DNA of 64,000 nt from Neisseriaceae bacterium (lineage in GTDB: Bacteria > Pseudomonadota > Gammaproteobacteria > Burkholderiales > UBA11063). Position 1 is the first letter of the stretch. Every line of letters starts with the position of its first letter. Under the pieces are notes generated by a model, which did no database searches, was not told the origin of the DNA, and worked only from the letters and a program-made list of their open reading frames with translations. Position numbers and translations under genes: made by a program. Below, piece by piece: positions 1 to 64,000 of this stretch. The stretch covers positions 89,107 to 153,106 of the forward strand of contig RXJX01000009.1 in the NCBI GenBank assembly GCA_003963245.1, in the 5' to 3' direction.

Positions 1-1974
1 GAGCGCCAACTTACAATCACAAACAGTGGTAACAGCGAGGAAAAAAACTTTACTCTAAACTTACCTGTTAATTTCAGTATTAGCAATGGAAACTCAAATA
101 GTTGTACCATTATTGGTAATAACGTTACAAATATTTTATCTCCCAAAGCAAGTTGTGATTTAACCGTAAAATACACAAATAACACCGTAACAACCCAAAA
201 TTCGGCAGAAATTAGTATTGCTTATGACTATAATGTTAACACTACCGCCACACCCGCAACAGCGGTGGTTAACTATCGAGTGACACAGTCAACTGCCAAT
301 TTAACACTAACGCCAAACTCTCTACAAACTTATAGCTCAATTATTAGCAATAACTTGGCTGTAAGTAGCCCGATTGGCTACTTACTTATAAATAGCGGTG
401 ATGAAGAGGCAACTAACTTAGCATTCAACCTAGCGGGAACCAATCCCACATTATTTCAGGTCATTGGTGGGACATGTATTACTGGTGGAACCTTATCAAA
501 TCTATCGGGAAGTAACGCTTGTACTATTTCAACTCAGTTTGGGCCAGCTCCAAATGGCAGTGCCGGAAATAAAAGTGCTCTTTTTAATGTCGGTTATACT
601 CCATATTCTGGAGCTACAACTATCAGTACTGCAGATGTGATATTTACTGGAACAGTTACTGCCGCTCCTAGCGCCACTTTTATCAATAGCATATCAGCAA
701 ATAACTTTATGGGCGGTACAGGAACAAGCGCATCACCATATACCGGCAATACTAGCACTAGTTATACTCTAAGCATAAATTATGTCAATACTTCAACCAC
801 TACTAGCGCAAGCGGATTTACTACTAACAACTCAACATTACCAATAAACGGTTGGACATTAACTAATCATGGGTGTGAGAATGTTACCATGTCCGCTAAT
901 GGTGGTAATTGTACCGATACTTATACTCTAAATAGTACAGTGGCAGGCTCCCATGAGCTAAACTTAAATAACTCTACTGCAAGTTGGGTAGATTCTAGTG
1001 GTACTTATTTAGATCAAGTAATTACTGGAGTGGGGATTATTTATACAGAACTTAGCACTCCAATTCCACCAGCAAGTCTTTCTGGCGTAATGAGTAGCGA
1101 TACATTTACCACTGGATCTGGCACATCAGGTAGTAAATTTTCCGTAACCGAAGGAACAACTCCTGCGCCAACGATAACTTATACCATTTCCAATAATAGC
1201 ACTGGAGCGGCAAATAATTTTTACGTGGACTGGGTACAGCCGAATGGTTGGACTATGACTACCAATAACTGTGGTACATCTGGAAACCCAGTTACAATTG
1301 CTGGAACTGCTGGTAGTTGTAATATAATCTTTGAGCTAGACACGAGTGCAGCCGCAGAATATGATCTAGATTTGTCATCTCTCACGATGTACTGGACAAA
1401 TTCTGGCAGCGCCACACAACAATCCCAAGTGTTATCCGGGACAATTTATGCTCAAGTCGTAGCAACTCCGGCAACTAAAATGATCTTTGTTAGTACCAGC
1501 GGGTCTGCTGGTGGATTCGGGGCTTTTACTAATGCAGATACAATCTGTCAAAGTGATGCCACGAGCGGTAGCAAAACTAATATAGCAGGTGCAACTTGGA
1601 AAGCTCTGTTGCAAGGTAATAATGCTACTACCATCGGCACAACTTATGTTACAACCATGAATGAAACCATTGCTACAGCGACAACAACTAATTTAATTGC
1701 ATCAGGTACGACCAATAATACCTTAACTCATGCAATTAATAGAGATCGCGATGGCACTCAAGTTTCTCAATTGATCTGGACAGGGGGGTCGGCGGCAAAT
1801 ACTACATCATCAACGACTAAAAATTGTTCGGCTTGGTCAAGTTCACTTAGTACACGAACAGGTGGTTATGGATCGAGTAGTGATACCACCATCTGGTGGA
1901 ATTATGTCTCATTTGGTACCACATATAATCAGCCTTGCGACCAATTACAAAGCTTGTACTGCGTTCAGCAATAA
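1..1974 (+). CDS. Secreted Ig-like repeat protein with C-terminal DUF1554-like domain (5' end outside window)
   Basis: The reading frame is open from base 1 to the TAA at 1974, so the start lies upstream and 657 residues are visible. Most of it is Ser/Thr/Asn-rich beta-sandwich-like repeats of about 130 residues, with paired cysteines and recurring phrases (NGWTLTNHGCENVTM, NGWTMTTNNCGTSGN). The last ~165 residues (from about base 1477) begin KMIFVSTSGSAGGFGAFTNA and end with the cysteine pattern KNCSAWSS...QPCDQLQSLYCVQQ. This matches the DUF1554 domain of Leptospira and Legionella surface proteins, thought to adopt a C-type-lectin-like fold. Probable role is a surface or secreted adhesin-like protein; no enzymatic motif is seen. 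The DUF1554 assignment is from recall of the motif pattern. An ATG at 331 or the GTG at 265 could be mistaken for starts but sit mid-domain. Confidence 0.75.
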   Translation, partial: ERQLTITNSGNSEEKNFTLNLPVNFSISNGNSNSCTIIGNNVTNILSPKASCDLTVKYTNNTVTTQNSAEISIAYDYNVNTTATPATAVVNYRVTQSTANLTLTPNSLQTYSSIISNNLAVSSPIGYLLINSGDEEATNLAFNLAGTNPTLFQVIGGTCITGGTLSNLSGSNACTISTQFGPAPNGSAGNKSALFNVGYTPYSGATTISTADVIFTGTVTAAPSATFINSISANNFMGGTGTSASPYTGNTSTSYTLSINYVNTSTTTSASGFTTNNSTLPINGWTLTNHGCENVTMSANGGNCTDTYTLNSTVAGSHELNLNNSTASWVDSSGTYLDQVITGVGIIYTELSTPIPPASLSGVMSSDTFTTGSGTSGSKFSVTEGTTPAPTITYTISNNSTGAANNFYVDWVQPNGWTMTTNNCGTSGNPVTIAGTAGSCNIIFELDTSAAAEYDLDLSSLTMYWTNSGSATQQSQVLSGTIYAQVVATPATKMIFVSTSGSAGGFGAFTNADTICQSDATSGSKTNIAGATWKALLQGNNATTIGTTYVTTMNETIATATTTNLIASGTTNNTLTHAINRDRDGTQVSQLIWTGGSAANTTSSTTKNCSAWSSSLSTRTGGYGSSSDTTIWWNYVSFGTTYNQPCDQLQSLYCVQQ

Positions 1975-1997
1975 GAGATACACAATCTAAATTTAAT

Positions 1998-2023
1998 TGG
2001 CACTATCAATTTAGATAGTGCCA
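1998..2023 (+). terminator. Hairpin after the DUF1554-like gene
   Basis: A perfect 9-bp stem, ggcactatc (1999-2007) with gatagtgcc (2014-2022), plus one closing T-A pair and a 6-nt loop, begins 24 nt after the stop codon. No strong T-run follows, so it may be a weak terminator or an mRNA 3' stabiliser. Confidence 0.55.
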
Positions 2024-2148
2024 TTATCTACCATAAATAAGTCCTGAATTGTAATAAGCATCTAAAAACAATCATAGCTCTTTGCTTGACAGAATAAAAC
2101 TCATATCTTTGTTGCTGGTATTTCTTGATTTGGACGATAAATATCTGA

Positions 2149-2808
2149 CTACTCTTCTTCAAAAAATAAATCATCATCAAGATTAATCTGATGCTTACTT
2201 AGCACCGAGTGGATCCGCGATACGATCATTTCGATTGCAGCTTTGTTAGAACCGTGTGGAATAATGATGTGTGCATTGCGTTTAGTTGGCTCAACAAATT
2301 TCTTATACATTGGACGGACAAATTTGCTATATTGATCGATAACACTATCAACAGAAGGCCAACGACCTTCGGCAAGATCTCGTTTAAGCCGACGAATTAA
2401 CCTTATATCCCCTGCTGTATCCACAAAAATCCGCAACTCCATCTGTTTGCACATGGTATCATCGAAAAGCCCAAAAATCCCCTCAACAATAATAATCTGC
2501 GCAGGAACCACTGTTTTAGTTTCTGCGTTACGGGTATGTGTTCTAAAGTCATATTGTGGCATTTCGATTGGGACACAATTAGCCAAAGCATTTAACTGAA
2601 CCTCCATTAGTTCCCAATCCAAGGAATCAGGATGATCAAAATTAACCTTATCCCGTTCTTCCATCGTCAAATGTGAGAGGTCTAAGTAATAGTTATCTTG
2701 CATAAATACAGTTACACTTTCCGCTCCTGCAGCATGGATAATTTGCTCCGTTACGGTTGATTTACCAGACCCAGAACCACCAGCTACCCCAATAATAAAA
2801 GGTTTCAT
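2149..2808 (-). CDS. udk: Uridine kinase (copy 1 of a tandem pair)
   Basis: 219-residue P-loop kinase that would phosphorylate uridine/cytidine to UMP/CMP in pyrimidine salvage. The Walker A motif GGSGSGKST lies at residues ~10-18, followed by the udk-typical FMQDNYY and NFDHPDSLDWEL segments, an EMPQYDFRTHTR substrate-region motif and IIVEGIFGLFD. It starts 5 nt after the stop of a second udk-like gene (2814-3464). The two proteins align along their whole length, so this is a tandem duplication. Relative to copy 2 it has diverged more in the middle and carries an acidic tail (DDDLFFEEE). Both copies are probably co-transcribed with uvrB. Whether the two differ in nucleoside preference cannot be read from the sequence. 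Confidence 0.9.
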   Translation of the reverse strand: MKPFIIGVAGGSGSGKSTVTEQIIHAAGAESVTVFMQDNYYLDLSHLTMEERDKVNFDHPDSLDWELMEVQLNALANCVPIEMPQYDFRTHTRNAETKTVVPAQIIIVEGIFGLFDDTMCKQMELRIFVDTAGDIRLIRRLKRDLAEGRWPSVDSVIDQYSKFVRPMYKKFVEPTKRNAHIIIPHGSNKAAIEMIVSRIHSVLSKHQINLDDDLFFEEE

Positions 2809-2813
2809 ACTTC

Positions 2814-3464
2814 CTACACTTCTTCAAAATAAGCTGAAACTGACAGCTCGTCGTTATTAATTGCTGCTTTAACCCGGGCTACAATCATTTCTAGAGCTGC
2901 TTTATTCGCCCCATGTGGAATAATTATATGTGCATTACGCTTGCTCGGTTCGATAAATTGACGGTGCATCGGGCGAACCGATTCCAAATATTGCTTGATA
3001 ACTGACTCAGTAGTTCTACCCCGCTCAGTAATATCGCGCTCCAAACGGCGAATAAAGCGAATATCATCGGCAGTATCGACATAAATTCGTAATGCCATGT
3101 ATTTACGCATATCTACATCCAGCAATGCAAATAAACCCTCAATTACAATAATCGGTGCAGGTAACACAGTCACAGTTTCTGCTTTGCGGGTATCGCGAGC
3201 ATAATCGTAAGTTGGCATCTCAATTGGTAAACCGTTTGCCAGATCATCAATATGTTTGAGCATCAGCTCCCAATCAAACGAATCAGGGTGATCAAAATTC
3301 ACTTTACGTCTTTGTTCTGGCGTTAAATGAGCTAAATCACGATAATAATTATCCTGAATAATCACCGCAACCTGCTCACTACCAATCGCACTAACAATAT
3401 GTTCGGTAACGGTTGATTTACCTGAGCCAGACCCTCCGGCTACCCCGATAATAAAACTTGGCAT
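2814..3464 (-). CDS. udk: Uridine kinase (copy 2 of a tandem pair)
   Basis: 216-residue uridine/cytidine kinase with Walker A GGSGSGKST near residue 10, IIQDNYYRDL, NFDHPDSFDWEL, an EMPTYDYARDTR segment and IIVIEGLFALLD. It ends like its neighbour (KRNAHIIIPHGANKAALEMI). Located 18 nt downstream of uvrB and 5 nt upstream of copy 1, so the three genes form one probable minus-strand transcript, uvrB-udk-udk. All nucleotide-binding motifs are intact in both copies, so neither looks like a pseudogene. Confidence 0.9.
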   Translation of the reverse strand: MPSFIIGVAGGSGSGKSTVTEHIVSAIGSEQVAVIIQDNYYRDLAHLTPEQRRKVNFDHPDSFDWELMLKHIDDLANGLPIEMPTYDYARDTRKAETVTVLPAPIIVIEGLFALLDVDMRKYMALRIYVDTADDIRFIRRLERDITERGRTTESVIKQYLESVRPMHRQFIEPSKRNAHIIIPHGANKAALEMIVARVKAAINNDELSVSAYFEEV

Positions 3465-3482
3465 AATTTATTGTTTCACCTT

Positions 3483-5486
3483 CTAATTCTTAAATAACAA
3501 ATCTTTCAATACTTTTAACTCATCACGGCATTTCGCGGCATCTTCATATTCCAAATTAAGCGCATGTTGCTTCATTTTCTTTTCCAATTGCTTAATTAAT
3601 TTGGTAATTTCTTTTTCTGTCAAATGTTCAGGGAGCTTAACTTCAAAACTTTGCTTTTCTTGCTCTTTGTAGACGCCATCAATAATGTCATTAATCGGTT
3701 TAATAATCGTTTGTGGTGTAATTCCGAGCTTAAGATTATGGGCAATCTGTTTCTCACGACGACGTTTGGTTTCATCAATCGCAAACTGCATGGCTTTGGT
3801 AATCTTAGCCGCATAGAATATCGCTAATCCTTCACTATTACGTGCCGCGCGACCAATAGTTTGAATCAACGAACGCTCTGAACGTAAAAAACCCTCTTTA
3901 TCGGCATCAAAAACCGCAACCAAACTCACTTCGGGCATATCCAAGCCCTCGCGCAAAAGATTTACGCCAACTAAAACGTCAAAAACACCAAGGCGTAGAT
4001 CTCGAATAATTTCTACTCGCTCAACAGTATCAATGTCTGAATGCAGATAGCGGACTTTAATTCCATTTTCGGTATAATATTCACTAAGCCGTTCTGCCAT
4101 TTTTTTCGTAAGTGTGGTAACCAGAACGCGCTGACCACGAGCCTTGCGCAGACCGATTTCATAAAGCAAATCATCAACTTGATGCTCTACTGCCCGCACT
4201 TCAATTTCTGGATCAAGTAATCCAGTTGGACGTACCACCTGTTCTAACAAATTATCCTGATGTTCTGTCTCATATTTCCCGGGAGTGGCTGAAACCATAA
4301 TCGTTTGTGGCATGCGAGTTTCAAACTCTTCAAAGCGCAGCGGACGGTTATCCATCGCAGAAGGTAGGCGAAAACCATATTCAACTAAATTTTGCTTACG
4401 CGCACGATCACCATTATACATCCCACCAATCTGGGGAATTGTTACATGAGATTCATCAACAAATAAAATACTATTAAGTGGTAAATAATCAATCAAAGTT
4501 GGTGGTGGTTCACCCGGTGCACGACCGGTTAAGTGCCGCGAATAATTCTCAATTCCCTTGCAAAAACCAATCTCGGTGAGCATCTCGAGATCAAACTCGG
4601 TGCGCTGTTTAATCCGATAGGCTTCGATGGTTTTACCAATTGCTTCATAGTCTTTAATTCGCTGCTCCAACTCAACTTTAATCCCGTCACAAGCAGCTAA
4701 AACCGTTTCGAGTGGTGTAACATAATGTGAAGATGGGAATACGGTAAAGCGACTTAAACGTTGCTCAACTTTACCAGTCAGTGGGTCAAAAAGAAAAATA
4801 CCATCAATTTCATCATCAAACAAACTCACCCGAACCGCTTTATCATAATACTCAGCAGGAAAAATATCTAGTGTATCACCACGCACCCGAAAAGTACCAC
4901 GTTTAAATTCGGCATCGGCACGTTGGTACTGCATACTAGCTAATTGGCGGATGGCATCCGCATGAGTTAATTTCTCGCCTTCTTTAACATGTAGAATCAT
5001 TTTTTGATAGGCAGCTTCATCACCGATACCGTAGATGGCTGACACGGTAGCAACGATTATGACATCTTCACGCTCTAAAAGATTTTTGGTGGCAGACAGA
5101 CGCATTTGTTCAATATGTTCATTTATCGCCGAATCTTTTTCAATAAATAAATCTTTATGTGGAACATAAGCTTCCGGCTGATAATAATCGTAATAAGACA
5201 CGAAATATTCGACTGCATTTTCAGGGAAGAAATCACGGAACTCAGCATAAAGCTGCGCTGCCAGCGTCTTATTGTGTACCATAATACAGGCGGCACGTCC
5301 AGTTTGTGCAATTATATTTGCCATGGTATAGGTTTTACCGCTTCCAGTAACCCCTAAGAGGGTTTGATACTGCAGACCATCGTTTAAACCTTCGACAAGT
5401 CCGGCAATTGCAGCTGGCTGATCACCTGCTGGTTCAAAAGGTTGGTAGAGTTTAAATTTACTATTGGGATATTGAACTATTTTCAT
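3483..5486 (-). CDS. uvrB: Excinuclease ABC subunit B
   Basis: 667-residue UvrB, the damage-verifying helicase-like subunit of nucleotide excision repair. Visible landmarks are Walker [11 protein letters not shown] near residue 45, the [12 protein letters not shown] beta-hairpin motif, the DESHV box near residue 340, the helicase motif [12 protein letters not shown], the GRAARN motif near 545, and a C-terminal UVR domain ([16 protein letters not shown]) that binds UvrC. Length matches the family. The start [24 protein letters not shown] is the normal UvrB N-terminus. No uvrA or uvrC is nearby. It is followed on the same strand by the two uridine kinases. Confidence 0.98.
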
Positions 5487-5611
5487 GTACGAATTATAAC
5501 TGATTTTAGATAAAGATAGAAAAAAAGACCGTCAATAAATGACGATCTTCATAAGACAAATTTGAATTGTCTGATTCTCTAGATTCAAACATAAACAAGT
5601 ATCCGCAGTAG

Positions 5612-5715
5612 CTGCCGGAATAAAACAGCAAGAACTAGACGTAAGGCGACGCGGTGTACGTGATAAGTACATAAGGAGCCTTACAACGACGTTATTGCTA
5701 TTTTACTCCGAGCAG
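5612..5715 (+). repeat. Structured intergenic repeat, copy 1
   Basis: About 104 bp that can fold as nested stems. Outer ends: GCCGGAATAAAACAGCAA against TTGCTATTTTACTCCGAGC. Inner stem P2: gtaaggc (5641-5647) with gccttac (5678-5684). Between them lie GACG, a tgtac/gtaca hairpin (5655-5671) and AAGGA. It shares GACG, AAGGA and AACGACG with the copies at 47.1 and 55.1 kb while stem bases differ in a compensatory way. It ends 7 nt beyond the stop codon of the minus-strand Bax-inhibitor gene, so it would form the 3' end of that mRNA. Confidence 0.75.
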
Positions 5716-5722
5716 ATACAAT

Positions 5723-6421
5723 CTATCTTCTGTCGTTACCAGACAATGCAATAATAATCTGTAACAAGCTGGTAAACAAATTGTACAAGCTAACATAAAT
5801 GCTCAATGTTGCAGAAATATAATTAGTTTCACCACCGATAATGATTTGGTTAACTTGCCATAAAATCATCAAAGATGAGAAAATAACAAATGCACCACAC
5901 AAGATTAACTGCATCATTGGCGTATGAAAGAAAATCATTGCAATCATTGAAATTAAAATTACAATTCCACCAATTGCCAAAAAGTTAGTCAAAAACGGAG
6001 TTTCGCGTTTAATTGTAAAAGCAATCGCGCTCATCACAAAAAATACTGCTGAAGTTAATATTGCCGCTAATAAAATCAGTTGGCTACCGTTTGGAATACG
6101 TAACGCCACCTGAAATAACGGACCCAATAACAAGCCCATCAAAAGCGTAAATGCCATCAACCACACGATTCCAGCAAAGCTATTACGATTTTTCTGTACC
6201 ATAAACATTAGGAAATACATTCCACCGATTAAAAGCAATGTACCCATAATCGGGCTGCCCAATAAAAAGGCAAATGACATATTAACCCCAATCAAAGCGC
6301 CGATTGCCGTTGGAATCATTGATAATGCTAATAATAAATAAGTATTCTTCAAAACTTGCTGGCGAATCTCTGCTGATGGCGCTGCCATTGCATATTGCTG
6401 CTGTTGATAATAGTTGTTCAT
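5723..6421 (-). CDS. Bax inhibitor-1 / YccA-family inner-membrane protein
   Basis: 232-residue polytopic membrane protein of the UPF0005 (Bax inhibitor-1, YccA/YbhL) family. After a short Gln/Tyr-rich cytoplasmic N-terminus (MNNYYQQQQYA) there are about seven hydrophobic segments from residue ~28 to the end. Family members in E. coli interact with the FtsH protease or act as leak channels; the role here is inferred from family only. I place the start at the ATG at 6421, preceded by GAGGA with 8-nt spacing, rather than the upstream TTG in frame. It stands alone, with structured repeat copy 1 directly after its stop codon. Confidence 0.85.
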   Translation of the reverse strand: MNNYYQQQQYAMAAPSAEIRQQVLKNTYLLLALSMIPTAIGALIGVNMSFAFLLGSPIMGTLLLIGGMYFLMFMVQKNRNSFAGIVWLMAFTLLMGLLLGPLFQVALRIPNGSQLILLAAILTSAVFFVMSAIAFTIKRETPFLTNFLAIGGIVILISMIAMIFFHTPMMQLILCGAFVIFSSLMILWQVNQIIIGGETNYISATLSIYVSLYNLFTSLLQIIIALSGNDRR

Positions 6422-6557
6422 ATATATTTTCCTCAATAAAAAACGTAGCTATCCTTGCTATTATATAGTACTTTGTAGTTAAAAATCAAGCGCCATTATA
6501 ATCATAAGCACCACAGCGCTCTGCTAAAACTTTATCTTTAAAGCACTAGCAAAGTGA

Positions 6558-9374
6558 TTAATTCACAAAATAATCAAAATAGCTGTCTAATAGTGGCGTT
6601 GTTAGACGCAAGATAAACTGCATAACGTTCTCGCTAGCAAGAGATTTTTCCTGATAACTATGAATATCTGCCAAACCAAGATAGTAATGCTCGCCTCCTT
6701 CATTATCGCTTTTTTTAAGAAAAATCATAATCTTAAGATTATTCTCTCGGTAATTAATAATCTTCATTAATTCGGGAGAAATTGTGGCGCCATAAGGACG
6801 AGAATACCAGACCAAATCTTGTGAATTAAGAAAAATATTATCATATTTGGCATTCATCTGGCTGGCTGAGATCTTTTTATAGGTAATAAAAATCGGTACA
6901 CTATTGGCAATAATTCGATAACCATAAATTGAAGTTTCCATCGACAGATTAACATTCAATAATCTAACCAGCTCTTTTCGCGAATACTTGTTATAAAGAA
7001 TAAAATCATTATCCTTACTAACTGGCTTATATTCTTCAAAATAACTTAAACCTAGCTTTATCGTTTGTAAAACTAATGCTTTAAAATCTGGATTTTCAAG
7101 GCTCTGATTAAAATCAGTGCTCAATCTGAATTGATTATCATCAGCATCAAGCAAACTTACTTGATATTTTTTTTGCAAGGCATTACTGGTTACAAGAGTC
7201 AAAATATTACGAATAGCAATTTGCTTTTGATTACTAATCTGAACGCCATATTCGCTAGCTAAATTGGCATAAATTAGGCTCTCATCATTACACCCTTCAA
7301 TTAAACTCAACAGCACATATAACTCATCTGGGCGAGCCGCAAAAAATAATTCTTGAGTAATATAATTAAGATATGCCAAACTGCTATCTGAAAACGTAAT
7401 TACACTATCATTATGATAATTGAGTAGCTCGTAGTAATTGTTATACAAGATTTTATTAGATTGATTTTGGTAACGAAAAATAATTTTGGGATCAATTGAA
7501 TTATGTACACGAAAATCAACCAACTCTGGAACGCGGTTTAATTTTTTCTTTAACTCCTGATAACTTTGATTAATAAACTTACGATTAATCTGAATATTGT
7601 TGATAGATTTATATATCCGTTCACGAGCAATCCGATCAAATGAAACAGAAACATTTGTAGGAATTAAAGAATTAGCTTCGCTGACGAATGAACGTAAGTC
7701 CTCTTTATTATATGAGTTATTTCCTGACAATGCTACTGCAATTAAAAAGCTACTCGCATAATTACCGATAAAGTCCAAAATCACACAATAATCTTTGTCT
7801 GGGCTTTTGCGTAACCCTCGTCCAAGCTGCTGGATAAATACAATAGCAGATTGCGTTGGTCTTAATAAAACGATCTGATTAACGCAAGGAATATCAATCC
7901 CTTCGTTAAAAATATCAACACTAAAAATATAATCAAGATATTCCTGTGGCTTGCCATTAGCATCATATAGTTGATTAGCTAAAAGCTGAATTGCGTTTTC
8001 TCGAGCACAATCATCGTCAGCACCACTTAAACTTAGCGTCTTATAACCAGCCAAATTAAAATAACGAGACAATTCATTCGCTTCTTCAACTCGTGAAACA
8101 AAGACTAAACCGCGCATCTTATCACTACCACCATGTCCATACAACTTGAGGTTGCTAATAATATGCTTTACCCGATCATTATAATTGAATTGATTAAAAC
8201 AGCTGTAATCATCCAGATAACTATCATTAACCATCAATTCAGAAATACCAAAATAATGGAAAGGACAGACCAGATTTTCTTCAAGCGCCTCATTTAAGCG
8301 AATCTCATAAGCTATATTATGATTAAATAATTGATAAATATCAAAATCATCACTGCGCTCAGGAGTAGCGGTCATCCCTAATAGAAATTTTGGGCGAAAA
8401 TGTTTAAGAATTTTTTGATAGCCAGCAGAACCAGCACGATGAACTTCGTCAATAACTATATAATCAAAGTGATCTGCCTCAAACTGATAGAGGTATTCAT
8501 CTTTCTGTAGGGTTTGTAGTGAAGCAAAAATGAAATCAGAAGCAAACTGCTTTAGTTCACCAGTTAATTTACCAGCTTTTAGTTGGGGAAAGATTTTAGA
8601 ATAGCTATGGATTGCAGCATTAAGAATGCTCTCGCGGTGAACAATAAAAAGTACTTTCTTAGCACCAAACTCTTTTACAGCAAAAGCGCTCAAATAAGTT
8701 TTACCACTTCCGGTGGCAGATATGATCAACGCCTTATTTTGCTTTTGCTTGCGTAATTCATCAAGTGCAGTCAAAGCTTTGCGCTGCATACTGTTTGGTA
8801 CTAGAGTTTCAGTAGTATTAGGGATAGCTTTCTCTAATTTAGCTCTCGTCAGCTCATACTTCTTTCGGTATTCCTCAAGTAATTCAGCACTCAATACTTG
8901 AGATTCAGCATAAACTTGCTGATATATTTCATCTATTTGCTGAGGAATCACTGCATCTTGAGAATACTCGAGATAAATATTAGTTTCAAAGTTACGTCGC
9001 AATGCATTATTAGTAAGATTTGAACTACCAATAATACACGATGAATGCCCATTTTTATGTTTAACGACGTATAATTTGGGATGATAACCAGAAATATCAG
9101 CAATACGCACTTCTAGATTATCAATCTGGCGCAAAAATTCAAAAACGCGTGGGCTATTAAAATTATTCATAAACCCAGTAATGATTACTACTTTCACTTG
9201 TTTATCAAGTAGCTCTTTCAATTCATTCAAAATCAGATATAAACCATCTGGGGTAATAAATGCAACCAGAATAATAACTTCAGCAATATCATCGGTTTTC
9301 AATAGATAGCTTAGTTTTGAATAGACATATTTTTTTTGTTTGGGTTGATTAGTTAATATTTCCTGCTGGTTCAT
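6558..9374 (-). CDS. PLD-type nuclease + DEAD/DEAH helicase + DUF3427 protein
   Basis: 938-residue fusion. Residues ~1-170 form a phospholipase-D-like (HKD) nuclease domain with HPKLYVVKHKNG and IIGSSNLTNNAL. Residues ~200-560 are a superfamily 2 helicase: motif I ATGSGKTYLS, DEVHRAGS (motif II), MTATPERSD (motif III), FNEGIDIP, and motif VI QQLGRGLRKSPDKD. The remaining ~370 residues correspond in position and content to DUF3427. This architecture (COG3886 + COG1061 + DUF3427) is widespread and often found among defence or mobile genes, but its function is not established. Genes on either side (yccA-like, nudC) are housekeeping. It could be a DNA repair or anti-phage enzyme. The catalytic residues seen are intact. 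Confidence 0.85.
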   Translation of the reverse strand: MNQQEILTNQPKQKKYVYSKLSYLLKTDDIAEVIILVAFITPDGLYLILNELKELLDKQVKVVIITGFMNNFNSPRVFEFLRQIDNLEVRIADISGYHPKLYVVKHKNGHSSCIIGSSNLTNNALRRNFETNIYLEYSQDAVIPQQIDEIYQQVYAESQVLSAELLEEYRKKYELTRAKLEKAIPNTTETLVPNSMQRKALTALDELRKQKQNKALIISATGSGKTYLSAFAVKEFGAKKVLFIVHRESILNAAIHSYSKIFPQLKAGKLTGELKQFASDFIFASLQTLQKDEYLYQFEADHFDYIVIDEVHRAGSAGYQKILKHFRPKFLLGMTATPERSDDFDIYQLFNHNIAYEIRLNEALEENLVCPFHYFGISELMVNDSYLDDYSCFNQFNYNDRVKHIISNLKLYGHGGSDKMRGLVFVSRVEEANELSRYFNLAGYKTLSLSGADDDCARENAIQLLANQLYDANGKPQEYLDYIFSVDIFNEGIDIPCVNQIVLLRPTQSAIVFIQQLGRGLRKSPDKDYCVILDFIGNYASSFLIAVALSGNNSYNKEDLRSFVSEANSLIPTNVSVSFDRIARERIYKSINNIQINRKFINQSYQELKKKLNRVPELVDFRVHNSIDPKIIFRYQNQSNKILYNNYYELLNYHNDSVITFSDSSLAYLNYITQELFFAARPDELYVLLSLIEGCNDESLIYANLASEYGVQISNQKQIAIRNILTLVTSNALQKKYQVSLLDADDNQFRLSTDFNQSLENPDFKALVLQTIKLGLSYFEEYKPVSKDNDFILYNKYSRKELVRLLNVNLSMETSIYGYRIIANSVPIFITYKKISASQMNAKYDNIFLNSQDLVWYSRPYGATISPELMKIINYRENNLKIMIFLKKSDNEGGEHYYLGLADIHSYQEKSLASENVMQFILRLTTPLLDSYFDYFVN

Positions 9375-9394
9375 TTCTGCACCATTATAAATTT

Positions 9395-10156
9395 CTAGTG
9401 CTTAGCGATAAAATCATCAATCAGGCGACTAGCAATCGAAAGATGGGTCGAAGGACGTCCGGGGATTTCATTTTTGGCAAAAAACCCAGCTGCACGCATT
9501 TCAGTGGTATCTAAAACAATTTCACCGCTTTCATATTCAGCAGTAAATGCAATCATCAACGAATTGGGAAATGGCCAATATTGCGAACCCCAGTATTGAA
9601 CATTTTTAATTTTGATGCCGACTTCTTCAAAGACTTCGCGATGCACGGTTTGTTCCAATGACTCGCCAACTTCACAAAAGCCGGCTAAGACACTCCACAT
9701 TTCGGGAGCAAAATGATTGGCTTGCGCCATTAATAATTTATTACCATGAGTAACTGCAACTATCATTGCTGGAGATATTCGCGGATAAATCTCATGCTCA
9801 CAATGACCGCAATGCAACCATTTACCTAAAGTAGATAAACTGGTTGCTTGTCCGCATGTTGAGCAGTAACGATTAGTCTCTTGATAAAACAGCATTTGTT
9901 CAGCATGAATGATCTTTTCAATCATTTCCATGCCAAAGAAATTTAATGCTTGACGGAGGTTAACCAAGCGCAGTTCAGGTAACAAGCTTAAATCAACATC
10001 AGGACTAATTGAACCCAAAATATTTATACCATCAACCTGAATCAGACTTGGCTGATAACTTAAGTTCTGTAATTGCGCACTATCTGGTAAATACCAACCA
10101 TCGCCAGTAGCAGCACGAGTTACCAGCAATGATTTAGCAGCAAAAATCAAATTCAC
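9395..10156 (-). CDS. nudC: NAD+ / NADH diphosphatase, Nudix family
   Basis: 253 residues. NudC hydrolyses NAD(H) to NMN(H) + AMP and removes NAD caps from RNA 5' ends. A zinc ribbon (CSTCGQ...CGHCE, residues ~98-120) precedes a Nudix box with G(F)CEVGESLEQTVHREVFEEVGI spacing at ~157-180 and the NudC signature SQYWPFPNSLM (canonical SQPWPFP, with P replaced by Y). The gene starts 3 nt after the dapD stop and ends 20 nt upstream of the helicase start, so dapD-nudC-helicase may be one transcript. Confidence 0.95.
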   Translation of the reverse strand: MNLIFAAKSLLVTRAATGDGWYLPDSAQLQNLSYQPSLIQVDGINILGSISPDVDLSLLPELRLVNLRQALNFFGMEMIEKIIHAEQMLFYQETNRYCSTCGQATSLSTLGKWLHCGHCEHEIYPRISPAMIVAVTHGNKLLMAQANHFAPEMWSVLAGFCEVGESLEQTVHREVFEEVGIKIKNVQYWGSQYWPFPNSLMIAFTAEYESGEIVLDTTEMRAAGFFAKNEIPGRPSTHLSIASRLIDDFIAKH

Positions 10157-10159
10157 AAT

Positions 10160-10972
10160 TTAAGCACGCAATAATTCATTAATTGAAGTTTTGCTACGGG
10201 TTTTTGCATCCACCCGCTTAACGATAATTGCCGCATAAGTAGAATGACCACCATCTGCACTAGGTAAACTACCTGATACTACTACTGAATACGCCGGAAC
10301 ACGTCCATAATAAGTTTCACCAGTTGTTCGATCATAAATGCGCGTTGATTGGCTAATGAATACTCCCATGCTGATTACTGAGCCTTCCTCGACAATCACG
10401 CCCTCAACCACCTCAGAGCGAGCACCGATAAAGCAATTATCTTCAATAATTGTAGGATTAGCCTGTAGTGGTTCTAGTACACCACCAATACCAACACCAC
10501 CTGATAGATGAACATTTTTACCAATTTGTGCACATGAACCAACCGTAACCCAAGTATCAACCATCGTTGCTTCATCAACATATGCACCGATGTTGACATA
10601 ACTAGGCATTAAAATCGCATTTTTGGCAATATATGAGCCTTTACGCACCAAAGCCCCTGGCACGACCCGGAAACCACCATTAGCAAAATCTGCTTCGCTA
10701 TAGTTTTCAAATTTTAGCGGAACTTTATCATAGAATTTGGTAAAGCCAGCCTCAACCACTTGATTTTGATTAAGTCTAAATGAAAGTAAAACCGCTTTCT
10801 TCAGCCACTGATGAGTCACCCATTCACCATTGATTTTTTCAGCAACCCGTGCCTTACCGCTGTCAAGTAACTCAAGAGCGGCATCGACTGCTTGACGCAA
10901 CTGAGCATCGCTGCTGTCTAATTCTGGTAATTTATTAAACGCCGCTTCAATAATACTTTGTAACTGCTGCAT
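10160..10972 (-). CDS. dapD: Tetrahydrodipicolinate N-succinyltransferase
   Basis: 270 residues. Succinylates 2,3,4,5-tetrahydropyridine-2,6-dicarboxylate in the succinylase branch of lysine/meso-diaminopimelate synthesis. The C-terminal two thirds show the left-handed beta-helix hexapeptide repeats ([33 protein letters not shown]). I place the start at [12 protein letters not shown] (10972) because GGAG lies 8 nt upstream and E. coli DapD starts the same way; ATGs at 10990 and 10978 are in frame but lie before or too near the Shine-Dalgarno. First gene of a probable dapD-nudC unit. Confidence 0.95.
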
Positions 10973-11112
10973 AGTCATGACTCCATCCAAAAATTTAATA
11001 CCGAATTATACCGCAGATGCTAGGGGATAACACATGTCTTATATGAAGATAGATTTAATTTTGGTAGTTTAATGTCGCAAACCTCGAGCTACTCATCGCA
11101 TCCACACTTAGA

Positions 11113-11733
11113 TTAAATATGATAAGCTGCTTTGGTCATAACTTTAGAACTTAAAGTCATTGCTTTCTTAATAGCTTCAGGTAATTCAGCAGCACCAAAA
11201 TCATGTGCCATATGTGCATGCTTAATCTCGTCTTCTTTCATCTGCTCTAAGATCGCCCTACTTTTATTGTCATGTGCAGGTAATTTTTCCAAATGATCCG
11301 CCAAATGCCCTTCAACTTGCTTTTCTGTTTCTTCAAGAAATCCAAGATTCCATTTATCCCCCAAAAGTCCAGCACTAATTCCAATAGCTAAACTTCCTGC
11401 ATAAAATAATGGATTAAGCAGACTCGTTTTACCACCCAATTCATGGATACGCTGCTCTGTCCAAGCCAGATGCTCAACTTCTTCATAAGCAGCATGAGCA
11501 AAGGCATCTTTATTGCTTTGATCACGAGCGGTAATTGCTTGTCCCTGATAAAGACCTTGAGCACAGATTTCACCGCAATGATTAATTCGCATTAAACCAA
11601 TAATATGCTTACGTTCTGCATCGCTAAATTCACCATCCTGAATGCTATTATCAGGATGCGGACGTTTGGATAAAGGTTTGTGGAATAAATTCTTAAAAAT
11701 TTTATCGACTTCTACGATTGCACGATCTAACAT
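11113..11733 (-). CDS. coq7: Coq7-type 2-nonaprenyl-3-methyl-6-methoxybenzoquinol hydroxylase
   Basis: 206-residue ferritin-like di-iron hydroxylase that performs the C6 hydroxylation in ubiquinone synthesis. The duplicated E...ExxH motifs are visible: MRINHCGEICAQGLYQGQA, YEEVEHLAWTEQRIHEL, EETEKQVEGHLADHLEKL and MKEDEIKHAHMAHDFGA. Length agrees with proteobacterial Coq7 (about 205-215). It implies aerobic respiration with ubiquinone. The gene is divergent from ppa across a 237-bp gap containing a structured element; no other ubiquinone gene is near. Confidence 0.95.
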   Translation of the reverse strand: MLDRAIVEVDKIFKNLFHKPLSKRPHPDNSIQDGEFSDAERKHIIGLMRINHCGEICAQGLYQGQAITARDQSNKDAFAHAAYEEVEHLAWTEQRIHELGGKTSLLNPLFYAGSLAIGISAGLLGDKWNLGFLEETEKQVEGHLADHLEKLPAHDNKSRAILEQMKEDEIKHAHMAHDFGAAELPEAIKKAMTLSSKVMTKAAYHI

Positions 11734-11813
11734 TTTACACCTACTCTTTTATTTTGTGCGCTCTCAAGAGCTTTTTTGTATAGACTAGAAGTATTTAACC
11801 CTTGAGCGCTAAG

Positions 11814-11877
11814 TGTCGAAAAAAAGATGAGGATGTGTACACAAATGTACATGACGAATCTTTTTTAAGTCACGACA
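11814..11877. repeat. Structured intergenic repeat, copy 6 (loop strands swapped)
   Basis: Lies between divergent coq7 and ppa. Perfect 9-bp inner stem AAAAAAGAT (11820-11828) / ATCTTTTTT (11858-11866), closed further out by TGTCG / CGACA. Inside are GAGGA (11829-11833), a TGTGTAC/GTACATG hairpin and GACGA (11853-11857). The same two loop motifs as in the other copies are present but on exchanged sides, which keeps the internal loop while flipping it. The A/T-flanked stem could also work as a bidirectional terminator. A further hairpin with GCGCTC/GAGCGC ends (11758-11809) lies just upstream. Confidence 0.55.
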
Positions 11878-11907
11878 AAGCACATGGTTTAAAGACGATT
11901 AGTATAT

Positions 11908-11937
11908 TTGCTTTTATGGATAATTCCAAGGTATAAT
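11908..11937 (+). promoter_or_regulatory. Probable sigma-70 promoter of ppa
   Basis: TTGCTT (11908-11913), an 18-nt spacer and TATAAT (11932-11937), located 33 nt before the ppa ATG. A Shine-Dalgarno AGGAG lies 6 nt before the start codon. Position and match to consensus make this one of the clearest promoters in the window. Confidence 0.6.
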
Positions 11938-11970
11938 TATACATCTTACAAACTTTTTTAGGAGTTCTTA

Positions 11971-12489
11971 ATGAATTTAAAAAATATTGAAATCGGTTCT
12001 GCTGAAGAATTTAACGTTATTATTGAAATCCCTGCTGGTGCTGCACCAGTAAAATACGAGATGAATAAGGAAGCTGGCGTATTATTTGTTGATCGCTTTG
12101 TTAGTACTGCGATGTCTTATCCTGCTAACTACGGCTTCATTCCAAATACTTTGTCTGAAGATGGAGATCCTGCCGATGTAGTTGTAATTACTCCATACCC
12201 AGTAGCACATGGCAGCATGATTAAATGCCGTCCACTAGGTGTATTACGCATGGAAGATGAAAGCGGTGTTGATGCGAAGATTATCGCAATTCCGACTAAA
12301 AAAGTTTGCGCGATGTATGCTGAAGTTGAAAAAATTGAAGATTTACCAGAGCTTCAAATCCAACAAATCGTTCATTTCTTTGAAAACTACAAAAAACTTG
12401 AAAAAGGTAAATGGGTGAAATTATCTGGTATTGAAGATGCTAAAGCAGCGATTAAAGAAGTTCAGGATTCAATTGATCGTTATAAATAA
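11971..12489 (+). CDS. ppa: Inorganic pyrophosphatase (family I)
   Basis: 172 residues. Hydrolyses pyrophosphate to two phosphates in the cytoplasm, pulling biosynthetic reactions forward. Family I features: [20 protein letters not shown] at residues ~14-33, [11 protein letters not shown], the signature [10 protein letters not shown] (Mg-binding aspartates) near 65-75, and KIIAIPTKK. The C-terminus [13 protein letters not shown] is typical of proteobacterial PPase. Monocistronic, with its own promoter and a strong terminator. Confidence 0.97.
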
Positions 12490-12520
12490 ATATCTATAAA
12501 CTCAGATATTTGAATTAAAC

Positions 12521-12565
12521 AGCCCCTCAGCTATTTGACAGTAATTGAGGGGCTTAATTTTATTC
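12521..12565 (+). terminator. Rho-independent terminator of ppa
   Basis: Perfect 9-bp GC-rich stem AGCCCCTCA (12521-12529) / TGAGGGGCT (12546-12554), followed by TAATTTTATTCTT. Confidence 0.8.
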
Positions 12566-12589
12566 TTATAGTATATAGTTATAAGAACA

Positions 12590-12626
12590 ACAAGAAAAGC
12601 CTCTTACTAAACAGCAAGGGGCTTGG
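12590..12626 (-). terminator. Terminator of the GH18-like gene
   Basis: On the minus strand AAGCCCCTT pairs with AAGAGGCTT (plus 12616-12624 and 12597-12605; one G-T pair) and is followed by TTCTTGTTGTT. It lies 8 nt after the stop codon at 12633. Confidence 0.75.
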
Positions 12627-12632
12627 TTAAAT

Positions 12633-14489
12633 TTAATTTACTTGCTCTAGTGCACACGAATTATAAGTCGGGTTAACCATTACATTATAGGTATGTCCAG
12701 CCTCTAAAGTAGTAGTATTTAATGTACTTGCACACGGTTCTTGCTGAGTTTTACTTTTATTTTCATCACTATATTTATTAATATATAGTTTTGAAACTGT
12801 TATCGAATTTGCATTAACAAATAATAAATCTAAATTATTGCTATCAGTCACATATGAAGAAGTGTTTGGATCCTGTGATGATGCCAATGTTCCCCATGAT
12901 TTACTAGCTCCGGCAGCCAACGCAACTTCTTTACCTGTTGAGCTTAAACCGCCAAACTCATAATTACCACTACCAAAATTCAAGCTAACCGTTGCATAAG
13001 GATAGCTGCCAGTACCATCACCTGTGTTAGAAACCTGTAAGATAAAATATTTACCACTTGGAGTGCTGCCGCTCTCTGCTCCATAAATTATAGAACTGAA
13101 AGCTCCTTTATCTGCATAATCATCGCCATAATCTGTTGGATCGTAGTCAGTATTTAGTGACCACATCATAACACCATCAAAATATTTGTAATTCACAGTA
13201 TCAGCAATCATCTCATCAATACTGGTCTTAAACTGAGTCAAAATCGAGCTTTGATTATACGATGTACCAGGTGCTACACCAAACATATTCGCCGAACTAA
13301 ACGCACCACCAGCATTAGAAACTGTTCCAATTACTAAATTGGTTGCTTCAGGAATACATACACTTGTCGTGCTGCTGGCATAAGCAGAACAATCAGACTT
13401 AGTACTATTATTTAGCGCTTTTGCTGCAGCCTTATAAAATCCAACCTGACTTTCTGCATACCCATCGATTGTCCAATTTGGGGTATTATAAGTCTGAACA
13501 AAAACATAGTCAACATAACCACTTGCAATTGCTGGTGTAAAATTACTCTGACTAGAATTCGGTGAACCAGAAGTTAAGACCAAATTACTCGGATTACTGC
13601 TATCAACTGTACTGCCACTAGATAAATATATCTGCGGTGCAACACTCACTAGATAGCCTAAACCACTAAACCCTTTAGCAAGAGCTTTAATTTGATCTGC
13701 TGTAAATCCACCTTCAAGGTCTAAATCAACCCCGTTAATCTTAGCAGTAGATAACTGGCTATTATAACTTTCAATCTGAGCACTGATATTGCTAACAACT
13801 TTTGCTGTATCAGTCATATCACTAGCTGAACCAGTAGCACCACCGATACTTAAAAGGTTAACTGTGCCAGTAGATTCACTATTAAGTGCGTTCTTAATTA
13901 TCGTTAAATAGCTGCTATTAATTGATGAACTACTAGTATCTGCAAAGCCAAAGATTAATACATTAGCAGCTTTATAGCCACCAGATTGAATCAATGCTAC
14001 TGCACCTGAAGCAGACATATCAATATATGATGCTTTAATCATTGAGCCTTGTGCCACATTCACACTAGCCAAACCAACCACTGGAGAACCAGCCAAACCC
14101 GTTGCAACAATCTGTATTTGTCCAATGCCGTTACCAGCAGCTGACTGAATTTGCAATCTATCAACACCTACGGATTGCCTGCTTAATGTTGCTGAAGATA
14201 ATGGATTAGAGCTTACAGCCTTTAAACCAAGTTTATCTAGCGAAGTTGCTCCAGTCACGCTCACCTTTGTTGAAGCAATGTGATTTGTGTCTATATTCAA
14301 AATATTTGATGATAATTTAATCTTGGTTCCATCTGGTAGTTGAGCACTACCATCAGCTAAAAACTGAACCTGCGTAGTCGCCGGACTTGTTGGGATTGTA
14401 CCGCTACCGCCTGATGTACAACCAGCAATTGCAATACTGCCAATTAATCCAGCACCAACCAAAATATTACTGATAATTTGCTTTTTCAT
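12633..14489 (-). CDS. GH18 chitinase-like lipoprotein
   Basis: 618 residues with a lipoprotein signal (lipobox AIAGC, Cys24). Residues ~150-450 look like a glycoside hydrolase 18 barrel: LSIGGATGS (SxGG motif, 213-221) and NGVDLDLEGG at 252-261, which is the DxxDxDxE catalytic motif with the first Asp replaced by Asn but the D255, D257 and proton-donor E259 kept. VMMWSLNTDYD near 425 fits the end of the barrel. Residues ~30-140 and ~455-618 are beta-rich accessory regions; the last domain (YFILQVSNTGDG...) may bind carbohydrate. Family role: hydrolysis of chitin or related GlcNAc polymers. Divergent from the PAS/LuxR regulator at 14735, which may control it (inference). Confidence 0.78.
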   Translation of the reverse strand: MKKQIISNILVGAGLIGSIAIAGCTSGGSGTIPTSPATTQVQFLADGSAQLPDGTKIKLSSNILNIDTNHIASTKVSVTGATSLDKLGLKAVSSNPLSSATLSRQSVGVDRLQIQSAAGNGIGQIQIVATGLAGSPVVGLASVNVAQGSMIKASYIDMSASGAVALIQSGGYKAANVLIFGFADTSSSSINSSYLTIIKNALNSESTGTVNLLSIGGATGSASDMTDTAKVVSNISAQIESYNSQLSTAKINGVDLDLEGGFTADQIKALAKGFSGLGYLVSVAPQIYLSSGSTVDSSNPSNLVLTSGSPNSSQSNFTPAIASGYVDYVFVQTYNTPNWTIDGYAESQVGFYKAAAKALNNSTKSDCSAYASSTTSVCIPEATNLVIGTVSNAGGAFSSANMFGVAPGTSYNQSSILTQFKTSIDEMIADTVNYKYFDGVMMWSLNTDYDPTDYGDDYADKGAFSSIIYGAESGSTPSGKYFILQVSNTGDGTGSYPYATVSLNFGSGNYEFGGLSSTGKEVALAAGASKSWGTLASSQDPNTSSYVTDSNNLDLLFVNANSITVSKLYINKYSDENKSKTQQEPCASTLNTTTLEAGHTYNVMVNPTYNSCALEQVN

Positions 14490-14734
14490 TTATAATTCAC
14501 CTCAGAAAAGTTAAGAACCCGAACAATCCGAATTATAACGAAAGCAAAACAGATCAACAATCATCACTTTTGATGAGGTAAACCTAGATCCAACTAATCA
14601 ACCATAACATTGACTATCAAATATAAAGATACCCTAAAAGATGTAAATTGACTAAAAATCATTCCAATTTATATCCTAGCGAAACCCAAAATCACATATA
14701 ATAGTGATAATTAAAATAGTTATGTGAGAGAATT

Positions 14735-15532
14735 ATGCAAAATCCACCACTCATCTCTAGGACTAAAAATGATTACCTCAAAAATAAAATCATTTCCGAA
14801 TTTAACGTTCTGATTGACAAAGATATCTACTCTTTGATCATTAACCGCCAGCATCAAATAGAGATATGCACGAATAAGTCTGCGCAATCTGTAGGAATGG
14901 ATAGTTGGGAAGATTTAGTTGGATACAGTTTTAAAGAATTTGAAAATAAAAATATATTAGCCGAAATTTTTAAAGACTCATATTCGACGCTACTTAAAAA
15001 GGAAATCGACACATATGTGGGAAAACTCGTAACATTACAAGAAATAGTATTTAATTCTTGCAAAGTTGTTCAATTCATTGATATGCTGCCATATAATAAT
15101 CAATTTCTGACCTATATCACGACATATGCACCAGTTGTTAGCCCAGATGGCGAAGTAGTAGCCATCCAATCTTTCTCTATTCAAAGCTATGTATTAAGAT
15201 TTCAAGGGCACATCTCTTCGCCCAATGAAGTAGCAAAGCCTGATGAGTTAAATAACTTCACTAATCGCGAACTGGAAATTTTATTTTTACTAAGTAATGG
15301 CGCGACTCAAGACCAAATTGCGCAAATACTTAATATCTCTCGTGGAACAATTGCGGCAGTAGTCTCAAACCAACTCTGCCCCAAATTTAAAATCGCAGGT
15401 GCAAATACTCGCTTACTTACTGAGGCAGCAATTAAAGCAGGACTATACAAGCATATGCCACAGTCACTATGGCGTCCCTGCCTGATTGTTTTGAATTACG
15501 ACCTGCTTGGGATTTTCTCAGATAATAAATGA
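14735..15532 (+). CDS. PAS-LuxR-type transcriptional regulator
   Basis: 265 residues. The N-terminal half (~30-150) resembles a PAS sensor (YSLIINRQHQIEICTNKSA, ending YITTYAPVVSPDGEVVAIQSF). The C-terminus (~178-245) is a LuxR/GerE-type helix-turn-helix beginning FTNRELEILFLLSNGATQDQ, followed by IAQILNISRGTIAAVVSNQL. It is paralogous to the regulator at 17758: both have an LxxREALILF/LEILFLL start and an LYPKFN / LCPKFK segment after the recognition helix. Start ATG follows GAGAG. It shares a 245-bp divergent control region with the GH18-like gene and converges on hisIE with a 13-bp gap. Ligand unknown. Confidence 0.75.
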   Translation: MQNPPLISRTKNDYLKNKIISEFNVLIDKDIYSLIINRQHQIEICTNKSAQSVGMDSWEDLVGYSFKEFENKNILAEIFKDSYSTLLKKEIDTYVGKLVTLQEIVFNSCKVVQFIDMLPYNNQFLTYITTYAPVVSPDGEVVAIQSFSIQSYVLRFQGHISSPNEVAKPDELNNFTNRELEILFLLSNGATQDQIAQILNISRGTIAAVVSNQLCPKFKIAGANTRLLTEAAIKAGLYKHMPQSLWRPCLIVLNYDLLGIFSDNK

Positions 15533-15545
15533 TAATAATGCTTGG

Positions 15546-16175
15546 TTATGGACTTACGGTTTTATTACGATGACGCTCGGCAATTACTTCGGCAATATCA
15601 TCTAAACTCATGCCCTGAGCATGTAGTAGCACCAAGGAATGATAGATTAAATCGGTCATTTCACCCAAATATTCTTCACGCGTTTCAGCCAAAGCGGCAA
15701 TCACCACCTCAACCGCTTCTTCGCCCACTTTTTGTGCAACTTTGTTTAATCCGCGACTGATCAACTTATGTGTATAACTATTCTCAGTTGGATTGATAAT
15801 ACGTTCCTGAATAACTTCGTCCACCATGCCAATATGGCTTAAACCCGGCATTTTTTGCTCACTAAAGCAAGAAAGACTGCCAGTATGACAAGTTGGACCA
15901 CATGGTTTTGCCATTACCAAAATCGTATCTTGGTCACAATCAATGAAAATATCTCTCAATAATAAATAATTCTCACTGGTTTCGCCTTTTACCCACAGTC
16001 TTTGCTTGCTGCGGCTAAAGAAGGTTACTTTTTTGGTATTGATAGTCTCTTGCAATGCTTCTTGGTTCATATAACCCAACATCAGAACCTGTAATGTCGC
16101 ATGATCTTGCACCACTACAGGGATTAATCCATCTGGGCTTTTGTTAAAATCAATTTTGTTAATGTCATGTATCAT
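15546..16175 (-). CDS. hisIE: Bifunctional phosphoribosyl-AMP cyclohydrolase / phosphoribosyl-ATP pyrophosphatase
   Basis: Carries out histidine steps 2 and 3. Residues ~1-105 are HisI (PVVVQDHATLQVLMLGYMN, VTFFSRSKQRLWVKGETS, metal-binding DCDQD and CGPTCHTG). Residues ~115-200 are HisE (SYTHKLISRGLNKVAQKVGEEA, VEVVIAA). Start placed at 16175 (MIHDINKIDF) because AGGA lies just before it; the in-frame ATG at 16202 has no ribosome-binding site. Fusion of HisI and HisE is normal in gammaproteobacteria but most betaproteobacteria keep them separate. Last gene of the scattered GDCBHAF-IE series, about 6 kb from hisF. Confidence 0.95.
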   Translation of the reverse strand: MIHDINKIDFNKSPDGLIPVVVQDHATLQVLMLGYMNQEALQETINTKKVTFFSRSKQRLWVKGETSENYLLLRDIFIDCDQDTILVMAKPCGPTCHTGSLSCFSEQKMPGLSHIGMVDEVIQERIINPTENSYTHKLISRGLNKVAQKVGEEAVEVVIAALAETREEYLGEMTDLIYHSLVLLHAQGMSLDDIAEVIAERHRNKTVSP

Positions 16176-16478
16176 GTCATCTTTCTTTCCTAAATCAATC
16201 ATTAGTTAAAATTACACTACTAATATTTAAAGAATAAGCTCTCTAAAGCGAATATTTTGGATTATTATTTTGAGATATTTGATTCTTATTAATCCGTTCG
16301 TCATAACTACTTTTAAGTAAAATTTAGCTTGTGACAAAAACTAAAGATTTTCATAAATCGGATCTTTGCATATTAACAATTATCGTTATACCAGCAATTT
16401 TATCATATCTCACCTAGCACCTAATTGAATAAGCACTAAGCAAGAAACGCCTCCTATAAGCCCTCAATTGATTACTTG

Positions 16479-17411
16479 TTACTCACCATTAATTGAATTA
16501 AAGGTTTTAAAAATATTTTCAATAAACTCAGCAAAAACCTTGACTGCTTTATCATTATTATGAGGATGTCTGATACTATAGAATTTATTTTCACCAAAAG
16601 TATATTCTGGCAATACCGCTACCAATTCAACTCTCTCAGTTAAGAAATTTACTGCATATTTGGTTAAGGCGCAAATTGCCTCGTTAGATAGTATAAACTT
16701 AAGATGATGCAATGTGTTGTTAGTTAACAACCTTTCTGGCATGGGTAAAGTATACTCGACACCGCTCTCACCATGAGAAACTATAACATTTTTTGGTTTA
16801 GTAGTCCCGTCTATGTTTAACAAAGACAGATTAGAACCGGGTGTCAAATGCTGATGCAAATCCTCAATAGATTGAGGTATTCCATATTTGTCAGCATATT
16901 GCTTTGAACAGTAGAGCTTATAGCGAACTGTTGCTAAGTGTTTGACCAGATAATTCACCTGAGTTGGTAATAGGTTAGAAACAGCATAGTCAAACTCGGC
17001 TTTAATACTGTAACTCACGGATAAATTTATCTTTGGAAATTTTTTGACAAATTTTGGCAATTCCTCAGAAATAATATCGAAGGATAAGCTTGGTGGTAGT
17101 ATGACCCGTAACTTACCGCTTGGTTCTGATGTAATACCAAATTTATTATTAATCCGTTGATTTAAAGAATCGGTCATTGCATTAATTTGAGTTAAATCGT
17201 TTTTTATTTCGTTATACAAATCTCGCCCAGCATTACTTAACTCAAACATTCTGTTATCACGAATAATCAGTGTAACGCCAAGATTATCTTCCAAAGTCTT
17301 TATTTGCCGGCTAATTGTTGCAATACTGATATTAAGCTGTTTGGCAGCATTAGAAAAATTGCCTAGGTCAACAACTTTTATAAATAAGGATAAATCTTCT
17401 GCAGTATACAT
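16479..17411 (-). CDS. LysR-family transcriptional regulator
   Basis: 310 residues. N-terminal winged helix (~1-60) has the LysR pattern LSLFIKVVDLGNFSNAAKQL followed by NISIATISRQIKTLEDNLGV. Residues ~95-300 form the substrate-binding domain (LRVILPPSLSFDIISEELPK). The gene faces the plus-strand PAS/LuxR regulator at 17758 across a 346-bp gap, which is the usual LysR arrangement with a divergent target. The target could be that regulator or the lectin lipoprotein behind it; this is inference. No ligand can be deduced. Confidence 0.88.
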   Translation of the reverse strand: MYTAEDLSLFIKVVDLGNFSNAAKQLNISIATISRQIKTLEDNLGVTLIIRDNRMFELSNAGRDLYNEIKNDLTQINAMTDSLNQRINNKFGITSEPSGKLRVILPPSLSFDIISEELPKFVKKFPKINLSVSYSIKAEFDYAVSNLLPTQVNYLVKHLATVRYKLYCSKQYADKYGIPQSIEDLHQHLTPGSNLSLLNIDGTTKPKNVIVSHGESGVEYTLPMPERLLTNNTLHHLKFILSNEAICALTKYAVNFLTERVELVAVLPEYTFGENKFYSIRHPHNNDKAVKVFAEFIENIFKTFNSINGE

Positions 17412-17757
17412 CTACAACGTCCATAACAATTCAATGCTAAATTGTACAGTATATAGACTATTTAACGGCTTTTAAAATTAATGAATTTTAACTCGTTACC
17501 ATCCACCAAAAGTGTAAAGTAATCTTTTCACAATTGTAAAACAACGAACTCATCAAACTATGGAATAATACGGTTGAAATTACAATAACCAAAGGTTACC
17601 TGACTTTCTTGAATCAATTAACAGACACAGGACGCCTCTCTGGTAAACATAGAAAATTTACTCAAATTGGTATAGATTGGCATACTTGCTACAGCCTCAT
17701 TGATTTTTAATCAATCACGGCAGCATAGCAATCAAATAATTTTCTGGAGGTTACAAA
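17412..17757. other. Divergent intergenic region between LysR and PAS/LuxR regulators
   Basis: 346 bp with no gene-like frame. It must hold promoters for both flanking regulators. Visible: TATATAGACTATTT near 17452, in line for the LysR leader, a small hairpin TTGATT-ttt-AATCAA at 17699-17713, and a strong Shine-Dalgarno GGAGG 7 nt before the ATG at 17758. Nothing else recognisable. Confidence 0.4.
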
Positions 17758-18489
17758 ATGTATCATCAAAAATATTTAAAAGACATTAGTACATTCTTAC
17801 AGCAAACTGAAGCTAACAGCCTTAATCAACTTTGTGATACTAGTTTTCAGTTTAAGTTTATAGGTGATGGCGTTGCTAAAACTTTAGGTATTGCACATAA
17901 GCACGCAATTGGTAAACAATTAAGAGATGTTTCCAGTCCTTTGGAAAGCCTAACCGATAATCTGGCACAACTGCACTTAAAACTACTAGCATCAAAACAG
18001 GATGCAACAGAATATTTGGTACTCTTACCTTGTGCGGCTGAAACTAAGCTAATTTTCAATCAGGTGCAAAAACTTTATGTTAATAATGAAGTTAGTGGAA
18101 TTTATATCAAGTCTCAGCTAAGTAATTACTTCCTGTTTCAGGATATGTTAAAACGACTTCCGAAAAATATAAATCCTAAAAAAGCAAATATTATTAACCT
18201 ACAGACAACCTGCCGTGCAAATCAAGTTAACCTTAATGACCGAGAGGCACTAATCTTATTTATGATTATTATTGGAAAGCCTGATAAACAAATAGCGGCT
18301 CTTGTATCTCAAGCTACGTTAACAACTATCTCTACAAGTGGCATAACTCAAGTCGTAATCCGTAATCTCTATCCCAAATTTAATGTTCACTCTCGCACTG
18401 ATCTGATTTCTAAAGCACATGCGACGGGTTATCTAAATATAATTCCAAATTTGTTAATGGCGAATCTAGGTTTGCTCAGCCTACTCTAG
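17758..18489 (+). CDS. PAS-LuxR-like transcriptional regulator (paralogue)
   Basis: 243 residues. An N-terminal sensor region (~15-130) has FKFIGDGVAKTLGIAHKHAI, resembling a PAS core. The C-terminal ~70 residues align with the HTH of the regulator at 14735 (LNDREALILFMIIIGKPDKQ, then IAALVSQATLTTISTSGI, IRNLYPKFNVHSRTDLISKA). The recognition-helix region is less canonical (TLTTISTSGITQ) than in classic LuxR proteins. It sits 161 bp upstream of, and co-directional with, the large lectin lipoprotein at 18651, its plausible target. GGAGG precedes the ATG. Confidence 0.65.
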   Translation: MYHQKYLKDISTFLQQTEANSLNQLCDTSFQFKFIGDGVAKTLGIAHKHAIGKQLRDVSSPLESLTDNLAQLHLKLLASKQDATEYLVLLPCAAETKLIFNQVQKLYVNNEVSGIYIKSQLSNYFLFQDMLKRLPKNINPKKANIINLQTTCRANQVNLNDREALILFMIIIGKPDKQIAALVSQATLTTISTSGITQVVIRNLYPKFNVHSRTDLISKAHATGYLNIIPNLLMANLGLLSLL

Positions 18490-18650
18490 TGGATATATCT
18501 CACATAATTCATAAATAATTGCTACAGTATAAAGCCATTTGTCATTTTAAATGACAGATAGTTTGCAGGATTTAATTCATAATCTGCCCTGCAAAGTAAT
18601 AATCCAAGTGAATGATTGTACTAGCAACTATTTTATAAAGGAATTATCAA

Positions 18651-21600
18651 ATGAGATCAAAGCTCAAATTAAAACTTAAAAACAATCTGTTACTCGGATT
18701 GTTAATCTCCGGCGCTCTATACGGCTGTAACGGCTCAGGTGCTAACAACAACGCAACTCAACAAACCGCCAATCAAGGAGCGGTAACTATAGTACCTCTT
18801 CCAGGTCGAGCAAGTCTTAGCTATCTGAAAGATAGCAGTACTGCAAATAATAAAGTACTGAATAGCATAAGCCTCCAAGTATCTGCAGGCACAGATATCA
18901 CCGCAGCAAACAGCGCCGTTACCACGGCCAAAAATATTGCAACGGCAATTGGATTTGGTTCTGAGTTTTTGGGACCTTTAAGCATCTTCACAAGTTTTGC
19001 AGCTTTCTTATCACCGCTACTTAGCCCTAGCCCTAACTATCAGGGAGAAATTAATGTTATCAATAAACAAATTAGTGATATATATAGCCAACTGGACCAA
19101 ATTAAAAATACAGCTGCCACACAAGAGGCTCAAATTCAGCAGGTTAAATATTTTGTCACTGAATTAACCGATCTTACTGCAAATAGCACACTGTATAAAA
19201 TTCAATCAGATTTAGCTTCTATTGCGACAGGCTATATCAGCGGGACTAATCAAGCTACAGGTCTGCCAACAACACAGATAAATGGTAATAGTATCTATCC
19301 CAATTTTATTGAAAACTCTTATCAATCCGCATGTGCAACAACTGAAAGCAATGTACAAAATGGAATAGAAAGTAATTCCGATATGGTCTCATGCATACAA
19401 ACATATGCACAAAGTAATGCTATCACCTCAGTTGCAGGTAATACATCTTATGTAGATAATATGCTCCACGATATTTATCAAAACATCCCAGATTTGACTG
19501 GGTATTCATATGGTCCAGATGCAAACAATCCCGAGGTATGGATATTTGTTAAGATTACATCTGGGACTAATATCAGCAGCTATCTGGGACAATTAAAGCT
19601 TCAACTGCAACAAGAAATAGCCGGTATTCAAGATGGCAGCAAAACTGGAATAACAGTTTCGCAAGCAATAACTGCCTATAATAACAGCATCGTCTTTATG
19701 TATAATCAAATTGCCAGTGGATTACTCCAATCATACACAGTTGCTTCATCCGCAAATTTACTTAATTTCTATAATGCAGTTCATGCATTGTCTAATCAAG
19801 GTCAAGATTTAAACCAGATTAGTATGAGTAACGCAGCCCATGGAACAAAATATTTCTTTGATAAACCAACAACGTGGCCAACAACACAAGCCGCCATAGA
19901 TGCCGCGATCAACAGCGAATCTGCAACCTTTACAAATGTTAACAACAACTTACAAACTTATTTTATTAGTCAGCTAAATGGTCTTGAAACAACCGTATCA
20001 TCTTATATGATATCTGATCCATTTTTACCCAATCAAAAAATACCTGCCGTATTCAATGAATCTCAAACCATTGAGTTAAATGGCTATCAGATCACGCTTC
20101 AGCCGTACGCAACCATTTATAATAATATGCAAAGTGCAAAAGCCTTTATTCAGGAAAATGGTTATGAACGATATAGTGCTCAAGGTAACTATACGGAAAA
20201 CTCCAATATTTATCAGTACAACAGTATCCTTGATTACTCGCAATGCGACTCAACTAGTTGTCCACAAATATTGCCAAATACTACCGAGAGCATGAGTATC
20301 CAAAACGGTTTATTTCAGGTATTTACGGTAGATAACTCCGGCAGTGTAATACCATCAAATGTACTAAATTTGAATGACTGTGACACACCAGCAGCACAAA
20401 ATCCACAGGTGGAAATAGTGCTGGGAAATAAAATTCAATGTACTACACCATTGAGCACAAATACCCGATTAGGTAGCGTAGGTGATTTTAGTTTTGGGAA
20501 TTGGGGTTCCGGAATGCAGTGGAACTCTGGATACGCTGGCGGTCAAAATATATACTCAAACTCTACCTCTTTTTATGATTTTAAATCAAATAGCAATATG
20601 AATATTAGCTCAGACAATAGCTACATTAATTTCAATGGCTCTTATTCAACTGGTAGTGGTAATGTAACCATCTTATTGCCAAATGGCGTAAAAGTTCCAA
20701 TTAGCATCGAAATCAATAATGGTGTACATAATGCGCCATACTATAGCACACAAGATTACATGGCCCTTGGTGCACCTCAGGGAGATAACTTTAATTCAGC
20801 ATTATACTCATGCACAGCAACCTCACATAGCTGGATTAACTGTACAACCATTAATGGAGATTCTTATCAAATCTCGATTATCCAAGAAACAGAATATACA
20901 GGGAAAACCCTACTTTCAGTCACCAATAACAATGATATCTTTATACCAACTGGAAGTTATACTGGAAGCTGTACATATATTGCGACTTTGCCTAATCATG
21001 TAGCAGTTGCTAGTTGTAATAACGGCGGATCTACGTGGCTCGGTTCAAATTATGATTACCTGAATTTTCAGATCGTTAATCCCAATGACACCCTGGACAA
21101 CAACCATGGTTATTTACATAATGCGTCTACTTCAGGAGTTGGCAATGAATATCCAGGGGGAACCTACCTAAATTCTTGTTACTCAATTTATTATGAAAAT
21201 GGTGTAATACATGCACAGTGTAAACTATCAAATGGTAATTGGACAACTGCAAAAGCTCAAGCATCTGTTAGCGCAACATGTACCAACGATAATGGCATCC
21301 TTACATGTCTCTCACCAGGTGTACCTAGTGGCGACTGGGCAAATACTTGTAGCCAAATTAATATCGGAAATACATTCCTCACTGCCAGCTGCAGTGAAGC
21401 TAATGGAGTACAAAAACCAGCTTGGCAATACATTGTCGCAGATAATAACTGCAGCAATCAGAATGGAACCTTGACCTGTAGCAATACGCCATCAAATCCA
21501 GGAGGATTTCCAACTGTTTACACGATTAGCAGTGGATTTAAATTTACCAGAGGCAATTCTTACTCACAATTTGGTACTTATTTTATAACCTTACAATCCG

Positions 21601-21866
21601 ATGGTAATCTAGTCGCATATACGGGTAGCCCTGGAGACATGTCACATGCAATGTGGGCATCATACTCAAATTCTCCAGATACAAGCATTGTAGAAGTTGA
21701 CTTCCAGAATGATGGGAATTTGGTCGCCTATGATGCTAATCATAATGCCAAATGGGCGAGTAGAACTAACGGTAAGGGAGCAACTTTAGAATTTCAAGGT
21801 GATGGCAATATGGTAGTTTATGATAGCAACCATAACGCATTATGGTCTGCTCGAGATTTTATGTAA
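18651..21866 (+). CDS. Large lipoprotein with helical N-terminus and bulb-type lectin C-terminus
   Basis: 1071 residues. Lipobox ALYGC gives Cys26. A hydrophobic stretch at ~97-124 (IATAIGFGSEFLGPL...FLSPLL) is followed by a predicted coiled coil at ~132-172 (INKQISDIYSQLDQIKNTA). The last ~110 residues are a bulb-type (mannose-binding, monocot) lectin with three motif copies: LQSDGNLVAY, FQNDGNLVAY and FQGDGNMVVY, matching QxDxNxVxY. The middle is Asn/Ser/Tyr-rich with many cysteine pairs and no recognised domain. Hydrophobic helix plus coiled coil plus lectin recalls pore-forming toxins, but that is only a shape argument. Preceded by AAAGGA. Likely surface-exposed and sugar-binding. Confidence 0.8.
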   Translation: MRSKLKLKLKNNLLLGLLISGALYGCNGSGANNNATQQTANQGAVTIVPLPGRASLSYLKDSSTANNKVLNSISLQVSAGTDITAANSAVTTAKNIATAIGFGSEFLGPLSIFTSFAAFLSPLLSPSPNYQGEINVINKQISDIYSQLDQIKNTAATQEAQIQQVKYFVTELTDLTANSTLYKIQSDLASIATGYISGTNQATGLPTTQINGNSIYPNFIENSYQSACATTESNVQNGIESNSDMVSCIQTYAQSNAITSVAGNTSYVDNMLHDIYQNIPDLTGYSYGPDANNPEVWIFVKITSGTNISSYLGQLKLQLQQEIAGIQDGSKTGITVSQAITAYNNSIVFMYNQIASGLLQSYTVASSANLLNFYNAVHALSNQGQDLNQISMSNAAHGTKYFFDKPTTWPTTQAAIDAAINSESATFTNVNNNLQTYFISQLNGLETTVSSYMISDPFLPNQKIPAVFNESQTIELNGYQITLQPYATIYNNMQSAKAFIQENGYERYSAQGNYTENSNIYQYNSILDYSQCDSTSCPQILPNTTESMSIQNGLFQVFTVDNSGSVIPSNVLNLNDCDTPAAQNPQVEIVLGNKIQCTTPLSTNTRLGSVGDFSFGNWGSGMQWNSGYAGGQNIYSNSTSFYDFKSNSNMNISSDNSYINFNGSYSTGSGNVTILLPNGVKVPISIEINNGVHNAPYYSTQDYMALGAPQGDNFNSALYSCTATSHSWINCTTINGDSYQISIIQETEYTGKTLLSVTNNNDIFIPTGSYTGSCTYIATLPNHVAVASCNNGGSTWLGSNYDYLNFQIVNPNDTLDNNHGYLHNASTSGVGNEYPGGTYLNSCYSIYYENGVIHAQCKLSNGNWTTAKAQASVSATCTNDNGILTCLSPGVPSGDWANTCSQINIGNTFLTASCSEANGVQKPAWQYIVADNNCSNQNGTLTCSNTPSNPGGFPTVYTISSGFKFTRGNSYSQFGTYFITLQSDGNLVAYTGSPGDMSHAMWASYSNSPDTSIVEVDFQNDGNLVAYDANHNAKWASRTNGKGATLEFQGDGNMVVYDSNHNALWSARDFM

Positions 21867-22016
21867 TCATTTACAATGTTATTTGTACTAGATAGCGCTA
21901 CCGAAATATTTAAATCAATATTAGTTAGTGCTATTACCCAAACAAACTAAAGAAAATCATAAAAACGAGTTTAATCGCAATATAACACCGTACTTATAAC
22001 AATTATTTTGCCCTCA

Positions 22017-22068
22017 ACCGGTCTGAGCATTTTACTTTTCCTACTCTAGGCTCAGTCCGGTCTTTTTT
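22017..22068 (+). terminator. Rho-independent terminator of the lectin lipoprotein gene
   Basis: ACCGGTCTGAGC (22017-22028) pairs with GCTCAGTCCGGT (22050-22061) with one mismatch and is followed by CTTTTTTAA. It lies 150 nt after the stop; the intervening bases show nothing else. Confidence 0.8.
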
Positions 22069-22145
22069 AATTACCACACACGTATGCAATAGAATAATTA
22101 AACTTAAAGTGTAGTACCTAATAAAATATCATCTTACTTCGGCGT

Positions 22146-22913
22146 TTATTTTCTAACCGCCACACCATTATCCGCCAGATAGTTTTTCAAATCAGCAATC
22201 GTCATAATTCCTTTATGGAAAACTGAAGCCGCTAAACCACCAGTTGCACGTGTACGCTGAAATAAGTCTACGAAGTGACTCATTTCACCCGCACCACCTG
22301 ATGCCACTACCGGAATTGTCACAGTTTCCGCCAAAAGTTGGGTCTGTTCCAAATCATAGCCTTTGCGTACGCCATCCTGATTCATACAATTAAGTACAAT
22401 TTCACCTGCACCACGGTTCATAACTTCACGCGCCCACTCAAGTGTATTGCGGCGTGATTTAATCGTTTTATTCTCATCCCCAGTGTATTGCAGCACCTGA
22501 TATTCACCATCCTGATTCCAACTATCAATGCCAATTACCACACATTGGCTACCGAAACGTTTAGCCAGCTCTTCAATTAGATCAGGATTCTCCAACGCCG
22601 GTGAATTAATCGAAATTTTATCCGCACCATTTGCCAGCACTTCTTCTGCCATTGCCAAAGAACGAATCCCACCAGCAACGCAAAAAGGAATATTGATTTG
22701 TTTAGCAACTTCTTTGACCCATTGCCGATCATTATTTGCGGCATTGCTACTGGCGGTTATGGCATAAAATACCAACTCATCCGCACCAGCATCTGAGTAG
22801 CGCTTAGCCAGCTCCAAAATATCACCGACAACTTCGTGATTGCGAAATTGAACACCTTTAACCACTTGCCCATCACGAACATCCAGACAGGGAATAATTC
22901 TTTTTTTTAACAT
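22146..22913 (-). CDS. hisF: Imidazole glycerol phosphate synthase, cyclase subunit
   Basis: 255-residue (beta/alpha)8 barrel that joins PRFAR and ammonia delivered by HisH to give IGP and AICAR. Seen: start [20 protein letters not shown] (catalytic Asp11), [33 protein letters not shown] (second catalytic Asp ~130), [11 protein letters not shown]. Full length. In the window it lies 5.5 kb from hisA upstream and 6 kb from hisIE downstream, although those are its usual operon partners. Its immediate upstream neighbour on the same strand is the GPLG lipoprotein gene (41-bp gap). Confidence 0.97.
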
Positions 22914-22954
22914 CGTAAAATTATCACTTTCTTGATCAATAAATGCTTCTCAGT

Positions 22955-24748
22955 TTATAGTTTTACCGTTTTAATATAATTACCTTTAATATATGATTGA
23001 TTCAAATAAGTATAAGAACCAGTCACATACAAACGATATACCGACGAAAGACTAAGAGCTGATTTCGTTATTTTAACCACATAGCTGCCTTTAGGTGCAG
23101 TAAATTCAACATAATTAATATAACTATCAGAATTAGACAACGCTATTAATTTACCACTGGTGGTATAAACACCAACATAAATTATATCTGACATGAGCGT
23201 CGTGTCTGGTACTGCTAGCACAGTAACAATCTGATCTTGGCTACTATTTATCGTGTAGCTGTTACTTGTATTATAACCAAGACTACCTTCAACCATAAAA
23301 GATGTATCATTATCAGCCATTTGTGTAGCAAAGCTTTGCGTATAATTCTCATAAACATCAAATGTACGACTAGAATTACTATTATATGGAACACTTAATG
23401 AACGCACTACATTTCCAGCTGTATTAGTGAATTGTCCTGTGCTAGGATTTCTGACAAGACCAGTTGCGCCAATCGTACCCAATGGCCCAAGTGCACCTAC
23501 TGCTCCAAGTGGTCCGGTTGCGCCCAAAATCGACCATAAACCAAAATTGCGTGTATTTGCAGCAAATTGATTGGTACTAAATATCGATCCATTATAATAA
23601 CTTGCATCGGTATATGGTCCATTTTGCCCAAGAGGACCGCTGGCAGATAGTGGACCATTAATCATTGAAAAATAACTATTCCACGAATACGCACCAGAAA
23701 TCCATGCTGAAGGATTCCAGAGATTCGTCCCCAATGGTCCCAGCGGACCTAGTGGACCTAACTGACTAATCGGACCTAAATATCCTAGAGCAGAATTTAC
23801 ACCCAAATAAACTGATAAATCAGAATTAACCGCTGGATAAATCCCCGACATATTAGTATTTTGTGCGGCAACAGTACTTGCTGTCATATATTGGATATTA
23901 CTGCTTGAATAGTTGCTATTCCAACTTAATGACTGATAAGGAATTGCAATCGTTGCATTGCTTATGCTGCCGTTGGAATTGGTATAAGTGTAGCTTAAAT
24001 TTACCGTTCCACTTTGCGAAACAACTGTTGGTGTATAATTCAATGTTAGAACACAGTTTTGCTTGAAATTGGCGCAACTAAATTGACTTGGCCCACTCCA
24101 CCCTGGATTCGTCACTGATAAATTATTAAGTCCTGATGTAATTTGTAAATTAGTTGCATCCTTGCTATTATCAGGGCTAAAAGTAATCGCTACACTCTGG
24201 CTTAGACCAATTAACTCTTGAATTGGAGCTGTTGGAGCTATGGTTGCATTTACATTATTACTAGTTGTTGCAGCATAGTTTAAACTCAAACTACCACTTT
24301 GAGAGCTTGAGGAAGTTAAGGATTTAGTAACAGACTGTGAAGAACTCTCTGAATCAACAAGGTAAGAATATTTGATCGCTAGTTTACCGCTATGCTTAAA
24401 TGATGTCGGCGAATAAGTCAGGTGCAGTACACATGAATTACTTGTATTTAAAGTAGAACAACTAAACTCATCAGACTGCCTCCAATCAGGATTCGCAGCA
24501 AGCAACTCAGATAAATTATCAAATTTAAAATCATTCAAATTACGTTGTGAACTAATCAGCACATCAACAGCCCTACTCCCATTAATTGAAGCATTAATTT
24601 CCTGAGTACCTAAAACAGTAAACTGAACAGTTGCAGTACTAGGTGTGGTGTAGCTATTATTTGTGGTAGTGTTATTCCCAGAATTACAGGCAACAAGAGC
24701 TGAAACACTAAGTATTGTTACAATAAGATTAAATTTTATCTGTTTCAA
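22955..24748 (-). CDS. Surface lipoprotein with Gly-Pro-Leu-Gly repeats
   Basis: 597 residues; lipobox ALVAC gives Cys21. Residues ~40-270 contain two Ig-like beta-sandwich repeats with the pattern F.C.......C.L.L.Y.PT.....G. A low-complexity central region (~320-430) has three clusters of GPLG/GATG/GALG tripeptides, for example QLGPLGPLGPLG, SGPLGQNGP and ATGPLGAVGALGPLG. The C-terminal ~150 residues (YNSNSSRTFDVYENYTQSFA; FTAPKGSYVVKITKSALSL) resemble bacterial pre-peptidase-C-like beta-sandwiches. The Gly-x-x pattern is collagen-like but too short and interrupted to form a clear triple helix. Function unknown; probably exposed on the outer membrane. Confidence 0.7.
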   Translation of the reverse strand: MKQIKFNLIVTILSVSALVACNSGNNTTTNNSYTTPSTATVQFTVLGTQEINASINGSRAVDVLISSQRNLNDFKFDNLSELLAANPDWRQSDEFSCSTLNTSNSCVLHLTYSPTSFKHSGKLAIKYSYLVDSESSSQSVTKSLTSSSSQSGSLSLNYAATTSNNVNATIAPTAPIQELIGLSQSVAITFSPDNSKDATNLQITSGLNNLSVTNPGWSGPSQFSCANFKQNCVLTLNYTPTVVSQSGTVNLSYTYTNSNGSISNATIAIPYQSLSWNSNYSSSNIQYMTASTVAAQNTNMSGIYPAVNSDLSVYLGVNSALGYLGPISQLGPLGPLGPLGTNLWNPSAWISGAYSWNSYFSMINGPLSASGPLGQNGPYTDASYYNGSIFSTNQFAANTRNFGLWSILGATGPLGAVGALGPLGTIGATGLVRNPSTGQFTNTAGNVVRSLSVPYNSNSSRTFDVYENYTQSFATQMADNDTSFMVEGSLGYNTSNSYTINSSQDQIVTVLAVPDTTLMSDIIYVGVYTTSGKLIALSNSDSYINYVEFTAPKGSYVVKITKSALSLSSVYRLYVTGSYTYLNQSYIKGNYIKTVKL

Positions 24749-24793
24749 ATCACATTCGCTTTAATAAAAGTCTAGCATACAAAATAACACAAA

Positions 24794-24818
24794 ACCGCCA
24801 GAAAAACTGACGGTCTTA
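24794..24818 (-). terminator. Terminator of the small secreted protein gene at 24848
   Basis: ACCGTCAG / CTGGCGGT on the minus strand (plus 24807-24814 and 24794-24801, one G-T pair) followed by TTTTGTGTTATTTT. Confidence 0.7.
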
Positions 24819-24847
24819 TAATCTAAATTACCAAGTTATGGTTCTTC

Positions 24848-25135
24848 TTAACGGCAACCAACAACTAAAGATTTAGGATCATTCGTTGCAAAATCACAAC
24901 GAACTAAGTAATCTTGTGGAGATGTACTATAAAATTGAACTTCATATAGTCCAGTAAATTTATCAAAATGTTTTTGATGTTCAAACTGTCTATAGATTAA
25001 GCAGTTATCTTGAACTTCTTGCAATGTAGTTGATGCATAGATTTGCAAATTTCTACATTTTAAATTACTCATATCTAAATCAGTAGCAAAAGCAACTACT
25101 GGCAACAATGATAAACTAAACAATAACTTACGCAT
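24848..25135 (-). CDS. Small secreted cysteine protein, family member A
   Basis: 95 residues with a signal peptide (MRKLLFSLSLLPVVAFA) and a mature part of about 78 residues. It aligns with the protein at 25195: DMSNLKCRNLQIYASTTLQE with DMNNLYCGDLKINSATTLKQ, then GLYEVQF / GMYEVKF, VRCDF and a terminal V(V/N)GCR. Four mature cysteines suggest two disulfides. Start placed at 25135, where AGGAAGG precedes ATG by 6 nt; the in-frame codon at 25156 has no such signal. Function unknown; no database family comes to mind. Confidence 0.75.
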   Translation of the reverse strand: MRKLLFSLSLLPVVAFATDLDMSNLKCRNLQIYASTTLQEVQDNCLIYRQFEHQKHFDKFTGLYEVQFYSTSPQDYLVRCDFATNDPKSLVVGCR

Positions 25136-25194
25136 AACAAACCTTCCTAAGCACAAATGAAATTATGATTAAAATCAATCCAATTTAATTAATA

Positions 25195-25473
25195 TTAACG
25201 ACAACCATTAACTGGGGCAGTTGGTTCATCACGAGGAAAATCACAACGCACTTTATCATTTGTCGCAGAATTTACAAATTTTACTTCATACATACCTAAT
25301 TCATAATTAAAAGTTTTGTCGTATTCTTTTTTAATTTGGCATTTTTCTTCTACTTGTTTTAAAGTAGTAGCAGAATTAATCTTCAAATCACCACAGTATA
25401 AGTTATTCATGTCTAAAGAACCAGCATATGAAACACATGGAAGTACTAAGAGAGATAAAATTAATTTACGCAT
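25195..25473 (-). CDS. Small secreted cysteine protein, family member B
   Basis: 92 residues; signal peptide MRKLILSLLVLPCVSYA, mature part begins GSLDMNNLYCGDLK. Four mature cysteines (NLYC, EEKC, VRCDF, NGCR) occupy the same places as in member A, 39 bp downstream on the same strand, and about one third to one half of residues match. Clearly a tandem duplication. A small hairpin (CTGTCT-acaaac-AGACAG, 25505-25522) lies in its leader. A third, more distant member is at 26806. Confidence 0.75.
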   Translation of the reverse strand: MRKLILSLLVLPCVSYAGSLDMNNLYCGDLKINSATTLKQVEEKCQIKKEYDKTFNYELGMYEVKFVNSATNDKVRCDFPRDEPTAPVNGCR

Positions 25474-25737
25474 AAATAATTTCCTTCATTTAATTAAAAA
25501 CCCACTGTCTACAAACAGACAGCACACATTGCCCTACACAGCCGTCAACTGCGAATTATTATTCCCTATAGCAACATTCTACTCTTTTAACGCGCTCAAG
25601 TCAATACTCACGACATTGTGTAAATACGTTATTTATGAAGCAAATTACATAACCTTTCTGAAATTAAATCAAAATGAAAATGCACAAATAAAACCTTATA
25701 AATCAGCATATTAAACAATAGAAAAATCTAATATAAT

Positions 25738-26793
25738 TTAATCATTTAAAGTAGGATAATCAGTATAACCCTCCGCACCACCACCATGAAATAACTCAGG
25801 TTTTGGCTGGTTTAGTGTTGCATTATGTCTAAAACGTTGCACCAAATCTGGGTTGGCAATATAGGCTTGCCCCCACGCAGCAGCATCAGCATGTCCGGCA
25901 GTAATTTCAGTTTCCGCAGCTTCTTTAGTAAGTTGTTGATTAATAATATAGACTCCACCAAACTCTTGTTTAAGCTTTATATGAAGATTATCATCGCTCA
26001 AAACCGCACGAGAGCAAATAAATGCAAGCTTACGTCGACCAAGCTCACGAGCTACATAGCTAAAAGTTTCCAGTGGCGTTGAATCTCCCATAGATTGAGC
26101 GTCACAACGTGGGGATAGGTGCATTCCAACCCGATCAGCACCCCATACCTCACAAACAGCATCAGTAACTTCCAGCATTAGACGCGCGCGATTAATAATT
26201 GTGCCACCATATTCATCATCACGCTGATTACAATTATCCTGCAAAAATTGATCCAATAGATAACCATTTGCTCCGTGAATCTCCACACCATCAAAGCCAG
26301 CTAATTGAGCATTAATTGCACCTTGTTTGTAATCAGCAACGACTTGCTTAATTTCTGCAATGGTCAATGCGCGAGGAACTTCGTATGGTTTGATTGGACG
26401 AACGAGACTGGGATGTCCATCAGCAGCAATCGCACTTGCCGATACTGGCTGTGCACCATTTAAAAAGCTTGAATCAGACAAGCGTCCAACATGCCAGAGC
26501 TGTAATACCATCTTACCGCCAGCATTATGAACAGCATCTGTAATTTTTCTCCATCCCGCGATTTGCTCTTCAGACCATATTCCGGGGGTATCGGGATAGC
26601 CAACGCCCATTGGACAAATTGACGTCGCTTCGCTAATGATCAAACCAGCACTTGCACGCTGCGTATAGTACTCAACCATCAAGTCATTGGGAACTCTTCC
26701 CTCACTCGCTCGACAACGGGTTAATGGAGCCATAATAATACGGTTATTTAATTCAAGAGCTCCAGCGTTTAGAGGTGTAAACAATACTGACAT
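25738..26793 (-). CDS. Old-yellow-enzyme family NADH:flavin oxidoreductase (N-ethylmaleimide reductase-like)
   Basis: 351-residue FMN-dependent TIM barrel that reduces activated C=C bonds. Landmarks: LFTPLNAGALELNNRIIMAP at the N-terminus, WHVGRLS near 100, the substrate-binding pair in EIHGANGYLLDQFLQ (His ~172, Asn ~175), QRDDEYGG, and RVGMHLSP. Family members act in detoxification of electrophiles; the true substrate is not evident. It lies 12 bp downstream of the small secreted gene at 26806, possibly in the same transcript as hisA and the MFS transporter. Confidence 0.92.
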   Translation of the reverse strand: MSVLFTPLNAGALELNNRIIMAPLTRCRASEGRVPNDLMVEYYTQRASAGLIISEATSICPMGVGYPDTPGIWSEEQIAGWRKITDAVHNAGGKMVLQLWHVGRLSDSSFLNGAQPVSASAIAADGHPSLVRPIKPYEVPRALTIAEIKQVVADYKQGAINAQLAGFDGVEIHGANGYLLDQFLQDNCNQRDDEYGGTIINRARLMLEVTDAVCEVWGADRVGMHLSPRCDAQSMGDSTPLETFSYVARELGRRKLAFICSRAVLSDDNLHIKLKQEFGGVYIINQQLTKEAAETEITAGHADAAAWGQAYIANPDLVQRFRHNATLNQPKPELFHGGGAEGYTDYPTLND

Positions 26794-26805
26794 ATATATT
26801 CCTTT

Positions 26806-27099
26806 TCAATCATCAATATAACATTGATCTAATTTACCGTTCAAAAAATAACAATCGACAATGCCTGCCTCTTCTGTCTTAACCCTTAATAAAGTTTCAC
26901 CATCAGAATTCAGCGCCTGTTGAACCACTGTACAATAACTTAATACGTCGCTAACCGATGAACCATTTATTAAAGTATAACGCCCACAACTAACATTATC
27001 ATTTCCTAAGAATAAGCTTTCATGTCCATAATTAATGACTACCGCAGCACTAGAGAGTCTAGCTAACATAATAAATAATAAAATTAATAAGTTACGCAT
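26806..27099 (-). CDS. Small secreted cysteine protein, family member C (divergent)
   Basis: 97 residues; signal peptide MRNLLILLFIMLARLSSA. Four mature cysteines in the order seen in members A and B: NVSCGRYTLINGSSVSDV, YCTVVQQ, IVDCYF, QCYIDD. Overall similarity is low but the spacing, length, MR(K/N)L start and the ‘C-G/x-x-x-I-x-x-x-[ST]-[ST]-x-x-[DE]-V’ pattern fit a common origin (inference). AGAGGTGG lies upstream of the ATG. It sits between the MFS transporter (25-bp gap) and the Old-yellow-enzyme gene (12-bp gap). Confidence 0.6.
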   Translation of the reverse strand: MRNLLILLFIMLARLSSAAVVINYGHESLFLGNDNVSCGRYTLINGSSVSDVLSYCTVVQQALNSDGETLLRVKTEEAGIVDCYFLNGKLDQCYIDD

Positions 27100-27124
27100 A
27101 GCACCACCTCTAGAGATTAGTTGA

Positions 27125-28405
27125 CTAATTTTTTACTTTTGGCTTAAATGACAAAGTTAAAAACGCACCAACAACTAAAGATAGGCATATAAAATAAATT
27201 CCATCTTCCATATTGCCAGTAAAGTCTTTCAAAAATCCAATTAAGTATGGACCAATAAAACCAGATAAATTACCAAGTGAATTAATCCAAGCAATTGCGG
27301 CTGCCGCACTAGCACCACTTAAAGCCGTAGTCGGCAAGCTCCAGAATAGCGGAATCACGCTTAATATTGCACCAGTAGCTAAGCTCAATAGGATTATTGC
27401 CACCACTAAATTATCGCAGGCAGCAACACTCCACCACAAACAACAACTACCAGCCAAAGCTGCAAGAGCTAGATGCCAGCGTCGTTCATTATGCTTATCA
27501 GAACTACGCCCCAGAAGTAACATTGCAACCACTGCTGTTGCATAAGGAATAGAACTTAAAACACCAATAGTTAAATTATCGTTCACTCCAGCATTTTTTA
27601 TTATTGTTGGCAGCCAAAATCCAATCCCATAAAGACCGATACTAAAGCAAAAATAGATACAACTTAGTTTCCAGACTATTGGACTAGTAAAGACTTGTTT
27701 TAATTTAAGCGTTACTTTGCTTCGTTTGTCAGTTTGCAGATTAGTCAATAAACGCTGTTTCTCGCCCGGATTTAACCAGCGAGCAGCATAAATACTATCA
27801 TCAAGAGTAAATAAAAGTATTCCTGCCATTACCATCGAAGGAAGGGCTTCAATAATAAATAGCCATTGCCACCCAGCTAGATTATGAACTCCAGACAAAC
27901 TATGCAAAATCCATCCCGATAATGGTCCACCAATGACTCCAGAAATAGCAACTCCGGTCATAAACAGCGCATAAATTCTACCACGCCGCGCCTCTGGGTA
28001 CCAAATTGAGAGGTAGTAAATTATCCCTGGGAAAAAACCTGCCTCAGCAAGCCCAAGCAAGAAACGCAACAGATAAAACATAGTTGGCGAGGATACCAGC
28101 ATCATACAGCCGGATATTATTCCCCAGCTAACCATAATCCGCGCCATCCAGCGCCTAGCGCCAACACGCGACATGATTAAATTACTCGGTACTTCAAATA
28201 AAAAATACCCGATGAAAAACATTCCAGCACCCAAACCATAGATAGTTTCACTAAAATGTAAATCATTAAGCATTTGAAGCTTGGCAAAACCAATATTCAC
28301 CCGATCCAGATAAGCTAAAATATAAGCAGTCAACAGGATAGGAATAATTCGCCAGCTAACTTTGCGATAAAGTTGCTGTTCTCGTTTATCAATGGTTAAC
28401 GCCAT
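27125..28405 (-). CDS. MFS transporter, anion:cation symporter (ACS) family
   Basis: 426 residues, about 12 membrane segments. The N-terminus (WRIIPILLTAYILAYLDRVN, IGFAKLQML) and MSRVGARRWMARIMVSWG are typical of the ACS family (phthalate, tartrate, galactarate, pantothenate permeases). Short inner loop around residues 210-240 separates the two six-helix halves. Substrate cannot be assigned but is most likely an organic anion. The start is 11 bp after the hisA stop, so it is probably co-transcribed with hisA. Confidence 0.88.
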   Translation of the reverse strand: MALTIDKREQQLYRKVSWRIIPILLTAYILAYLDRVNIGFAKLQMLNDLHFSETIYGLGAGMFFIGYFLFEVPSNLIMSRVGARRWMARIMVSWGIISGCMMLVSSPTMFYLLRFLLGLAEAGFFPGIIYYLSIWYPEARRGRIYALFMTGVAISGVIGGPLSGWILHSLSGVHNLAGWQWLFIIEALPSMVMAGILLFTLDDSIYAARWLNPGEKQRLLTNLQTDKRSKVTLKLKQVFTSPIVWKLSCIYFCFSIGLYGIGFWLPTIIKNAGVNDNLTIGVLSSIPYATAVVAMLLLGRSSDKHNERRWHLALAALAGSCCLWWSVAACDNLVVAIILLSLATGAILSVIPLFWSLPTTALSGASAAAAIAWINSLGNLSGFIGPYLIGFLKDFTGNMEDGIYFICLSLVVGAFLTLSFKPKVKN

Positions 28406-28416
28406 TAATCTTCTTT

Positions 28417-29145
28417 CTAAAGAGCAGCAGTAAGAGCAGAAGCTAAATCAAATTGGTTTTCATACAAGGCTTTACCTATCACCACACCATGCACATCTAA
28501 TTGACGTAATTCAACTACATCGGCTAACTTGCCAACACCACCAGATGCAATTAAGTTTAGGCTAGGATAACGCAACTGAATTTGTTTATACAAAGCAATA
28601 CTTGGACCAGCTAAAGTACCGTCAACACCGACATCAGTACATAATACGTATTGAGCATTTGGATAATTGTCTAGTACATCATAAACGCTTAAGCTACTTT
28701 CTTGTTGCCAGCCATGCGTGCGAACTTTAGGTACGCCCTGAGTATCTAGGCTACAATCTAGGGCCAAAACAATTTTATCTGCTCCAAAGCGTGTCATCCA
28801 TTGATTAACTAACGCAGGTTCAGAAACACAAACACTTCCAACTACAACCCGAGCCACACCAGCAGCAAATAGCAACTCCAAATCCTCTGTAGATCGAATC
28901 CCACCACCAACTTCAATTTTTAATAGCGAATTTTTGACTAATTTTGCAATCAGCTCCCCTTGTGTGAACTTGCCAGCTTTAGCACCATCCAAATCAACCA
29001 TATGTACCCATTCGCTACCTGCAGTTGCAAACTCCTCAAGCATTGCCGCTGGATTGTCATTATAAATTTTAGTCATTGCAAAATCACCCTTATACAAGCG
29101 TACACATTTACCATCACGTAAATCAATTGCCGGATAAATTACCAT
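28417..29145 (-). CDS. hisA: ProFAR isomerase
   Basis: 242-residue (beta/alpha)8 barrel that opens the ribose ring of ProFAR to PRFAR, histidine step 4. Seen: MVIYPAIDLRDGKCVRLYKG (catalytic Asp8), VEVGGGIRSTED-like IEVGGGIRSTEDLELL, VVVGSVCVSEPALV, LCTDVGVDGTLAGPS (second catalytic Asp ~130), IASGGVGKLADV. GAGGA precedes the ATG. Preceded by a nitronate-monooxygenase-like gene (20-bp gap) that separates it from hisH, and followed by an MFS gene. Confidence 0.97.
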   Translation of the reverse strand: MVIYPAIDLRDGKCVRLYKGDFAMTKIYNDNPAAMLEEFATAGSEWVHMVDLDGAKAGKFTQGELIAKLVKNSLLKIEVGGGIRSTEDLELLFAAGVARVVVGSVCVSEPALVNQWMTRFGADKIVLALDCSLDTQGVPKVRTHGWQQESSLSVYDVLDNYPNAQYVLCTDVGVDGTLAGPSIALYKQIQLRYPSLNLIASGGVGKLADVVELRQLDVHGVVIGKALYENQFDLASALTAAL

Positions 29146-29165
29146 TAATATTTTCCTCTTTTTTA

Positions 29166-30182
29166 TTAAAATTGTTTTTTTATATCATTAATTAAATCAT
29201 CAAATCTAAGCGCTTGGTAACTCTGATGTTCCCCTAACCAAATCCCTGCATATTCAAACTGTCCCAATGACTTGGTCTTTGCCCGCAAATAGCTGCTGGC
29301 GTAGTGTTGTATCGGAAAAGGATACTCAGCAACATCAAGCTCACGCATCAGCTGATTATTAATTCCACGCACTGATTTACCAGTAATTGCCGAGGACATA
29401 CTAATATCACTTGACGATTTACTAGCAATAAATTCGCGTAAGGAACTATTCAATGTACTTAATTCGCTTAGCATAAATAGGGTACCAAGCTGGACATAGT
29501 CAACACCATGCTCATTCAAATAAGCATGAATATCACTAACTTCAATCCCACCTGTAGCAATTAAAACCACATCACGGTCTAAAGCACGCACTTGCTGTAA
29601 CAGCTCGAGAGTACTTAACGGATTCTGACGTTCATGAGCAAAGCCAGCTTGATGCCCTCCTGCAGTACATCCCTGAATTATTAATCCATCAATTCCTGTC
29701 GCTAAGGCCGTTTGTGCTTCTATTTGGGAGTTAATTGAAGCAAGAACCTTAACACCATTAAGTTGCAACTCTTTAACCACATCTTGTGAAAGTAAACCAA
29801 AAGTTGTACTAATTGCAGGGATTTGATACTTATCAACCAACTTCAAATAATCATGGATGGCTATAGTAGGCGGGACTTCAAACCAATCTTGTTCATAGAT
29901 ACCAAGCTGCTGCTCAATCTCAATTATTTTGTTTGGCTTTTGGTAACGTAATGAGGTTTTTCTTGGTTCTTCAATAAAAAGATTGAGAATAAAGCGATTT
30001 GAGCTTAGCGCTATTACTCGCTGGATGAACTGCTCGCAATCTGATAAGCTCAGATAGCCACTGGCAATTGAGCCAACCATGCCTGCATTAATAACGCCAG
30101 CAACCAACTCGGGACTTAAGACACCACCAGCCATAGGCGCTTGAATTATATTATAATCACTGACAAGCAGCTTGTTAAACAT
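29166..30182 (-). CDS. Nitronate monooxygenase / FabK-like FMN oxidoreductase
   Basis: 338 residues of the 2-nitropropane dioxygenase family: IIQAPMAGGVLSPELVAGV (FMN-phosphate region), GLIIQGCTAGGHQAGFAHE with the conserved His, VLIATGGIEVSDIHAYL and YVQLGTLFMLS. Such enzymes oxidise nitronates or, as FabK, reduce enoyl-ACP; the present sequence does not settle which. Its ATG abuts the hisH stop (TAA-ATG), with AGGA inside the end of hisH, so the two are translationally coupled. It lies inside the hisH-hisA interval, where only histidine genes are expected. Confidence 0.85.
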   Translation of the reverse strand: MFNKLLVSDYNIIQAPMAGGVLSPELVAGVINAGMVGSIASGYLSLSDCEQFIQRVIALSSNRFILNLFIEEPRKTSLRYQKPNKIIEIEQQLGIYEQDWFEVPPTIAIHDYLKLVDKYQIPAISTTFGLLSQDVVKELQLNGVKVLASINSQIEAQTALATGIDGLIIQGCTAGGHQAGFAHERQNPLSTLELLQQVRALDRDVVLIATGGIEVSDIHAYLNEHGVDYVQLGTLFMLSELSTLNSSLREFIASKSSSDISMSSAITGKSVRGINNQLMRELDVAEYPFPIQHYASSYLRAKTKSLGQFEYAGIWLGEHQSYQALRFDDLINDIKKQF

Positions 30183-30794
30183 TTATATGTCCTGTTGCCT
30201 TACAATCGCAATAAAATTAGCCAATAGTTGTTCACCAACGCTACCAGATTTTTCAGGGTGAAATTGCATTGCATAGAAATTATTTTGTGCTGCCATCGCG
30301 GCAAAGTTAACCCCATAATCACAAGCAGCAACCGTTACTTGATTAACTGGTGCATAATAACTATGAACAAAATAAACATCTTTGACTAAATCAATCTCAT
30401 CAAGTAATGCGGACTCTTGAAGCTTGCTGAAATTATTCCAGCCCATTTGCGGAACGATCAAATCGTCGCTGGCAATAAATTTACGAATTTTACCTGGTAA
30501 TATCCCAAGACACGCAACCTCACCACCCTCTTCCGAAGATTCGTAGAGCAATTGCATACCCAAGCAAATCCCAAGTAGTGGCTTTTTATAATTGCACAAA
30601 GTATCGCATAAATCATGCTTAGCTAGCTCACCCATTGCATAAGCAGCAGAACCTACTCCAGGTAGAATTGCACCATCTGCAGCATTAATCACACTCTTGT
30701 CAGTGGTAAGCTCATATTCGACATTCATTCTTTGTAATGCAACTTCAATCGAATAAAAATTTGCTCCACCACCAGTTATCACTGCTAATTTCAT
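30183..30794 (-). CDS. hisH: Imidazole glycerol phosphate synthase, glutaminase subunit
   Basis: 203-residue class I glutamine amidotransferase that hydrolyses glutamine and channels ammonia into HisF. Triad: nucleophile in LLGICLGMQLLYES (Cys ~78), and MQFHPEKSG (His and Glu near 180-185). PGVGSAAYAM forms the oxyanion-strand region. Length is normal. HisF, its partner, is encoded 7 kb away at 22146-22913 on the same strand. Coupled at its 3' end to the nitronate-monooxygenase-like gene. Confidence 0.97.
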   Translation of the reverse strand: MKLAVITGGGANFYSIEVALQRMNVEYELTTDKSVINAADGAILPGVGSAAYAMGELAKHDLCDTLCNYKKPLLGICLGMQLLYESSEEGGEVACLGILPGKIRKFIASDDLIVPQMGWNNFSKLQESALLDEIDLVKDVYFVHSYYAPVNQVTVAACDYGVNFAAMAAQNNFYAMQFHPEKSGSVGEQLLANFIAIVRQQDI

Positions 30795-30912
30795 TAATAA
30801 AAACTTTCAACATGTTACACTATATGAATTAAATGGTATATTTAGACCAAGGAGTTATTATATCGTTTTTTAATCTCTCTTGCTTAGCTTAGCAAAATTC
30901 ATGAGTCGTATA

Positions 30913-30943
30913 AAAAAATCCTGCCACAAGGGCAGGATTTAAA
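30913..30943 (-). terminator. Rho-independent terminator of the thaumatin-domain lipoprotein gene
   Basis: AAATCCTGCC / GGCAGGATTT (plus 30916-30925 and 30931-30940), perfect 10-bp stem with a 5-nt loop, then a T-run on the minus strand (TTTTTTTATACG). Begins 26 nt after the stop. Confidence 0.9.
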
Positions 30944-30966
30944 GCCAAGATTATTACAAGTTTGGA

Positions 30967-33903
30967 TCATTTCGGACAGAACGTTACAGTATAATTTACA
31001 CCATTGGCAGGATTAGTACCACTAGCTGCTGTTTGACAAGTAAAACTACTTGAATTATCATCATACTGATACGAATAACAAGTTGGGCATGCTTGTTTTA
31101 TCCAAGTGATTCGTGGCAAGATTTCTTGTTGCCAAGTCGCATTTGAAGACAAGAATGCAGACTCTGGAGTCGCAATCCCAACCCAATTAGTTCCACCACA
31201 AGTTTGCGCAGCTGGAGAACCTGGTTGATATGAACTATCAAATGGTGGATGCTCACACTGTGACCATTGTCCAATAGTATATCCATTTGGATTAGATGAC
31301 CCTTGATTAGGCGCTTGGTTAAAACCAAATGGAGCAACATTCGTTCCACTTCCATTGGCTGCAAAAATAGTTGCAGCAGATATCCATCCTATACGGGTAC
31401 CGCAAGTGTACTTATAAGTCGGACTAGGATTAAAAATTGCATCATAAGTATAACCACAAGTTAATCCTGCACCGCATGCGCCACTATTTGGTTGGTAACT
31501 ACCTGCTGACCCCGTTGAACAACTTGTGTTAACAAGCGACGTACCTGATACATAATTATATGCTTCTGCTGGCGTAGTAACTCCAGTATTTGGACTAGTA
31601 TATGAGGTAGGGACTGGAGTCCAATTAGCACCATACAATGTCTGTTCCGTTCCATTAAATACACCATTTTGTACTGCGACACTTCCTGCATTGCCACACT
31701 GATAAGGATTATTCAACGAAGATGTTGTAACATTACTAGGCTGCATACTCAGTGGTGTAATTACCCCACCAATTAAAGTAATGTCATAAGCATCATTAGC
31801 ATTGTTTAAAAAGGTAAATTCTGCTGCAGAATTAGGGATGTCAAAACCATGACTTACAGCACATGCTAGCCCAGTATTTCCGCCATAACCAGGACCCGAT
31901 TCAGTACAACCACCAGTTTGGCATAACCCTGATTCGGTACAATTTGTACGACCAGTAATACCACCGCTCCATTGCTGACCATTATAATTACTTGCTGGGA
32001 TAGAAACTGATGTTGAACCACCATTAGCAGCTAACGCATAACCATTGCTTGGAGTTGGGTTATTCCAAAAACATGTTGACTTAGCTGATATATATGTAGA
32101 ATTAGGTGGACAATCACTTTGCGATGCTGCACTATTACCAACCGCACCACCAGAGATACCAAAATAAATTGGATTAGAGCAATTATTAACAATTTTAATT
32201 GTTCTAGCAACAGGTTCAATTGGTGCAGCAGTAGCTTGCAAAGTTATTGAACTATAAGATGTAGGAGATGCATTTATTGCAGGACAAGTTACGCTCCCAA
32301 CTGCATTTGCAACAGCAGCCCAAGTTATATTGCTAGTACCTACACTTCCCCCTCCAACGGCGTTAAAATTACAAGTACTTGATTCAGGATTGCTAGACAA
32401 ACAACAGTTTCCTACTGCAGCACCGTTTTGGTTGATATTACCAGGCGATGCAACACTAGAGTTTGAAGTGCTTGAAACAGAAACCCATAGATTATGTACA
32501 CCAGCAGATTTAGCCAAACTGATTGTCACAGGTACAGATTGACTACCAGCTTCTGCCGCAATAACTACAGATTGTGGCACTAGGGTGAGAGTGCCAACTG
32601 TCGGTGTCGTTGATGCCTGTGCCTGCATAGTCGCAACCGCACCATTTAAGGTAGAGGTTGCTGTAATGATAGAAGTGGCACTACCCGACGCACTAAGATT
32701 AATCTTACATAAATTATTCGCTGTTGAAAGCGTACAAGACGATGGTGATACACTTATCTTAGAATTACTTGACGTAAAGTTAACCACATCATTTGTAACA
32801 CCAGAACTACCAGTCAAAGACAGGTACGCTGCCGAACTCTCTGAAACATAAATAGGCGTAGTTGGATCTACAAATGATAACGCACCAGATATTGGGGAGT
32901 TACTAACTGCAACATTTACTGGCGTAATAGTATATACATGCCCCATATATGTAGACGTCGCTCTAATTTGTACATTACCAGTAGTTAAACCACCAGTAAT
33001 TGTGACTAAACAACTCCGCGCCGTATTAGAACTTGATAACTGACATGTTGTAGGACTCACAGTAGCAATTTCTTGATTACTTGAAACAAGAGTCACAAGA
33101 TCATCAGTAACGCCTGAGCTATTACTTAAAACTAGAGCAACTTGTTGCGTACTGCCTGAAGTAGCTTGTACATTCGTAGAACTAAATGCTATGCTCCCAA
33201 AAACAGTAGAAGTCGATACGTTAACAGCTAGCGGCGCAGTGTCAGTGTAGCCAGAAGCACTTGCAGTTATGTCAGAACTACCAGCGGCTATACCGTTTAA
33301 AGATAACTCACATGAATGACGCAAACCACTTGATAAGGTACATATCGTTGGTGTTGTAGTTACAACTCCAGAATTTGAACTATGTATATTAACAACTAGA
33401 TTTGTAACGCCAGAACTATTATTCAAGCTCAACGTCGCATGGTTATTGCTACCGACTGTAATACTTTCACTAGACTTATCAAAAGATAAAGTACCGGGAA
33501 CTATTGAATCAGAAACAGTAGCTTGAGATGTGACATTCGTATAACCTGCTGCACTAGCAACAATTTGTGCATTACCATCAGTTATACCATTGACCAAAAT
33601 CTCACATGAAACTGGTGAGCCCGGATCACTTGATAAATTACAGCTTGTAGGTGTGACTGTTGCCACACTGGTATTCGATGAAGAAATTGTAACCTGTAGC
33701 CCATTCACATTACTACTGTTGTTTAAACTTAATATTAACTCTCTTGAACTACCATTCGTAACAGTAATAGAACTTTCAGAAAAAGCTAAATTACCTAGTA
33801 CAACATTATTTGAGTTATTACTAAACGAACCACTTCCACCACACGCGCTCAATGCAATAAGGGCAATTAGGCTCAAGCATAATCTTTGTATTATTCGTTG
33901 CAT
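30967..33903 (-). CDS. Ig-repeat lipoprotein with C-terminal thaumatin-like domain
   Basis: 978 residues. Start placed at MQRIIQRLCLSL (33903) because AAAGGG lies 5 nt upstream; the in-frame start at 33975 lacks one. Lipobox ALSAC gives Cys21. Residues ~30-560 are five or six repeats of ~95 residues (GxLxF....I.V..GSS...LSLNNSSGVT...V...SSN..V.....C.LSS....C), each with a cysteine pair. Residues ~570-978 are thaumatin-like: TIKIVNNCSNPIYFGI, WSGGITGRTNCTESGLC, AEFTFLNNANDAYDITLIGG, and the end CPTCYSYQYDDNSSSFTC...YTVTFCP, which matches the thaumatin signature closely, with many cysteines. Eukaryotic relatives are antifungal or glucan-binding; here a surface glucan-binding role is a guess. 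Confidence 0.9.
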   Translation of the reverse strand: MQRIIQRLCLSLIALIALSACGGSGSFSNNSNNVVLGNLAFSESSITVTNGSSRELILSLNNSSNVNGLQVTISSSNTSVATVTPTSCNLSSDPGSPVSCEILVNGITDGNAQIVASAAGYTNVTSQATVSDSIVPGTLSFDKSSESITVGSNNHATLSLNNSSGVTNLVVNIHSSNSGVVTTTPTICTLSSGLRHSCELSLNGIAAGSSDITASASGYTDTAPLAVNVSTSTVFGSIAFSSTNVQATSGSTQQVALVLSNSSGVTDDLVTLVSSNQEIATVSPTTCQLSSSNTARSCLVTITGGLTTGNVQIRATSTYMGHVYTITPVNVAVSNSPISGALSFVDPTTPIYVSESSAAYLSLTGSSGVTNDVVNFTSSNSKISVSPSSCTLSTANNLCKINLSASGSATSIITATSTLNGAVATMQAQASTTPTVGTLTLVPQSVVIAAEAGSQSVPVTISLAKSAGVHNLWVSVSSTSNSSVASPGNINQNGAAVGNCCLSSNPESSTCNFNAVGGGSVGTSNITWAAVANAVGSVTCPAINASPTSYSSITLQATAAPIEPVARTIKIVNNCSNPIYFGISGGAVGNSAASQSDCPPNSTYISAKSTCFWNNPTPSNGYALAANGGSTSVSIPASNYNGQQWSGGITGRTNCTESGLCQTGGCTESGPGYGGNTGLACAVSHGFDIPNSAAEFTFLNNANDAYDITLIGGVITPLSMQPSNVTTSSLNNPYQCGNAGSVAVQNGVFNGTEQTLYGANWTPVPTSYTSPNTGVTTPAEAYNYVSGTSLVNTSCSTGSAGSYQPNSGACGAGLTCGYTYDAIFNPSPTYKYTCGTRIGWISAATIFAANGSGTNVAPFGFNQAPNQGSSNPNGYTIGQWSQCEHPPFDSSYQPGSPAAQTCGGTNWVGIATPESAFLSSNATWQQEILPRITWIKQACPTCYSYQYDDNSSSFTCQTAASGTNPANGVNYTVTFCPK

Positions 33904-34071
33904 TATTAACCCTTTCAAATGCATAATTACAAAATTTAAATTGGCTGTTTTATAAACAACAGCATAAACTAACAAGAACTAAAATACAGCATGTAGTCAA
34001 TTGTAAACCATCACGTAACGTTATATGCAAGCCATAATCGGTAAATATAATGTAATTATATGCCAACGTAA

Positions 34072-35328
34072 CTACTGCTCAACATAAACTTGTCTCTTTT
34101 GTCTCGAAAAGAACGCAACTAAGATAATACTTGCAATAATAAATGCCAAGATATACAGTACAGGAGCGAGGTAGATAGCTTGTGTTTGCTTGATTAGCGT
34201 AGTCACTAGCACTGGTGCCAAACCACCAAAAGTAGCAACCGATAAATTGTAACTCATTGCAACACCGCTAAGCCGAACATTAGCCGGAAAAAGAGTTGTC
34301 AGATATAAAGGAATCATTAAACCGATAAATGAATGTCCAAACATCAGTAAAATATAGCCACTAAATGAATTTTGACTAACAATTAAACAATACGCAAAGG
34401 GTACAATTAATAAGTTAACCACCAAAGAAATCATCATTAAGCGTGATAAGTTTAATATACGTCTGAAGACCACCCCTGCCACAGCAATCGTCACAACAGA
34501 GACAATTAATGCCACTGGTAGCATGCTATTAATTGCATCCTGACTAATATGTAAAATCGAGTGCAGATAGGTCGGCATATAAATAATTGCCAGAATCGAA
34601 AAAACCTGCTGGGTTGCCGAAAAAATCGCACCAGCACCAACTTGCGGGGTATAGTTTCTTAGCAAATAAACCAACGGTAATCTTGGCTTATTCATAATCT
34701 CTTGAAATTCTTTAGTTTCGCGCAAAGTCTTACGAATTTTGTAGCTAATAAAACAAACTAAACCACCCAGAGCAAATGGAATACGCCAAGCAAAATTATT
34801 CAATTGATTAGTATCAAACCAACGTGTAAGCACATAATTAATAGCTGCGGCAAACAAATAACCGCTAAAGACACCAGTCATTGTTATACCAAAAGCCAAG
34901 ATGCGCTTATTCGGCATTGACTCACTAATGTAAACAAAGGTTGTCGGTAACTCTCCACCAATTGCCAAGCCTTGAAGTAATCTACATGCCAATAATAGTA
35001 ATGGTGCAGCCATTCCAATCGTAGCATAGGTTGGCAAGAGTGCGATTCCCACCGAAGAAACACCCATGATCAGTATAGTATACACTAGAACATTTTTGCG
35101 CCCATATTCATCGCCAATGTGACTAAAAATGATTCCACCTAACGGGCGCAAAATAAACCCAAGCGAAAAAACCATATAGGTTTCTAAAATTGCGGTATAA
35201 GCATTGGTGCTCGGAAAAAATTGGTGCGCAAAATAAACTGCAAACATGCCATAAATTGCAAAATCGTAGAGTTCCAGCATGCCACCAAGCGCTGCCAGAC
35301 CCACAATCTTGCGTTCTTCTTTGTTCAT
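34072..35328 (-). CDS. MFS transporter, metabolite:H+ symporter (MHS) family
   Basis: 418 residues, 12 predicted membrane helices. LGGMLELYDFAIYGMFAVYF in helix 1, FGRKNVL-like GDEYGRKNVLVYTI and RLLQGLAIGGELPTTFVYIS are hallmarks of the MHS group (proline/betaine ProP, alpha-ketoglutarate KgtP, citrate). Substrate not assignable. It overlaps the end of hisCB by 4 nt (ATGA), so translation is coupled to the histidine enzyme. No proline-binding or osmosensing coiled coil tail is present, so it is not a full ProP. Confidence 0.88.
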   Translation of the reverse strand: MNKEERKIVGLAALGGMLELYDFAIYGMFAVYFAHQFFPSTNAYTAILETYMVFSLGFILRPLGGIIFSHIGDEYGRKNVLVYTILIMGVSSVGIALLPTYATIGMAAPLLLLACRLLQGLAIGGELPTTFVYISESMPNKRILAFGITMTGVFSGYLFAAAINYVLTRWFDTNQLNNFAWRIPFALGGLVCFISYKIRKTLRETKEFQEIMNKPRLPLVYLLRNYTPQVGAGAIFSATQQVFSILAIIYMPTYLHSILHISQDAINSMLPVALIVSVVTIAVAGVVFRRILNLSRLMMISLVVNLLIVPFAYCLIVSQNSFSGYILLMFGHSFIGLMIPLYLTTLFPANVRLSGVAMSYNLSVATFGGLAPVLVTTLIKQTQAIYLAPVLYILAFIIASIILVAFFSRQKRQVYVEQ

Positions 35329-36977
35329 AGCACCCCTTTAGTGGAGGGTAATCCATCGCTGGTAATTGCAATCGCTTGTTGTAATGCCTTAGCAAAAGCT
35401 TTGAATAAGCCTTCAACCTGATGATGCGCATTTTCACCATCAACTTTGAGATGAATTGCCGCTTCCATCGAATCAGCTAGGCTATAAAAGAAATGTTCAA
35501 CCATTTCTACTGGAAAATCGCCAATCAGAGGGGTTGCAAATGATGCCTCATATACCAAGACCCCACGACCGCTTAAATCAATATTAGCAGAAGCTAGCGA
35601 CTCATCCATTGGCACGGTAAAACCATAACGATTAATACCACGCTTATTGCCCAGCGCTTGTTTGAGAGCTTGCCCTAACGTAATCGCGACATCTTCAACA
35701 GTATGATGGTAATCAATGTGAGTATCACCATCAGCAATCAGTTTTAAGCTGAAACCGCCATGTTTACCCAATTGCTCAAGCATATGATCAAAGAAACCAA
35801 TACCAGTATGAATTTTGACTGGTGCTGTTTTATCCAAATTAACCTCGGCAACAATCTTAGTTTCGTTGGTATTGCGAATTACTGTAGCGGTACGTTGTAG
35901 TTGTGGATTGGCTCCAGCAACCCCAAACGCCGCCAATAATAAATCATTTTCAGCGGCAGAAGCAATTGTAATTCGTAGAGTGTTAGGAATGTCTTTGTGA
36001 CGATTGCGGACAATAATCCCTTTGGCTAATAATTCCTTATAAGTCTTAGCGGCATCAGCAACTTGCACCAACAAGAAATTAGCATCACTTGGATAAACGG
36101 TAATATCAGCCACTTGCTGTAATGCTGCAAATACTCGCTCTCGTTCGCTTTTTAGCGCATCAATTCGGCTTTGCGCTAGATACATTCCATGTGGTGATAA
36201 CGTTTGCATCGCAACACGAATACACGGCTCAGCTAATGGATAGGGTGCCATTACTTTACGAACTAGCTCAATAATTGGCTGTTGGGCGAGTAAACTACCC
36301 ATACGCACGCCAGCGAAGGCAAAGGCTTTGGACATTGTTTTCATTACCACCAAATTGTCATACTTACTCATTAAAGCAATTGCTGATGGCAAACTACTAA
36401 ATTCCAAATAAGCTTCATCTACAGCAAGTACGATCTCCGGCTTAGCTTTTAGAATAGTTTCAATCTCAGCCAGTGTTAGTGAATTACCGGTTGGATTATT
36501 TGGCGTACACACAAAGATAATTTTAGTTTTGGCATCACATAGTGCTAATAATTGCTGAATATCCAATTTAAAATCTGGTGCAGCGCCTAATGCCAGTTCA
36601 CGAGTTTCAATCCCTTGAATATCAGCAGCAACTTTATAATATGAAAAAGTTGGTTTGACAGTAACAATATTATCCTGATAAGCAGTACAAAATACCCGAA
36701 TCAGTAGCTCAATTCCCTCGTCCATCCCACGACCAACAAAAATCTGCGTAGGTTTCACCCCATAAAATGTTGCTAAGCGTGATAATAAATTAACGGGTTG
36801 AGGATCAGGATAGCGATTTACCAAACTCATCTCTGCTGTTTGTGGATATGGTGCCCACGGATTTTCATTAGCATCAAGCGGAATCAGACCACTGGCATCG
36901 GCTAATTCAGAACGAGCCGAAACATAAGGTGCCAAAGCAAGAATCTCTGGACGAACTTGTTTATTTAACCATTGCAT
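35325..36977 (-). CDS. hisCB: HisC-HisB fusion: histidinol-phosphate aminotransferase + IGP dehydratase
   Basis: 550 residues in one uninterrupted frame. Residues ~1-352 are HisC, a PLP aminotransferase (SGLIPLDANENPWAPYP, FVCTPNNPTGNSLT, PLP lysine in MKTMSKAFAFAGVRMGSLLA). A ~9-residue linker leads to HisB dehydratase at ~362-550 (RTATVIRNTNETKI, metal ligands in GIGFFDHMLEQLGKHGGF, DYHHTVEDVAI, EHFFYSLAD, ENAHHQVEGLFKAF). It would catalyse steps 6 and 7 in reverse gene order: dehydration of IGP, then transamination. In enterobacteria HisB is instead fused to the HAD phosphatase; here that activity is supplied by HisN. Both halves keep their catalytic residues. Confidence 0.95.
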   Translation of the reverse strand: MQWLNKQVRPEILALAPYVSARSELADASGLIPLDANENPWAPYPQTAEMSLVNRYPDPQPVNLLSRLATFYGVKPTQIFVGRGMDEGIELLIRVFCTAYQDNIVTVKPTFSYYKVAADIQGIETRELALGAAPDFKLDIQQLLALCDAKTKIIFVCTPNNPTGNSLTLAEIETILKAKPEIVLAVDEAYLEFSSLPSAIALMSKYDNLVVMKTMSKAFAFAGVRMGSLLAQQPIIELVRKVMAPYPLAEPCIRVAMQTLSPHGMYLAQSRIDALKSERERVFAALQQVADITVYPSDANFLLVQVADAAKTYKELLAKGIIVRNRHKDIPNTLRITIASAAENDLLLAAFGVAGANPQLQRTATVIRNTNETKIVAEVNLDKTAPVKIHTGIGFFDHMLEQLGKHGGFSLKLIADGDTHIDYHHTVEDVAITLGQALKQALGNKRGINRYGFTVPMDESLASANIDLSGRGVLVYEASFATPLIGDFPVEMVEHFFYSLADSMEAAIHLKVDGENAHHQVEGLFKAFAKALQQAIAITSDGLPSTKGVL

Positions 36978-37010
36978 TTATTCTCTCTTTCTTTTATTTC
37001 ATACTCTAGA

Positions 37011-37631
37011 CTAATTATTTGTACACCATTCTTTTACAAATTGATTATTTAGAATTGTATTGCAATATTCTGTCACAATCTCATTTTTTGATTGATAACC
37101 GTAAGCTTTGAAACGCAAAACCACTGGCGCTAACATTGCATCAGCAATACCAAATTCACCAAATAAATACTTACCATTATTAGCAAATTTATTGCGCAAA
37201 TCTAACCAAATTTCTTCAACTCTCTTTATCTCAAGGCGTAACTGATTGGAATCAATAAATGATAAACCAGAATTTAGGCTAAATGGCATTGATGATCTTA
37301 TAGTTTGAAACCCAGAATGCATCTCACTAATTACACTTCTGGCGATTGCCCGCGAATTGATATCAGGAGGAAATAAATTTCTCGCGGGAAATAGCTCATT
37401 AAAATACTCAGCAATTGCTAAAGAATCCCAAATTAGCAAATCATTATGCATTAAAGCAGGAACTTTTCCCGAAGGTGAGTAACGCAATATTTCTTCTTTG
37501 GCTAATGGTGCTGACAAATTGATAAATGTAGTCTCAAAATCAATCCCAATATGTTTCGCCATTAGCCATGCTCTTAGTGACCATGATGATGATTGCCGAT
37601 CACCCAAAACCAATGTAAACTTATCTGCCAT
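37011..37631 (-). CDS. Glutathione S-transferase family protein
   Basis: 206 residues. Thioredoxin-fold N-terminus with LVLGDRQSSSWSLRAWLMAKHIGI (probable catalytic Ser ~14-15 as in zeta/theta-like GSTs) and the SGKVPALMHNDLLIWDSLAIAEYF glutathione-binding segment (read as two overlapping motifs). C-terminal helical domain contains NKFANNGKYLFGEFGIADAM. Typical length. It sits between hisCB and the OmpA-like gene on the same strand. Substrate unknown. Confidence 0.9.
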   Translation of the reverse strand: MADKFTLVLGDRQSSSWSLRAWLMAKHIGIDFETTFINLSAPLAKEEILRYSPSGKVPALMHNDLLIWDSLAIAEYFNELFPARNLFPPDINSRAIARSVISEMHSGFQTIRSSMPFSLNSGLSFIDSNQLRLEIKRVEEIWLDLRNKFANNGKYLFGEFGIADAMLAPVVLRFKAYGYQSKNEIVTEYCNTILNNQFVKEWCTNN

Positions 37632-37686
37632 ATCATACTTTCTTTAAACAGCTACAACCTAAACCACCAATTAATTTGTACATTTT

Positions 37687-37708
37687 AGAAGTACGCTAGT
37701 TACGTACT
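37687..37708 (-). terminator. Small hairpin after the OmpA-like gene
   Basis: AGTACG (37690-37695) / CGTACT (37703-37708), 7-nt loop, 7 nt after the stop at 37716; the minus strand continues TCTAAAATG, so the U-run is weak. Confidence 0.35.
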
Positions 37709-37715
37709 CCACCAA

Positions 37716-38276
37716 TTATTTAACTACAGGCAAACCATTGGCATCTAGGTGATAACTCGCTGGTTGTTGCTTGGTAAAGATAATATCGGTACGACGATTT
37801 TTTGCTCGTCCATCATCACTGGCATTAGAAAATTTGGCAATCAGTTTACCATTAGACACTGCTTCAATCTGGTTCATATTCGCGCCTTTGGCAATCAAAG
37901 CTTTTTTTACCGCATCAGCACGGCGTTGCCCTAATGCCAAATTATATTCTACGGAACCAGTATCATCAGTATTTCCCGCAACTTTTACACGAGCCGCAGT
38001 ATGACTTGCCAAATAATCGGCATTATAACCAACAACTGAATCATATTGATTATCAACATTATACTGATCAACACCAAAATAAACTGAATTAGTCGCTTGA
38101 TCAGCGTTTGCGTTATTATTAATATTTGCATTATCTGCATCATTTGAGCTGATATTCACCGCATCTGAAGGATTGCTTGCTGGCGGTTGATTTGCAGTTG
38201 TGTTAGCAGATTGATTACTCGCACACGCCATAAGTGATAAACTCAAAATACCAATACATAAAAATTTATTTTTCAT
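37716..38276 (-). CDS. OmpA/Pal-family peptidoglycan-binding lipoprotein
   Basis: 186 residues. Lipobox SLMAC (Cys18), an Asn/Asp/Ala-rich linker (~20-65), then an OmpA-C domain (~68-175): VYFGVDQYNVDNQY, VKVAGNTDDTGSVEYNLALG, QRRADAVKKALIAKG, and SDDGRAKNRRTDIIF, where the Asp and Arg that hold diaminopimelate are kept. Resembles Pal but without neighbouring tol genes, so it may be a Pal-like paralogue anchoring outer membrane to peptidoglycan. It lies between hisD and the GST gene. Confidence 0.88.
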   Translation of the reverse strand: MKNKFLCIGILSLSLMACASNQSANTTANQPPASNPSDAVNISSNDADNANINNNANADQATNSVYFGVDQYNVDNQYDSVVGYNADYLASHTAARVKVAGNTDDTGSVEYNLALGQRRADAVKKALIAKGANMNQIEAVSNGKLIAKFSNASDDGRAKNRRTDIIFTKQQPASYHLDANGLPVVK

Positions 38277-38350
38277 TGTAAAAACTCCTATTTCATTAAA
38301 TTAAAGATTCATTAATCCTAAGCACTATTATTAACAACAAAGCAATAACA

Positions 38351-39655
38351 TTAGCCACGCAAATAATCTAAGCGTACAGTTACTGCATTTTTATGTCCGT
38401 CCAAACCTTCCAAATCAGCTAAAGTTTCAACCGTAGGTCCTAAATGACGAATCCCTGCTTCAGATAGATTTTGGAAAGAAATTGATTTCATAAAGGCAAT
38501 CACATCCAAACCACTATACATTTGCGCATAACCATAAGTAGGTAAAACGTGATTAGTTCCACTGGCATAATCCCCCACTGATTCAGGCGTCCACGCACCA
38601 ACAAACACTGATCCAGCATTAATCACCTGCGGTAAATAACTCTCAGCATTTTCAATTTGCAAAATCAAATGCTCTGGCGCATACTGATTAGAAATCGCAA
38701 AAGCTTCCGTCATATCTGCGGCAATAATTGTCGCGCTTTTTGCCAGAGATTGCTCAATAATTTCTTTACGTGACAAATAAGCAGTTTGACGGGCAACTTC
38801 AAGCTGAACCTTCTCTGCTAACTCGACTGAAGTCGTAACTAAAATCACCTGTGCTGCTACATCGTGCTCGGCTTGTGCTAGCAAATCACTGGCAACAAAA
38901 ACCGGATTAGCCTTCTCATCAGCAATCATCAATACTTCGGATGGTCCGGCTGGCATATCCATTGCCGCTCCTTGGTGATGTTGCGCCGCCTGAATTTTAG
39001 CTTCGGTCACGTATTTATTACCTGGTCCAAAAATCTTGTAAGTTTTCGGAATTGATTCCGTTCCAAATGCCAATGCTGCAACGGCTTGTGCTCCACCAAC
39101 CTTATAAACCGCATCAATACCACAAGCTTTAGCGGCAAATAAAATCGCCGGATTAATCGTGCCATCTTTGCTTGGTGGCGTTACCAAAACTTTGGTTGGG
39201 CATCCCGCAATTTCTGCCGGAATCGCAAGCATTAGCATTGTCGATACCAACGGCGCAGTTCCTCCGGGAATATACAAACCAACTTTTTCAATCGGGCGGA
39301 ATATTTTACCCAGCTTTGCCCCATTTTTTTCAAACTCAAAAGGTTTTGGCGCACTTACCGTATGATAATGGCGAATATTATCAATTGCATCTAAAATCGC
39401 TTGTTTGTCAGCAGCGGATAAGCTCTCGGTTGCCGCATATTCGGCTTCACTTACGATTAAAGAATCAAGTTTTACTCCATCAAATTTCTCTGCATATTCG
39501 TATAATGCCGCATCACCACGAGCACGTACATCAGAAATAATACCTTTAACCAATGCCGTTAATGCTGCATCATCGCTGCTGCTACTACGGCTTAATACTT
39601 GTTCTTGTTCGTTTGCGTTTAATTTATTCCATGTTACCACACGCATTTTATCCAC
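38351..39655 (-). CDS. hisD: Histidinol dehydrogenase
   Basis: 434 residues; zinc enzyme doing the final two NAD-dependent oxidations, histidinol to histidine. Seen: ADAALYEYAEKFDGV, GLYIPGGTAPLVSTMLMLAI, the signature GGAQAVAALAFGTESIPKT, IFGPGNKYVTEAK, MPAGPSEVLMIAD, catalytic EHLILQIENAE (Glu/His pair), AGSVFVGAWTPESVGDYASG and the Zn-ligand segment TNHVLPTYG. Normal length. Located between rsgA (upstream) and the OmpA-like gene, keeping the G-D-C order of a his operon but with insertions on both sides. Confidence 0.98.
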   Translation of the reverse strand: MDKMRVVTWNKLNANEQEQVLSRSSSSDDAALTALVKGIISDVRARGDAALYEYAEKFDGVKLDSLIVSEAEYAATESLSAADKQAILDAIDNIRHYHTVSAPKPFEFEKNGAKLGKIFRPIEKVGLYIPGGTAPLVSTMLMLAIPAEIAGCPTKVLVTPPSKDGTINPAILFAAKACGIDAVYKVGGAQAVAALAFGTESIPKTYKIFGPGNKYVTEAKIQAAQHHQGAAMDMPAGPSEVLMIADEKANPVFVASDLLAQAEHDVAAQVILVTTSVELAEKVQLEVARQTAYLSRKEIIEQSLAKSATIIAADMTEAFAISNQYAPEHLILQIENAESYLPQVINAGSVFVGAWTPESVGDYASGTNHVLPTYGYAQMYSGLDVIAFMKSISFQNLSEAGIRHLGPTVETLADLEGLDGHKNAVTVRLDYLRG

Positions 39656-39731
39656 TCCTTGAAGTTAAACTTCTAAAATTATAGCACCACTTGTGCCTTG
39701 CTCTAATTCACATTCTTTATTAGAGAAATCA

Positions 39732-40799
39732 TCAATAATAATTTCTTTTCATTTCTTTCTTAACATTCTTCACCATTTTACCAAACTCCTTATTTTTATG
39801 GCGTTTCTCTACCGTAGTTAATTCAAAATAAGCGTTCTCTTTTTCCATTTTCAGATAGTTTTTATATGTCTCTTGATCAATTTCACCTTTTTCTACGGCA
39901 TTAATCACAGAACAGCCTATTTCGTTAGTATGTGTACAATTCTTGAACTTACAATTTCGAGAATGATTTACAATATTATCGAACGTAACTTCCAAACCCT
40001 CGCTTGAATCTGCAAGCCCCATTTCTCTCATTCCCGGTGTATCAATCAATATACCGCCATTTTCTAAAATAATCAATTCTCGATGGCTAGTAACATGTCG
40101 TCCACGATGTGTTTTCTGACCAATTGAACCTGTTTTCATTATAGTTTGACCAGAAAGATTATTCAATAAGGTAGACTTACCAACACCAGAGGAACCTAAA
40201 ATACAATATGTTTTACCAGTCTCAATAATCTCACTTATTGCTTCATAACCATTTTCAGTTTCATTACTTACCGTAATTATCGGAACATTACTAACTCGCC
40301 CTTTAATACTTGCGAATATTTCAGAAAGTTGCGGCTCACCAATTAAATCAACCTTACTAAGTATAATTATGGGCGATACTTTGGATGAATAACATAAAGT
40401 CAAGTAACGCTCAAGTCGATTAATATTAAAATCACGATCAACGGCTTGCACCAAAAAAGCATAATCAATATTTGTGGCAATTATCTGAGTCTCTCCGAAT
40501 TGACCAACCGCTTGTCTTTTGATAACTGAAAATCTAGGCAAGATTCGATGAATCATTGCAAAATCAGAGTTTTCAGATGATAATGTGACCCAATCACCAA
40601 CCGCAGGAAAATCTTCACGGTTTCTAGCGGCAAAACGGAGACTACCCGTTACTTCAGCATCAATTTCACCTTGAATTGTTTTAACAATATAACGTTCTTT
40701 ATGTTCTGCAATAACTCTACCAACTTTAGTATTATCAAGATTATTCTCCAACATATACTGTTCAAGTTGGTCATAATGTCCAAAATTCTCTAAGCTCAC
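39732..40799 (-). CDS. rsgA: Ribosome small-subunit maturation GTPase RsgA
   Basis: 355 residues. Circularly permuted GTPase that checks late 30S assembly. OB-like N-terminus (KVGRVIAEHKERYIVKTIQG, PAVGDWVTLS), then G4 IILSKVDL, G1 GSSGVGKSTLLNNLSG, G2/G3 GRHVTSHRELI and GGILIDTPGMRE, and the C-terminal zinc finger with NCKFKNCTHTNEIGCSV (Cys-Cys-His-Cys). All motifs intact. It separates hisG and hisD on the same strand, an unusual place for it; in most proteobacteria it sits near orn or psd. Confidence 0.95.
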   Translation of the reverse strand: MSLENFGHYDQLEQYMLENNLDNTKVGRVIAEHKERYIVKTIQGEIDAEVTGSLRFAARNREDFPAVGDWVTLSSENSDFAMIHRILPRFSVIKRQAVGQFGETQIIATNIDYAFLVQAVDRDFNINRLERYLTLCYSSKVSPIIILSKVDLIGEPQLSEIFASIKGRVSNVPIITVSNETENGYEAISEIIETGKTYCILGSSGVGKSTLLNNLSGQTIMKTGSIGQKTHRGRHVTSHRELIILENGGILIDTPGMREMGLADSSEGLEVTFDNIVNHSRNCKFKNCTHTNEIGCSVINAVEKGEIDQETYKNYLKMEKENAYFELTTVEKRHKNKEFGKMVKNVKKEMKRNYY

Positions 40800-40861
40800 G
40801 TTTTCACTCTCTTAAAGTACTAAGGTTTTCTGTTATACAAGCATACATATTTAACAGCCCA

Positions 40862-41743
40862 CTAATCCATCATCTTTTCAATTGGCAACACCAAGATCGA
40901 AGAAGCACCGATACTTTTCAGTTTGGCAATCGTATCCCAAAAAACACCTTCTTTACTCACCACGTGCACCGCAACTTTATTGTCAGTACCGTGTAAATGC
41001 AAGACCGTTGGCGACTCACAGCCCGGCAACATTTCTTTAAGTTTATCAATATTGTCTTTATCAATATGGAGCATAATATATTTGCTATCTTTGGCATTAA
41101 TCACGCTTTGTAAGCGGAAAACTAATTCATTAGTACGCTCGGCAATATCTTGTGTTGCCGTTTTACGCCCGATCAGCACCGCTTCGCTTTCTAGGATAAT
41201 GTGAAGTTCAACTAAACCATTTTCTTTAAGCGTAGTGCCCGTAGATACCAAATCACAAATCGCATCGGCAATCGCAATTTTTGGTGCTAATTCAACTGAG
41301 CCATGCATAACCAATATTTTGGCTTTAATCTGATTTTTCGCCAAGAAATCACGCAAAGTTTCAGGATATGAAGTGGCAATCGTCTTTCCATTCAAATCAG
41401 ATAGTTTTTGTATTCCAGAATCATGTGCTGCGGCGATACTCAAACGACATTGCGCAAAACCCAGCTTGGCAATCACGGTTAAATTATGCTCAGGATTTTC
41501 CAAAATGTATTCAAAATAACCGTTTTCACCAACAATCCCGATATCGCTGGCATCACTATCCACAAACCCCGGAATATCATCATCACGAATCATCAAAAAA
41601 TCAGTATTCATTTCTTTGGACTGAATCAGATAATGATTCTTGGCTGGGCGTAATTTAAAACTGCATTTATTAAGTAAATCCAAACTACCTTCGGATAATT
41701 TTCCTGATTTTTGTAATGCAACCCGCAATCTTGGTTCTAACAT
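40862..41743 (-). CDS. hisG: ATP phosphoribosyltransferase, long form
   Basis: 293 residues; first committed and feedback-regulated step of histidine synthesis. Start MLEPRLRVALQKSGKLSEGS, the periplasmic-binding-like core to ~225 (DIGIVGENGYFEY, PRPP site in DAICDLVSTGTTLKENGL), then a C-terminal ACT-like regulatory domain (~225-293; LPGCESPTVLHLHG, VHVVSKEGVFWDTIAKLKSI). It is therefore the HisG-long type that binds histidine itself. Most betaproteobacteria use HisG-short plus HisZ. Strong ribosome-binding site AGGGAG, 6 nt before ATG, lies inside potential leader structures (see 41746-41901). Confidence 0.97.
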   Translation of the reverse strand: MLEPRLRVALQKSGKLSEGSLDLLNKCSFKLRPAKNHYLIQSKEMNTDFLMIRDDDIPGFVDSDASDIGIVGENGYFEYILENPEHNLTVIAKLGFAQCRLSIAAAHDSGIQKLSDLNGKTIATSYPETLRDFLAKNQIKAKILVMHGSVELAPKIAIADAICDLVSTGTTLKENGLVELHIILESEAVLIGRKTATQDIAERTNELVFRLQSVINAKDSKYIMLHIDKDNIDKLKEMLPGCESPTVLHLHGTDNKVAVHVVSKEGVFWDTIAKLKSIGASSILVLPIEKMMD

Positions 41744-41745
41744 CG

Positions 41746-41901
41746 TAAGCTCCCTAACACTCTGAGATTAAGCACAATTTTTTGCTACAATTGAATAACA
41801 GCAAAAACAATAATTTTATTCAAACAAGTAGCTATTATACCAAGCTACACTTAGATATGGGAGCTTATAAAATATGCTTAATATTATGTTGCGTTAGGGA
41901 G
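41746..41901 (-). promoter_or_regulatory. hisG leader with two segments complementary to the ribosome-binding site
   Basis: On the minus strand the sequence GTTAGGGAGCTTA (plus 41746-41758) contains the hisG Shine-Dalgarno. Two upstream leader segments match it perfectly: CTCCCTAAC (plus 41893-41901) pairs with GTTAGGGAG, and TAAGCTCCC (plus 41859-41867) pairs with GGGAGCTTA. The two pairings overlap at GGGAG and exclude each other, and both hide the ribosome-binding site. A third hairpin, TTTTTGCT / AGCAAAAA (41779-41807), lies between. The role as a translation switch is inference; the transcription start is unknown. Confidence 0.45.
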
Positions 41902-41954
41902 TAAAAGAAAAAGGAAGAGATGTTATAAATTAACCCTTATACAAAGGCATCTGA

Positions 41955-41975
41955 ATTACCAAGTTTATCGGTAAT
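41955..41975. other. Hairpin downstream of the membrane protein gene at 41999
   Basis: ATTACC (41955-41960) / GGTAAT (41970-41975), 9-nt loop. A plus-strand T-rich tail follows but there is no plus-strand gene; on the minus strand it may be a weak 3' end signal for the gene ending at 41999. Confidence 0.3.
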
Positions 41976-41998
41976 TTATTTTAAAATTAATTTTTTGC

Positions 41999-42463
41999 TT
42001 ACCACAATTGCGTATTAAAGGATGCTTGGATAAAGTCCTTATACTCAGCAAGAGTCAAGGGTTTATTATTAACCATTTTACGAAAATGATTTATAACTCT
42101 AACTATATGTGGTAAAAGAACGTTAATATCAGTAGTTGTTTGTGTCAAATGTTTAAGTTTGGTAATTTCTTTAAGTAACTTCAAATCGGCCTTTATTAGC
42201 AGCTCAGCATGCAGAGCTCGTAAATTTCTAATAAGTTCAGGATCTGGTTCAACTTCACCAGCTTTTTCTATAAGCTTAACCTGTAACTGATGAACAACAA
42301 AATTAATGTAAAGCTCTTGCTTTAGGAAAACATCATGCATTTCCTGATCTTTTTTCGCATTAACTCTGGTTAAAAAGACACCGGAAACCATTGATATCAT
42401 TGATGAAATTATGACAATTAAAACTACATGATCTCGAATAAGCCAATGTGTAGCATCACTCAT
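41999..42463 (-). CDS. Small membrane-anchored protein of unknown function
   Basis: 154 residues. One N-terminal transmembrane segment (~12-32, VVLIVIISSMISMVSGVFL) followed by a charged, mostly helical domain rich in Leu/Lys/Glu (EVEPDPELIRNLRALHAELL, LKLLKEITKLKHLTQTTT) that would lie in the cytoplasm or periplasm as a helical bundle. I do not recognise a family. It lies between the phytochelatin-synthase-like gene (33-bp gap) and the hisG leader on the same strand. Confidence 0.6.
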   Translation of the reverse strand: MSDATHWLIRDHVVLIVIISSMISMVSGVFLTRVNAKKDQEMHDVFLKQELYINFVVHQLQVKLIEKAGEVEPDPELIRNLRALHAELLIKADLKLLKEITKLKHLTQTTTDINVLLPHIVRVINHFRKMVNNKPLTLAEYKDFIQASFNTQLW

Positions 42464-42496
42464 TTATATTACTCGTCTAATGATAAATTAAAAACT

Positions 42497-43357
42497 TTAC
42501 GAAGCCTTGTTGGCATTAACCAAAACATAACCACGATAAGTATCGCCATCCTTGGTATTCATGCTTTTATACAAATCATAAACTTTAAGCCATTCCCACG
42601 GCGCAAATGCGTTCCAAGTATCCAAGATTAAGACTGAATCACTTGCCTGATCATAAGCAGCAATTGGTGAGAAGTGCCCACCATTAAGCGCTGACATAAC
42701 ATTGAGGTTATAATTTACCACCATGTAACTTTCTGTTTTGCCAAGAGTCGCTTTTAATAAGGTTCTAAAAGCTTCAATATCCGCATCACTGGCGTTATTA
42801 ACGTGTACTGCATTAGCTTGTAAACCTTGCAAATTAAGTGCATGAGTTAACTGATCCAAAGTTAAACCTACTACATATTTGCCATCAACTTGTTTACGCC
42901 CATAAATCACTTCTGGATCTAAATACGCACTAACTTTATCATTAAAAAAGTTAGCCTCAGTCCAAGTAAAATTACCGTCAATATAATTTTCTTGCTCATT
43001 ATAGAATGAGCCAAGCTTAGAAAGTGGTGGCTGTTTCCCCAATGTGGCATAAACTGTATTAAGCATAATCACTGCGGAAGCTACACCGCAACTCAAAATA
43101 TTAGTTTGCGGTGAATAGTGTGTTGATAAATTATAAAAGGAAGCTTTATACTGCGATGAGTTTAGACGGCTAATTCCTGATTCGGTATTATATGACAAAA
43201 CTGCCATAGTATTGGAATATGGACTAACCGTGTACTTCTCATAACCATAATCATAAACAGTAGGATTTGCTTTGGCATTAATAGCAGTTGCATTACCAGA
43301 AGTACAAGCAACTATTACCGCTAAAGCGAGTAAACCCAATAATTTTTTCGACTTCAT
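42497..43357 (-). CDS. Exported phytochelatin synthase-like cysteine protease
   Basis: 286 residues. Lipoprotein-type signal (lipobox VIVAC, Cys18). The papain-like phytochelatin domain has all three catalytic residues: Cys90 in NILSCGVASAVIMLN, His228 in NGGHFSPIAAYD and Asp246 in SVLILDTWNAF; the GGHFSPIxxYD...D[ST]VLILD pattern is diagnostic. Length and lack of the plant C-terminal domain match bacterial ‘half-size’ enzymes such as the Nostoc protein, which mainly hydrolyse glutathione or its conjugates to gamma-Glu-Cys. Export and lipidation would place it in the periplasm. Could serve glutathione turnover or metal handling; substrate not shown. Confidence 0.85.
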   Translation of the reverse strand: MKSKKLLGLLALAVIVACTSGNATAINAKANPTVYDYGYEKYTVSPYSNTMAVLSYNTESGISRLNSSQYKASFYNLSTHYSPQTNILSCGVASAVIMLNTVYATLGKQPPLSKLGSFYNEQENYIDGNFTWTEANFFNDKVSAYLDPEVIYGRKQVDGKYVVGLTLDQLTHALNLQGLQANAVHVNNASDADIEAFRTLLKATLGKTESYMVVNYNLNVMSALNGGHFSPIAAYDQASDSVLILDTWNAFAPWEWLKVYDLYKSMNTKDGDTYRGYVLVNANKAS

Positions 43358-43383
43358 ACAAAGTTCCTTTTTAACATGCTAAG

Positions 43384-44880
43384 TTAGTATGCTTTAGCAA
43401 AAACCATTTTACGAGAAGCTGGTTTACCAGTAAAAATACATACTCCCGGAGTATCATTATTTGCCAAAGGCATACACCGAGCTGTAACTTTAAGCGGTTT
43501 GATATATTCCTCAATCGCAAATTCATCAACTGCATATGCTAATACGAAGCCGCTATCAATATTCTGTTCACTAGCAAAGAATGCATTAAATTCTGCTTGC
43601 GAATTAATTTCAGTAATTCGTGAATCGCGGAATGATTTAGCCTTAGCAAATAAATTATCCTGTATCTGCGTCAAAAACATTACTGCATTGGCAAGTAATT
43701 CAGCTCGTGGCGTTGATTGCTTACTAGACAAATCATCACGACGAGAAAGCATAACTGCATCTTTTTCAATATCACGCGGACCAACTTCAACTCTTAATGG
43801 TACACCTTTTTTAATCCATTCCCATGATTTTGCCCCACCTTGAATATCACGATCATCAATCAGAACGCGAATTTCATCACCTGCAAAATGCTGCGCTTCC
43901 AAATCAAGCTTTAATTGCTGACAATATGCCAACACTGTCTCACGTTGTTCATCATTACGATAAATTGGCTGAATCACAACTTGTTGAGGTGCAATCCGTG
44001 GCGGTAATACCAAACCATTATCATCACTATGCGTCATAATTAAACCACCGATCATGCGAGTTGACATCCCCCATGAAGTAGTCCACGCATGTTCTAAACT
44101 ACCATTTTTGTTTTGAAATTCTATTCCTGAAGCTTTAGCAAAATTCTGCCCCAAGAAATGCGATGTACCAGCCTGCAAGGCTTTACAATCTTGCATCATT
44201 GATTCGATACAATATGTATTAACCGCACCTGGGAAACGCTCAAAACATGGCTTCTCACCCTTAATTACTGGCATAGCCATTACTTCCTCAGCAAATGCCG
44301 CGTAAACTTCAAGCATTTGTTTAGTTTCCTGAATCGCTTCATCTTCACTTGCGTGTGCCGTATGACCTTCTTGCCACAAAAACTCTGAAGTACGTAAAAA
44401 TAACCGCGTGCGCATTTCCCAACGCATGACATTTGCCCATTGATTAATCAATAGCGGTAAATCGCGGTAAGATTTAACCCATTTAGCAAAACTCTCACCA
44501 ATAATGGTTTCACTGGTTGGACGAATTACAAATGGTTCTTCAAGTTCACCATCAGGTTTAAGTCCGCCTTTGCCATCTGCAACCAAGCGATGATGAGTAA
44601 CTACGGCACATTCTTTAGCGAAACCGTCTACGTGTGTAGCTTCTTTTTCTAAATAACTAAGCGGAATCAATAATGGAAAATAAGCATTAACGTGCCCAGT
44701 CTTTTTAAAACGTTTGTCCAAATCTTTTTGCATCAATTCCCAAATAGCATACCCCCACGGTTTAATCACCATGCAACCACGGACAGCAGAGTTTTCTGCC
44801 AAATCAGCAGCAATAATTACTTGCTGGTACCATTCTGGATAATTTTCACTTCTAATTGGCGTAATTGCAGTTTTTTCCAT
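43384..44880 (-). CDS. proS: Prolyl-tRNA synthetase, archaeal/eukaryotic type
   Basis: 498-residue class II aminoacyl-tRNA synthetase charging tRNA-Pro. It starts with ENYPEWYQQVIIAADLAENS and has motif 2 region RWEMRTRLFLRTSEFLWQEG, motif 3 in a GMSTRMIGGLIMTHSDDNGL segment and a C-terminus ending KMVFAKAY with CMPL...CIFTGKPA. These are the features of ProRS without the bacterial editing (INS) insertion and with a C-terminal extension. The usual proteobacterial ProRS is about 570 residues with INS. Hence a likely horizontal replacement, unless a second proS exists elsewhere. Neighbours: hisN upstream (17 bp), the phytochelatin-like gene downstream. Confidence 0.93.
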   Translation of the reverse strand: MEKTAITPIRSENYPEWYQQVIIAADLAENSAVRGCMVIKPWGYAIWELMQKDLDKRFKKTGHVNAYFPLLIPLSYLEKEATHVDGFAKECAVVTHHRLVADGKGGLKPDGELEEPFVIRPTSETIIGESFAKWVKSYRDLPLLINQWANVMRWEMRTRLFLRTSEFLWQEGHTAHASEDEAIQETKQMLEVYAAFAEEVMAMPVIKGEKPCFERFPGAVNTYCIESMMQDCKALQAGTSHFLGQNFAKASGIEFQNKNGSLEHAWTTSWGMSTRMIGGLIMTHSDDNGLVLPPRIAPQQVVIQPIYRNDEQRETVLAYCQQLKLDLEAQHFAGDEIRVLIDDRDIQGGAKSWEWIKKGVPLRVEVGPRDIEKDAVMLSRRDDLSSKQSTPRAELLANAVMFLTQIQDNLFAKAKSFRDSRITEINSQAEFNAFFASEQNIDSGFVLAYAVDEFAIEEYIKPLKVTARCMPLANNDTPGVCIFTGKPASRKMVFAKAY

Positions 44881-44897
44881 ATTTTATATTCCTAAAA

Positions 44898-45680
44898 TCA
44901 ACTGTTAATAATTTGTAAAATCTTATCATGTAACTCGGTATTAGCTGATGCCAAAACCTGACCATTAAATTCACGATTCAAAGGCTTACCTTGCCAGTCG
45001 CTAATTACACCGCCAGCACTTTCAATCACTGGCATTAAAGCAGCAATATCATAATATTGCAATTCTGCTTCCATGATCACATCAATATGTCCGGCTGCCA
45101 ATAAACCAAAAGCGTAGGCATCACCGCCAAAAGCCGTCAAACGTACTTTAGAACGCACCCGTTCAAAAGCATCACGTTCGTAAGCGGTAGTAAACATCAA
45201 TGGCGTAGTTGCGTTCAAGCGGACATTCACCACCTCGGTTTGCAGACTAGTTTGTAGCGTTGCTCCGTTTAACCAAGCACCATGATTTGCTACAGCGCTA
45301 AAGCGTTCTTTGCTAATTGCCTGATCAATGACACTCAACAAAGGCACACCATTGTGTAACAATGCAACCAACGTGGTAAAAGTAGGTTTACCAGTCGAAA
45401 AAGCTACCGTTCCATCAATAGGATCTAATACCCAGCAAAATTCAGCCTGCGTGTCTTGATTAGCAAACTCCTCGCCAATAATCCCATGGCTTGGATAAAG
45501 TTGTTTAATTAATTCGCGCAAACGTAATTCTATCTCACGATCAGCTATTGTTACTGGAGATTTATTATCTTTACTGTCAATGGTAAGGCTTTGACGAAAA
45601 TATTTGCGGCTAATTTGCGCGGCTTCGTCTGCTAATGAATTAGCAAACTCAAGCAGTTTAGTGGTTAAATCATCACTCAT
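44898..45680 (-). CDS. hisN: Histidinol-phosphatase, inositol-monophosphatase type
   Basis: 260 residues. Mg-dependent phosphatase fold with GIIGEEFANQ, the signature WVLDPIDGTVAFSTGKP (metal ligands in DPIDGT near 88-93) and DVIMEAELQYYDIAALMPVI. The close match around DPIDGT-x-x-F-x-x-GxPTFTTLVALL favours HisN over a general inositol monophosphatase or CysQ. It would do histidine step 8, histidinol phosphate to histidinol, an activity not found in the HisCB fusion. It lies 3.2 kb upstream of hisG on the same strand, next to proS. Confidence 0.88.
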   Translation of the reverse strand: MSDDLTTKLLEFANSLADEAAQISRKYFRQSLTIDSKDNKSPVTIADREIELRLRELIKQLYPSHGIIGEEFANQDTQAEFCWVLDPIDGTVAFSTGKPTFTTLVALLHNGVPLLSVIDQAISKERFSAVANHGAWLNGATLQTSLQTEVVNVRLNATTPLMFTTAYERDAFERVRSKVRLTAFGGDAYAFGLLAAGHIDVIMEAELQYYDIAALMPVIESAGGVISDWQGKPLNREFNGQVLASANTELHDKILQIINS

Positions 45681-45884
45681 ATAATTTTATATATCTTCCA
45701 AGAGAAAAACATTGTATTAGTTTTATTAATACTTTTGAGGGATTTTAGCATGCTTTTTAGCATAAAATTGATATAATTTCAATCACACCAAATAATAAAA
45801 GTCCTTGTAAAGCAGCGAAGTACTTATTGATATAATTCACGAAAGTACATAAATTAATATGCCAGATACTTTAAATATGTTTTA

Positions 45885-46253
45885 CTAATTGCGTACTGCA
45901 ACATCCAAAAAAGCCGTTGATTTAATAATTTTATTATTTTGGTTTAAATAAAACACAACCGCGGACAAAGTATTATAAGGACTCATGTGGGTAATCATAA
46001 TACTATTTAACCCAGATAAAACTGAGATTATTTCAAGTGAAATATCTGGCATTGCGGCAAAAAGTTTCTCCCAATACCAACGAATATCACGAAGACCTTT
46101 TAATTGGTTATTCGATCTACGCGTAAGCTCTGCAACCAACGGTGAAGACAACTCACAATCCTCATCATAAAATTCAGCTAACTTGCTGATATCGTGTTTG
46201 TTCCATGCACTCACCCAGTTAGTCGCCAATTGTTTGGCAAGAATCTGATTCAT
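45885..46253 (-). CDS. SnoaL/NTF2-like fold protein
   Basis: 122 residues of the nuclear-transport-factor-2/SnoaL-like cone fold: NWVSAWNKHDISKLAEFYDE, DCELSSPLVAEL, GLRDIRWYWEKLFAAMPDIS. Such proteins are small-molecule binding or isomerase-like; no function can be set. I chose the ATG at 46253 (MNQILAKQL) because AAGG lies 8 nt before it; the in-frame ATG at 46277 has no ribosome-binding site. It lies between pyrF (downstream neighbour reading order: pyrF first) and hisN. Confidence 0.75.
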   Translation of the reverse strand: MNQILAKQLATNWVSAWNKHDISKLAEFYDEDCELSSPLVAELTRRSNNQLKGLRDIRWYWEKLFAAMPDISLEIISVLSGLNSIMITHMSPYNTLSAVVFYLNQNNKIIKSTAFLDVAVRN

Positions 46254-46312
46254 TATAATTACCTTAAAATATTTCAATTAACCAATTTAACTTAGTTTCC
46301 TATCAGCAAAAT

Positions 46313-47005
46313 TCATCTTAACGAGAAATTAATCTCTTGCAAAACTGCTAGTGGATTGTCTGCCTGCGTAATCGGACGACCGATCACAAGATAATCCGCG
46401 CCGTTTGCAACTGCAGCTTCGGGTGTCATAACTCGGGTTTGATCATCTTTAGTTGCATCTGCTAGGCGAATCCCCGGCGTAACCGTCAAAAACTCTGGCA
46501 CGGTAACGCTTTTAATAATATTTGCTTCTTGCGCTGAGCACACTACCCCATCTAAGCCGCATTCATAGCTTAATCGTGCCAAATGCTTAACTTGGTTTGC
46601 GACATCCTGCCCATAACCAATTTCGGCAACTTCGCTAGCACTCAGACTAGTTAAAATTGTCACTGCAATTAGTAATGGTTTATTCTGACTATCATTAATC
46701 GCTTGTCGTGCCTGAGTTAGCATCGTACGTCCACCACTGGCATGCACATTAACCATCCACACACCTAGATCAGCCGCCGCGCGAATTGCTTTATAGACTG
46801 TGTTGGGAATATCATGAAACTTCAAATCTAAAAATATCTCAAAACCAAGCGCTTGCAAATCACGCACAATTTGCGGACCATAACTAGTAAATAGCTCTTT
46901 ACCAACTTTAAGCCGACACTCTTGAGGATCTAAACGAGAAACCAAATCCAACACTTGCTGACGTTCGCTAAAGTCCAATGCAATAATAACTTTACTGGTA
47001 ACCAT
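46313..47005 (-). CDS. pyrF: Orotidine 5'-phosphate decarboxylase
   Basis: 230-residue TIM barrel that makes UMP, last step of de novo pyrimidine synthesis. Seen: VIIALDFSERQQVL, KVGKELFTSYGP, the catalytic FLDLKFHDIPNTVYKAI (Lys/Asp array), VTILTSLSASEV, VTPGIRLADATKDDQTRVMT, and GADYLVIGRPITQADNP. Normal length for a proteobacterial PyrF. It is monocistronic or leads into the SnoaL-like gene. A structured repeat lies 38 bp before its start. Confidence 0.97.
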   Translation of the reverse strand: MVTSKVIIALDFSERQQVLDLVSRLDPQECRLKVGKELFTSYGPQIVRDLQALGFEIFLDLKFHDIPNTVYKAIRAAADLGVWMVNVHASGGRTMLTQARQAINDSQNKPLLIAVTILTSLSASEVAEIGYGQDVANQVKHLARLSYECGLDGVVCSAQEANIIKSVTVPEFLTVTPGIRLADATKDDQTRVMTPEAAVANGADYLVIGRPITQADNPLAVLQEINFSLR

Positions 47006-47043
47006 GTCTTCCCTTATCTATAAAGTATTCTTCTAAAATGTAA

Positions 47044-47145
47044 CTGTTGAAATATGAAGCAAGAGTTAGGCGCAATGCGACGAAATGTACATGAGAAGCA
47101 CATGAGGAACATTGCAACGACGCTATTACAAAATAGTCCGAGCAG
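47044..47145 (+). repeat. Structured intergenic repeat, copy 3
   Basis: Ends CTGTTGAAATAT... and ...ATAGTCCGAGCAG. Inner stem P2 gcaatg (47072-47077) / cattgc (47110-47115), enclosing GACG, an atgtac/gcacat hairpin (one mismatch) and GAGGA; followed by AACGACG. Compared with copies 1 and 2 the P2 stem has changed on both sides and still pairs. It lies 6 nt after the stop of the minus-strand decarboxylase gene. Confidence 0.7.
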
Positions 47146-47151
47146 TTATCC

Positions 47152-48807
47152 TTATTTTTTCATTTTTGCAACAATGTCTGCCAACTTCTGTAATGCAGGT
47201 GGTTGCTTATATTTATCCATCATTACCTCAATCAAACACAGTTGATTGGCATGTGATTTAGTATCATTTAATGCCTCTACCAAACCTTTATCAGTGCTAA
47301 CCTGTCTGGTATAAGCCTCACCACCAAAAGCAGCTGGTAAACGCAAATAATTCCACTCCTGAATATCATTGTAGCTGGAATTTTTACCCAAAAAGATTCG
47401 TTCTATCGTATAGCCCGAGTTATTCAAAACTAAAATAATTGGTTTTAAACCATAGCGCAACTGGGTTGAGAGCGCTTGAACTGTCATCTGCAATGAGCCA
47501 TCACCCACGACTAAAATAGTCCGCCCCTTACTTTTGGCTAAGCTAATTCCGGTAGTTGCACCTAAAGCATAACCAATTGAAAACCAATTTACTGACGACA
47601 CAATTTTACAGCCATGAGGCAAAGTATAGTAGCCACTGGTAAATGCGATTGTTCCAGTTTCTAAAATTAATGTATCATCACTTTGTAAAAATTGACTAAG
47701 GCGATAAATCAGGTTATCATGCTCAATTTGTGGGGCTAATTGCTCTGGTTTGAGAAGATAATTTGCACTAAAATCACGTGGATAAGGTGCAATTTTTAAA
47801 TGGGAATGACATAAAGACTCAACTAAAGCAACAAATGGAATATCTGTATAGTCTGTACCATTAATCGTACCAGAGTTTAAATTTAGTATAATTAGTTTAT
47901 CTGGATCTAATTTGGCACTAAATGTCCCACTATTAATCTCACAATACAGCCACCCCAGCGCCAGAACACAATCCGCATTTTCAACATAATCCTGTACTTC
48001 TTGTGCCGAAAAACATCCAGCATACATCCCAGCAAATTGCGGATGAGATTCATCAACGACACCTTTCGCACCCCAACTTACAACATAAGCGGCACTACTA
48101 TCTTGTAGGAACTGCTGCACTAATGCCTGTAAATGATAACGTTCAACCAGTTCACCAACTAAAACCACTACTTTTTTAGCGTTACTTATTTGTACTTTAA
48201 TATCTTCGGTTAGCTCTGCGATTTTACTTACTTGCTCAGTAGTCGTTGGGTTAACTAGATTTAATTTTGCTTGTGGCGCTGCAATCAGGTGCGTAACTAA
48301 ATCTTGTGGAAACTGTAAATATACCGGACGTTTGTGCTGATAGCAACTCTCAATCAAACGATCAATTTGTGCACCGGGATCATCAAAATTTAAAATCTCT
48401 GCAGCGCAGGTAATTTGTTGATAAATCTTAAGTGACTGATCATAAGCTCCATTCAATAAGGTATGATGAAGCGGTAAATTCTTCGCCTGTTTAGCAAGTG
48501 CAATACCACCAGTTATTTTAATCAGCGGGATATGCTCAGAATACGCACCGGCAACACCATTAACCGCGCTAAGTTCTCCCGGACCATAAGTAGTAACCAA
48601 GGCACTAATTCCATGTTCACGAGCATAACCATCGGCAGCATAAGAAGCATTTAGTTCGTTACATTCACCTATCCAACGAAACCTCTCATCATGTTCAATT
48701 AATTCGACCAAATCCAAATTAAAATCACCTGGAACACCAATGATATTTTCGATACCCAACTCCGCCAAGCGACGAAATAAATATTCTGCAACCGTTATTA
48801 ATTGCAT
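47152..48807 (-). CDS. ThDP-dependent alpha-keto-acid decarboxylase (indolepyruvate/phenylpyruvate/pyruvate decarboxylase family)
   Basis: 551 residues. Non-oxidative decarboxylase with the catalytic Glu in the NIIGVPGDFNLDLVELIEHD / FRWIGECNELNASYAADGYA segment, HH pair in LPLHHTLLNG, and the ThDP/Mg motif VVGDGSLQMTVQALSTQLRY...LNNSGYTIE near 430-465. The HH pair and length place it with pyruvate/indolepyruvate decarboxylases rather than acetolactate synthases. Which keto acid it prefers cannot be told; indole-3-acetaldehyde or fusel aldehyde formation are possible. No partner genes adjacent. Structured repeat copy 3 follows its stop. Confidence 0.88.
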   Translation of the reverse strand: MQLITVAEYLFRRLAELGIENIIGVPGDFNLDLVELIEHDERFRWIGECNELNASYAADGYAREHGISALVTTYGPGELSAVNGVAGAYSEHIPLIKITGGIALAKQAKNLPLHHTLLNGAYDQSLKIYQQITCAAEILNFDDPGAQIDRLIESCYQHKRPVYLQFPQDLVTHLIAAPQAKLNLVNPTTTEQVSKIAELTEDIKVQISNAKKVVVLVGELVERYHLQALVQQFLQDSSAAYVVSWGAKGVVDESHPQFAGMYAGCFSAQEVQDYVENADCVLALGWLYCEINSGTFSAKLDPDKLIILNLNSGTINGTDYTDIPFVALVESLCHSHLKIAPYPRDFSANYLLKPEQLAPQIEHDNLIYRLSQFLQSDDTLILETGTIAFTSGYYTLPHGCKIVSSVNWFSIGYALGATTGISLAKSKGRTILVVGDGSLQMTVQALSTQLRYGLKPIILVLNNSGYTIERIFLGKNSSYNDIQEWNYLRLPAAFGGEAYTRQVSTDKGLVEALNDTKSHANQLCLIEVMMDKYKQPPALQKLADIVAKMKK

Positions 48808-48867
48808 GGTAACCTCACTTTACTCTATACATAACAAACTTTTTTCAGTACGATAACGCTAGAATTC

Positions 48868-49266
48868 TCAGCTCGACGAAGATACCCAAATGTTACGTTT
48901 TTGTTGAATAACCCAATTAACTTCATTCCTACGCAGCTGCCAAATCACCCAAATTCGCCCCTGAAAATCCAACTGAATCGCGACAGGTTGATCGACTAGA
49001 TTGGGTAAATAGTTTTGCACCAGATTATTATTGTCTGGACCACGAATTACCGATGAAGGACTCATTGCCAACTTACTCGTCGAAAGCAGCATCATTCCAA
49101 GTAATGAGCTACCCCAGTTACTCGGTATTTCTTGTACAATAACCTGAGGATAATTAACCTCTTTAATCGTCGCAAAAATTGCATTTGCCGGAAACTGACG
49201 TACATCATCTGCAAATCCCACTAACGAATACAGGAATAGTAGAGTAAAAGTTATAAAACGCATCAT
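48868..49266 (-). CDS. Secreted protein of unknown function
   Basis: 132 residues with a clear signal peptide (MRFITFTLLFLYSLVGFA, cleavage before DD). The mature ~112 residues are mixed beta-type and end WVIQQKRNIWVSSSS, with many Trp near the C-terminus (GRIWVIWQLRRNEVNWVIQQ). I recognise no family. A TTAGG ribosome-binding site fits the second ATG (49263) as well as the first. It begins 4 nt after the SIMPL-domain gene stop, so it is in the same operon and may work with it in the envelope. Confidence 0.6.
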   Translation of the reverse strand: MMRFITFTLLFLYSLVGFADDVRQFPANAIFATIKEVNYPQVIVQEIPSNWGSSLLGMMLLSTSKLAMSPSSVIRGPDNNNLVQNYLPNLVDQPVAIQLDFQGRIWVIWQLRRNEVNWVIQQKRNIWVSSSS

Positions 49267-49270
49267 TAGC

Positions 49271-49981
49271 CTAATTTAAGAAAAATTGAATAGAAGTAAC
49301 CACGCGTACTTTTTTATTGATATTGCTGGTATCACCAACATTTGAACCATCCGGCGAAGATATGGTAAATACTCCCTGACTGGCAGATTTGATTTTACCA
49401 ACCTGAGATTGAGTGTTTTTTGCAAAAGTTTCAGCTGCAGACTTAGCATTCTGGGTTGCACTATCTAGCATCCCAGCCTTGATACTATTGAGATTATTAT
49501 AAAAATAGCTGATGCTATTATTAGTAACAATCACGCCTTGATTTACCAATTCACCAGCATTCTGACTAACTTTGGCTACTAAATCAACGTTAGAGGTAGT
49601 AACACTCACACTATTGCTAATTTGATAATGAGGTAGCTTAGCATTGCTATTACCATATTGATTTGCCCAGTTGTCATTAACACTAATTGTGCCTAATTGG
49701 ATGTCTTTTGCTGCAAAACCATTAGTTGCCAAAAATTGGCTTACTGTTTTTTGATTAAGATTCACTTGCTGATATAAAGCTTTGAGATCATCGCCACTTA
49801 CGCTAAAATTAATACTCCAAGTTGCCAAGTCTGATTTAACATTTTGTTCTGCCAAACCCTTAACTTCAACCGAGCGATCAAAGTTGCGGAAAAATTTGAT
49901 CCCTTCACCAATATAATGCCCACTAGCTGCAATTCCGACCGCTAAAATTATAGCTCCAATAACTCTGCTACCTGAATTCAT
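49271..49981 (-). CDS. SIMPL-domain (DUF541) envelope protein
   Basis: 236 residues. N-terminal signal anchor (VIGAIILAVGIAASGHYIGE) and a SIMPL/DUF541 domain from ~30 to the end: VEVKGLAEQNVKSDLATWSI, then a KTVSQFLATNGFAAKDIQLG segment and SVSVTTSNVDLVAKV. E. coli YggE is the best-known member (oxidative-stress related); Brucella BP26 is a periplasmic antigen. Function is not settled. Located 17 bp after the hydrolase gene and 4 bp before the secreted protein gene. Confidence 0.88.
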   Translation of the reverse strand: MNSGSRVIGAIILAVGIAASGHYIGEGIKFFRNFDRSVEVKGLAEQNVKSDLATWSINFSVSGDDLKALYQQVNLNQKTVSQFLATNGFAAKDIQLGTISVNDNWANQYGNSNAKLPHYQISNSVSVTTSNVDLVAKVSQNAGELVNQGVIVTNNSISYFYNNLNSIKAGMLDSATQNAKSAAETFAKNTQSQVGKIKSASQGVFTISSPDGSNVGDTSNINKKVRVVTSIQFFLN

Positions 49982-49998
49982 GATCTTCTCCTACGTGA

Positions 49999-50850
49999 TT
50001 AAATTAGAAATTGTGCAATTCGTGCTAAGTGCTCTTCCCTATATAAATATGGCGAATGTCCAGCATCTTTTACTGTCAACATCTCGGTTTGTGGGTTCTG
50101 ATGCTGCATTTTGTGTAAAGTTGTGGTACTCAGTAAATCAGAATGTGCACCGTGGATAACCAGCGTCGGCGCAGTTACATGCTCCCAAAAACTCCAAAAC
50201 TCAAGATTATCATTACCACTCATTGTTGATGCCAGACTGGTTGCTAACCGTAAATCACGTTTTAACTCCCAACGACCGCTCTGATTCTTCTGAAACGAAT
50301 TGACAAACATATGCTGCCAGATTTCTTCCTGATGAATACCATCACTTAAAGACAGACTTCGTAAATACTCACAAGCTTCAGAGTATGTTGCAAAATCTGG
50401 TTGCTGGACACTATAGCCAGCAATTCGGGCAACCCCAGCAAATTCAACTTCAGCACCAATATCTGATAAAACTAGTTTGCGAATCTTGTTTTGTGGTAGG
50501 CTGGCAAGCATTATACCCAAAATACCACCTAAAGAAACACCCAAAAAATCAAATTTAGTAATTTGTAGCTGGTGTAATAAAGCAGTTAAATCCGCAATGT
50601 TGCATTCTACGCTATAGCCACGTGGATCACTCAAATAGTCACTATTCCCACGCCCCGGTAAATCGGGGGCAATTACATAATAACCATGCGAAACCATTTT
50701 AGCTGCAACAAAATCAAAGTCGCGACTATTACGGTTTAACCCATGAACACAAAGCAAAATTTTTTCTGCATCAGGATTGCCCCATGCAGAATAACTGATG
50801 CGATATTTTTCTTCAAATTGATTAACACGTTCAATATAATTAGTATGCAT
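49999..50850 (-). CDS. Alpha/beta-fold hydrolase
   Basis: 283 residues. Canonical alpha/beta hydrolase: oxyanion HGLNRNSRDFD, GRGNSDYLSD, nucleophile elbow LGVSLGGILG (Ser ~107), acid in LVIHGAHSDLL and catalytic His in VKDAGHSPYLY (~264). Similar to esterases or C-C hydrolases; substrate unknown. First gene of the hydrolase-SIMPL-secreted protein unit; a structured repeat lies 17 bp upstream of its start. Confidence 0.9.
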   Translation of the reverse strand: MHTNYIERVNQFEEKYRISYSAWGNPDAEKILLCVHGLNRNSRDFDFVAAKMVSHGYYVIAPDLPGRGNSDYLSDPRGYSVECNIADLTALLHQLQITKFDFLGVSLGGILGIMLASLPQNKIRKLVLSDIGAEVEFAGVARIAGYSVQQPDFATYSEACEYLRSLSLSDGIHQEEIWQHMFVNSFQKNQSGRWELKRDLRLATSLASTMSGNDNLEFWSFWEHVTAPTLVIHGAHSDLLSTTTLHKMQHQNPQTEMLTVKDAGHSPYLYREEHLARIAQFLI

Positions 50851-50867
50851 TACAAATACTTTCTACT

Positions 50868-50975
50868 CTAGACTCTTCGTCTTTGAATCTTGAACTTTGT
50901 CGGATTTCAAAAAAGACTCCCTATGTAGTTCTAGCTACACTACGTCGTCTTTTTTATCAATCCTTCGCTCTAGAG
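50868..50975 (-). repeat. Structured intergenic repeat, copy 5 (terminator-like, opposite orientation)
   Basis: Read on the minus strand: CTCTAGAG end, then AAAAAAGAC (plus 50947-50955), GACG, a TGTAG/CTACA hairpin, GGGA, and GTCTTTTTT (plus 50909-50917), with the 9-bp stem perfect, and a closing CTAGAG. Same architecture as copies 1-4 but with an A/U stem, so it could act as a terminator in both directions. It begins 2 nt after the stop codon of the quinone-oxidoreductase-like gene. Confidence 0.65.
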
Positions 50976-50977
50976 AA

Positions 50978-51976
50978 TCAAATACTTCGAGTATATGTTG
51001 TACAATTTATAACAATTTTTCCGGGGTAGCTATTTTTCTGTAAATCAGCAAATGCTTGAGCAAAATCTGTCAGTGGATATTCTCGGATTGCGGGAATTTG
51101 CTGAGATTTTTTTAAGAGACGAATCAACTCATCACCCATCACTGCTAAATCGCATTGCGAAGGATAATGACCGGATAAATATGCACCACCCAAAGCCACT
51201 TCGTGAAAACCAATTCCACTACTAAACTCCGGAATCTCGCGAGTATCTAAAATACCAATAATCGAAGCAATTTGCCCATTAAACGCTAAAATGCTAGGAT
51301 CTCGTTGCAAATTTTCACGAGTAGTAGTTTCCAAAATATAATCAACGCCCCGTGGACATAATTCGCGAAGTTTGGCGTAAATGTCAGCATTAGTATAATC
51401 CAAGACGATATCAGCACCCAAGGAACTCACATAATTCAGATTCTTAGTTGAGCATGTACTGATAACCTGCAACCCCAGTACTTTAGCAATTAAAATTGCA
51501 AAACTGCCAACACCGCCACTCCCACCTTGAATAAAAATGCTGCGCCCAGCCCGAATATTCATTTTACGAACTAAAGCCTGATACGCAGTTAGCCCCGCAC
51601 ATGGCAAAGCAGCAGCTAAAACTAAATCGAAATTATTAGGTATCCTAAAAAGAACATGTTCTGGTTGAACACAGTATTCTGCTAGCGCCCCACCATAGGT
51701 TAAATTGCTATGTAGTGCTACTATATCACCGATATGAAAATTACTCTTTGCTGGATTGCCAAGTTTGATTACTTCTCCAACCAGATCTAAACCAGGAATA
51801 TATGGGTATTGCCAAAATGAAGGTTTTGCCGCAATTAATTTATAATCAACTGGATTAAGACTAGCATAGCGTGTGCGTAATAATACCTGTCCCTCATCAG
51901 GAACAGGTATTGCCAATTGGATCAAAGACAAATCTGTAAGACTGTCTTTAGGAGAATGCACAACAACTGCACGCAC
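50978..51976 (-). CDS. Zinc-independent MDR-family NADPH oxidoreductase (quinone reductase-like)
   Basis: 332 residues of the medium-chain dehydrogenase/reductase superfamily. GroES-like N-terminal domain (LRTRYASLNPVDYKLIAAKP, YIPGLDLVGEVIKLG), Rossmann domain with IFIQGGSGGVGSFAILIAK (~145-165). The structural-zinc cysteine cluster is missing, which fits quinone reductases or enoyl reductases. Substrate unknown. It begins 12 nt after the lpoB-like gene and ends directly before structured repeat copy 5. Confidence 0.88.
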   Translation of the reverse strand: MRAVVVHSPKDSLTDLSLIQLAIPVPDEGQVLLRTRYASLNPVDYKLIAAKPSFWQYPYIPGLDLVGEVIKLGNPAKSNFHIGDIVALHSNLTYGGALAEYCVQPEHVLFRIPNNFDLVLAAALPCAGLTAYQALVRKMNIRAGRSIFIQGGSGGVGSFAILIAKVLGLQVISTCSTKNLNYVSSLGADIVLDYTNADIYAKLRELCPRGVDYILETTTRENLQRDPSILAFNGQIASIIGILDTREIPEFSSGIGFHEVALGGAYLSGHYPSQCDLAVMGDELIRLLKKSQQIPAIREYPLTDFAQAFADLQKNSYPGKIVINCTTYTRSI

Positions 51977-51988
51977 AACTAGCTCATT

Positions 51989-52579
51989 TTAATAAGTTTT
52001 AGCTTTGGAGATGTTTTTCTCATTACGCCAGATTGCAGCACCTTGCTGTACATCAAATACCTGAACAAAGAAGGTATATGAAACTAATGTAGTTTTACCA
52101 TCTGGTCCAACTGAAGTATCACTGGTTAATTTACCATCTACACGACATTGAGCACCTTTCATTTTACCAGTCTTAGCAGTAGTTGATTGGTCGTATAAGC
52201 CAGATTGATTTTGACGTTCTAATTCATCAACCTGATTTTGCATTTCCTGAGTTGAAACTACATAAGTTGAATTAACTGCTGATGAATTAGACAATTTATC
52301 TGCCATCGCATTAGTCATCACTGAGGTATCTACATATTGATCTGTTGAGTTTTTAACTGGTGAAATTGTATAAGATTTACATTTGTTCATTTTACCGCTT
52401 TGGATCAACTGAGTTGACATATCCTGAGCGACTGCACGTAAATCATTTTGATTAAAATTAGTAGTCAGATTATTTACCGCATTAGGATCAACATAAGAAA
52501 TCTTTGGGTTAGCACAAGCACCTAAAAATACAGCTGTGCTTACTAGAGATAATTGTAATAATTTAGTTTTCATTTTCAT
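51989..52579 (-). CDS. LpoB-like penicillin-binding protein activator lipoprotein
   Basis: 196 residues. Lipobox FLGAC (Cys21), then FNQNDLRAVAQDMSTQLIQS, a VTTxV-type DTSVMTNAMADKL segment and CRVDGKLTSDTSVGPDGK...YTFFVQVFDVQQGAAIWRNEK; this matches LpoB, which in E. coli spans the peptidoglycan to activate PBP1b. It is third in a lipoprotein trio with a YcfL-like and a COG3014-like gene; the same trio is found in Vibrio and relatives. Betaproteobacterial cases are less familiar to me. Preceded by a 14-bp gap. Confidence 0.85.
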   Translation of the reverse strand: MKMKTKLLQLSLVSTAVFLGACANPKISYVDPNAVNNLTTNFNQNDLRAVAQDMSTQLIQSGKMNKCKSYTISPVKNSTDQYVDTSVMTNAMADKLSNSSAVNSTYVVSTQEMQNQVDELERQNQSGLYDQSTTAKTGKMKGAQCRVDGKLTSDTSVGPDGKTTLVSYTFFVQVFDVQQGAAIWRNEKNISKAKTY

Positions 52580-52593
52580 CCTTTACTATAATA

Positions 52594-52974
52594 TTAATTA
52601 TATACCGTTACGTTACTTGCATCATTTGAAAATTCAATTTTGAAATCAGTCGCTTCAAGCTGCGTTGCTTGACATTTGACTGGTTGGTCTTCATTTGGAT
52701 AAATAGTTATCAACTGCCATTGTTCAGCATCACCAACTTGCATCTTGTTTGCATCGTAGAATTGACAACGGTAATATCCTTGCGCAGCTTTGCTACCTGT
52801 ATTATGGAAATATCCTTGCGCAATTAATAAACCATTTACCCGCACTGAGGTCATTTTGGTAACTTTTACATTGCCCATATCACCGACTTCAACTACATGA
52901 TCTTTGATTCGGTTGGTACTACACGCACTAAGAAGAACGCCAGCTCCCATCAAACTACATATCAATTTTTTCAT
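52594..52974 (-). CDS. YcfL-family (DUF1425) lipoprotein
   Basis: 126 residues. Lipobox LLSAC (Cys18), mature DUF1425 domain: VNGLLIAQGYFHNTGSKAAQ, then GYYRCQFYDANKMQVGDAEQ, ending YPNEDQPVKCQATQLEATDF. In E. coli ycfL lies next to lpoB as here. The domain is an Ig-like fold of unknown activity. It abuts the COG3014-like gene (stop/start adjacent, 52974/52975) and precedes lpoB by 14 bp. Confidence 0.85.
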   Translation of the reverse strand: MKKLICSLMGAGVLLSACSTNRIKDHVVEVGDMGNVKVTKMTSVRVNGLLIAQGYFHNTGSKAAQGYYRCQFYDANKMQVGDAEQWQLITIYPNEDQPVKCQATQLEATDFKIEFSNDASNVTVYN

Positions 52975-54381
52975 TTAACTGCCTTTTTGAAGATTAAATA
53001 TAATTTGACTACCAATTACCCTAAATGTAACAATCTGATATGGCTGATTAAGTGTAATTGACTGAGTGTGCGAAACACCATTAATAGTTACGGTTATCTT
53101 ATGCATACCATAAGCTAAATTATTTACTCGATTAATATAAATTTTACTTGGTAATAAGGTCCAAGTTCGTTCGTCAGCTCGATCTAAAAGCATGCCACCC
53201 AAGCTTGTACCAAGGCTTAATATCGTACCTAGCGAACCACCATTATTGCCTGCAGTACATGCTGCCTGAGAACTAGCGATATTGCGCACTGCAGCTGCGA
53301 CATTCCGCGCAATAATATGTGGTGTCTGATCGCGGATTGAACGCGCCACCATTAAATTTACATCAACCATCAGCAGCGGATTATAATTGGTATTATCGAG
53401 CGAAAACGAATACGGCATAGTATTTAAGCGATCCATAATCAACCGCGGATAAAACACATCAATCATATTGATACATGATTGTTGATTGTTTTGCGAGGCA
53501 CTAAAATTCAAATTAATCGGTACATGAATTTCTTCGGATTTGATCTGCGGTGCATGCCCCAATTCCTCGACGATCAATAAATCGGTAGTTCCTTTTTTGG
53601 AACGAATGTTACTATCAACATTATCGATACTTTGTTGAATTAATGTATTATTGGGGTTTAATTGACCAGCTTTGACATATCCCGGACGTGATAAACTTGG
53701 CTCATTCAATGCTTCAAAAACAAATCCAGCCAAATAATGACTAAAGGCATTTTGATAGCTATTTTTCAATGCCAATACTTGCGGGGTATTTATATCCGTG
53801 AAATTATATTTTTTAAGAATCTGCGTTGACAAATAGTTTTGCTGATTGTCTTGCTTCATCTTTTGGAATTCTTGAGCTTCCTGATTATATAACGCTTGAT
53901 TATAATTCTCCGTAGCTTGTTCAATCTGGTACATCCGCTTAATTTCAACTCGCGCATTTTCCCAGTTATTCAGATCAAGATGATTTAATGCATGATAGGT
54001 GGATAAGAAACTTCGTTCATAACCACGAGGTTGATATTCAGTAGCATTATCATTAACTAACATGGATAGTGCGGTATTACTTAATTCACCACCTGTAGTG
54101 CTCATCCAGCTATTTGCCCAGACATCTACACTTTGTTGTGCTAAGCTAAAATAATAGTTACTTTGGGAATAATTTTGATCCATGCGCAATAAGCTACCAT
54201 ATTCCATATTATATAATGGGTCGCTGGTACTTTCTGCCTCCATTGCCACAGGTAATTGTCCACTATAGATTTTATGCAAAGTCGCATCGCTAGTATTTTT
54301 ATAAGAACTAAATGGATTACTCGCGCATGAACAAAGCGATACCAGCGCAATTGGCAACAACAAATTTTGAAATAATTTCAT
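52975..54381 (-). CDS. COG3014-family outer-membrane lipoprotein
   Basis: 468 residues. Lipobox SLCSC (Cys20), then helical TPR-like segments (~40-230; MEYGSLLRMDQNYSQSNYYF, HALNHLDLNNWENARVEIKR, FSHYLAGFVFEALNEPSLSR) and a glycine-rich region near 375-395 (NNGGSLGTILSLGTSLGGML) that could be a membrane-inserting element, followed by a beta-rich C-terminus. The COG3014-YcfL-LpoB order supports a shared envelope or cell-wall role. It starts 26 nt after the cdd stop. Confidence 0.82.
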   Translation of the reverse strand: MKLFQNLLLPIALVSLCSCASNPFSSYKNTSDATLHKIYSGQLPVAMEAESTSDPLYNMEYGSLLRMDQNYSQSNYYFSLAQQSVDVWANSWMSTTGGELSNTALSMLVNDNATEYQPRGYERSFLSTYHALNHLDLNNWENARVEIKRMYQIEQATENYNQALYNQEAQEFQKMKQDNQQNYLSTQILKKYNFTDINTPQVLALKNSYQNAFSHYLAGFVFEALNEPSLSRPGYVKAGQLNPNNTLIQQSIDNVDSNIRSKKGTTDLLIVEELGHAPQIKSEEIHVPINLNFSASQNNQQSCINMIDVFYPRLIMDRLNTMPYSFSLDNTNYNPLLMVDVNLMVARSIRDQTPHIIARNVAAAVRNIASSQAACTAGNNGGSLGTILSLGTSLGGMLLDRADERTWTLLPSKIYINRVNNLAYGMHKITVTINGVSHTQSITLNQPYQIVTFRVIGSQIIFNLQKGS

Positions 54382-54407
54382 CAGGTTATACTTTAAGATT
54401 TTAATAA

Positions 54408-54893
54408 TTAATGCTGGAGAAACGATTCACTATATGCTAGTGGCAACATTGAATGTACTCCAGTTGCGATGTAAATTTTACCAGACTGACCAGCCATAAT
54501 TACTCGCATCGCGTGCCCTGATTTATCTTCAGCTTCAAGCAACAATTGCCGGCATTTACCACATGGCGTAATCGGAAAATCACTACTAGTACCCGGGTTC
54601 ATATTTTTAAAAGTTACTGCAATGCTCTCAATAGTAAACTCGCGAAAGAGCGAATGAAGTTCCAATAACAGATTTTGCTCAGCACAAGTTATAATCGAAG
54701 TATTCTCTTTATTACTGCTAGTATAAATTGAACCATCACTAAGCCTTGCTGCAGTTCCTACATTAAAATGAGAAAACTGCGGTGAGGCATGAGTAACCGC
54801 TTCATCTGCTCGCTTTAATAATTCAGCATCAGCAATATTTAACTCATCTCGTGACGAAAATTCTTCATAAGTAAATTGAATAACCTTTTGCAT
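54408..54893 (-). CDS. cdd: Cytidine deaminase
   Basis: 161 residues. Zn-dependent deamination of cytidine/deoxycytidine to uridine/deoxyuridine. Zn site: TCAEQNLLLE (Cys, catalytic Glu) and ITPCGKCRQLLLEAE (two Cys); SHFNVGTAARLSDGSIYTSS is the substrate region. Homotetrameric short-type length. Start placed at MQKVIQF (54893) because GGAG lies 6 nt before it; the in-frame TTG upstream is less likely. With the two uridine kinases it completes cytidine salvage. Confidence 0.93.
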   Translation of the reverse strand: MQKVIQFTYEEFSSRDELNIADAELLKRADEAVTHASPQFSHFNVGTAARLSDGSIYTSSNKENTSIITCAEQNLLLELHSLFREFTIESIAVTFKNMNPGTSSDFPITPCGKCRQLLLEAEDKSGHAMRVIMAGQSGKIYIATGVHSMLPLAYSESFLQH

Positions 54894-54953
54894 AACCATC
54901 TCCAATTTTCTAATTAAATGATGATGTTCATAATAACAATGTTATACTAGAAC

Positions 54954-55039
54954 AGATTCAAAATACTAGTAGGCGCTTTGCGACGATGCCTACAACACGT
55001 AGGTGAGGAGCAAAGCAACAACCTAGGATTGATCAATCT
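54954..55039 (+). repeat. Structured intergenic repeat, copy 4
   Basis: Outer ends AGATT...CTAG / CCTAG...AATCT, inner stem P2 gctttgc (54975-54981) / gcaaagc (55010-55016), enclosing GACG, a gcctac-aacac-gtaggt hairpin (54988-55004) and GAGGA, then AACAACC. All stems differ from the other copies but remain complementary. It lies 15 bp from copy 2, in the leader of cdd. Confidence 0.7.
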
Positions 55040-55053
55040 ATTTTATAGTATAG

Positions 55054-55154
55054 CTGCTGGAATATGGTGCAAAAACTAGGCGCAAGGCGACGCAATGTAC
55101 TAAAAAGTACATAAGGAGTCTTGAAACAACGTTATTGCTCCATAGTCCAAGCAG
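55054..55154 (+). repeat. Structured intergenic repeat, copy 2
   Basis: Ends CTGCTGGAATATGGTGCAA / TTGCTCCATAGTCCAAGCAG are an imperfect inverted repeat. Inner stem P2 gcaaggc (55082-55088) / gtcttg (55118-55123), enclosing GACG, an atgtact/agtacat hairpin (55095-55112) and AAGGA; then AAACAACG. Highly similar to copy 1, with paired changes in the outer stem (AAAACAGCAA versus TATGGTGCAA with their partners). It ends 5 nt after the gyrB stop codon. Confidence 0.75.
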
Positions 55155-55159
55155 ATATA

Positions 55160-57565
<2,406 letters not shown>

Positions 57566-57618
57566 CTATCCTATAAACTAACTTACCATTATTCTGTTGC
57601 TTAACATTATCCGAAACA

Positions 57619-57668
57619 TTTGACTCTTGGAAACGCAGAATTGCTAAAGTACAAGACTCCAAGTCAAA
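57619..57668 (-). terminator. Hairpin directly after dnaN
   Basis: TTTGA-ct-CTTGGA (57619-57631) pairs with TCCAAGTCAAA (57658-57668), an 11-bp stem with a 2-nt bulge and 26-nt loop, starting 6 nt after the dnaN stop codon. No T-run, so either a weak terminator or a 3' structure. It lacks the GACG/GAGGA loop of the repeat family. Confidence 0.4.
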
Positions 57669-57674
57669 GAGTAA

Positions 57675-58778
57675 CTATGTGCGTAGTGGCATAATCACAT
57701 ATTTGAAATCAACCTCATTTGGCACAGTCACCAGAATGCTCCGCTGATTATCAAAAAACGCCCACTGTAAATTTTCGGCATTACTGTTATTCAAGACATC
57801 TAAAACGTAGCTGATGTTAAAATTCAAGCGTAATTCGGCATCATTACCATATTGAATAGCCAATTCATCACGTGACTCTTCTTGCTCCTCATTCCGACAG
57901 CTAATAGTCAATAAATTTGGTTTCAAATCCAATACCAGAGTTTTTAATTTATCAATACCAATTACCGCTACCCGCTGCACGGCATGTAAAAATTCTTCAC
58001 GGTTAATCAGGCATAATTTATCATTGGTTAGTGGAATTACCCGTTCATAATCCGGATATTTACCATCAATCACTTTAGTAATCAACTGCTTATTCTGAGT
58101 TTCAAAAATTACCTGATTAGGATACATCTTTATTGTCACCAGATCATCACCATCTTCTAACAAACGATAAAGCTCAAGCATCGTTTTACGGGGGATAATA
58201 GTGCTAATATCTGGCAACATGTCAGCCAGAGCATAGTTCACAAAGCTTAGGCGGTGAGCATCCGTTGCAACTAAACGTAGCTGGTTACTCTTTATCTCAA
58301 GAAGCATACCATTAAGAAAAATACGACTATCATTAACAGCCATTGAATATTGAACCTTACCGATTAATTCACGTAAATCACGTTGTGCAAGATTAAACTG
58401 ACCGACACATTCATCGCTAACTCTTAATAGAGGATAATGATCAGCAGGTAAACTTTGTAGAGTAAATTTAGTTTTCCCAGCTTTTACGGTAACTTTATTA
58501 TCAATGACTTCTAAACTAATTTCTCCATCAGGCAAAGCTTTCAGCACATCCTGCAATTTTTTAGCTGGCAAAGTAATTGCAAAATCGTCACCTACAATGC
58601 CTCCTTGAATATGCAAGGTCGCCTGAATCTCCATATCATTAGCAACTACAACAACCTGCTCACCAGATTTCTTCAGATAAATATTAGAAAGAATCGGCAT
58701 GGTCTGTTTTTTTTCAACAAAACCAGTAGTTTGAGTAAGTGGCTTCAGCAAAGTATCGCGTTGAAATTTCAATAACAT
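57675..58778 (-). CDS. dnaN: DNA polymerase III beta sliding clamp
   Basis: 367 residues, three repeated clamp domains: MLLKFQRDTLLKPLTQTTGF at the start, VRVSDECVGQF-like region to ~120, ATDAHRLSFVNYAL (~173-186), and the C-terminal VDFKYVIMPLRT, the standard ending of beta clamps. It follows dnaA with a 15-nt gap, so dnaA-dnaN are co-transcribed. Confidence 0.98.
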   Translation of the reverse strand: MLLKFQRDTLLKPLTQTTGFVEKKQTMPILSNIYLKKSGEQVVVVANDMEIQATLHIQGGIVGDDFAITLPAKKLQDVLKALPDGEISLEVIDNKVTVKAGKTKFTLQSLPADHYPLLRVSDECVGQFNLAQRDLRELIGKVQYSMAVNDSRIFLNGMLLEIKSNQLRLVATDAHRLSFVNYALADMLPDISTIIPRKTMLELYRLLEDGDDLVTIKMYPNQVIFETQNKQLITKVIDGKYPDYERVIPLTNDKLCLINREEFLHAVQRVAVIGIDKLKTLVLDLKPNLLTISCRNEEQEESRDELAIQYGNDAELRLNFNISYVLDVLNNSNAENLQWAFFDNQRSILVTVPNEVDFKYVIMPLRT

Positions 58779-58793
58779 GTTATACCTCAGAAA

Positions 58794-60248
58794 TTAGTTT
58801 TGTAACATTTGAATTAATAATTTATATTCGCGGTCGATTTTCTCGTCCTTGCTCCGCAAATCAGTAATCGTACGCTGCGCGTGAAGCACCGTCGTATGAT
58901 CACGCCCACCAAAAGCCTCACCGATTGCTGGAAGACTGTATTGAGTTAACTCCTTAGTTATCGTCATTGCAATTTGTCGCGGGCGCGCAATCAATTGTGT
59001 ACGTTTACTTGATAACAAATCAGAAATTTTAAGCTTGTAGAAATCACAAATCGTTTTCTGAATATCATCAATTGATATACTTCTTGTTTCAATCGCAATG
59101 ATATCCATCAGAGCCTCTTTAGCAATGGCAATACTCAAGCCTTTACGCGAAAACTTAGCATGATAAGCGACTTTATTTAACGCCCCCTCAAGCTCTCGAA
59201 CATTGGATTTAATGTTTTGTGCAATAAAAAAAGCAACTTCATCGTCCAAATCAATTTTATTGCGCTGAGCTTTTTTCTTTAATATCGCAACACGCATTTC
59301 TAGTTCAGGCGGCTGAATCTCAACTGTTAAACCAGAGGCAAAGCGCGAAACCAAGCGTTCATTCAGATTATTAATATTTTTAGGATAAGTATCACACGTC
59401 ATAATAACCTGTTTACTCTTATCCAGCAGGTTATTGAAAGTATAAAAAAACTCCTCCTGTGTTTTGGTTTTATCACCCGCAATAAACTGAATATCATCCA
59501 TTAACAACAAATCCAGACCATTGTAGTATCTTTTTAGCTCATCAAATCCCTGACGCATTGAAGCTTTTACCACATCCTGAATATAGTCGTTAGCGTGCAA
59601 ATAACGAATTTTGGCATTGGGGTTTTTCTTATGTATCTCATTACCAATGGCTTGCATTAAATGGGTTTTCCCCAAACCAACCCCGCCATAGATGAACAGC
59701 GGATTGTGATTACGATTTCCAGGATCCTGAGTAATATGCATCCCAATTGCGTAAGCTAACTGATTGGAGTTACCACGTACCAAACTCTCAAAAGTATAAT
59801 CTTTATTTAATTTAGTCGATTGGTGAAGCTGACTTAAAATTTCTTTATCATGTCTAGCCCTTGCTTGTACACGCAACTGTGGTGCTTTCTTCGGTTCTGG
59901 CGATACTATATTTTCTGGTTCAGTTCGCTGTTCCTTAACATTCTTTTCGCTGCCGTCTTTCGTATCTACTGTATCTTGTTGTAAGTTAAGTATTGGTCTA
60001 ACTTCTGACACTACCAATTCAACATTAACACCGCCCGTCAGCTCGGACAGCACACCGCTAATCTTATTCCAAAACTTCTTACTTACAAAATCATGAGTTA
60101 ATCGATTGGTTGCTACAATCTCTAACTTACTGTCCTTAATCTGTGGCTGTAAGGTTCTAAGCCAAGTATTATACTCAGTCTCAGTAACGATGCCCTGCTC
60201 TTTAATTAACATCAAACATTGCTGCCAAATTATTTCCAATTCGGTCAT
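58794..60248 (-). CDS. dnaA: Chromosomal replication initiator DnaA
   Basis: 484 residues. Domain I (~1-90; IIWQQCLMLIKEQGIVTETE, YNTWLRTLQPQ), variable linker domain II (~95-145), AAA+ domain III with Walker A GGVGLGKTHLMQAIGN (~190) and Walker B LLLMDDIQFIAG, SRFASGLTVEIQPPELEMRV, and DNA-binding domain IV with the signature GGRDHTTVLHAQRTI near 455. All intact. Unusually the upstream neighbour is a phasin gene, not rpmH; I see no cluster of TTATNCACA boxes in the 289 bp upstream. Confidence 0.98.
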   Translation of the reverse strand: MTELEIIWQQCLMLIKEQGIVTETEYNTWLRTLQPQIKDSKLEIVATNRLTHDFVSKKFWNKISGVLSELTGGVNVELVVSEVRPILNLQQDTVDTKDGSEKNVKEQRTEPENIVSPEPKKAPQLRVQARARHDKEILSQLHQSTKLNKDYTFESLVRGNSNQLAYAIGMHITQDPGNRNHNPLFIYGGVGLGKTHLMQAIGNEIHKKNPNAKIRYLHANDYIQDVVKASMRQGFDELKRYYNGLDLLLMDDIQFIAGDKTKTQEEFFYTFNNLLDKSKQVIMTCDTYPKNINNLNERLVSRFASGLTVEIQPPELEMRVAILKKKAQRNKIDLDDEVAFFIAQNIKSNVRELEGALNKVAYHAKFSRKGLSIAIAKEALMDIIAIETRSISIDDIQKTICDFYKLKISDLLSSKRTQLIARPRQIAMTITKELTQYSLPAIGEAFGGRDHTTVLHAQRTITDLRSKDEKIDREYKLLIQMLQN

Positions 60249-60480
60249 TTTATTATTTTTCCTACCCTAAACAAATAAACGCGATATCTCTTCCATATAT
60301 GTACATCATCACTATACCAAGCACGACACAAAATAAAATAGCAGTTAAGACCTGAGCAAAATCAACAATGCAGCCAAGTCTTAATTTCAAAGATTAATAT
60401 CGCACTACCGTATTTTACCAGAAATAACTACCCAAGCATAAGCTTATCTCACAAAGCATTATCACTGCAGGCTTAGGCAA
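60249..60480. other. Upstream region of dnaA
   Basis: 232 bp between dnaA and the phasin terminator. It must hold the dnaA promoter (GGTAGGAAAAATAATAAA precedes the ATG). I find no clear DnaA box and no AT-rich 13-mer array; the closest string is TTATCTCACA near 60448. It is therefore not a convincing oriC. Confidence 0.4.
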
Positions 60481-60483
60481 TAA

Positions 60484-60515
60484 AAAACCGCGATGAATCA
60501 AATCACCGCGGCTCT
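60484..60515 (-). terminator. Rho-independent terminator of the phasin gene
   Basis: CCGCGATGA (60488-60496) / TCACCGCGG (60503-60511), 9-bp stem with one G-T pair, and a TTTTTTA run on the minus strand; starts 27 nt after the stop. Confidence 0.85.
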
Positions 60516-60537
60516 GTATATACCTAAAAATAATCAA

Positions 60538-61077
60538 TTATTTTTTGGTAGTCTTTTTAGCAGCATTAACTGTTGCTGTGGTAGCTGCGTTAATATTGCT
60601 GTTAGTAAACTCAGTAACTTGTGCTGCAACTTTATTCATTGCTGATAAAGCTTGATTCGCACTATTGATCCAAGTTTTCAAAGAATCAGTAGCTGCTTTA
60701 GCACCACTTGGATTATATTGCGATAAACCATCAACTGAAGTTAATGCAGCTTGTTGAAGATTTTGTACGCTTTCTTCAGCTACTTTATTAATTTTAGATT
60801 GAACTTCACTTACGATGTCATAAACATCACGTGCTGAAGCAAGATTTTTTTCAACTGCTTGAGTAGCCATTGCATTTACGCGGCTAAACATTTCTTTAGG
60901 ATCAGTAACACCAGCCAACTCTTTGATCGCTTTAGAAGTTTCTTCCATAATTTGACGTGAAGTTTCTAATTGGATATGAGTTAATTTTTCAACTGAATGG
61001 ATTGAAGTTGTAACCAGCTCCATTGCAGTATCAATAGCTTTTTGAGTTTCTGTTGTAATTTGTTCGTTTTTAATCAT
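60538..61077 (-). CDS. Phasin family protein (PHA granule-associated)
   Basis: 179 residues, almost wholly helical and Ala/Ser/Thr/Gln rich. The phasin_2 pattern is seen in AIDTAMELVTTSIHSVEKLT, ETSRQIMEETSKAIKELAGV, DPKEMFSRVNAMATQAVEKN and LASARDVYDIVSEVQ. The C-terminus TVNAAKKTTKK is a PhaF-like basic tail. Phasins coat polyhydroxyalkanoate granules and control their size. Divergent from phaR, whose product normally represses phasin genes. No phaC, phaA or phaB in the window. Confidence 0.9.
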   Translation of the reverse strand: MIKNEQITTETQKAIDTAMELVTTSIHSVEKLTHIQLETSRQIMEETSKAIKELAGVTDPKEMFSRVNAMATQAVEKNLASARDVYDIVSEVQSKINKVAEESVQNLQQAALTSVDGLSQYNPSGAKAATDSLKTWINSANQALSAMNKVAAQVTEFTNSNINAATTATVNAAKKTTKK

Positions 61078-61180
61078 GATAAATTTCTCCGAAATTTGCT
61101 TAATCGCTTTAAGTCTACGATTAATTTATGTTATAATTATTTAGAGGTATAATCTGTACCTTTACTATCTCACAGACGTT

Positions 61181-61210
61181 ATTATTGTGCAGTGCAGCAT
61201 AATTTGTCAA
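61181..61210 (-). promoter_or_regulatory. Phasin promoter with palindrome (probable PhaR operator) in its spacer
   Basis: Minus strand: -35 TTGACA (plus 61205-61210), an 18-nt spacer and -10 AATAAT (plus 61181-61186). The spacer carries the palindrome TGCA-C-TGCA (61188-61196) within TTATGCTGCACTGCACAA. Known PhaR proteins bind TGC-rich dyads near phasin and phaR promoters, and phaR is the divergent neighbour, so this is a likely operator. The exact binding rule in this organism is not known. Confidence 0.55.
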
Positions 61211-61239
61211 GTTTTTTTTAATTTTTCTATCAGGTACTT

Positions 61240-61812
61240 ATGAAAAAAGCCCCAGAACACAGAGTTATCAAGAAATACCAAAATCGCCGACTTTACGATA
61301 CTGCGACCAGTACGTATATCGTATTGGAAGACATTAAACAAATGATCATGGATGGCGACATTGTGAGCGTTCTAGATGTCAAGAATGATACTGATGTAAC
61401 TCGCAGCGTTTTGTTGCAAATTCTCCTTGAGGAAGAAGCAACGGATTCTCCGATATTGTCCAATGATTTTTTAGTACAAATTATCCGCTTTTATGGCAAG
61501 GCATTTCAACCTGCAATCAGTCCATTCCTAGAACAAGGTATGGATATGCTTCGCCAAACGCAAAAGCGATTTTATGCCCAACTAAAAGCCACCTACCCTA
61601 AAGATTCAATTCCATCAAGCTTAGACCTCTGGAAAGAGTTTTGGCAGGAGCGTGGACCACAAGTACAACAAAACATTTTTGACTATCTTAACACCAGCAC
61701 TAATAACTTTATCCAGATGCAAGAACAAGTTCAGGAACAGATTCAAAGCCAAGCCGAGAATTTTATGAATATGATAAAATTCCCGTTTAATGCAAAAAAA
61801 GGTAGTAAATAA
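61240..61812 (+). CDS. phaR: Polyhydroxyalkanoate synthesis repressor
   Basis: 190 residues. N-terminal DNA/PHB-binding domain with the near-invariant RVIKKYQNRRLYDTATSTYI and VLEDIKQMIMDGD (~8-40), then PHB_acc segments (VLDVKNDTDVTRSVLLQILL, FGKAFQP-like YGKAFQPAISPFLEQGMDML). It binds PHA and, when PHA is absent, represses phasin and its own gene. C-terminal Gln-rich amphipathic helix (MQEQVQEQIQSQAENFMNMI) resembles a phasin-type granule-binding helix. rimO follows after 3 nt and is probably co-transcribed. Confidence 0.95.
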   Translation: MKKAPEHRVIKKYQNRRLYDTATSTYIVLEDIKQMIMDGDIVSVLDVKNDTDVTRSVLLQILLEEEATDSPILSNDFLVQIIRFYGKAFQPAISPFLEQGMDMLRQTQKRFYAQLKATYPKDSIPSSLDLWKEFWQERGPQVQQNIFDYLNTSTNNFIQMQEQVQEQIQSQAENFMNMIKFPFNAKKGSK

Positions 61813-61815
61813 AGC

Positions 61816-63135
61816 ATGGCAAAAATTGGTTTTATCTCATTGGGATGCCCCAAAGCACTAGTCGACTCTGAAAATATTTTAACTGGCTTAAAGGCTGAAG
61901 GCTATGACGTAGTTAATAGCTATGCTGATTCTGATTTGGTTGTTGTAAACACCTGCGGTTTCATTGATTCAGCAGTTGAAGAATCATTAAATACAATTGG
62001 TGAGGCACTCAAAGAAAATGGCAAGGTTGTCGTAACTGGTTGCCTTGGCGCCAAAGAAGGTGTAATAGAGACTAAATATCCAAATGTATTAGGTGTAACC
62101 GGTCCTCACGCAACACAAGAAGTGCTCAACTTGATCCATAAGTATGTACCAAAACCTCATGATCCGTTTGTAGATTTAGTTCCGGCACAAGGTGTCAAAC
62201 TAACACCAAAACATTATGCATATCTCAAAATTTCTGAAGGTTGCAACAATACCTGCTCATTCTGTATTATACCAAGCATGCGTGGCAAATTAGATTCTTA
62301 TCCAATTGGGGATGTACTTGCTCAAGCAGAAAAACTGGTTAATTCGGGTGTTAAAGAGATATTAGTAGTGTCACAAGATACCGGCGCGTATGGTAGTGAT
62401 AAAAAATATGTCACGGGATTTCACAATGGACGCCCAGTTAAAACCAAGTTTATTGATTTATGCGAGCAACTTGCCAAACTAGGTGCATGGGTACGGCTAC
62501 ATTATGTTTACCCTTATCCGCATATTGATGAAGTAATTCCTTTAATGGCAGAAGGTAAAATTTTGCCTTACCTAGATATTCCGTTTCAACATGCCAGCCC
62601 TAAGGTGCTAAAAGCAATGAAACGTCCGGGAAATGTAGATGGACTCTTGGAGCGAATCAAAGAATGGCGCAGAATTTGTCCAGATCTGGCAATTCGTAGC
62701 ACTTTCATTGTCGGCTTCCCAAGTGAAACCGAAGAAGACTTTCAAATGCTTTTAGATTTTCTAAGCACTGCACAACTAGAGAAAGTTGGTTGCTTCAAAT
62801 ATTCACCAGTAGAAGGCGCTAGTGCTAATCTAATAGCAGAACCGGTAGCAGAAGAAATTAAAGAACAACGCTACCACCGCTTTATGCAGCACCAGCAAGC
62901 CATCAGTTTAGCAAAATTACAAGCTAAAATTGGTAGTCAAATGCCGATAATTGTAGATGAAGTTAATCGTAAGCTTATCATTGGACGCAGCAAATATGAT
63001 GCGCCTGAGATTGATGGGTTGATTTATATCAAAAATATGGGGCAATACGATAACATTAAAACTGGGGATATTATACAAGTCGAGATTATCGCTGCTAAAG
63101 ATTATGACCTGTACGCTAAACCACTTGCCTTATAA
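61816..63135 (+). CDS. rimO: Ribosomal protein S12 methylthiotransferase
   Basis: 439 residues. Radical-SAM/MTTase that adds a methylthio group to Asp of ribosomal protein S12. N-terminal UPF0004 domain with three cysteines ([31 protein letters not shown]), the radical SAM cluster CNNTCSFC (~141-148), and a C-terminal TRAM domain ([19 protein letters not shown]...DIIQVEI). The RimO-specific start [20 protein letters not shown] separates it from MiaB. It follows phaR by 3 nt, with AAGG in the end of phaR. Confidence 0.97.
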
Positions 63136-63145
63136 CAATTTTAAA

Positions 63146-63179
63146 TTACCAAGTAGAGATTTATAACTTTACTTGGTAA
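63146..63179 (+). terminator. Hairpin after rimO
   Basis: Perfect 10-bp stem TTACCAAGTA (63146-63155) / TACTTGGTAA (63170-63179), 11 nt after the stop. AT-rich and without a T-run, so a weak terminator. Confidence 0.5.
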
Positions 63180-63221
63180 ATATCTCAATAGTAACCCTTA
63201 ATAGCCCCATCTCGATTATCT

Positions 63222-63250
63222 CAGTTAAAGCAAATAAATTACAGTATAAT
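63222..63250 (+). promoter_or_regulatory. Possible promoter of the secreted protein gene at 63279
   Basis: TATAAT (63245-63250) with a poor -35 (GTTAAA near 63223) and a start codon 28 nt downstream, preceded by GTGAGGA. Confidence 0.4.
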
Positions 63251-63278
63251 ACGGTGTTAACCCAAGTGAGGATACACT

Positions 63279-63896
63279 ATGAAACATATCTATTTAACTT
63301 TAATTAGTCTACTACCATTAATCTCAAATGCAACGGGATTGGCAGTTAGCATGGATGACTTATATCTAAAAAATAATACTTCAAAAACGACTACGATACA
63401 AATCAAAAATTTGGATGAGAGCGCTAATAAATTTACTCTTCCTGCTAATAGCATGTGCAAAATAAACCAGAGTATCATGTTTCAGCCATTTGAGGAAGAG
63501 AGCAATAATTTCGTAGTTATGGTAACTAGTTCCGAAATGGTAAACCCGATTGTAATTGATCAGTTTGGTTTACTAGCACTAGCTTCGGATTCAGCAATTA
63601 AAGCACAATATCATGGCAATGTTAAACAATACAGCTTATTTGGCTTTTGTGGCAATAAATTAGGACAGTATAAGTTTCTTAATGTCGCTCCCCATGATAA
63701 TGAAAGCGCTGCTCCAAATTTTACCTTGGCTAATTGTACAGATCGTTCAAACTTTGTCTATTTCATTAATGATAAGTATATTCGGGTAAAAAACCGTCCT
63801 AAATATTTTGATTTTAGTAAAGCGCCAAATTGTAAACTAGTTGAAAATCAACCATCAACAACGGAAAGTATACCTGTTGAGTCACAAATAAAATAA
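63279..63896 (+). CDS. Secreted protein of unknown function
   Basis: 205 residues. Signal peptide MKHIYLTLISLLPLISNATG, mature part beta-rich with the opening LYLKNNTSKTTTIQIKNLDE, as in small Ig-like or pilus-assembly-like proteins. Four mature cysteines (MCKINQ, FCGNKLG, NCTDRS, NCKLVE) suggest two disulfides. C-terminal ~15 residues are Pro/Thr/Ser/Glu-rich. No family recognised. Another exported protein begins 46 nt downstream on the same strand. Confidence 0.65.
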   Translation: MKHIYLTLISLLPLISNATGLAVSMDDLYLKNNTSKTTTIQIKNLDESANKFTLPANSMCKINQSIMFQPFEEESNNFVVMVTSSEMVNPIVIDQFGLLALASDSAIKAQYHGNVKQYSLFGFCGNKLGQYKFLNVAPHDNESAAPNFTLANCTDRSNFVYFINDKYIRVKNRPKYFDFSKAPNCKLVENQPSTTESIPVESQIK

Positions 63897-63942
63897 GTAT
63901 AATTGACCGCACTGGATAAGAATAATTAACGGAAAGAAACAA

Positions 63943-64000
63943 ATGAAAAAACTAATAAAATACATACTCTATAGCATCTTGGGAATAGTTGCAATTGCTG
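63943..64000 (+). CDS. N-terminus of a membrane or exported protein (cut by window end)
   Basis: ATG at 63943 with GGAAAG six nt upstream. Only 19 residues are visible (MKKLIKYILYSILGIVAIA), a signal anchor or signal peptide. AsmA-like proteins often start this way, but nothing more can be said. Confidence 0.6.
   Translation, partial: MKKLIKYILYSILGIVAIA

What the first reader, a model, noticed from the sequence alone, without database searches (positions are those of the whole stretch)
5612..55154. A dispersed family of structured intergenic elements with covarying stems
Six intergenic copies (5612-5715, 11814-11877, 47044-47145, 50868-50975, 54954-55039, 55054-55154) share one architecture: a stem P2, then GACG, then a hairpin (TGTAC/GTACA or similar), then (A/G)AGGA or GGGA, then the other side of P2, then AAC(A/G)AC in copies 1-4. 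P2 differs in every copy yet stays paired: gtaaggc/gccttac, gcaaggc/gtcttg, gcaatg/cattgc, gctttgc/gcaaagc, AAAAAAGAC/GTCTTTTTT, AAAAAAGAT/ATCTTTTTT. Copies 1-3 also have inverted-repeat ends CTGCYGGAATA...TAGTCCRAGCAG with paired changes. Paired substitution with a fixed loop suggests selection for structure: an RNA element or a protein-bound hairpin spread as a mobile palindrome (REP/MITE-like). I know no named family with this loop.
Basis: partly seen in the sequence, partly recalled or inferred. Interest (0 to 1): 0.8.

Follow-up and report, generated by a model that had tools for sequence, protein, structure and literature searches.

The report
Shared hairpin in unrelated mini-transposons
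Six short repeats in this bacterial genome belong to three families of tiny, probably mobile elements (one family carries clear footprints of jumping) that all share one hairpin; the same hairpin sits in repeats of many other bacteria and likely serves the elements' own spread rather than the neighbouring genes.

Summary
A covariance model of the core finds all six copies and 45 in the whole genome (E<=1e-3), and 2-64 per genome in 11 of 23 genomes of the genus (Aquella, by a chromosome-length match). Stems covary far above shuffled and slid controls. The copies form three families (A, B, C) with different outer arms and one apical hairpin: P2, loop GACGnn/nnAGGA, stem GTGTAC. Family A is a non-autonomous transposon: GTAA... 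inverted ends and 8-bp target-site duplications (15 of 40 copies match at >=7 of 8 bases; 0.55 expected). An IS66-type element with similar ends exists in a sister genome. B and C end in TATACTC...GAGTATA, suggesting another transposase. The core recurs in Alpha-, Beta- and Gammaproteobacteria, Actinomycetota and a Verrucomicrobia bin, and in Correia-like elements of G306's genus; its exact pattern was in no viral contig. No Rfam family was matched in the DNA tested; no REP transposase was found in the genome. In 9 of 10 orthologous pairs no compensatory change is seen, so structure is probably kept in the moving lineage, not by host function. What reads the hairpin is unknown. Family A lies antisense in 38 of 45 tandem contexts; the cause is unresolved.

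The parts
5608..5719 (+). Copy 1, family A (inner hairpin; core 5630-5689), between the uvrB start and the stop codon of a YccA-like gene
   Evidence: orthologous copy in G014, site without the element in other relatives
11779..11906 (+). Copy 2, family B variant with exchanged loop strands (core 11811-11869), between divergent coq7-like and inorganic pyrophosphatase genes
   Evidence: (E 1.7e-5, not in training)
47040..47149 (+). Copy 3, family A (core 47061-47120), between pyrF and a thiamine-diphosphate decarboxylase-like gene
50869..50995 (-). Copy 4, family B (core 50906-50964), P2 AAAAAAGAC/GTCTTTTTT, between an oxidoreductase-like and a hydrolase-like gene
54943..55052 (+). Copy 5, family C (core 54964-55021), ends TATACTA...TAGTATA
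55050..55158 (+). Copy 6, family A (core 55071-55129), abutting copy 5, next to the gyrB stop codon
5524..5550 (-). Terminator-like hairpin beyond the YccA-like gene; copy 1 lies between stop codon and this hairpin
   Evidence: consensus scan; a comparable hairpin follows the stop codon directly in several relatives without the element

Best explanation
The six copies belong to three families of short, likely non-autonomous transposons (MITEs) with different ends, which share one apical hairpin that is probably kept because it helps the elements propagate. Shown: family A has inverted ends (GTAACTACTC...GAGCAGTTAC) and 8-bp target-site duplications; A, B and C carry the same core, P2 - GACGnn - (G)TGTAC hairpin - nnAGGA - P2'; the stems covary between copies; in family A the GACG strand is predicted to fold more stably than its complement. 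Inferred: A is moved in trans by an IS66-type transposase (ends and duplication length fit, and such an element with similar ends is present in G014); B and C are moved by another enzyme at TA sites. Inferred mechanism of the hairpin: in single strands exposed by replication or transcription the GACG strand folds, brings the ends together and presents a loop to a conserved factor, which raises the rate of spread; after insertion a copy decays almost neutrally.
For: Copy number and spread: 45 copies at E<=1e-3 in the genome; 11 of 23 genus genomes; 23 of 300 order genomes by R1, 6 of the 23 in the genus; 10 of 398 phylum genomes by the generic model R2, own genome included. Mobility of A: 15 of 40 placed copies with >=7 of 8 bases duplicated, versus mean 0.55 and maximum 5 in 10,000 shuffled pairings (four ortholog pairs are among the 40, and one per pair leaves 13 of 36); site without the element in G013, G007, G017, G020, with it in G000 and G014. 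Structure. Strand: GACG strand more stable in 46 of 60 (RNA parameters) and 56 of 60 (DNA parameters) A copies. Structure little maintained in place: 10 ortholog pairs, 334 base pairs, 11 single changes that touch an unpaired state and 9 that keep pairing; all 4 double changes that keep pairing come from one locus, 3 double changes do not keep it. IS66: G014 C58 carries a DDE_Tnp_IS66 gene between ends GTAACCACTCAGCCTAT and GTAACCACTCAGCCCAT, 12-14 of 17 identical to the A ends. A copy with both ends but no inner hairpin exists (L333; partial losses in L321, L337).
Against: No pair of A ends 0.7-3 kb apart was found in four genomes at up to 2 mismatches (my reading of its list; the G014 IS66 element shows only one end at that cut, and three of the four assemblies are in pieces), and no IS66 transposase match in G000 or G017, so the mobilizer is not seen where many copies are. 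The core recurs under wholly different arms across phyla, which a simple end-synapsis hairpin would not need. Family A's orientation bias is not explained by this mechanism. No 8-bp duplication was found for B and C (24 copies printed before the script stopped; best match at any small offset 7 of 8 in one copy, 6 or fewer in the rest). At copy 1 the G000/G014 pair does show four compensatory changes. The ortholog test rests on 20 single changes.
Confidence: 0.5

Rival explanations
1. A host-serving RNA element: the transcript of each copy folds in the 3' or intercistronic region of mRNA and is bound or cut (for example by RNase III) to set mRNA stability; selection on that RNA keeps the stems.
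For: Strong covariation; family A lies behind stop codons mostly in one orientation, 38 of 45 tandem contexts, 31 of 38 with one copy per ortholog pair, p=1.2e-4; four compensatory changes at copy 1; Correia elements in mRNA are reported RNase III sites (PMC2649163, passages read).
Against: In the favoured orientation the mRNA carries the strand predicted to be less stable; G-T (70) and A-C (51) mismatches are nearly balanced outside the first P3 pair; 9 of 10 orthologous pairs show no compensatory change; families B (3:4) and C (8:5) show no clear orientation bias.
Confidence: 0.25
2. Stems are kept paired by mutation, not selection: template switching during replication copies one arm onto the other (quasi-palindrome correction).
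For: Long imperfect hairpins; paired changes of short blocks (AGC/GCT, AGT/ACT, AAC/GTT, AAT/ATT in family A, read); hairpin deletions at several copies.
Against: The mechanism would also mend the internal loops, yet GACG/AGGA is kept across phyla (rows chosen by that loop); orthologous copies show few correction events.
Confidence: 0.12
3. REP-type palindromes moved by a Y1 (RAYT) transposase.
For: Short intergenic palindromes with a strand-specific hairpin.
Against: No PF01797 match in the genome, 5 of 14 control genomes ring; 8-bp duplications and inverted ends are not Y1 features (established knowledge, recalled).
Confidence: 0.03
4. Bidirectional intrinsic terminators (A-tract stem T-tract), at least for family B and for alphaproteobacterial copies.
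For: P2 AAAAAAGAC/GTCTTTTTT in B; A/T-tract outer stems in alphaproteobacterial copies (read by eye).
Against: Family A has no T-tract at its end and lies inside tandem gene pairs; a terminator needs no conserved internal loop.
Confidence: 0.1

Closest known systems
Correia repeat enclosed element (CREE/NEMIS), Neisseria
   Same: Short palindromic MITE with a directional core (PMC2649163, passages). R1 hits in 7 of 40 genomes of G306's genus; of the 12 loci printed 8 begin with TATAGTGGATTAA and the others with variants of it. That these are Correia-type ends, and that the genus is Neisseria or near it (DUS-like words), is recalled. TA targets are reported for CREE.
   Different: Window families have other ends (GTAACTACTC; TATACTC) and A has 8-bp duplications. 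Whether the standard 104-157 bp CREE carries the full core was not tested.
IS66-family insertion sequences and their MITEs
   Same: GTAA ends and 8-bp duplication (the family rule is recalled); an IS66 element with ends 12-14 of 17 identical to those of family A is in G014.
   Different: Family A is about 110-140 bp with a large structured hairpin; no IS66 match in G000 or G017.
REP/BIME sequences with RAYT
   Same: Intergenic palindromes, strand-specific hairpin (recalled).
   Different: No Y1 transposase match in the genome; inverted ends and duplications present.
Rickettsia palindromic elements (RPE)
   Same: Palindromic repeats that can lie inside reading frames; here an in-frame core-like stretch occurs in a metH-like gene of G005 and in open frames of alphaproteobacterial bins.
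   Different: Not compared by sequence; features read in passages of a review (PMC2229807).

Membership tests
MITE (non-autonomous DDE transposon) | Short and multicopy | tested here: met
   109-128 bp in the window, 45 copies in the genome
MITE (non-autonomous DDE transposon) | Terminal inverted repeats | tested here: met
   Family A GTAACTACTCATAC / GTAACTGCTCGGACTAT; B and C TATACTC/GAGTATA
MITE (non-autonomous DDE transposon) | Target-site duplication | tested here: met
   Family A: 15 of 40 at >=7/8. Families B and C: no 8-bp duplication in 24 copies, a TA duplication possible but not shown
MITE (non-autonomous DDE transposon) | Sites with and without the element among relatives | tested here: met
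   Copy 1 site only
IS66-derived MITE (family A) | Ends and duplication length as IS66 | tested here: met
   GTAA ends, 8 bp; the rule is recalled
IS66-derived MITE (family A) | Autonomous partner with the same ends in the same genome | tested here: not met
   No PF03050 match in G000 or G017; in G014 an IS66 element with similar, not equal, ends
Correia element | TATAGTGGATTAA-type ends | tested here: not met
   Not in window copies; exact at 8 of 12 printed hits in G306's genus
REP/RAYT | Y1 transposase gene in the genome | tested here: not met
Any Rfam 15 family | Score at gathering threshold | tested here: not met
   Window and 18 loci: no match at a copy. In E-value mode the best match over a copy was a miRNA model at E 0.069 in 20 short loci and a plastid model at E 2.7 at copy 1, both far below threshold
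Selected RNA/ssDNA hairpin | Covariation above background | tested here: met
   the shuffles ignore phylogeny, the slid controls keep it
Selected RNA/ssDNA hairpin | Compensatory change at orthologous copies | tested here: inconclusive
   1 of 10 pairs
Selected RNA/ssDNA hairpin | Expressed RNA from the constrained strand | not testable with these tools
   no RNA-seq held

The most novel reading that the evidence does not exclude
One structural module, the GACG/AGGA hairpin, is a cross-phylum 'mobility hairpin': MITEs that depend on different transposases (8-bp IS66-like and TA-type) in Proteobacteria, Actinomycetota and others have each kept or recruited it because a conserved cellular factor recognises it on one DNA strand (or its RNA) and boosts their spread.
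Probability: 0.3. Interest if true: 0.85.

Novelty: new variant of a known kind. Interest (0 to 1): 0.62.

Why it matters
MITEs are usually described family by family and their interiors treated as filler. Here families with unrelated ends, in distant bacteria, share a covarying hairpin for which no Rfam model scored. That gives a ready search model, a testable idea (does the hairpin raise transposition in trans?), and a possible route to why Correia-type repeats have a conserved directional core.

Tried and rejected
REP/RAYT: no PF01797 match. Known RNA family: none at threshold. DNA-uptake word: the most overrepresented 8-10-mers of the window do not look like one. Plasmid copies: none by blastn of copy 1. 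Viral copies: 0 stretches for the exact loop pattern in viral contigs. Autonomous A element by paired ends: none in G017, G000, G014, G020 at up to 2 mismatches. Orientation explained by replication: in G017 (A. oligotrophica by length), taking the origin by dnaA near 208 kb and the terminus opposite (assumed), 19 of the 26 copies listed (33 found there) point against the fork, counted by eye; gene direction is confounded and I could not separate the two. A GT-versus-AC strand test gave only a weak lean (70:51) apart from the first P3 pair, 38:0. Paper searches for a cross-family hairpin in bacterial repeats listed nothing that by title or abstract start describes it; I read passages of PMC2649163, PMC10969869 and PMC2229807, the rest only as listings. 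The library holds open-licence papers only.

Rows dropped: L067 was left out of A3 because MAFFT misplaced it; A3 holds 24 of the 89 pattern hits with room on both sides (near-duplicates removed) plus 7 added by hand; 5 of 65 rows were left out as misaligned; one search kept them. In one search one locus of 20 (G012) could not be placed. Family calls differ between (62 A copies outside reading frames, 46:7) and the stricter (56 A, 18 B, 19 C, 11 unassigned; the unassigned are 9:0 antisense); I use.

Full report
1. The observation. The six stretches were read. A covariance model R1 (60 positions, 13 pairs, 31 sequences found mostly by blastn in the genus) hits all six window copies, including the 11814 copy that was not used to build it (E 2.7e-4 for the genome). 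In the own genome there are 45 hits at E<=1e-3 and 52 at E<=1. In the genus 11 of 23 genomes have hits, with 2 to 64 copies each; near-complete G012, G007 and G004 have none.

2. Which organism. Genome G017 has one contig of 2,820,660 bases, the chromosome length given for Aquella oligotrophica P08T in the abstract start of PMC6612550 (search listing). The window genome lies in the same genus. Equal contig lengths also tie G014 to JAIEPY01, G020 to SSGX01 and G022 to JAGOUD01.

3. Structure. In A1 (30 distinct rows) 96.7% of cells pair, 9 of 13 pairs have a change on both sides, covariation score 0.427 against 0.167 in shuffles and at most 0.087 when slid. In the P3 stem TGTAC/GTACA versus TTTAC/GTAAA is a paired change. 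For a cross-phylum test I took copies by a pattern that fixes loop and P3 and only the last base of P2, removed near-duplicates (24 of 89 kept) and added 7 from other calls: P2 pairs in 80.7% of cells, 9 of 9 P2 pairs have double changes, whole-structure score 0.535 against 0.173. Slid controls pair 26-56%. The shuffles do not correct for relatedness; the slid controls do. P3 is not an independent test in that set.

4. Three families, one core. Oriented copies from four genomes show, by eye, family A (GTAACTGCCGGAATATGAAGC...CTATTGCAAAATAGTCCGAGCAGTTAC), B (TATACTCATAGTATTTGATTCTTGGACGCGAAGGATTGATAAAAAAGAC...GTCTTTTTTGAAATCCGACAAAGTCCAAGATTCAAAGACGAAGAGTATA) and C (TATACTCAAACTGATTCGAAATACTAGTAGGCG...CAACGACCTAGGATGATGAATCTGATTGAGTATA). 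Window: 5608, 47040 and 55050 are A, 50869 (minus) and 11779 are B, 54943 is C. A and C also share the second loop TAGGCG/CAACGA; B does not. Family A shows further paired blocks (AGC/GCT, AGT/ACT, AAC/GTT, AAT/ATT).

5. Mobility. Family A has an outer left end GTAACTACTCATAC about 26 bases before the inner hairpin, matching the complement of its right end. Of 40 copies where both ends could be placed, 15 are flanked by 8-mers equal in at least 7 positions, 8 of them exact; shuffled pairing gives 0.55 on average and at most 5 in 10,000 trials. Four ortholog pairs are among the 40; one per pair leaves 13 of 36. At copy 1 the element lies between the stop codon and a terminator-like hairpin in G000 and G014, while G013, G007, G017 and G020 have stop codon and hairpin without it. 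One copy has both ends but no inner hairpin (L333; partial losses in L321 and L337). B and C have TATACTC...GAGTATA ends, compatible with a TA duplication, but no 8-bp duplication in the 24 copies printed.

6. Mobilizer. DDE_Tnp_IS66 matches in 6 of 23 genus genomes, some of them short fragments, not in G000 or G017. In G014 such a gene lies between inverted ends GTAACCACTCAGCCTAT and GTAACCACTCAGCCCAT, 12-14 of 17 identical to the A ends. That IS66 elements begin with GTAA and make 8-bp duplications is recalled. At up to 2 mismatches no pair of A ends 0.7-3 kb apart was seen in four genomes; one end of the G014 IS66 element is in that list.

7. Spread beyond the genus. R1: 23 of 300 genomes of the order, 13 of 134 genera, own included; several hits near E 1e-4 to 1e-3 may be chance. 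R2 (generic core): 10 of 398 genomes of the phylum, own included; five of them have only matches at E 3e-4 to 1e-3 and may be chance. Bins may be misassigned, but S. rosea is a complete chromosome with matches at three places. The same pattern found nothing in viral contigs. In G306's genus 7 of 40 genomes have hits; 8 of the 12 loci printed begin with TATAGTGGATTAA, which I recall as the Correia end.

8. Which strand, and where selection acts. The GACG strand is predicted to fold more stably than its complement in 46 of 60 A copies with RNA and 56 of 60 with DNA parameters. The first P3 pair is G-T in 38 of 60 copies and never A-C; elsewhere G-T 70, A-C 51. Ten orthologous pairs give 334 comparable base pairs: 4 double changes that keep pairing, all in copy 1, 3 double changes that do not, 9 single changes that keep pairing and 11 that involve an unpaired state. 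So most resident copies look close to neutral, and the covariation probably built up in the lineage of moving copies. This rests on few changes, and the window's own copy 1 is the exception.

9. Position. Family A lies antisense in 38 of 45 tandem contexts (31 of 38 with one copy per ortholog pair, p=1.2e-4); in 41 of 56 A copies an antisense gene ends within 45 bases beyond the core, often at the element's right end. B 3:4 and C 8:5 show no clear bias; unassigned copies are 9:0 (genes are open frames chosen by length, not annotated). Among the 58 placed pattern loci, 17 have an antisense gene end 33-49 bases beyond the core against 2 with a sense gene there; 3 of the 17 are from JAIEPY01 and many others from related bins. 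The cause (target choice, replication direction, or loss of the other orientation) is open.

10. Reading. Membership: family A is a MITE, likely IS66-moved; B and C are MITE-like. It is not a REP family by the test made, and scored in no Rfam family. The unusual part is the shared hairpin across families with different ends. I commit to a role in the elements' own spread; the binding factor is unknown.

Noticed in passing
L102:7407-7452, L199 and L186 (G632): Copies of the core lie in rRNA operon spacers: between 16S and a tRNA in Chromobacterium amazonense, and beside what looks like tRNA-Ala and the start of 23S in G632 (read by eye).
   Followed up: partly
L135, L139, L112 (alphaproteobacterial bins): The core is read through in frame in open frames whose product goes on to a pilin-like GRSMVEMLGVLAIIGV stretch; Pfam gives no match for these frames.
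   Followed up: partly
L010:1483-1545 (G005): A core-like stretch lies in frame in a metH-like gene (named by eye) between conserved blocks, reminiscent of coding palindromes in Rickettsia.
   Followed up: partly
L132, L142, L146, L156, L162, L165: Head-to-tail copies about 88-125 bases apart occur outside the window genome.
   Followed up: no
window 11779-11906; L252; L285:557: B variants with the two strands of the internal loop exchanged (the third in a degenerate form), as if the loop itself is the unit that matters.
   Followed up: partly
L063: An IMG/VR contig encodes a GyrB 64% identical to the window's over residues 2-800; it may be chromosomal DNA filed as viral.
   Followed up: no
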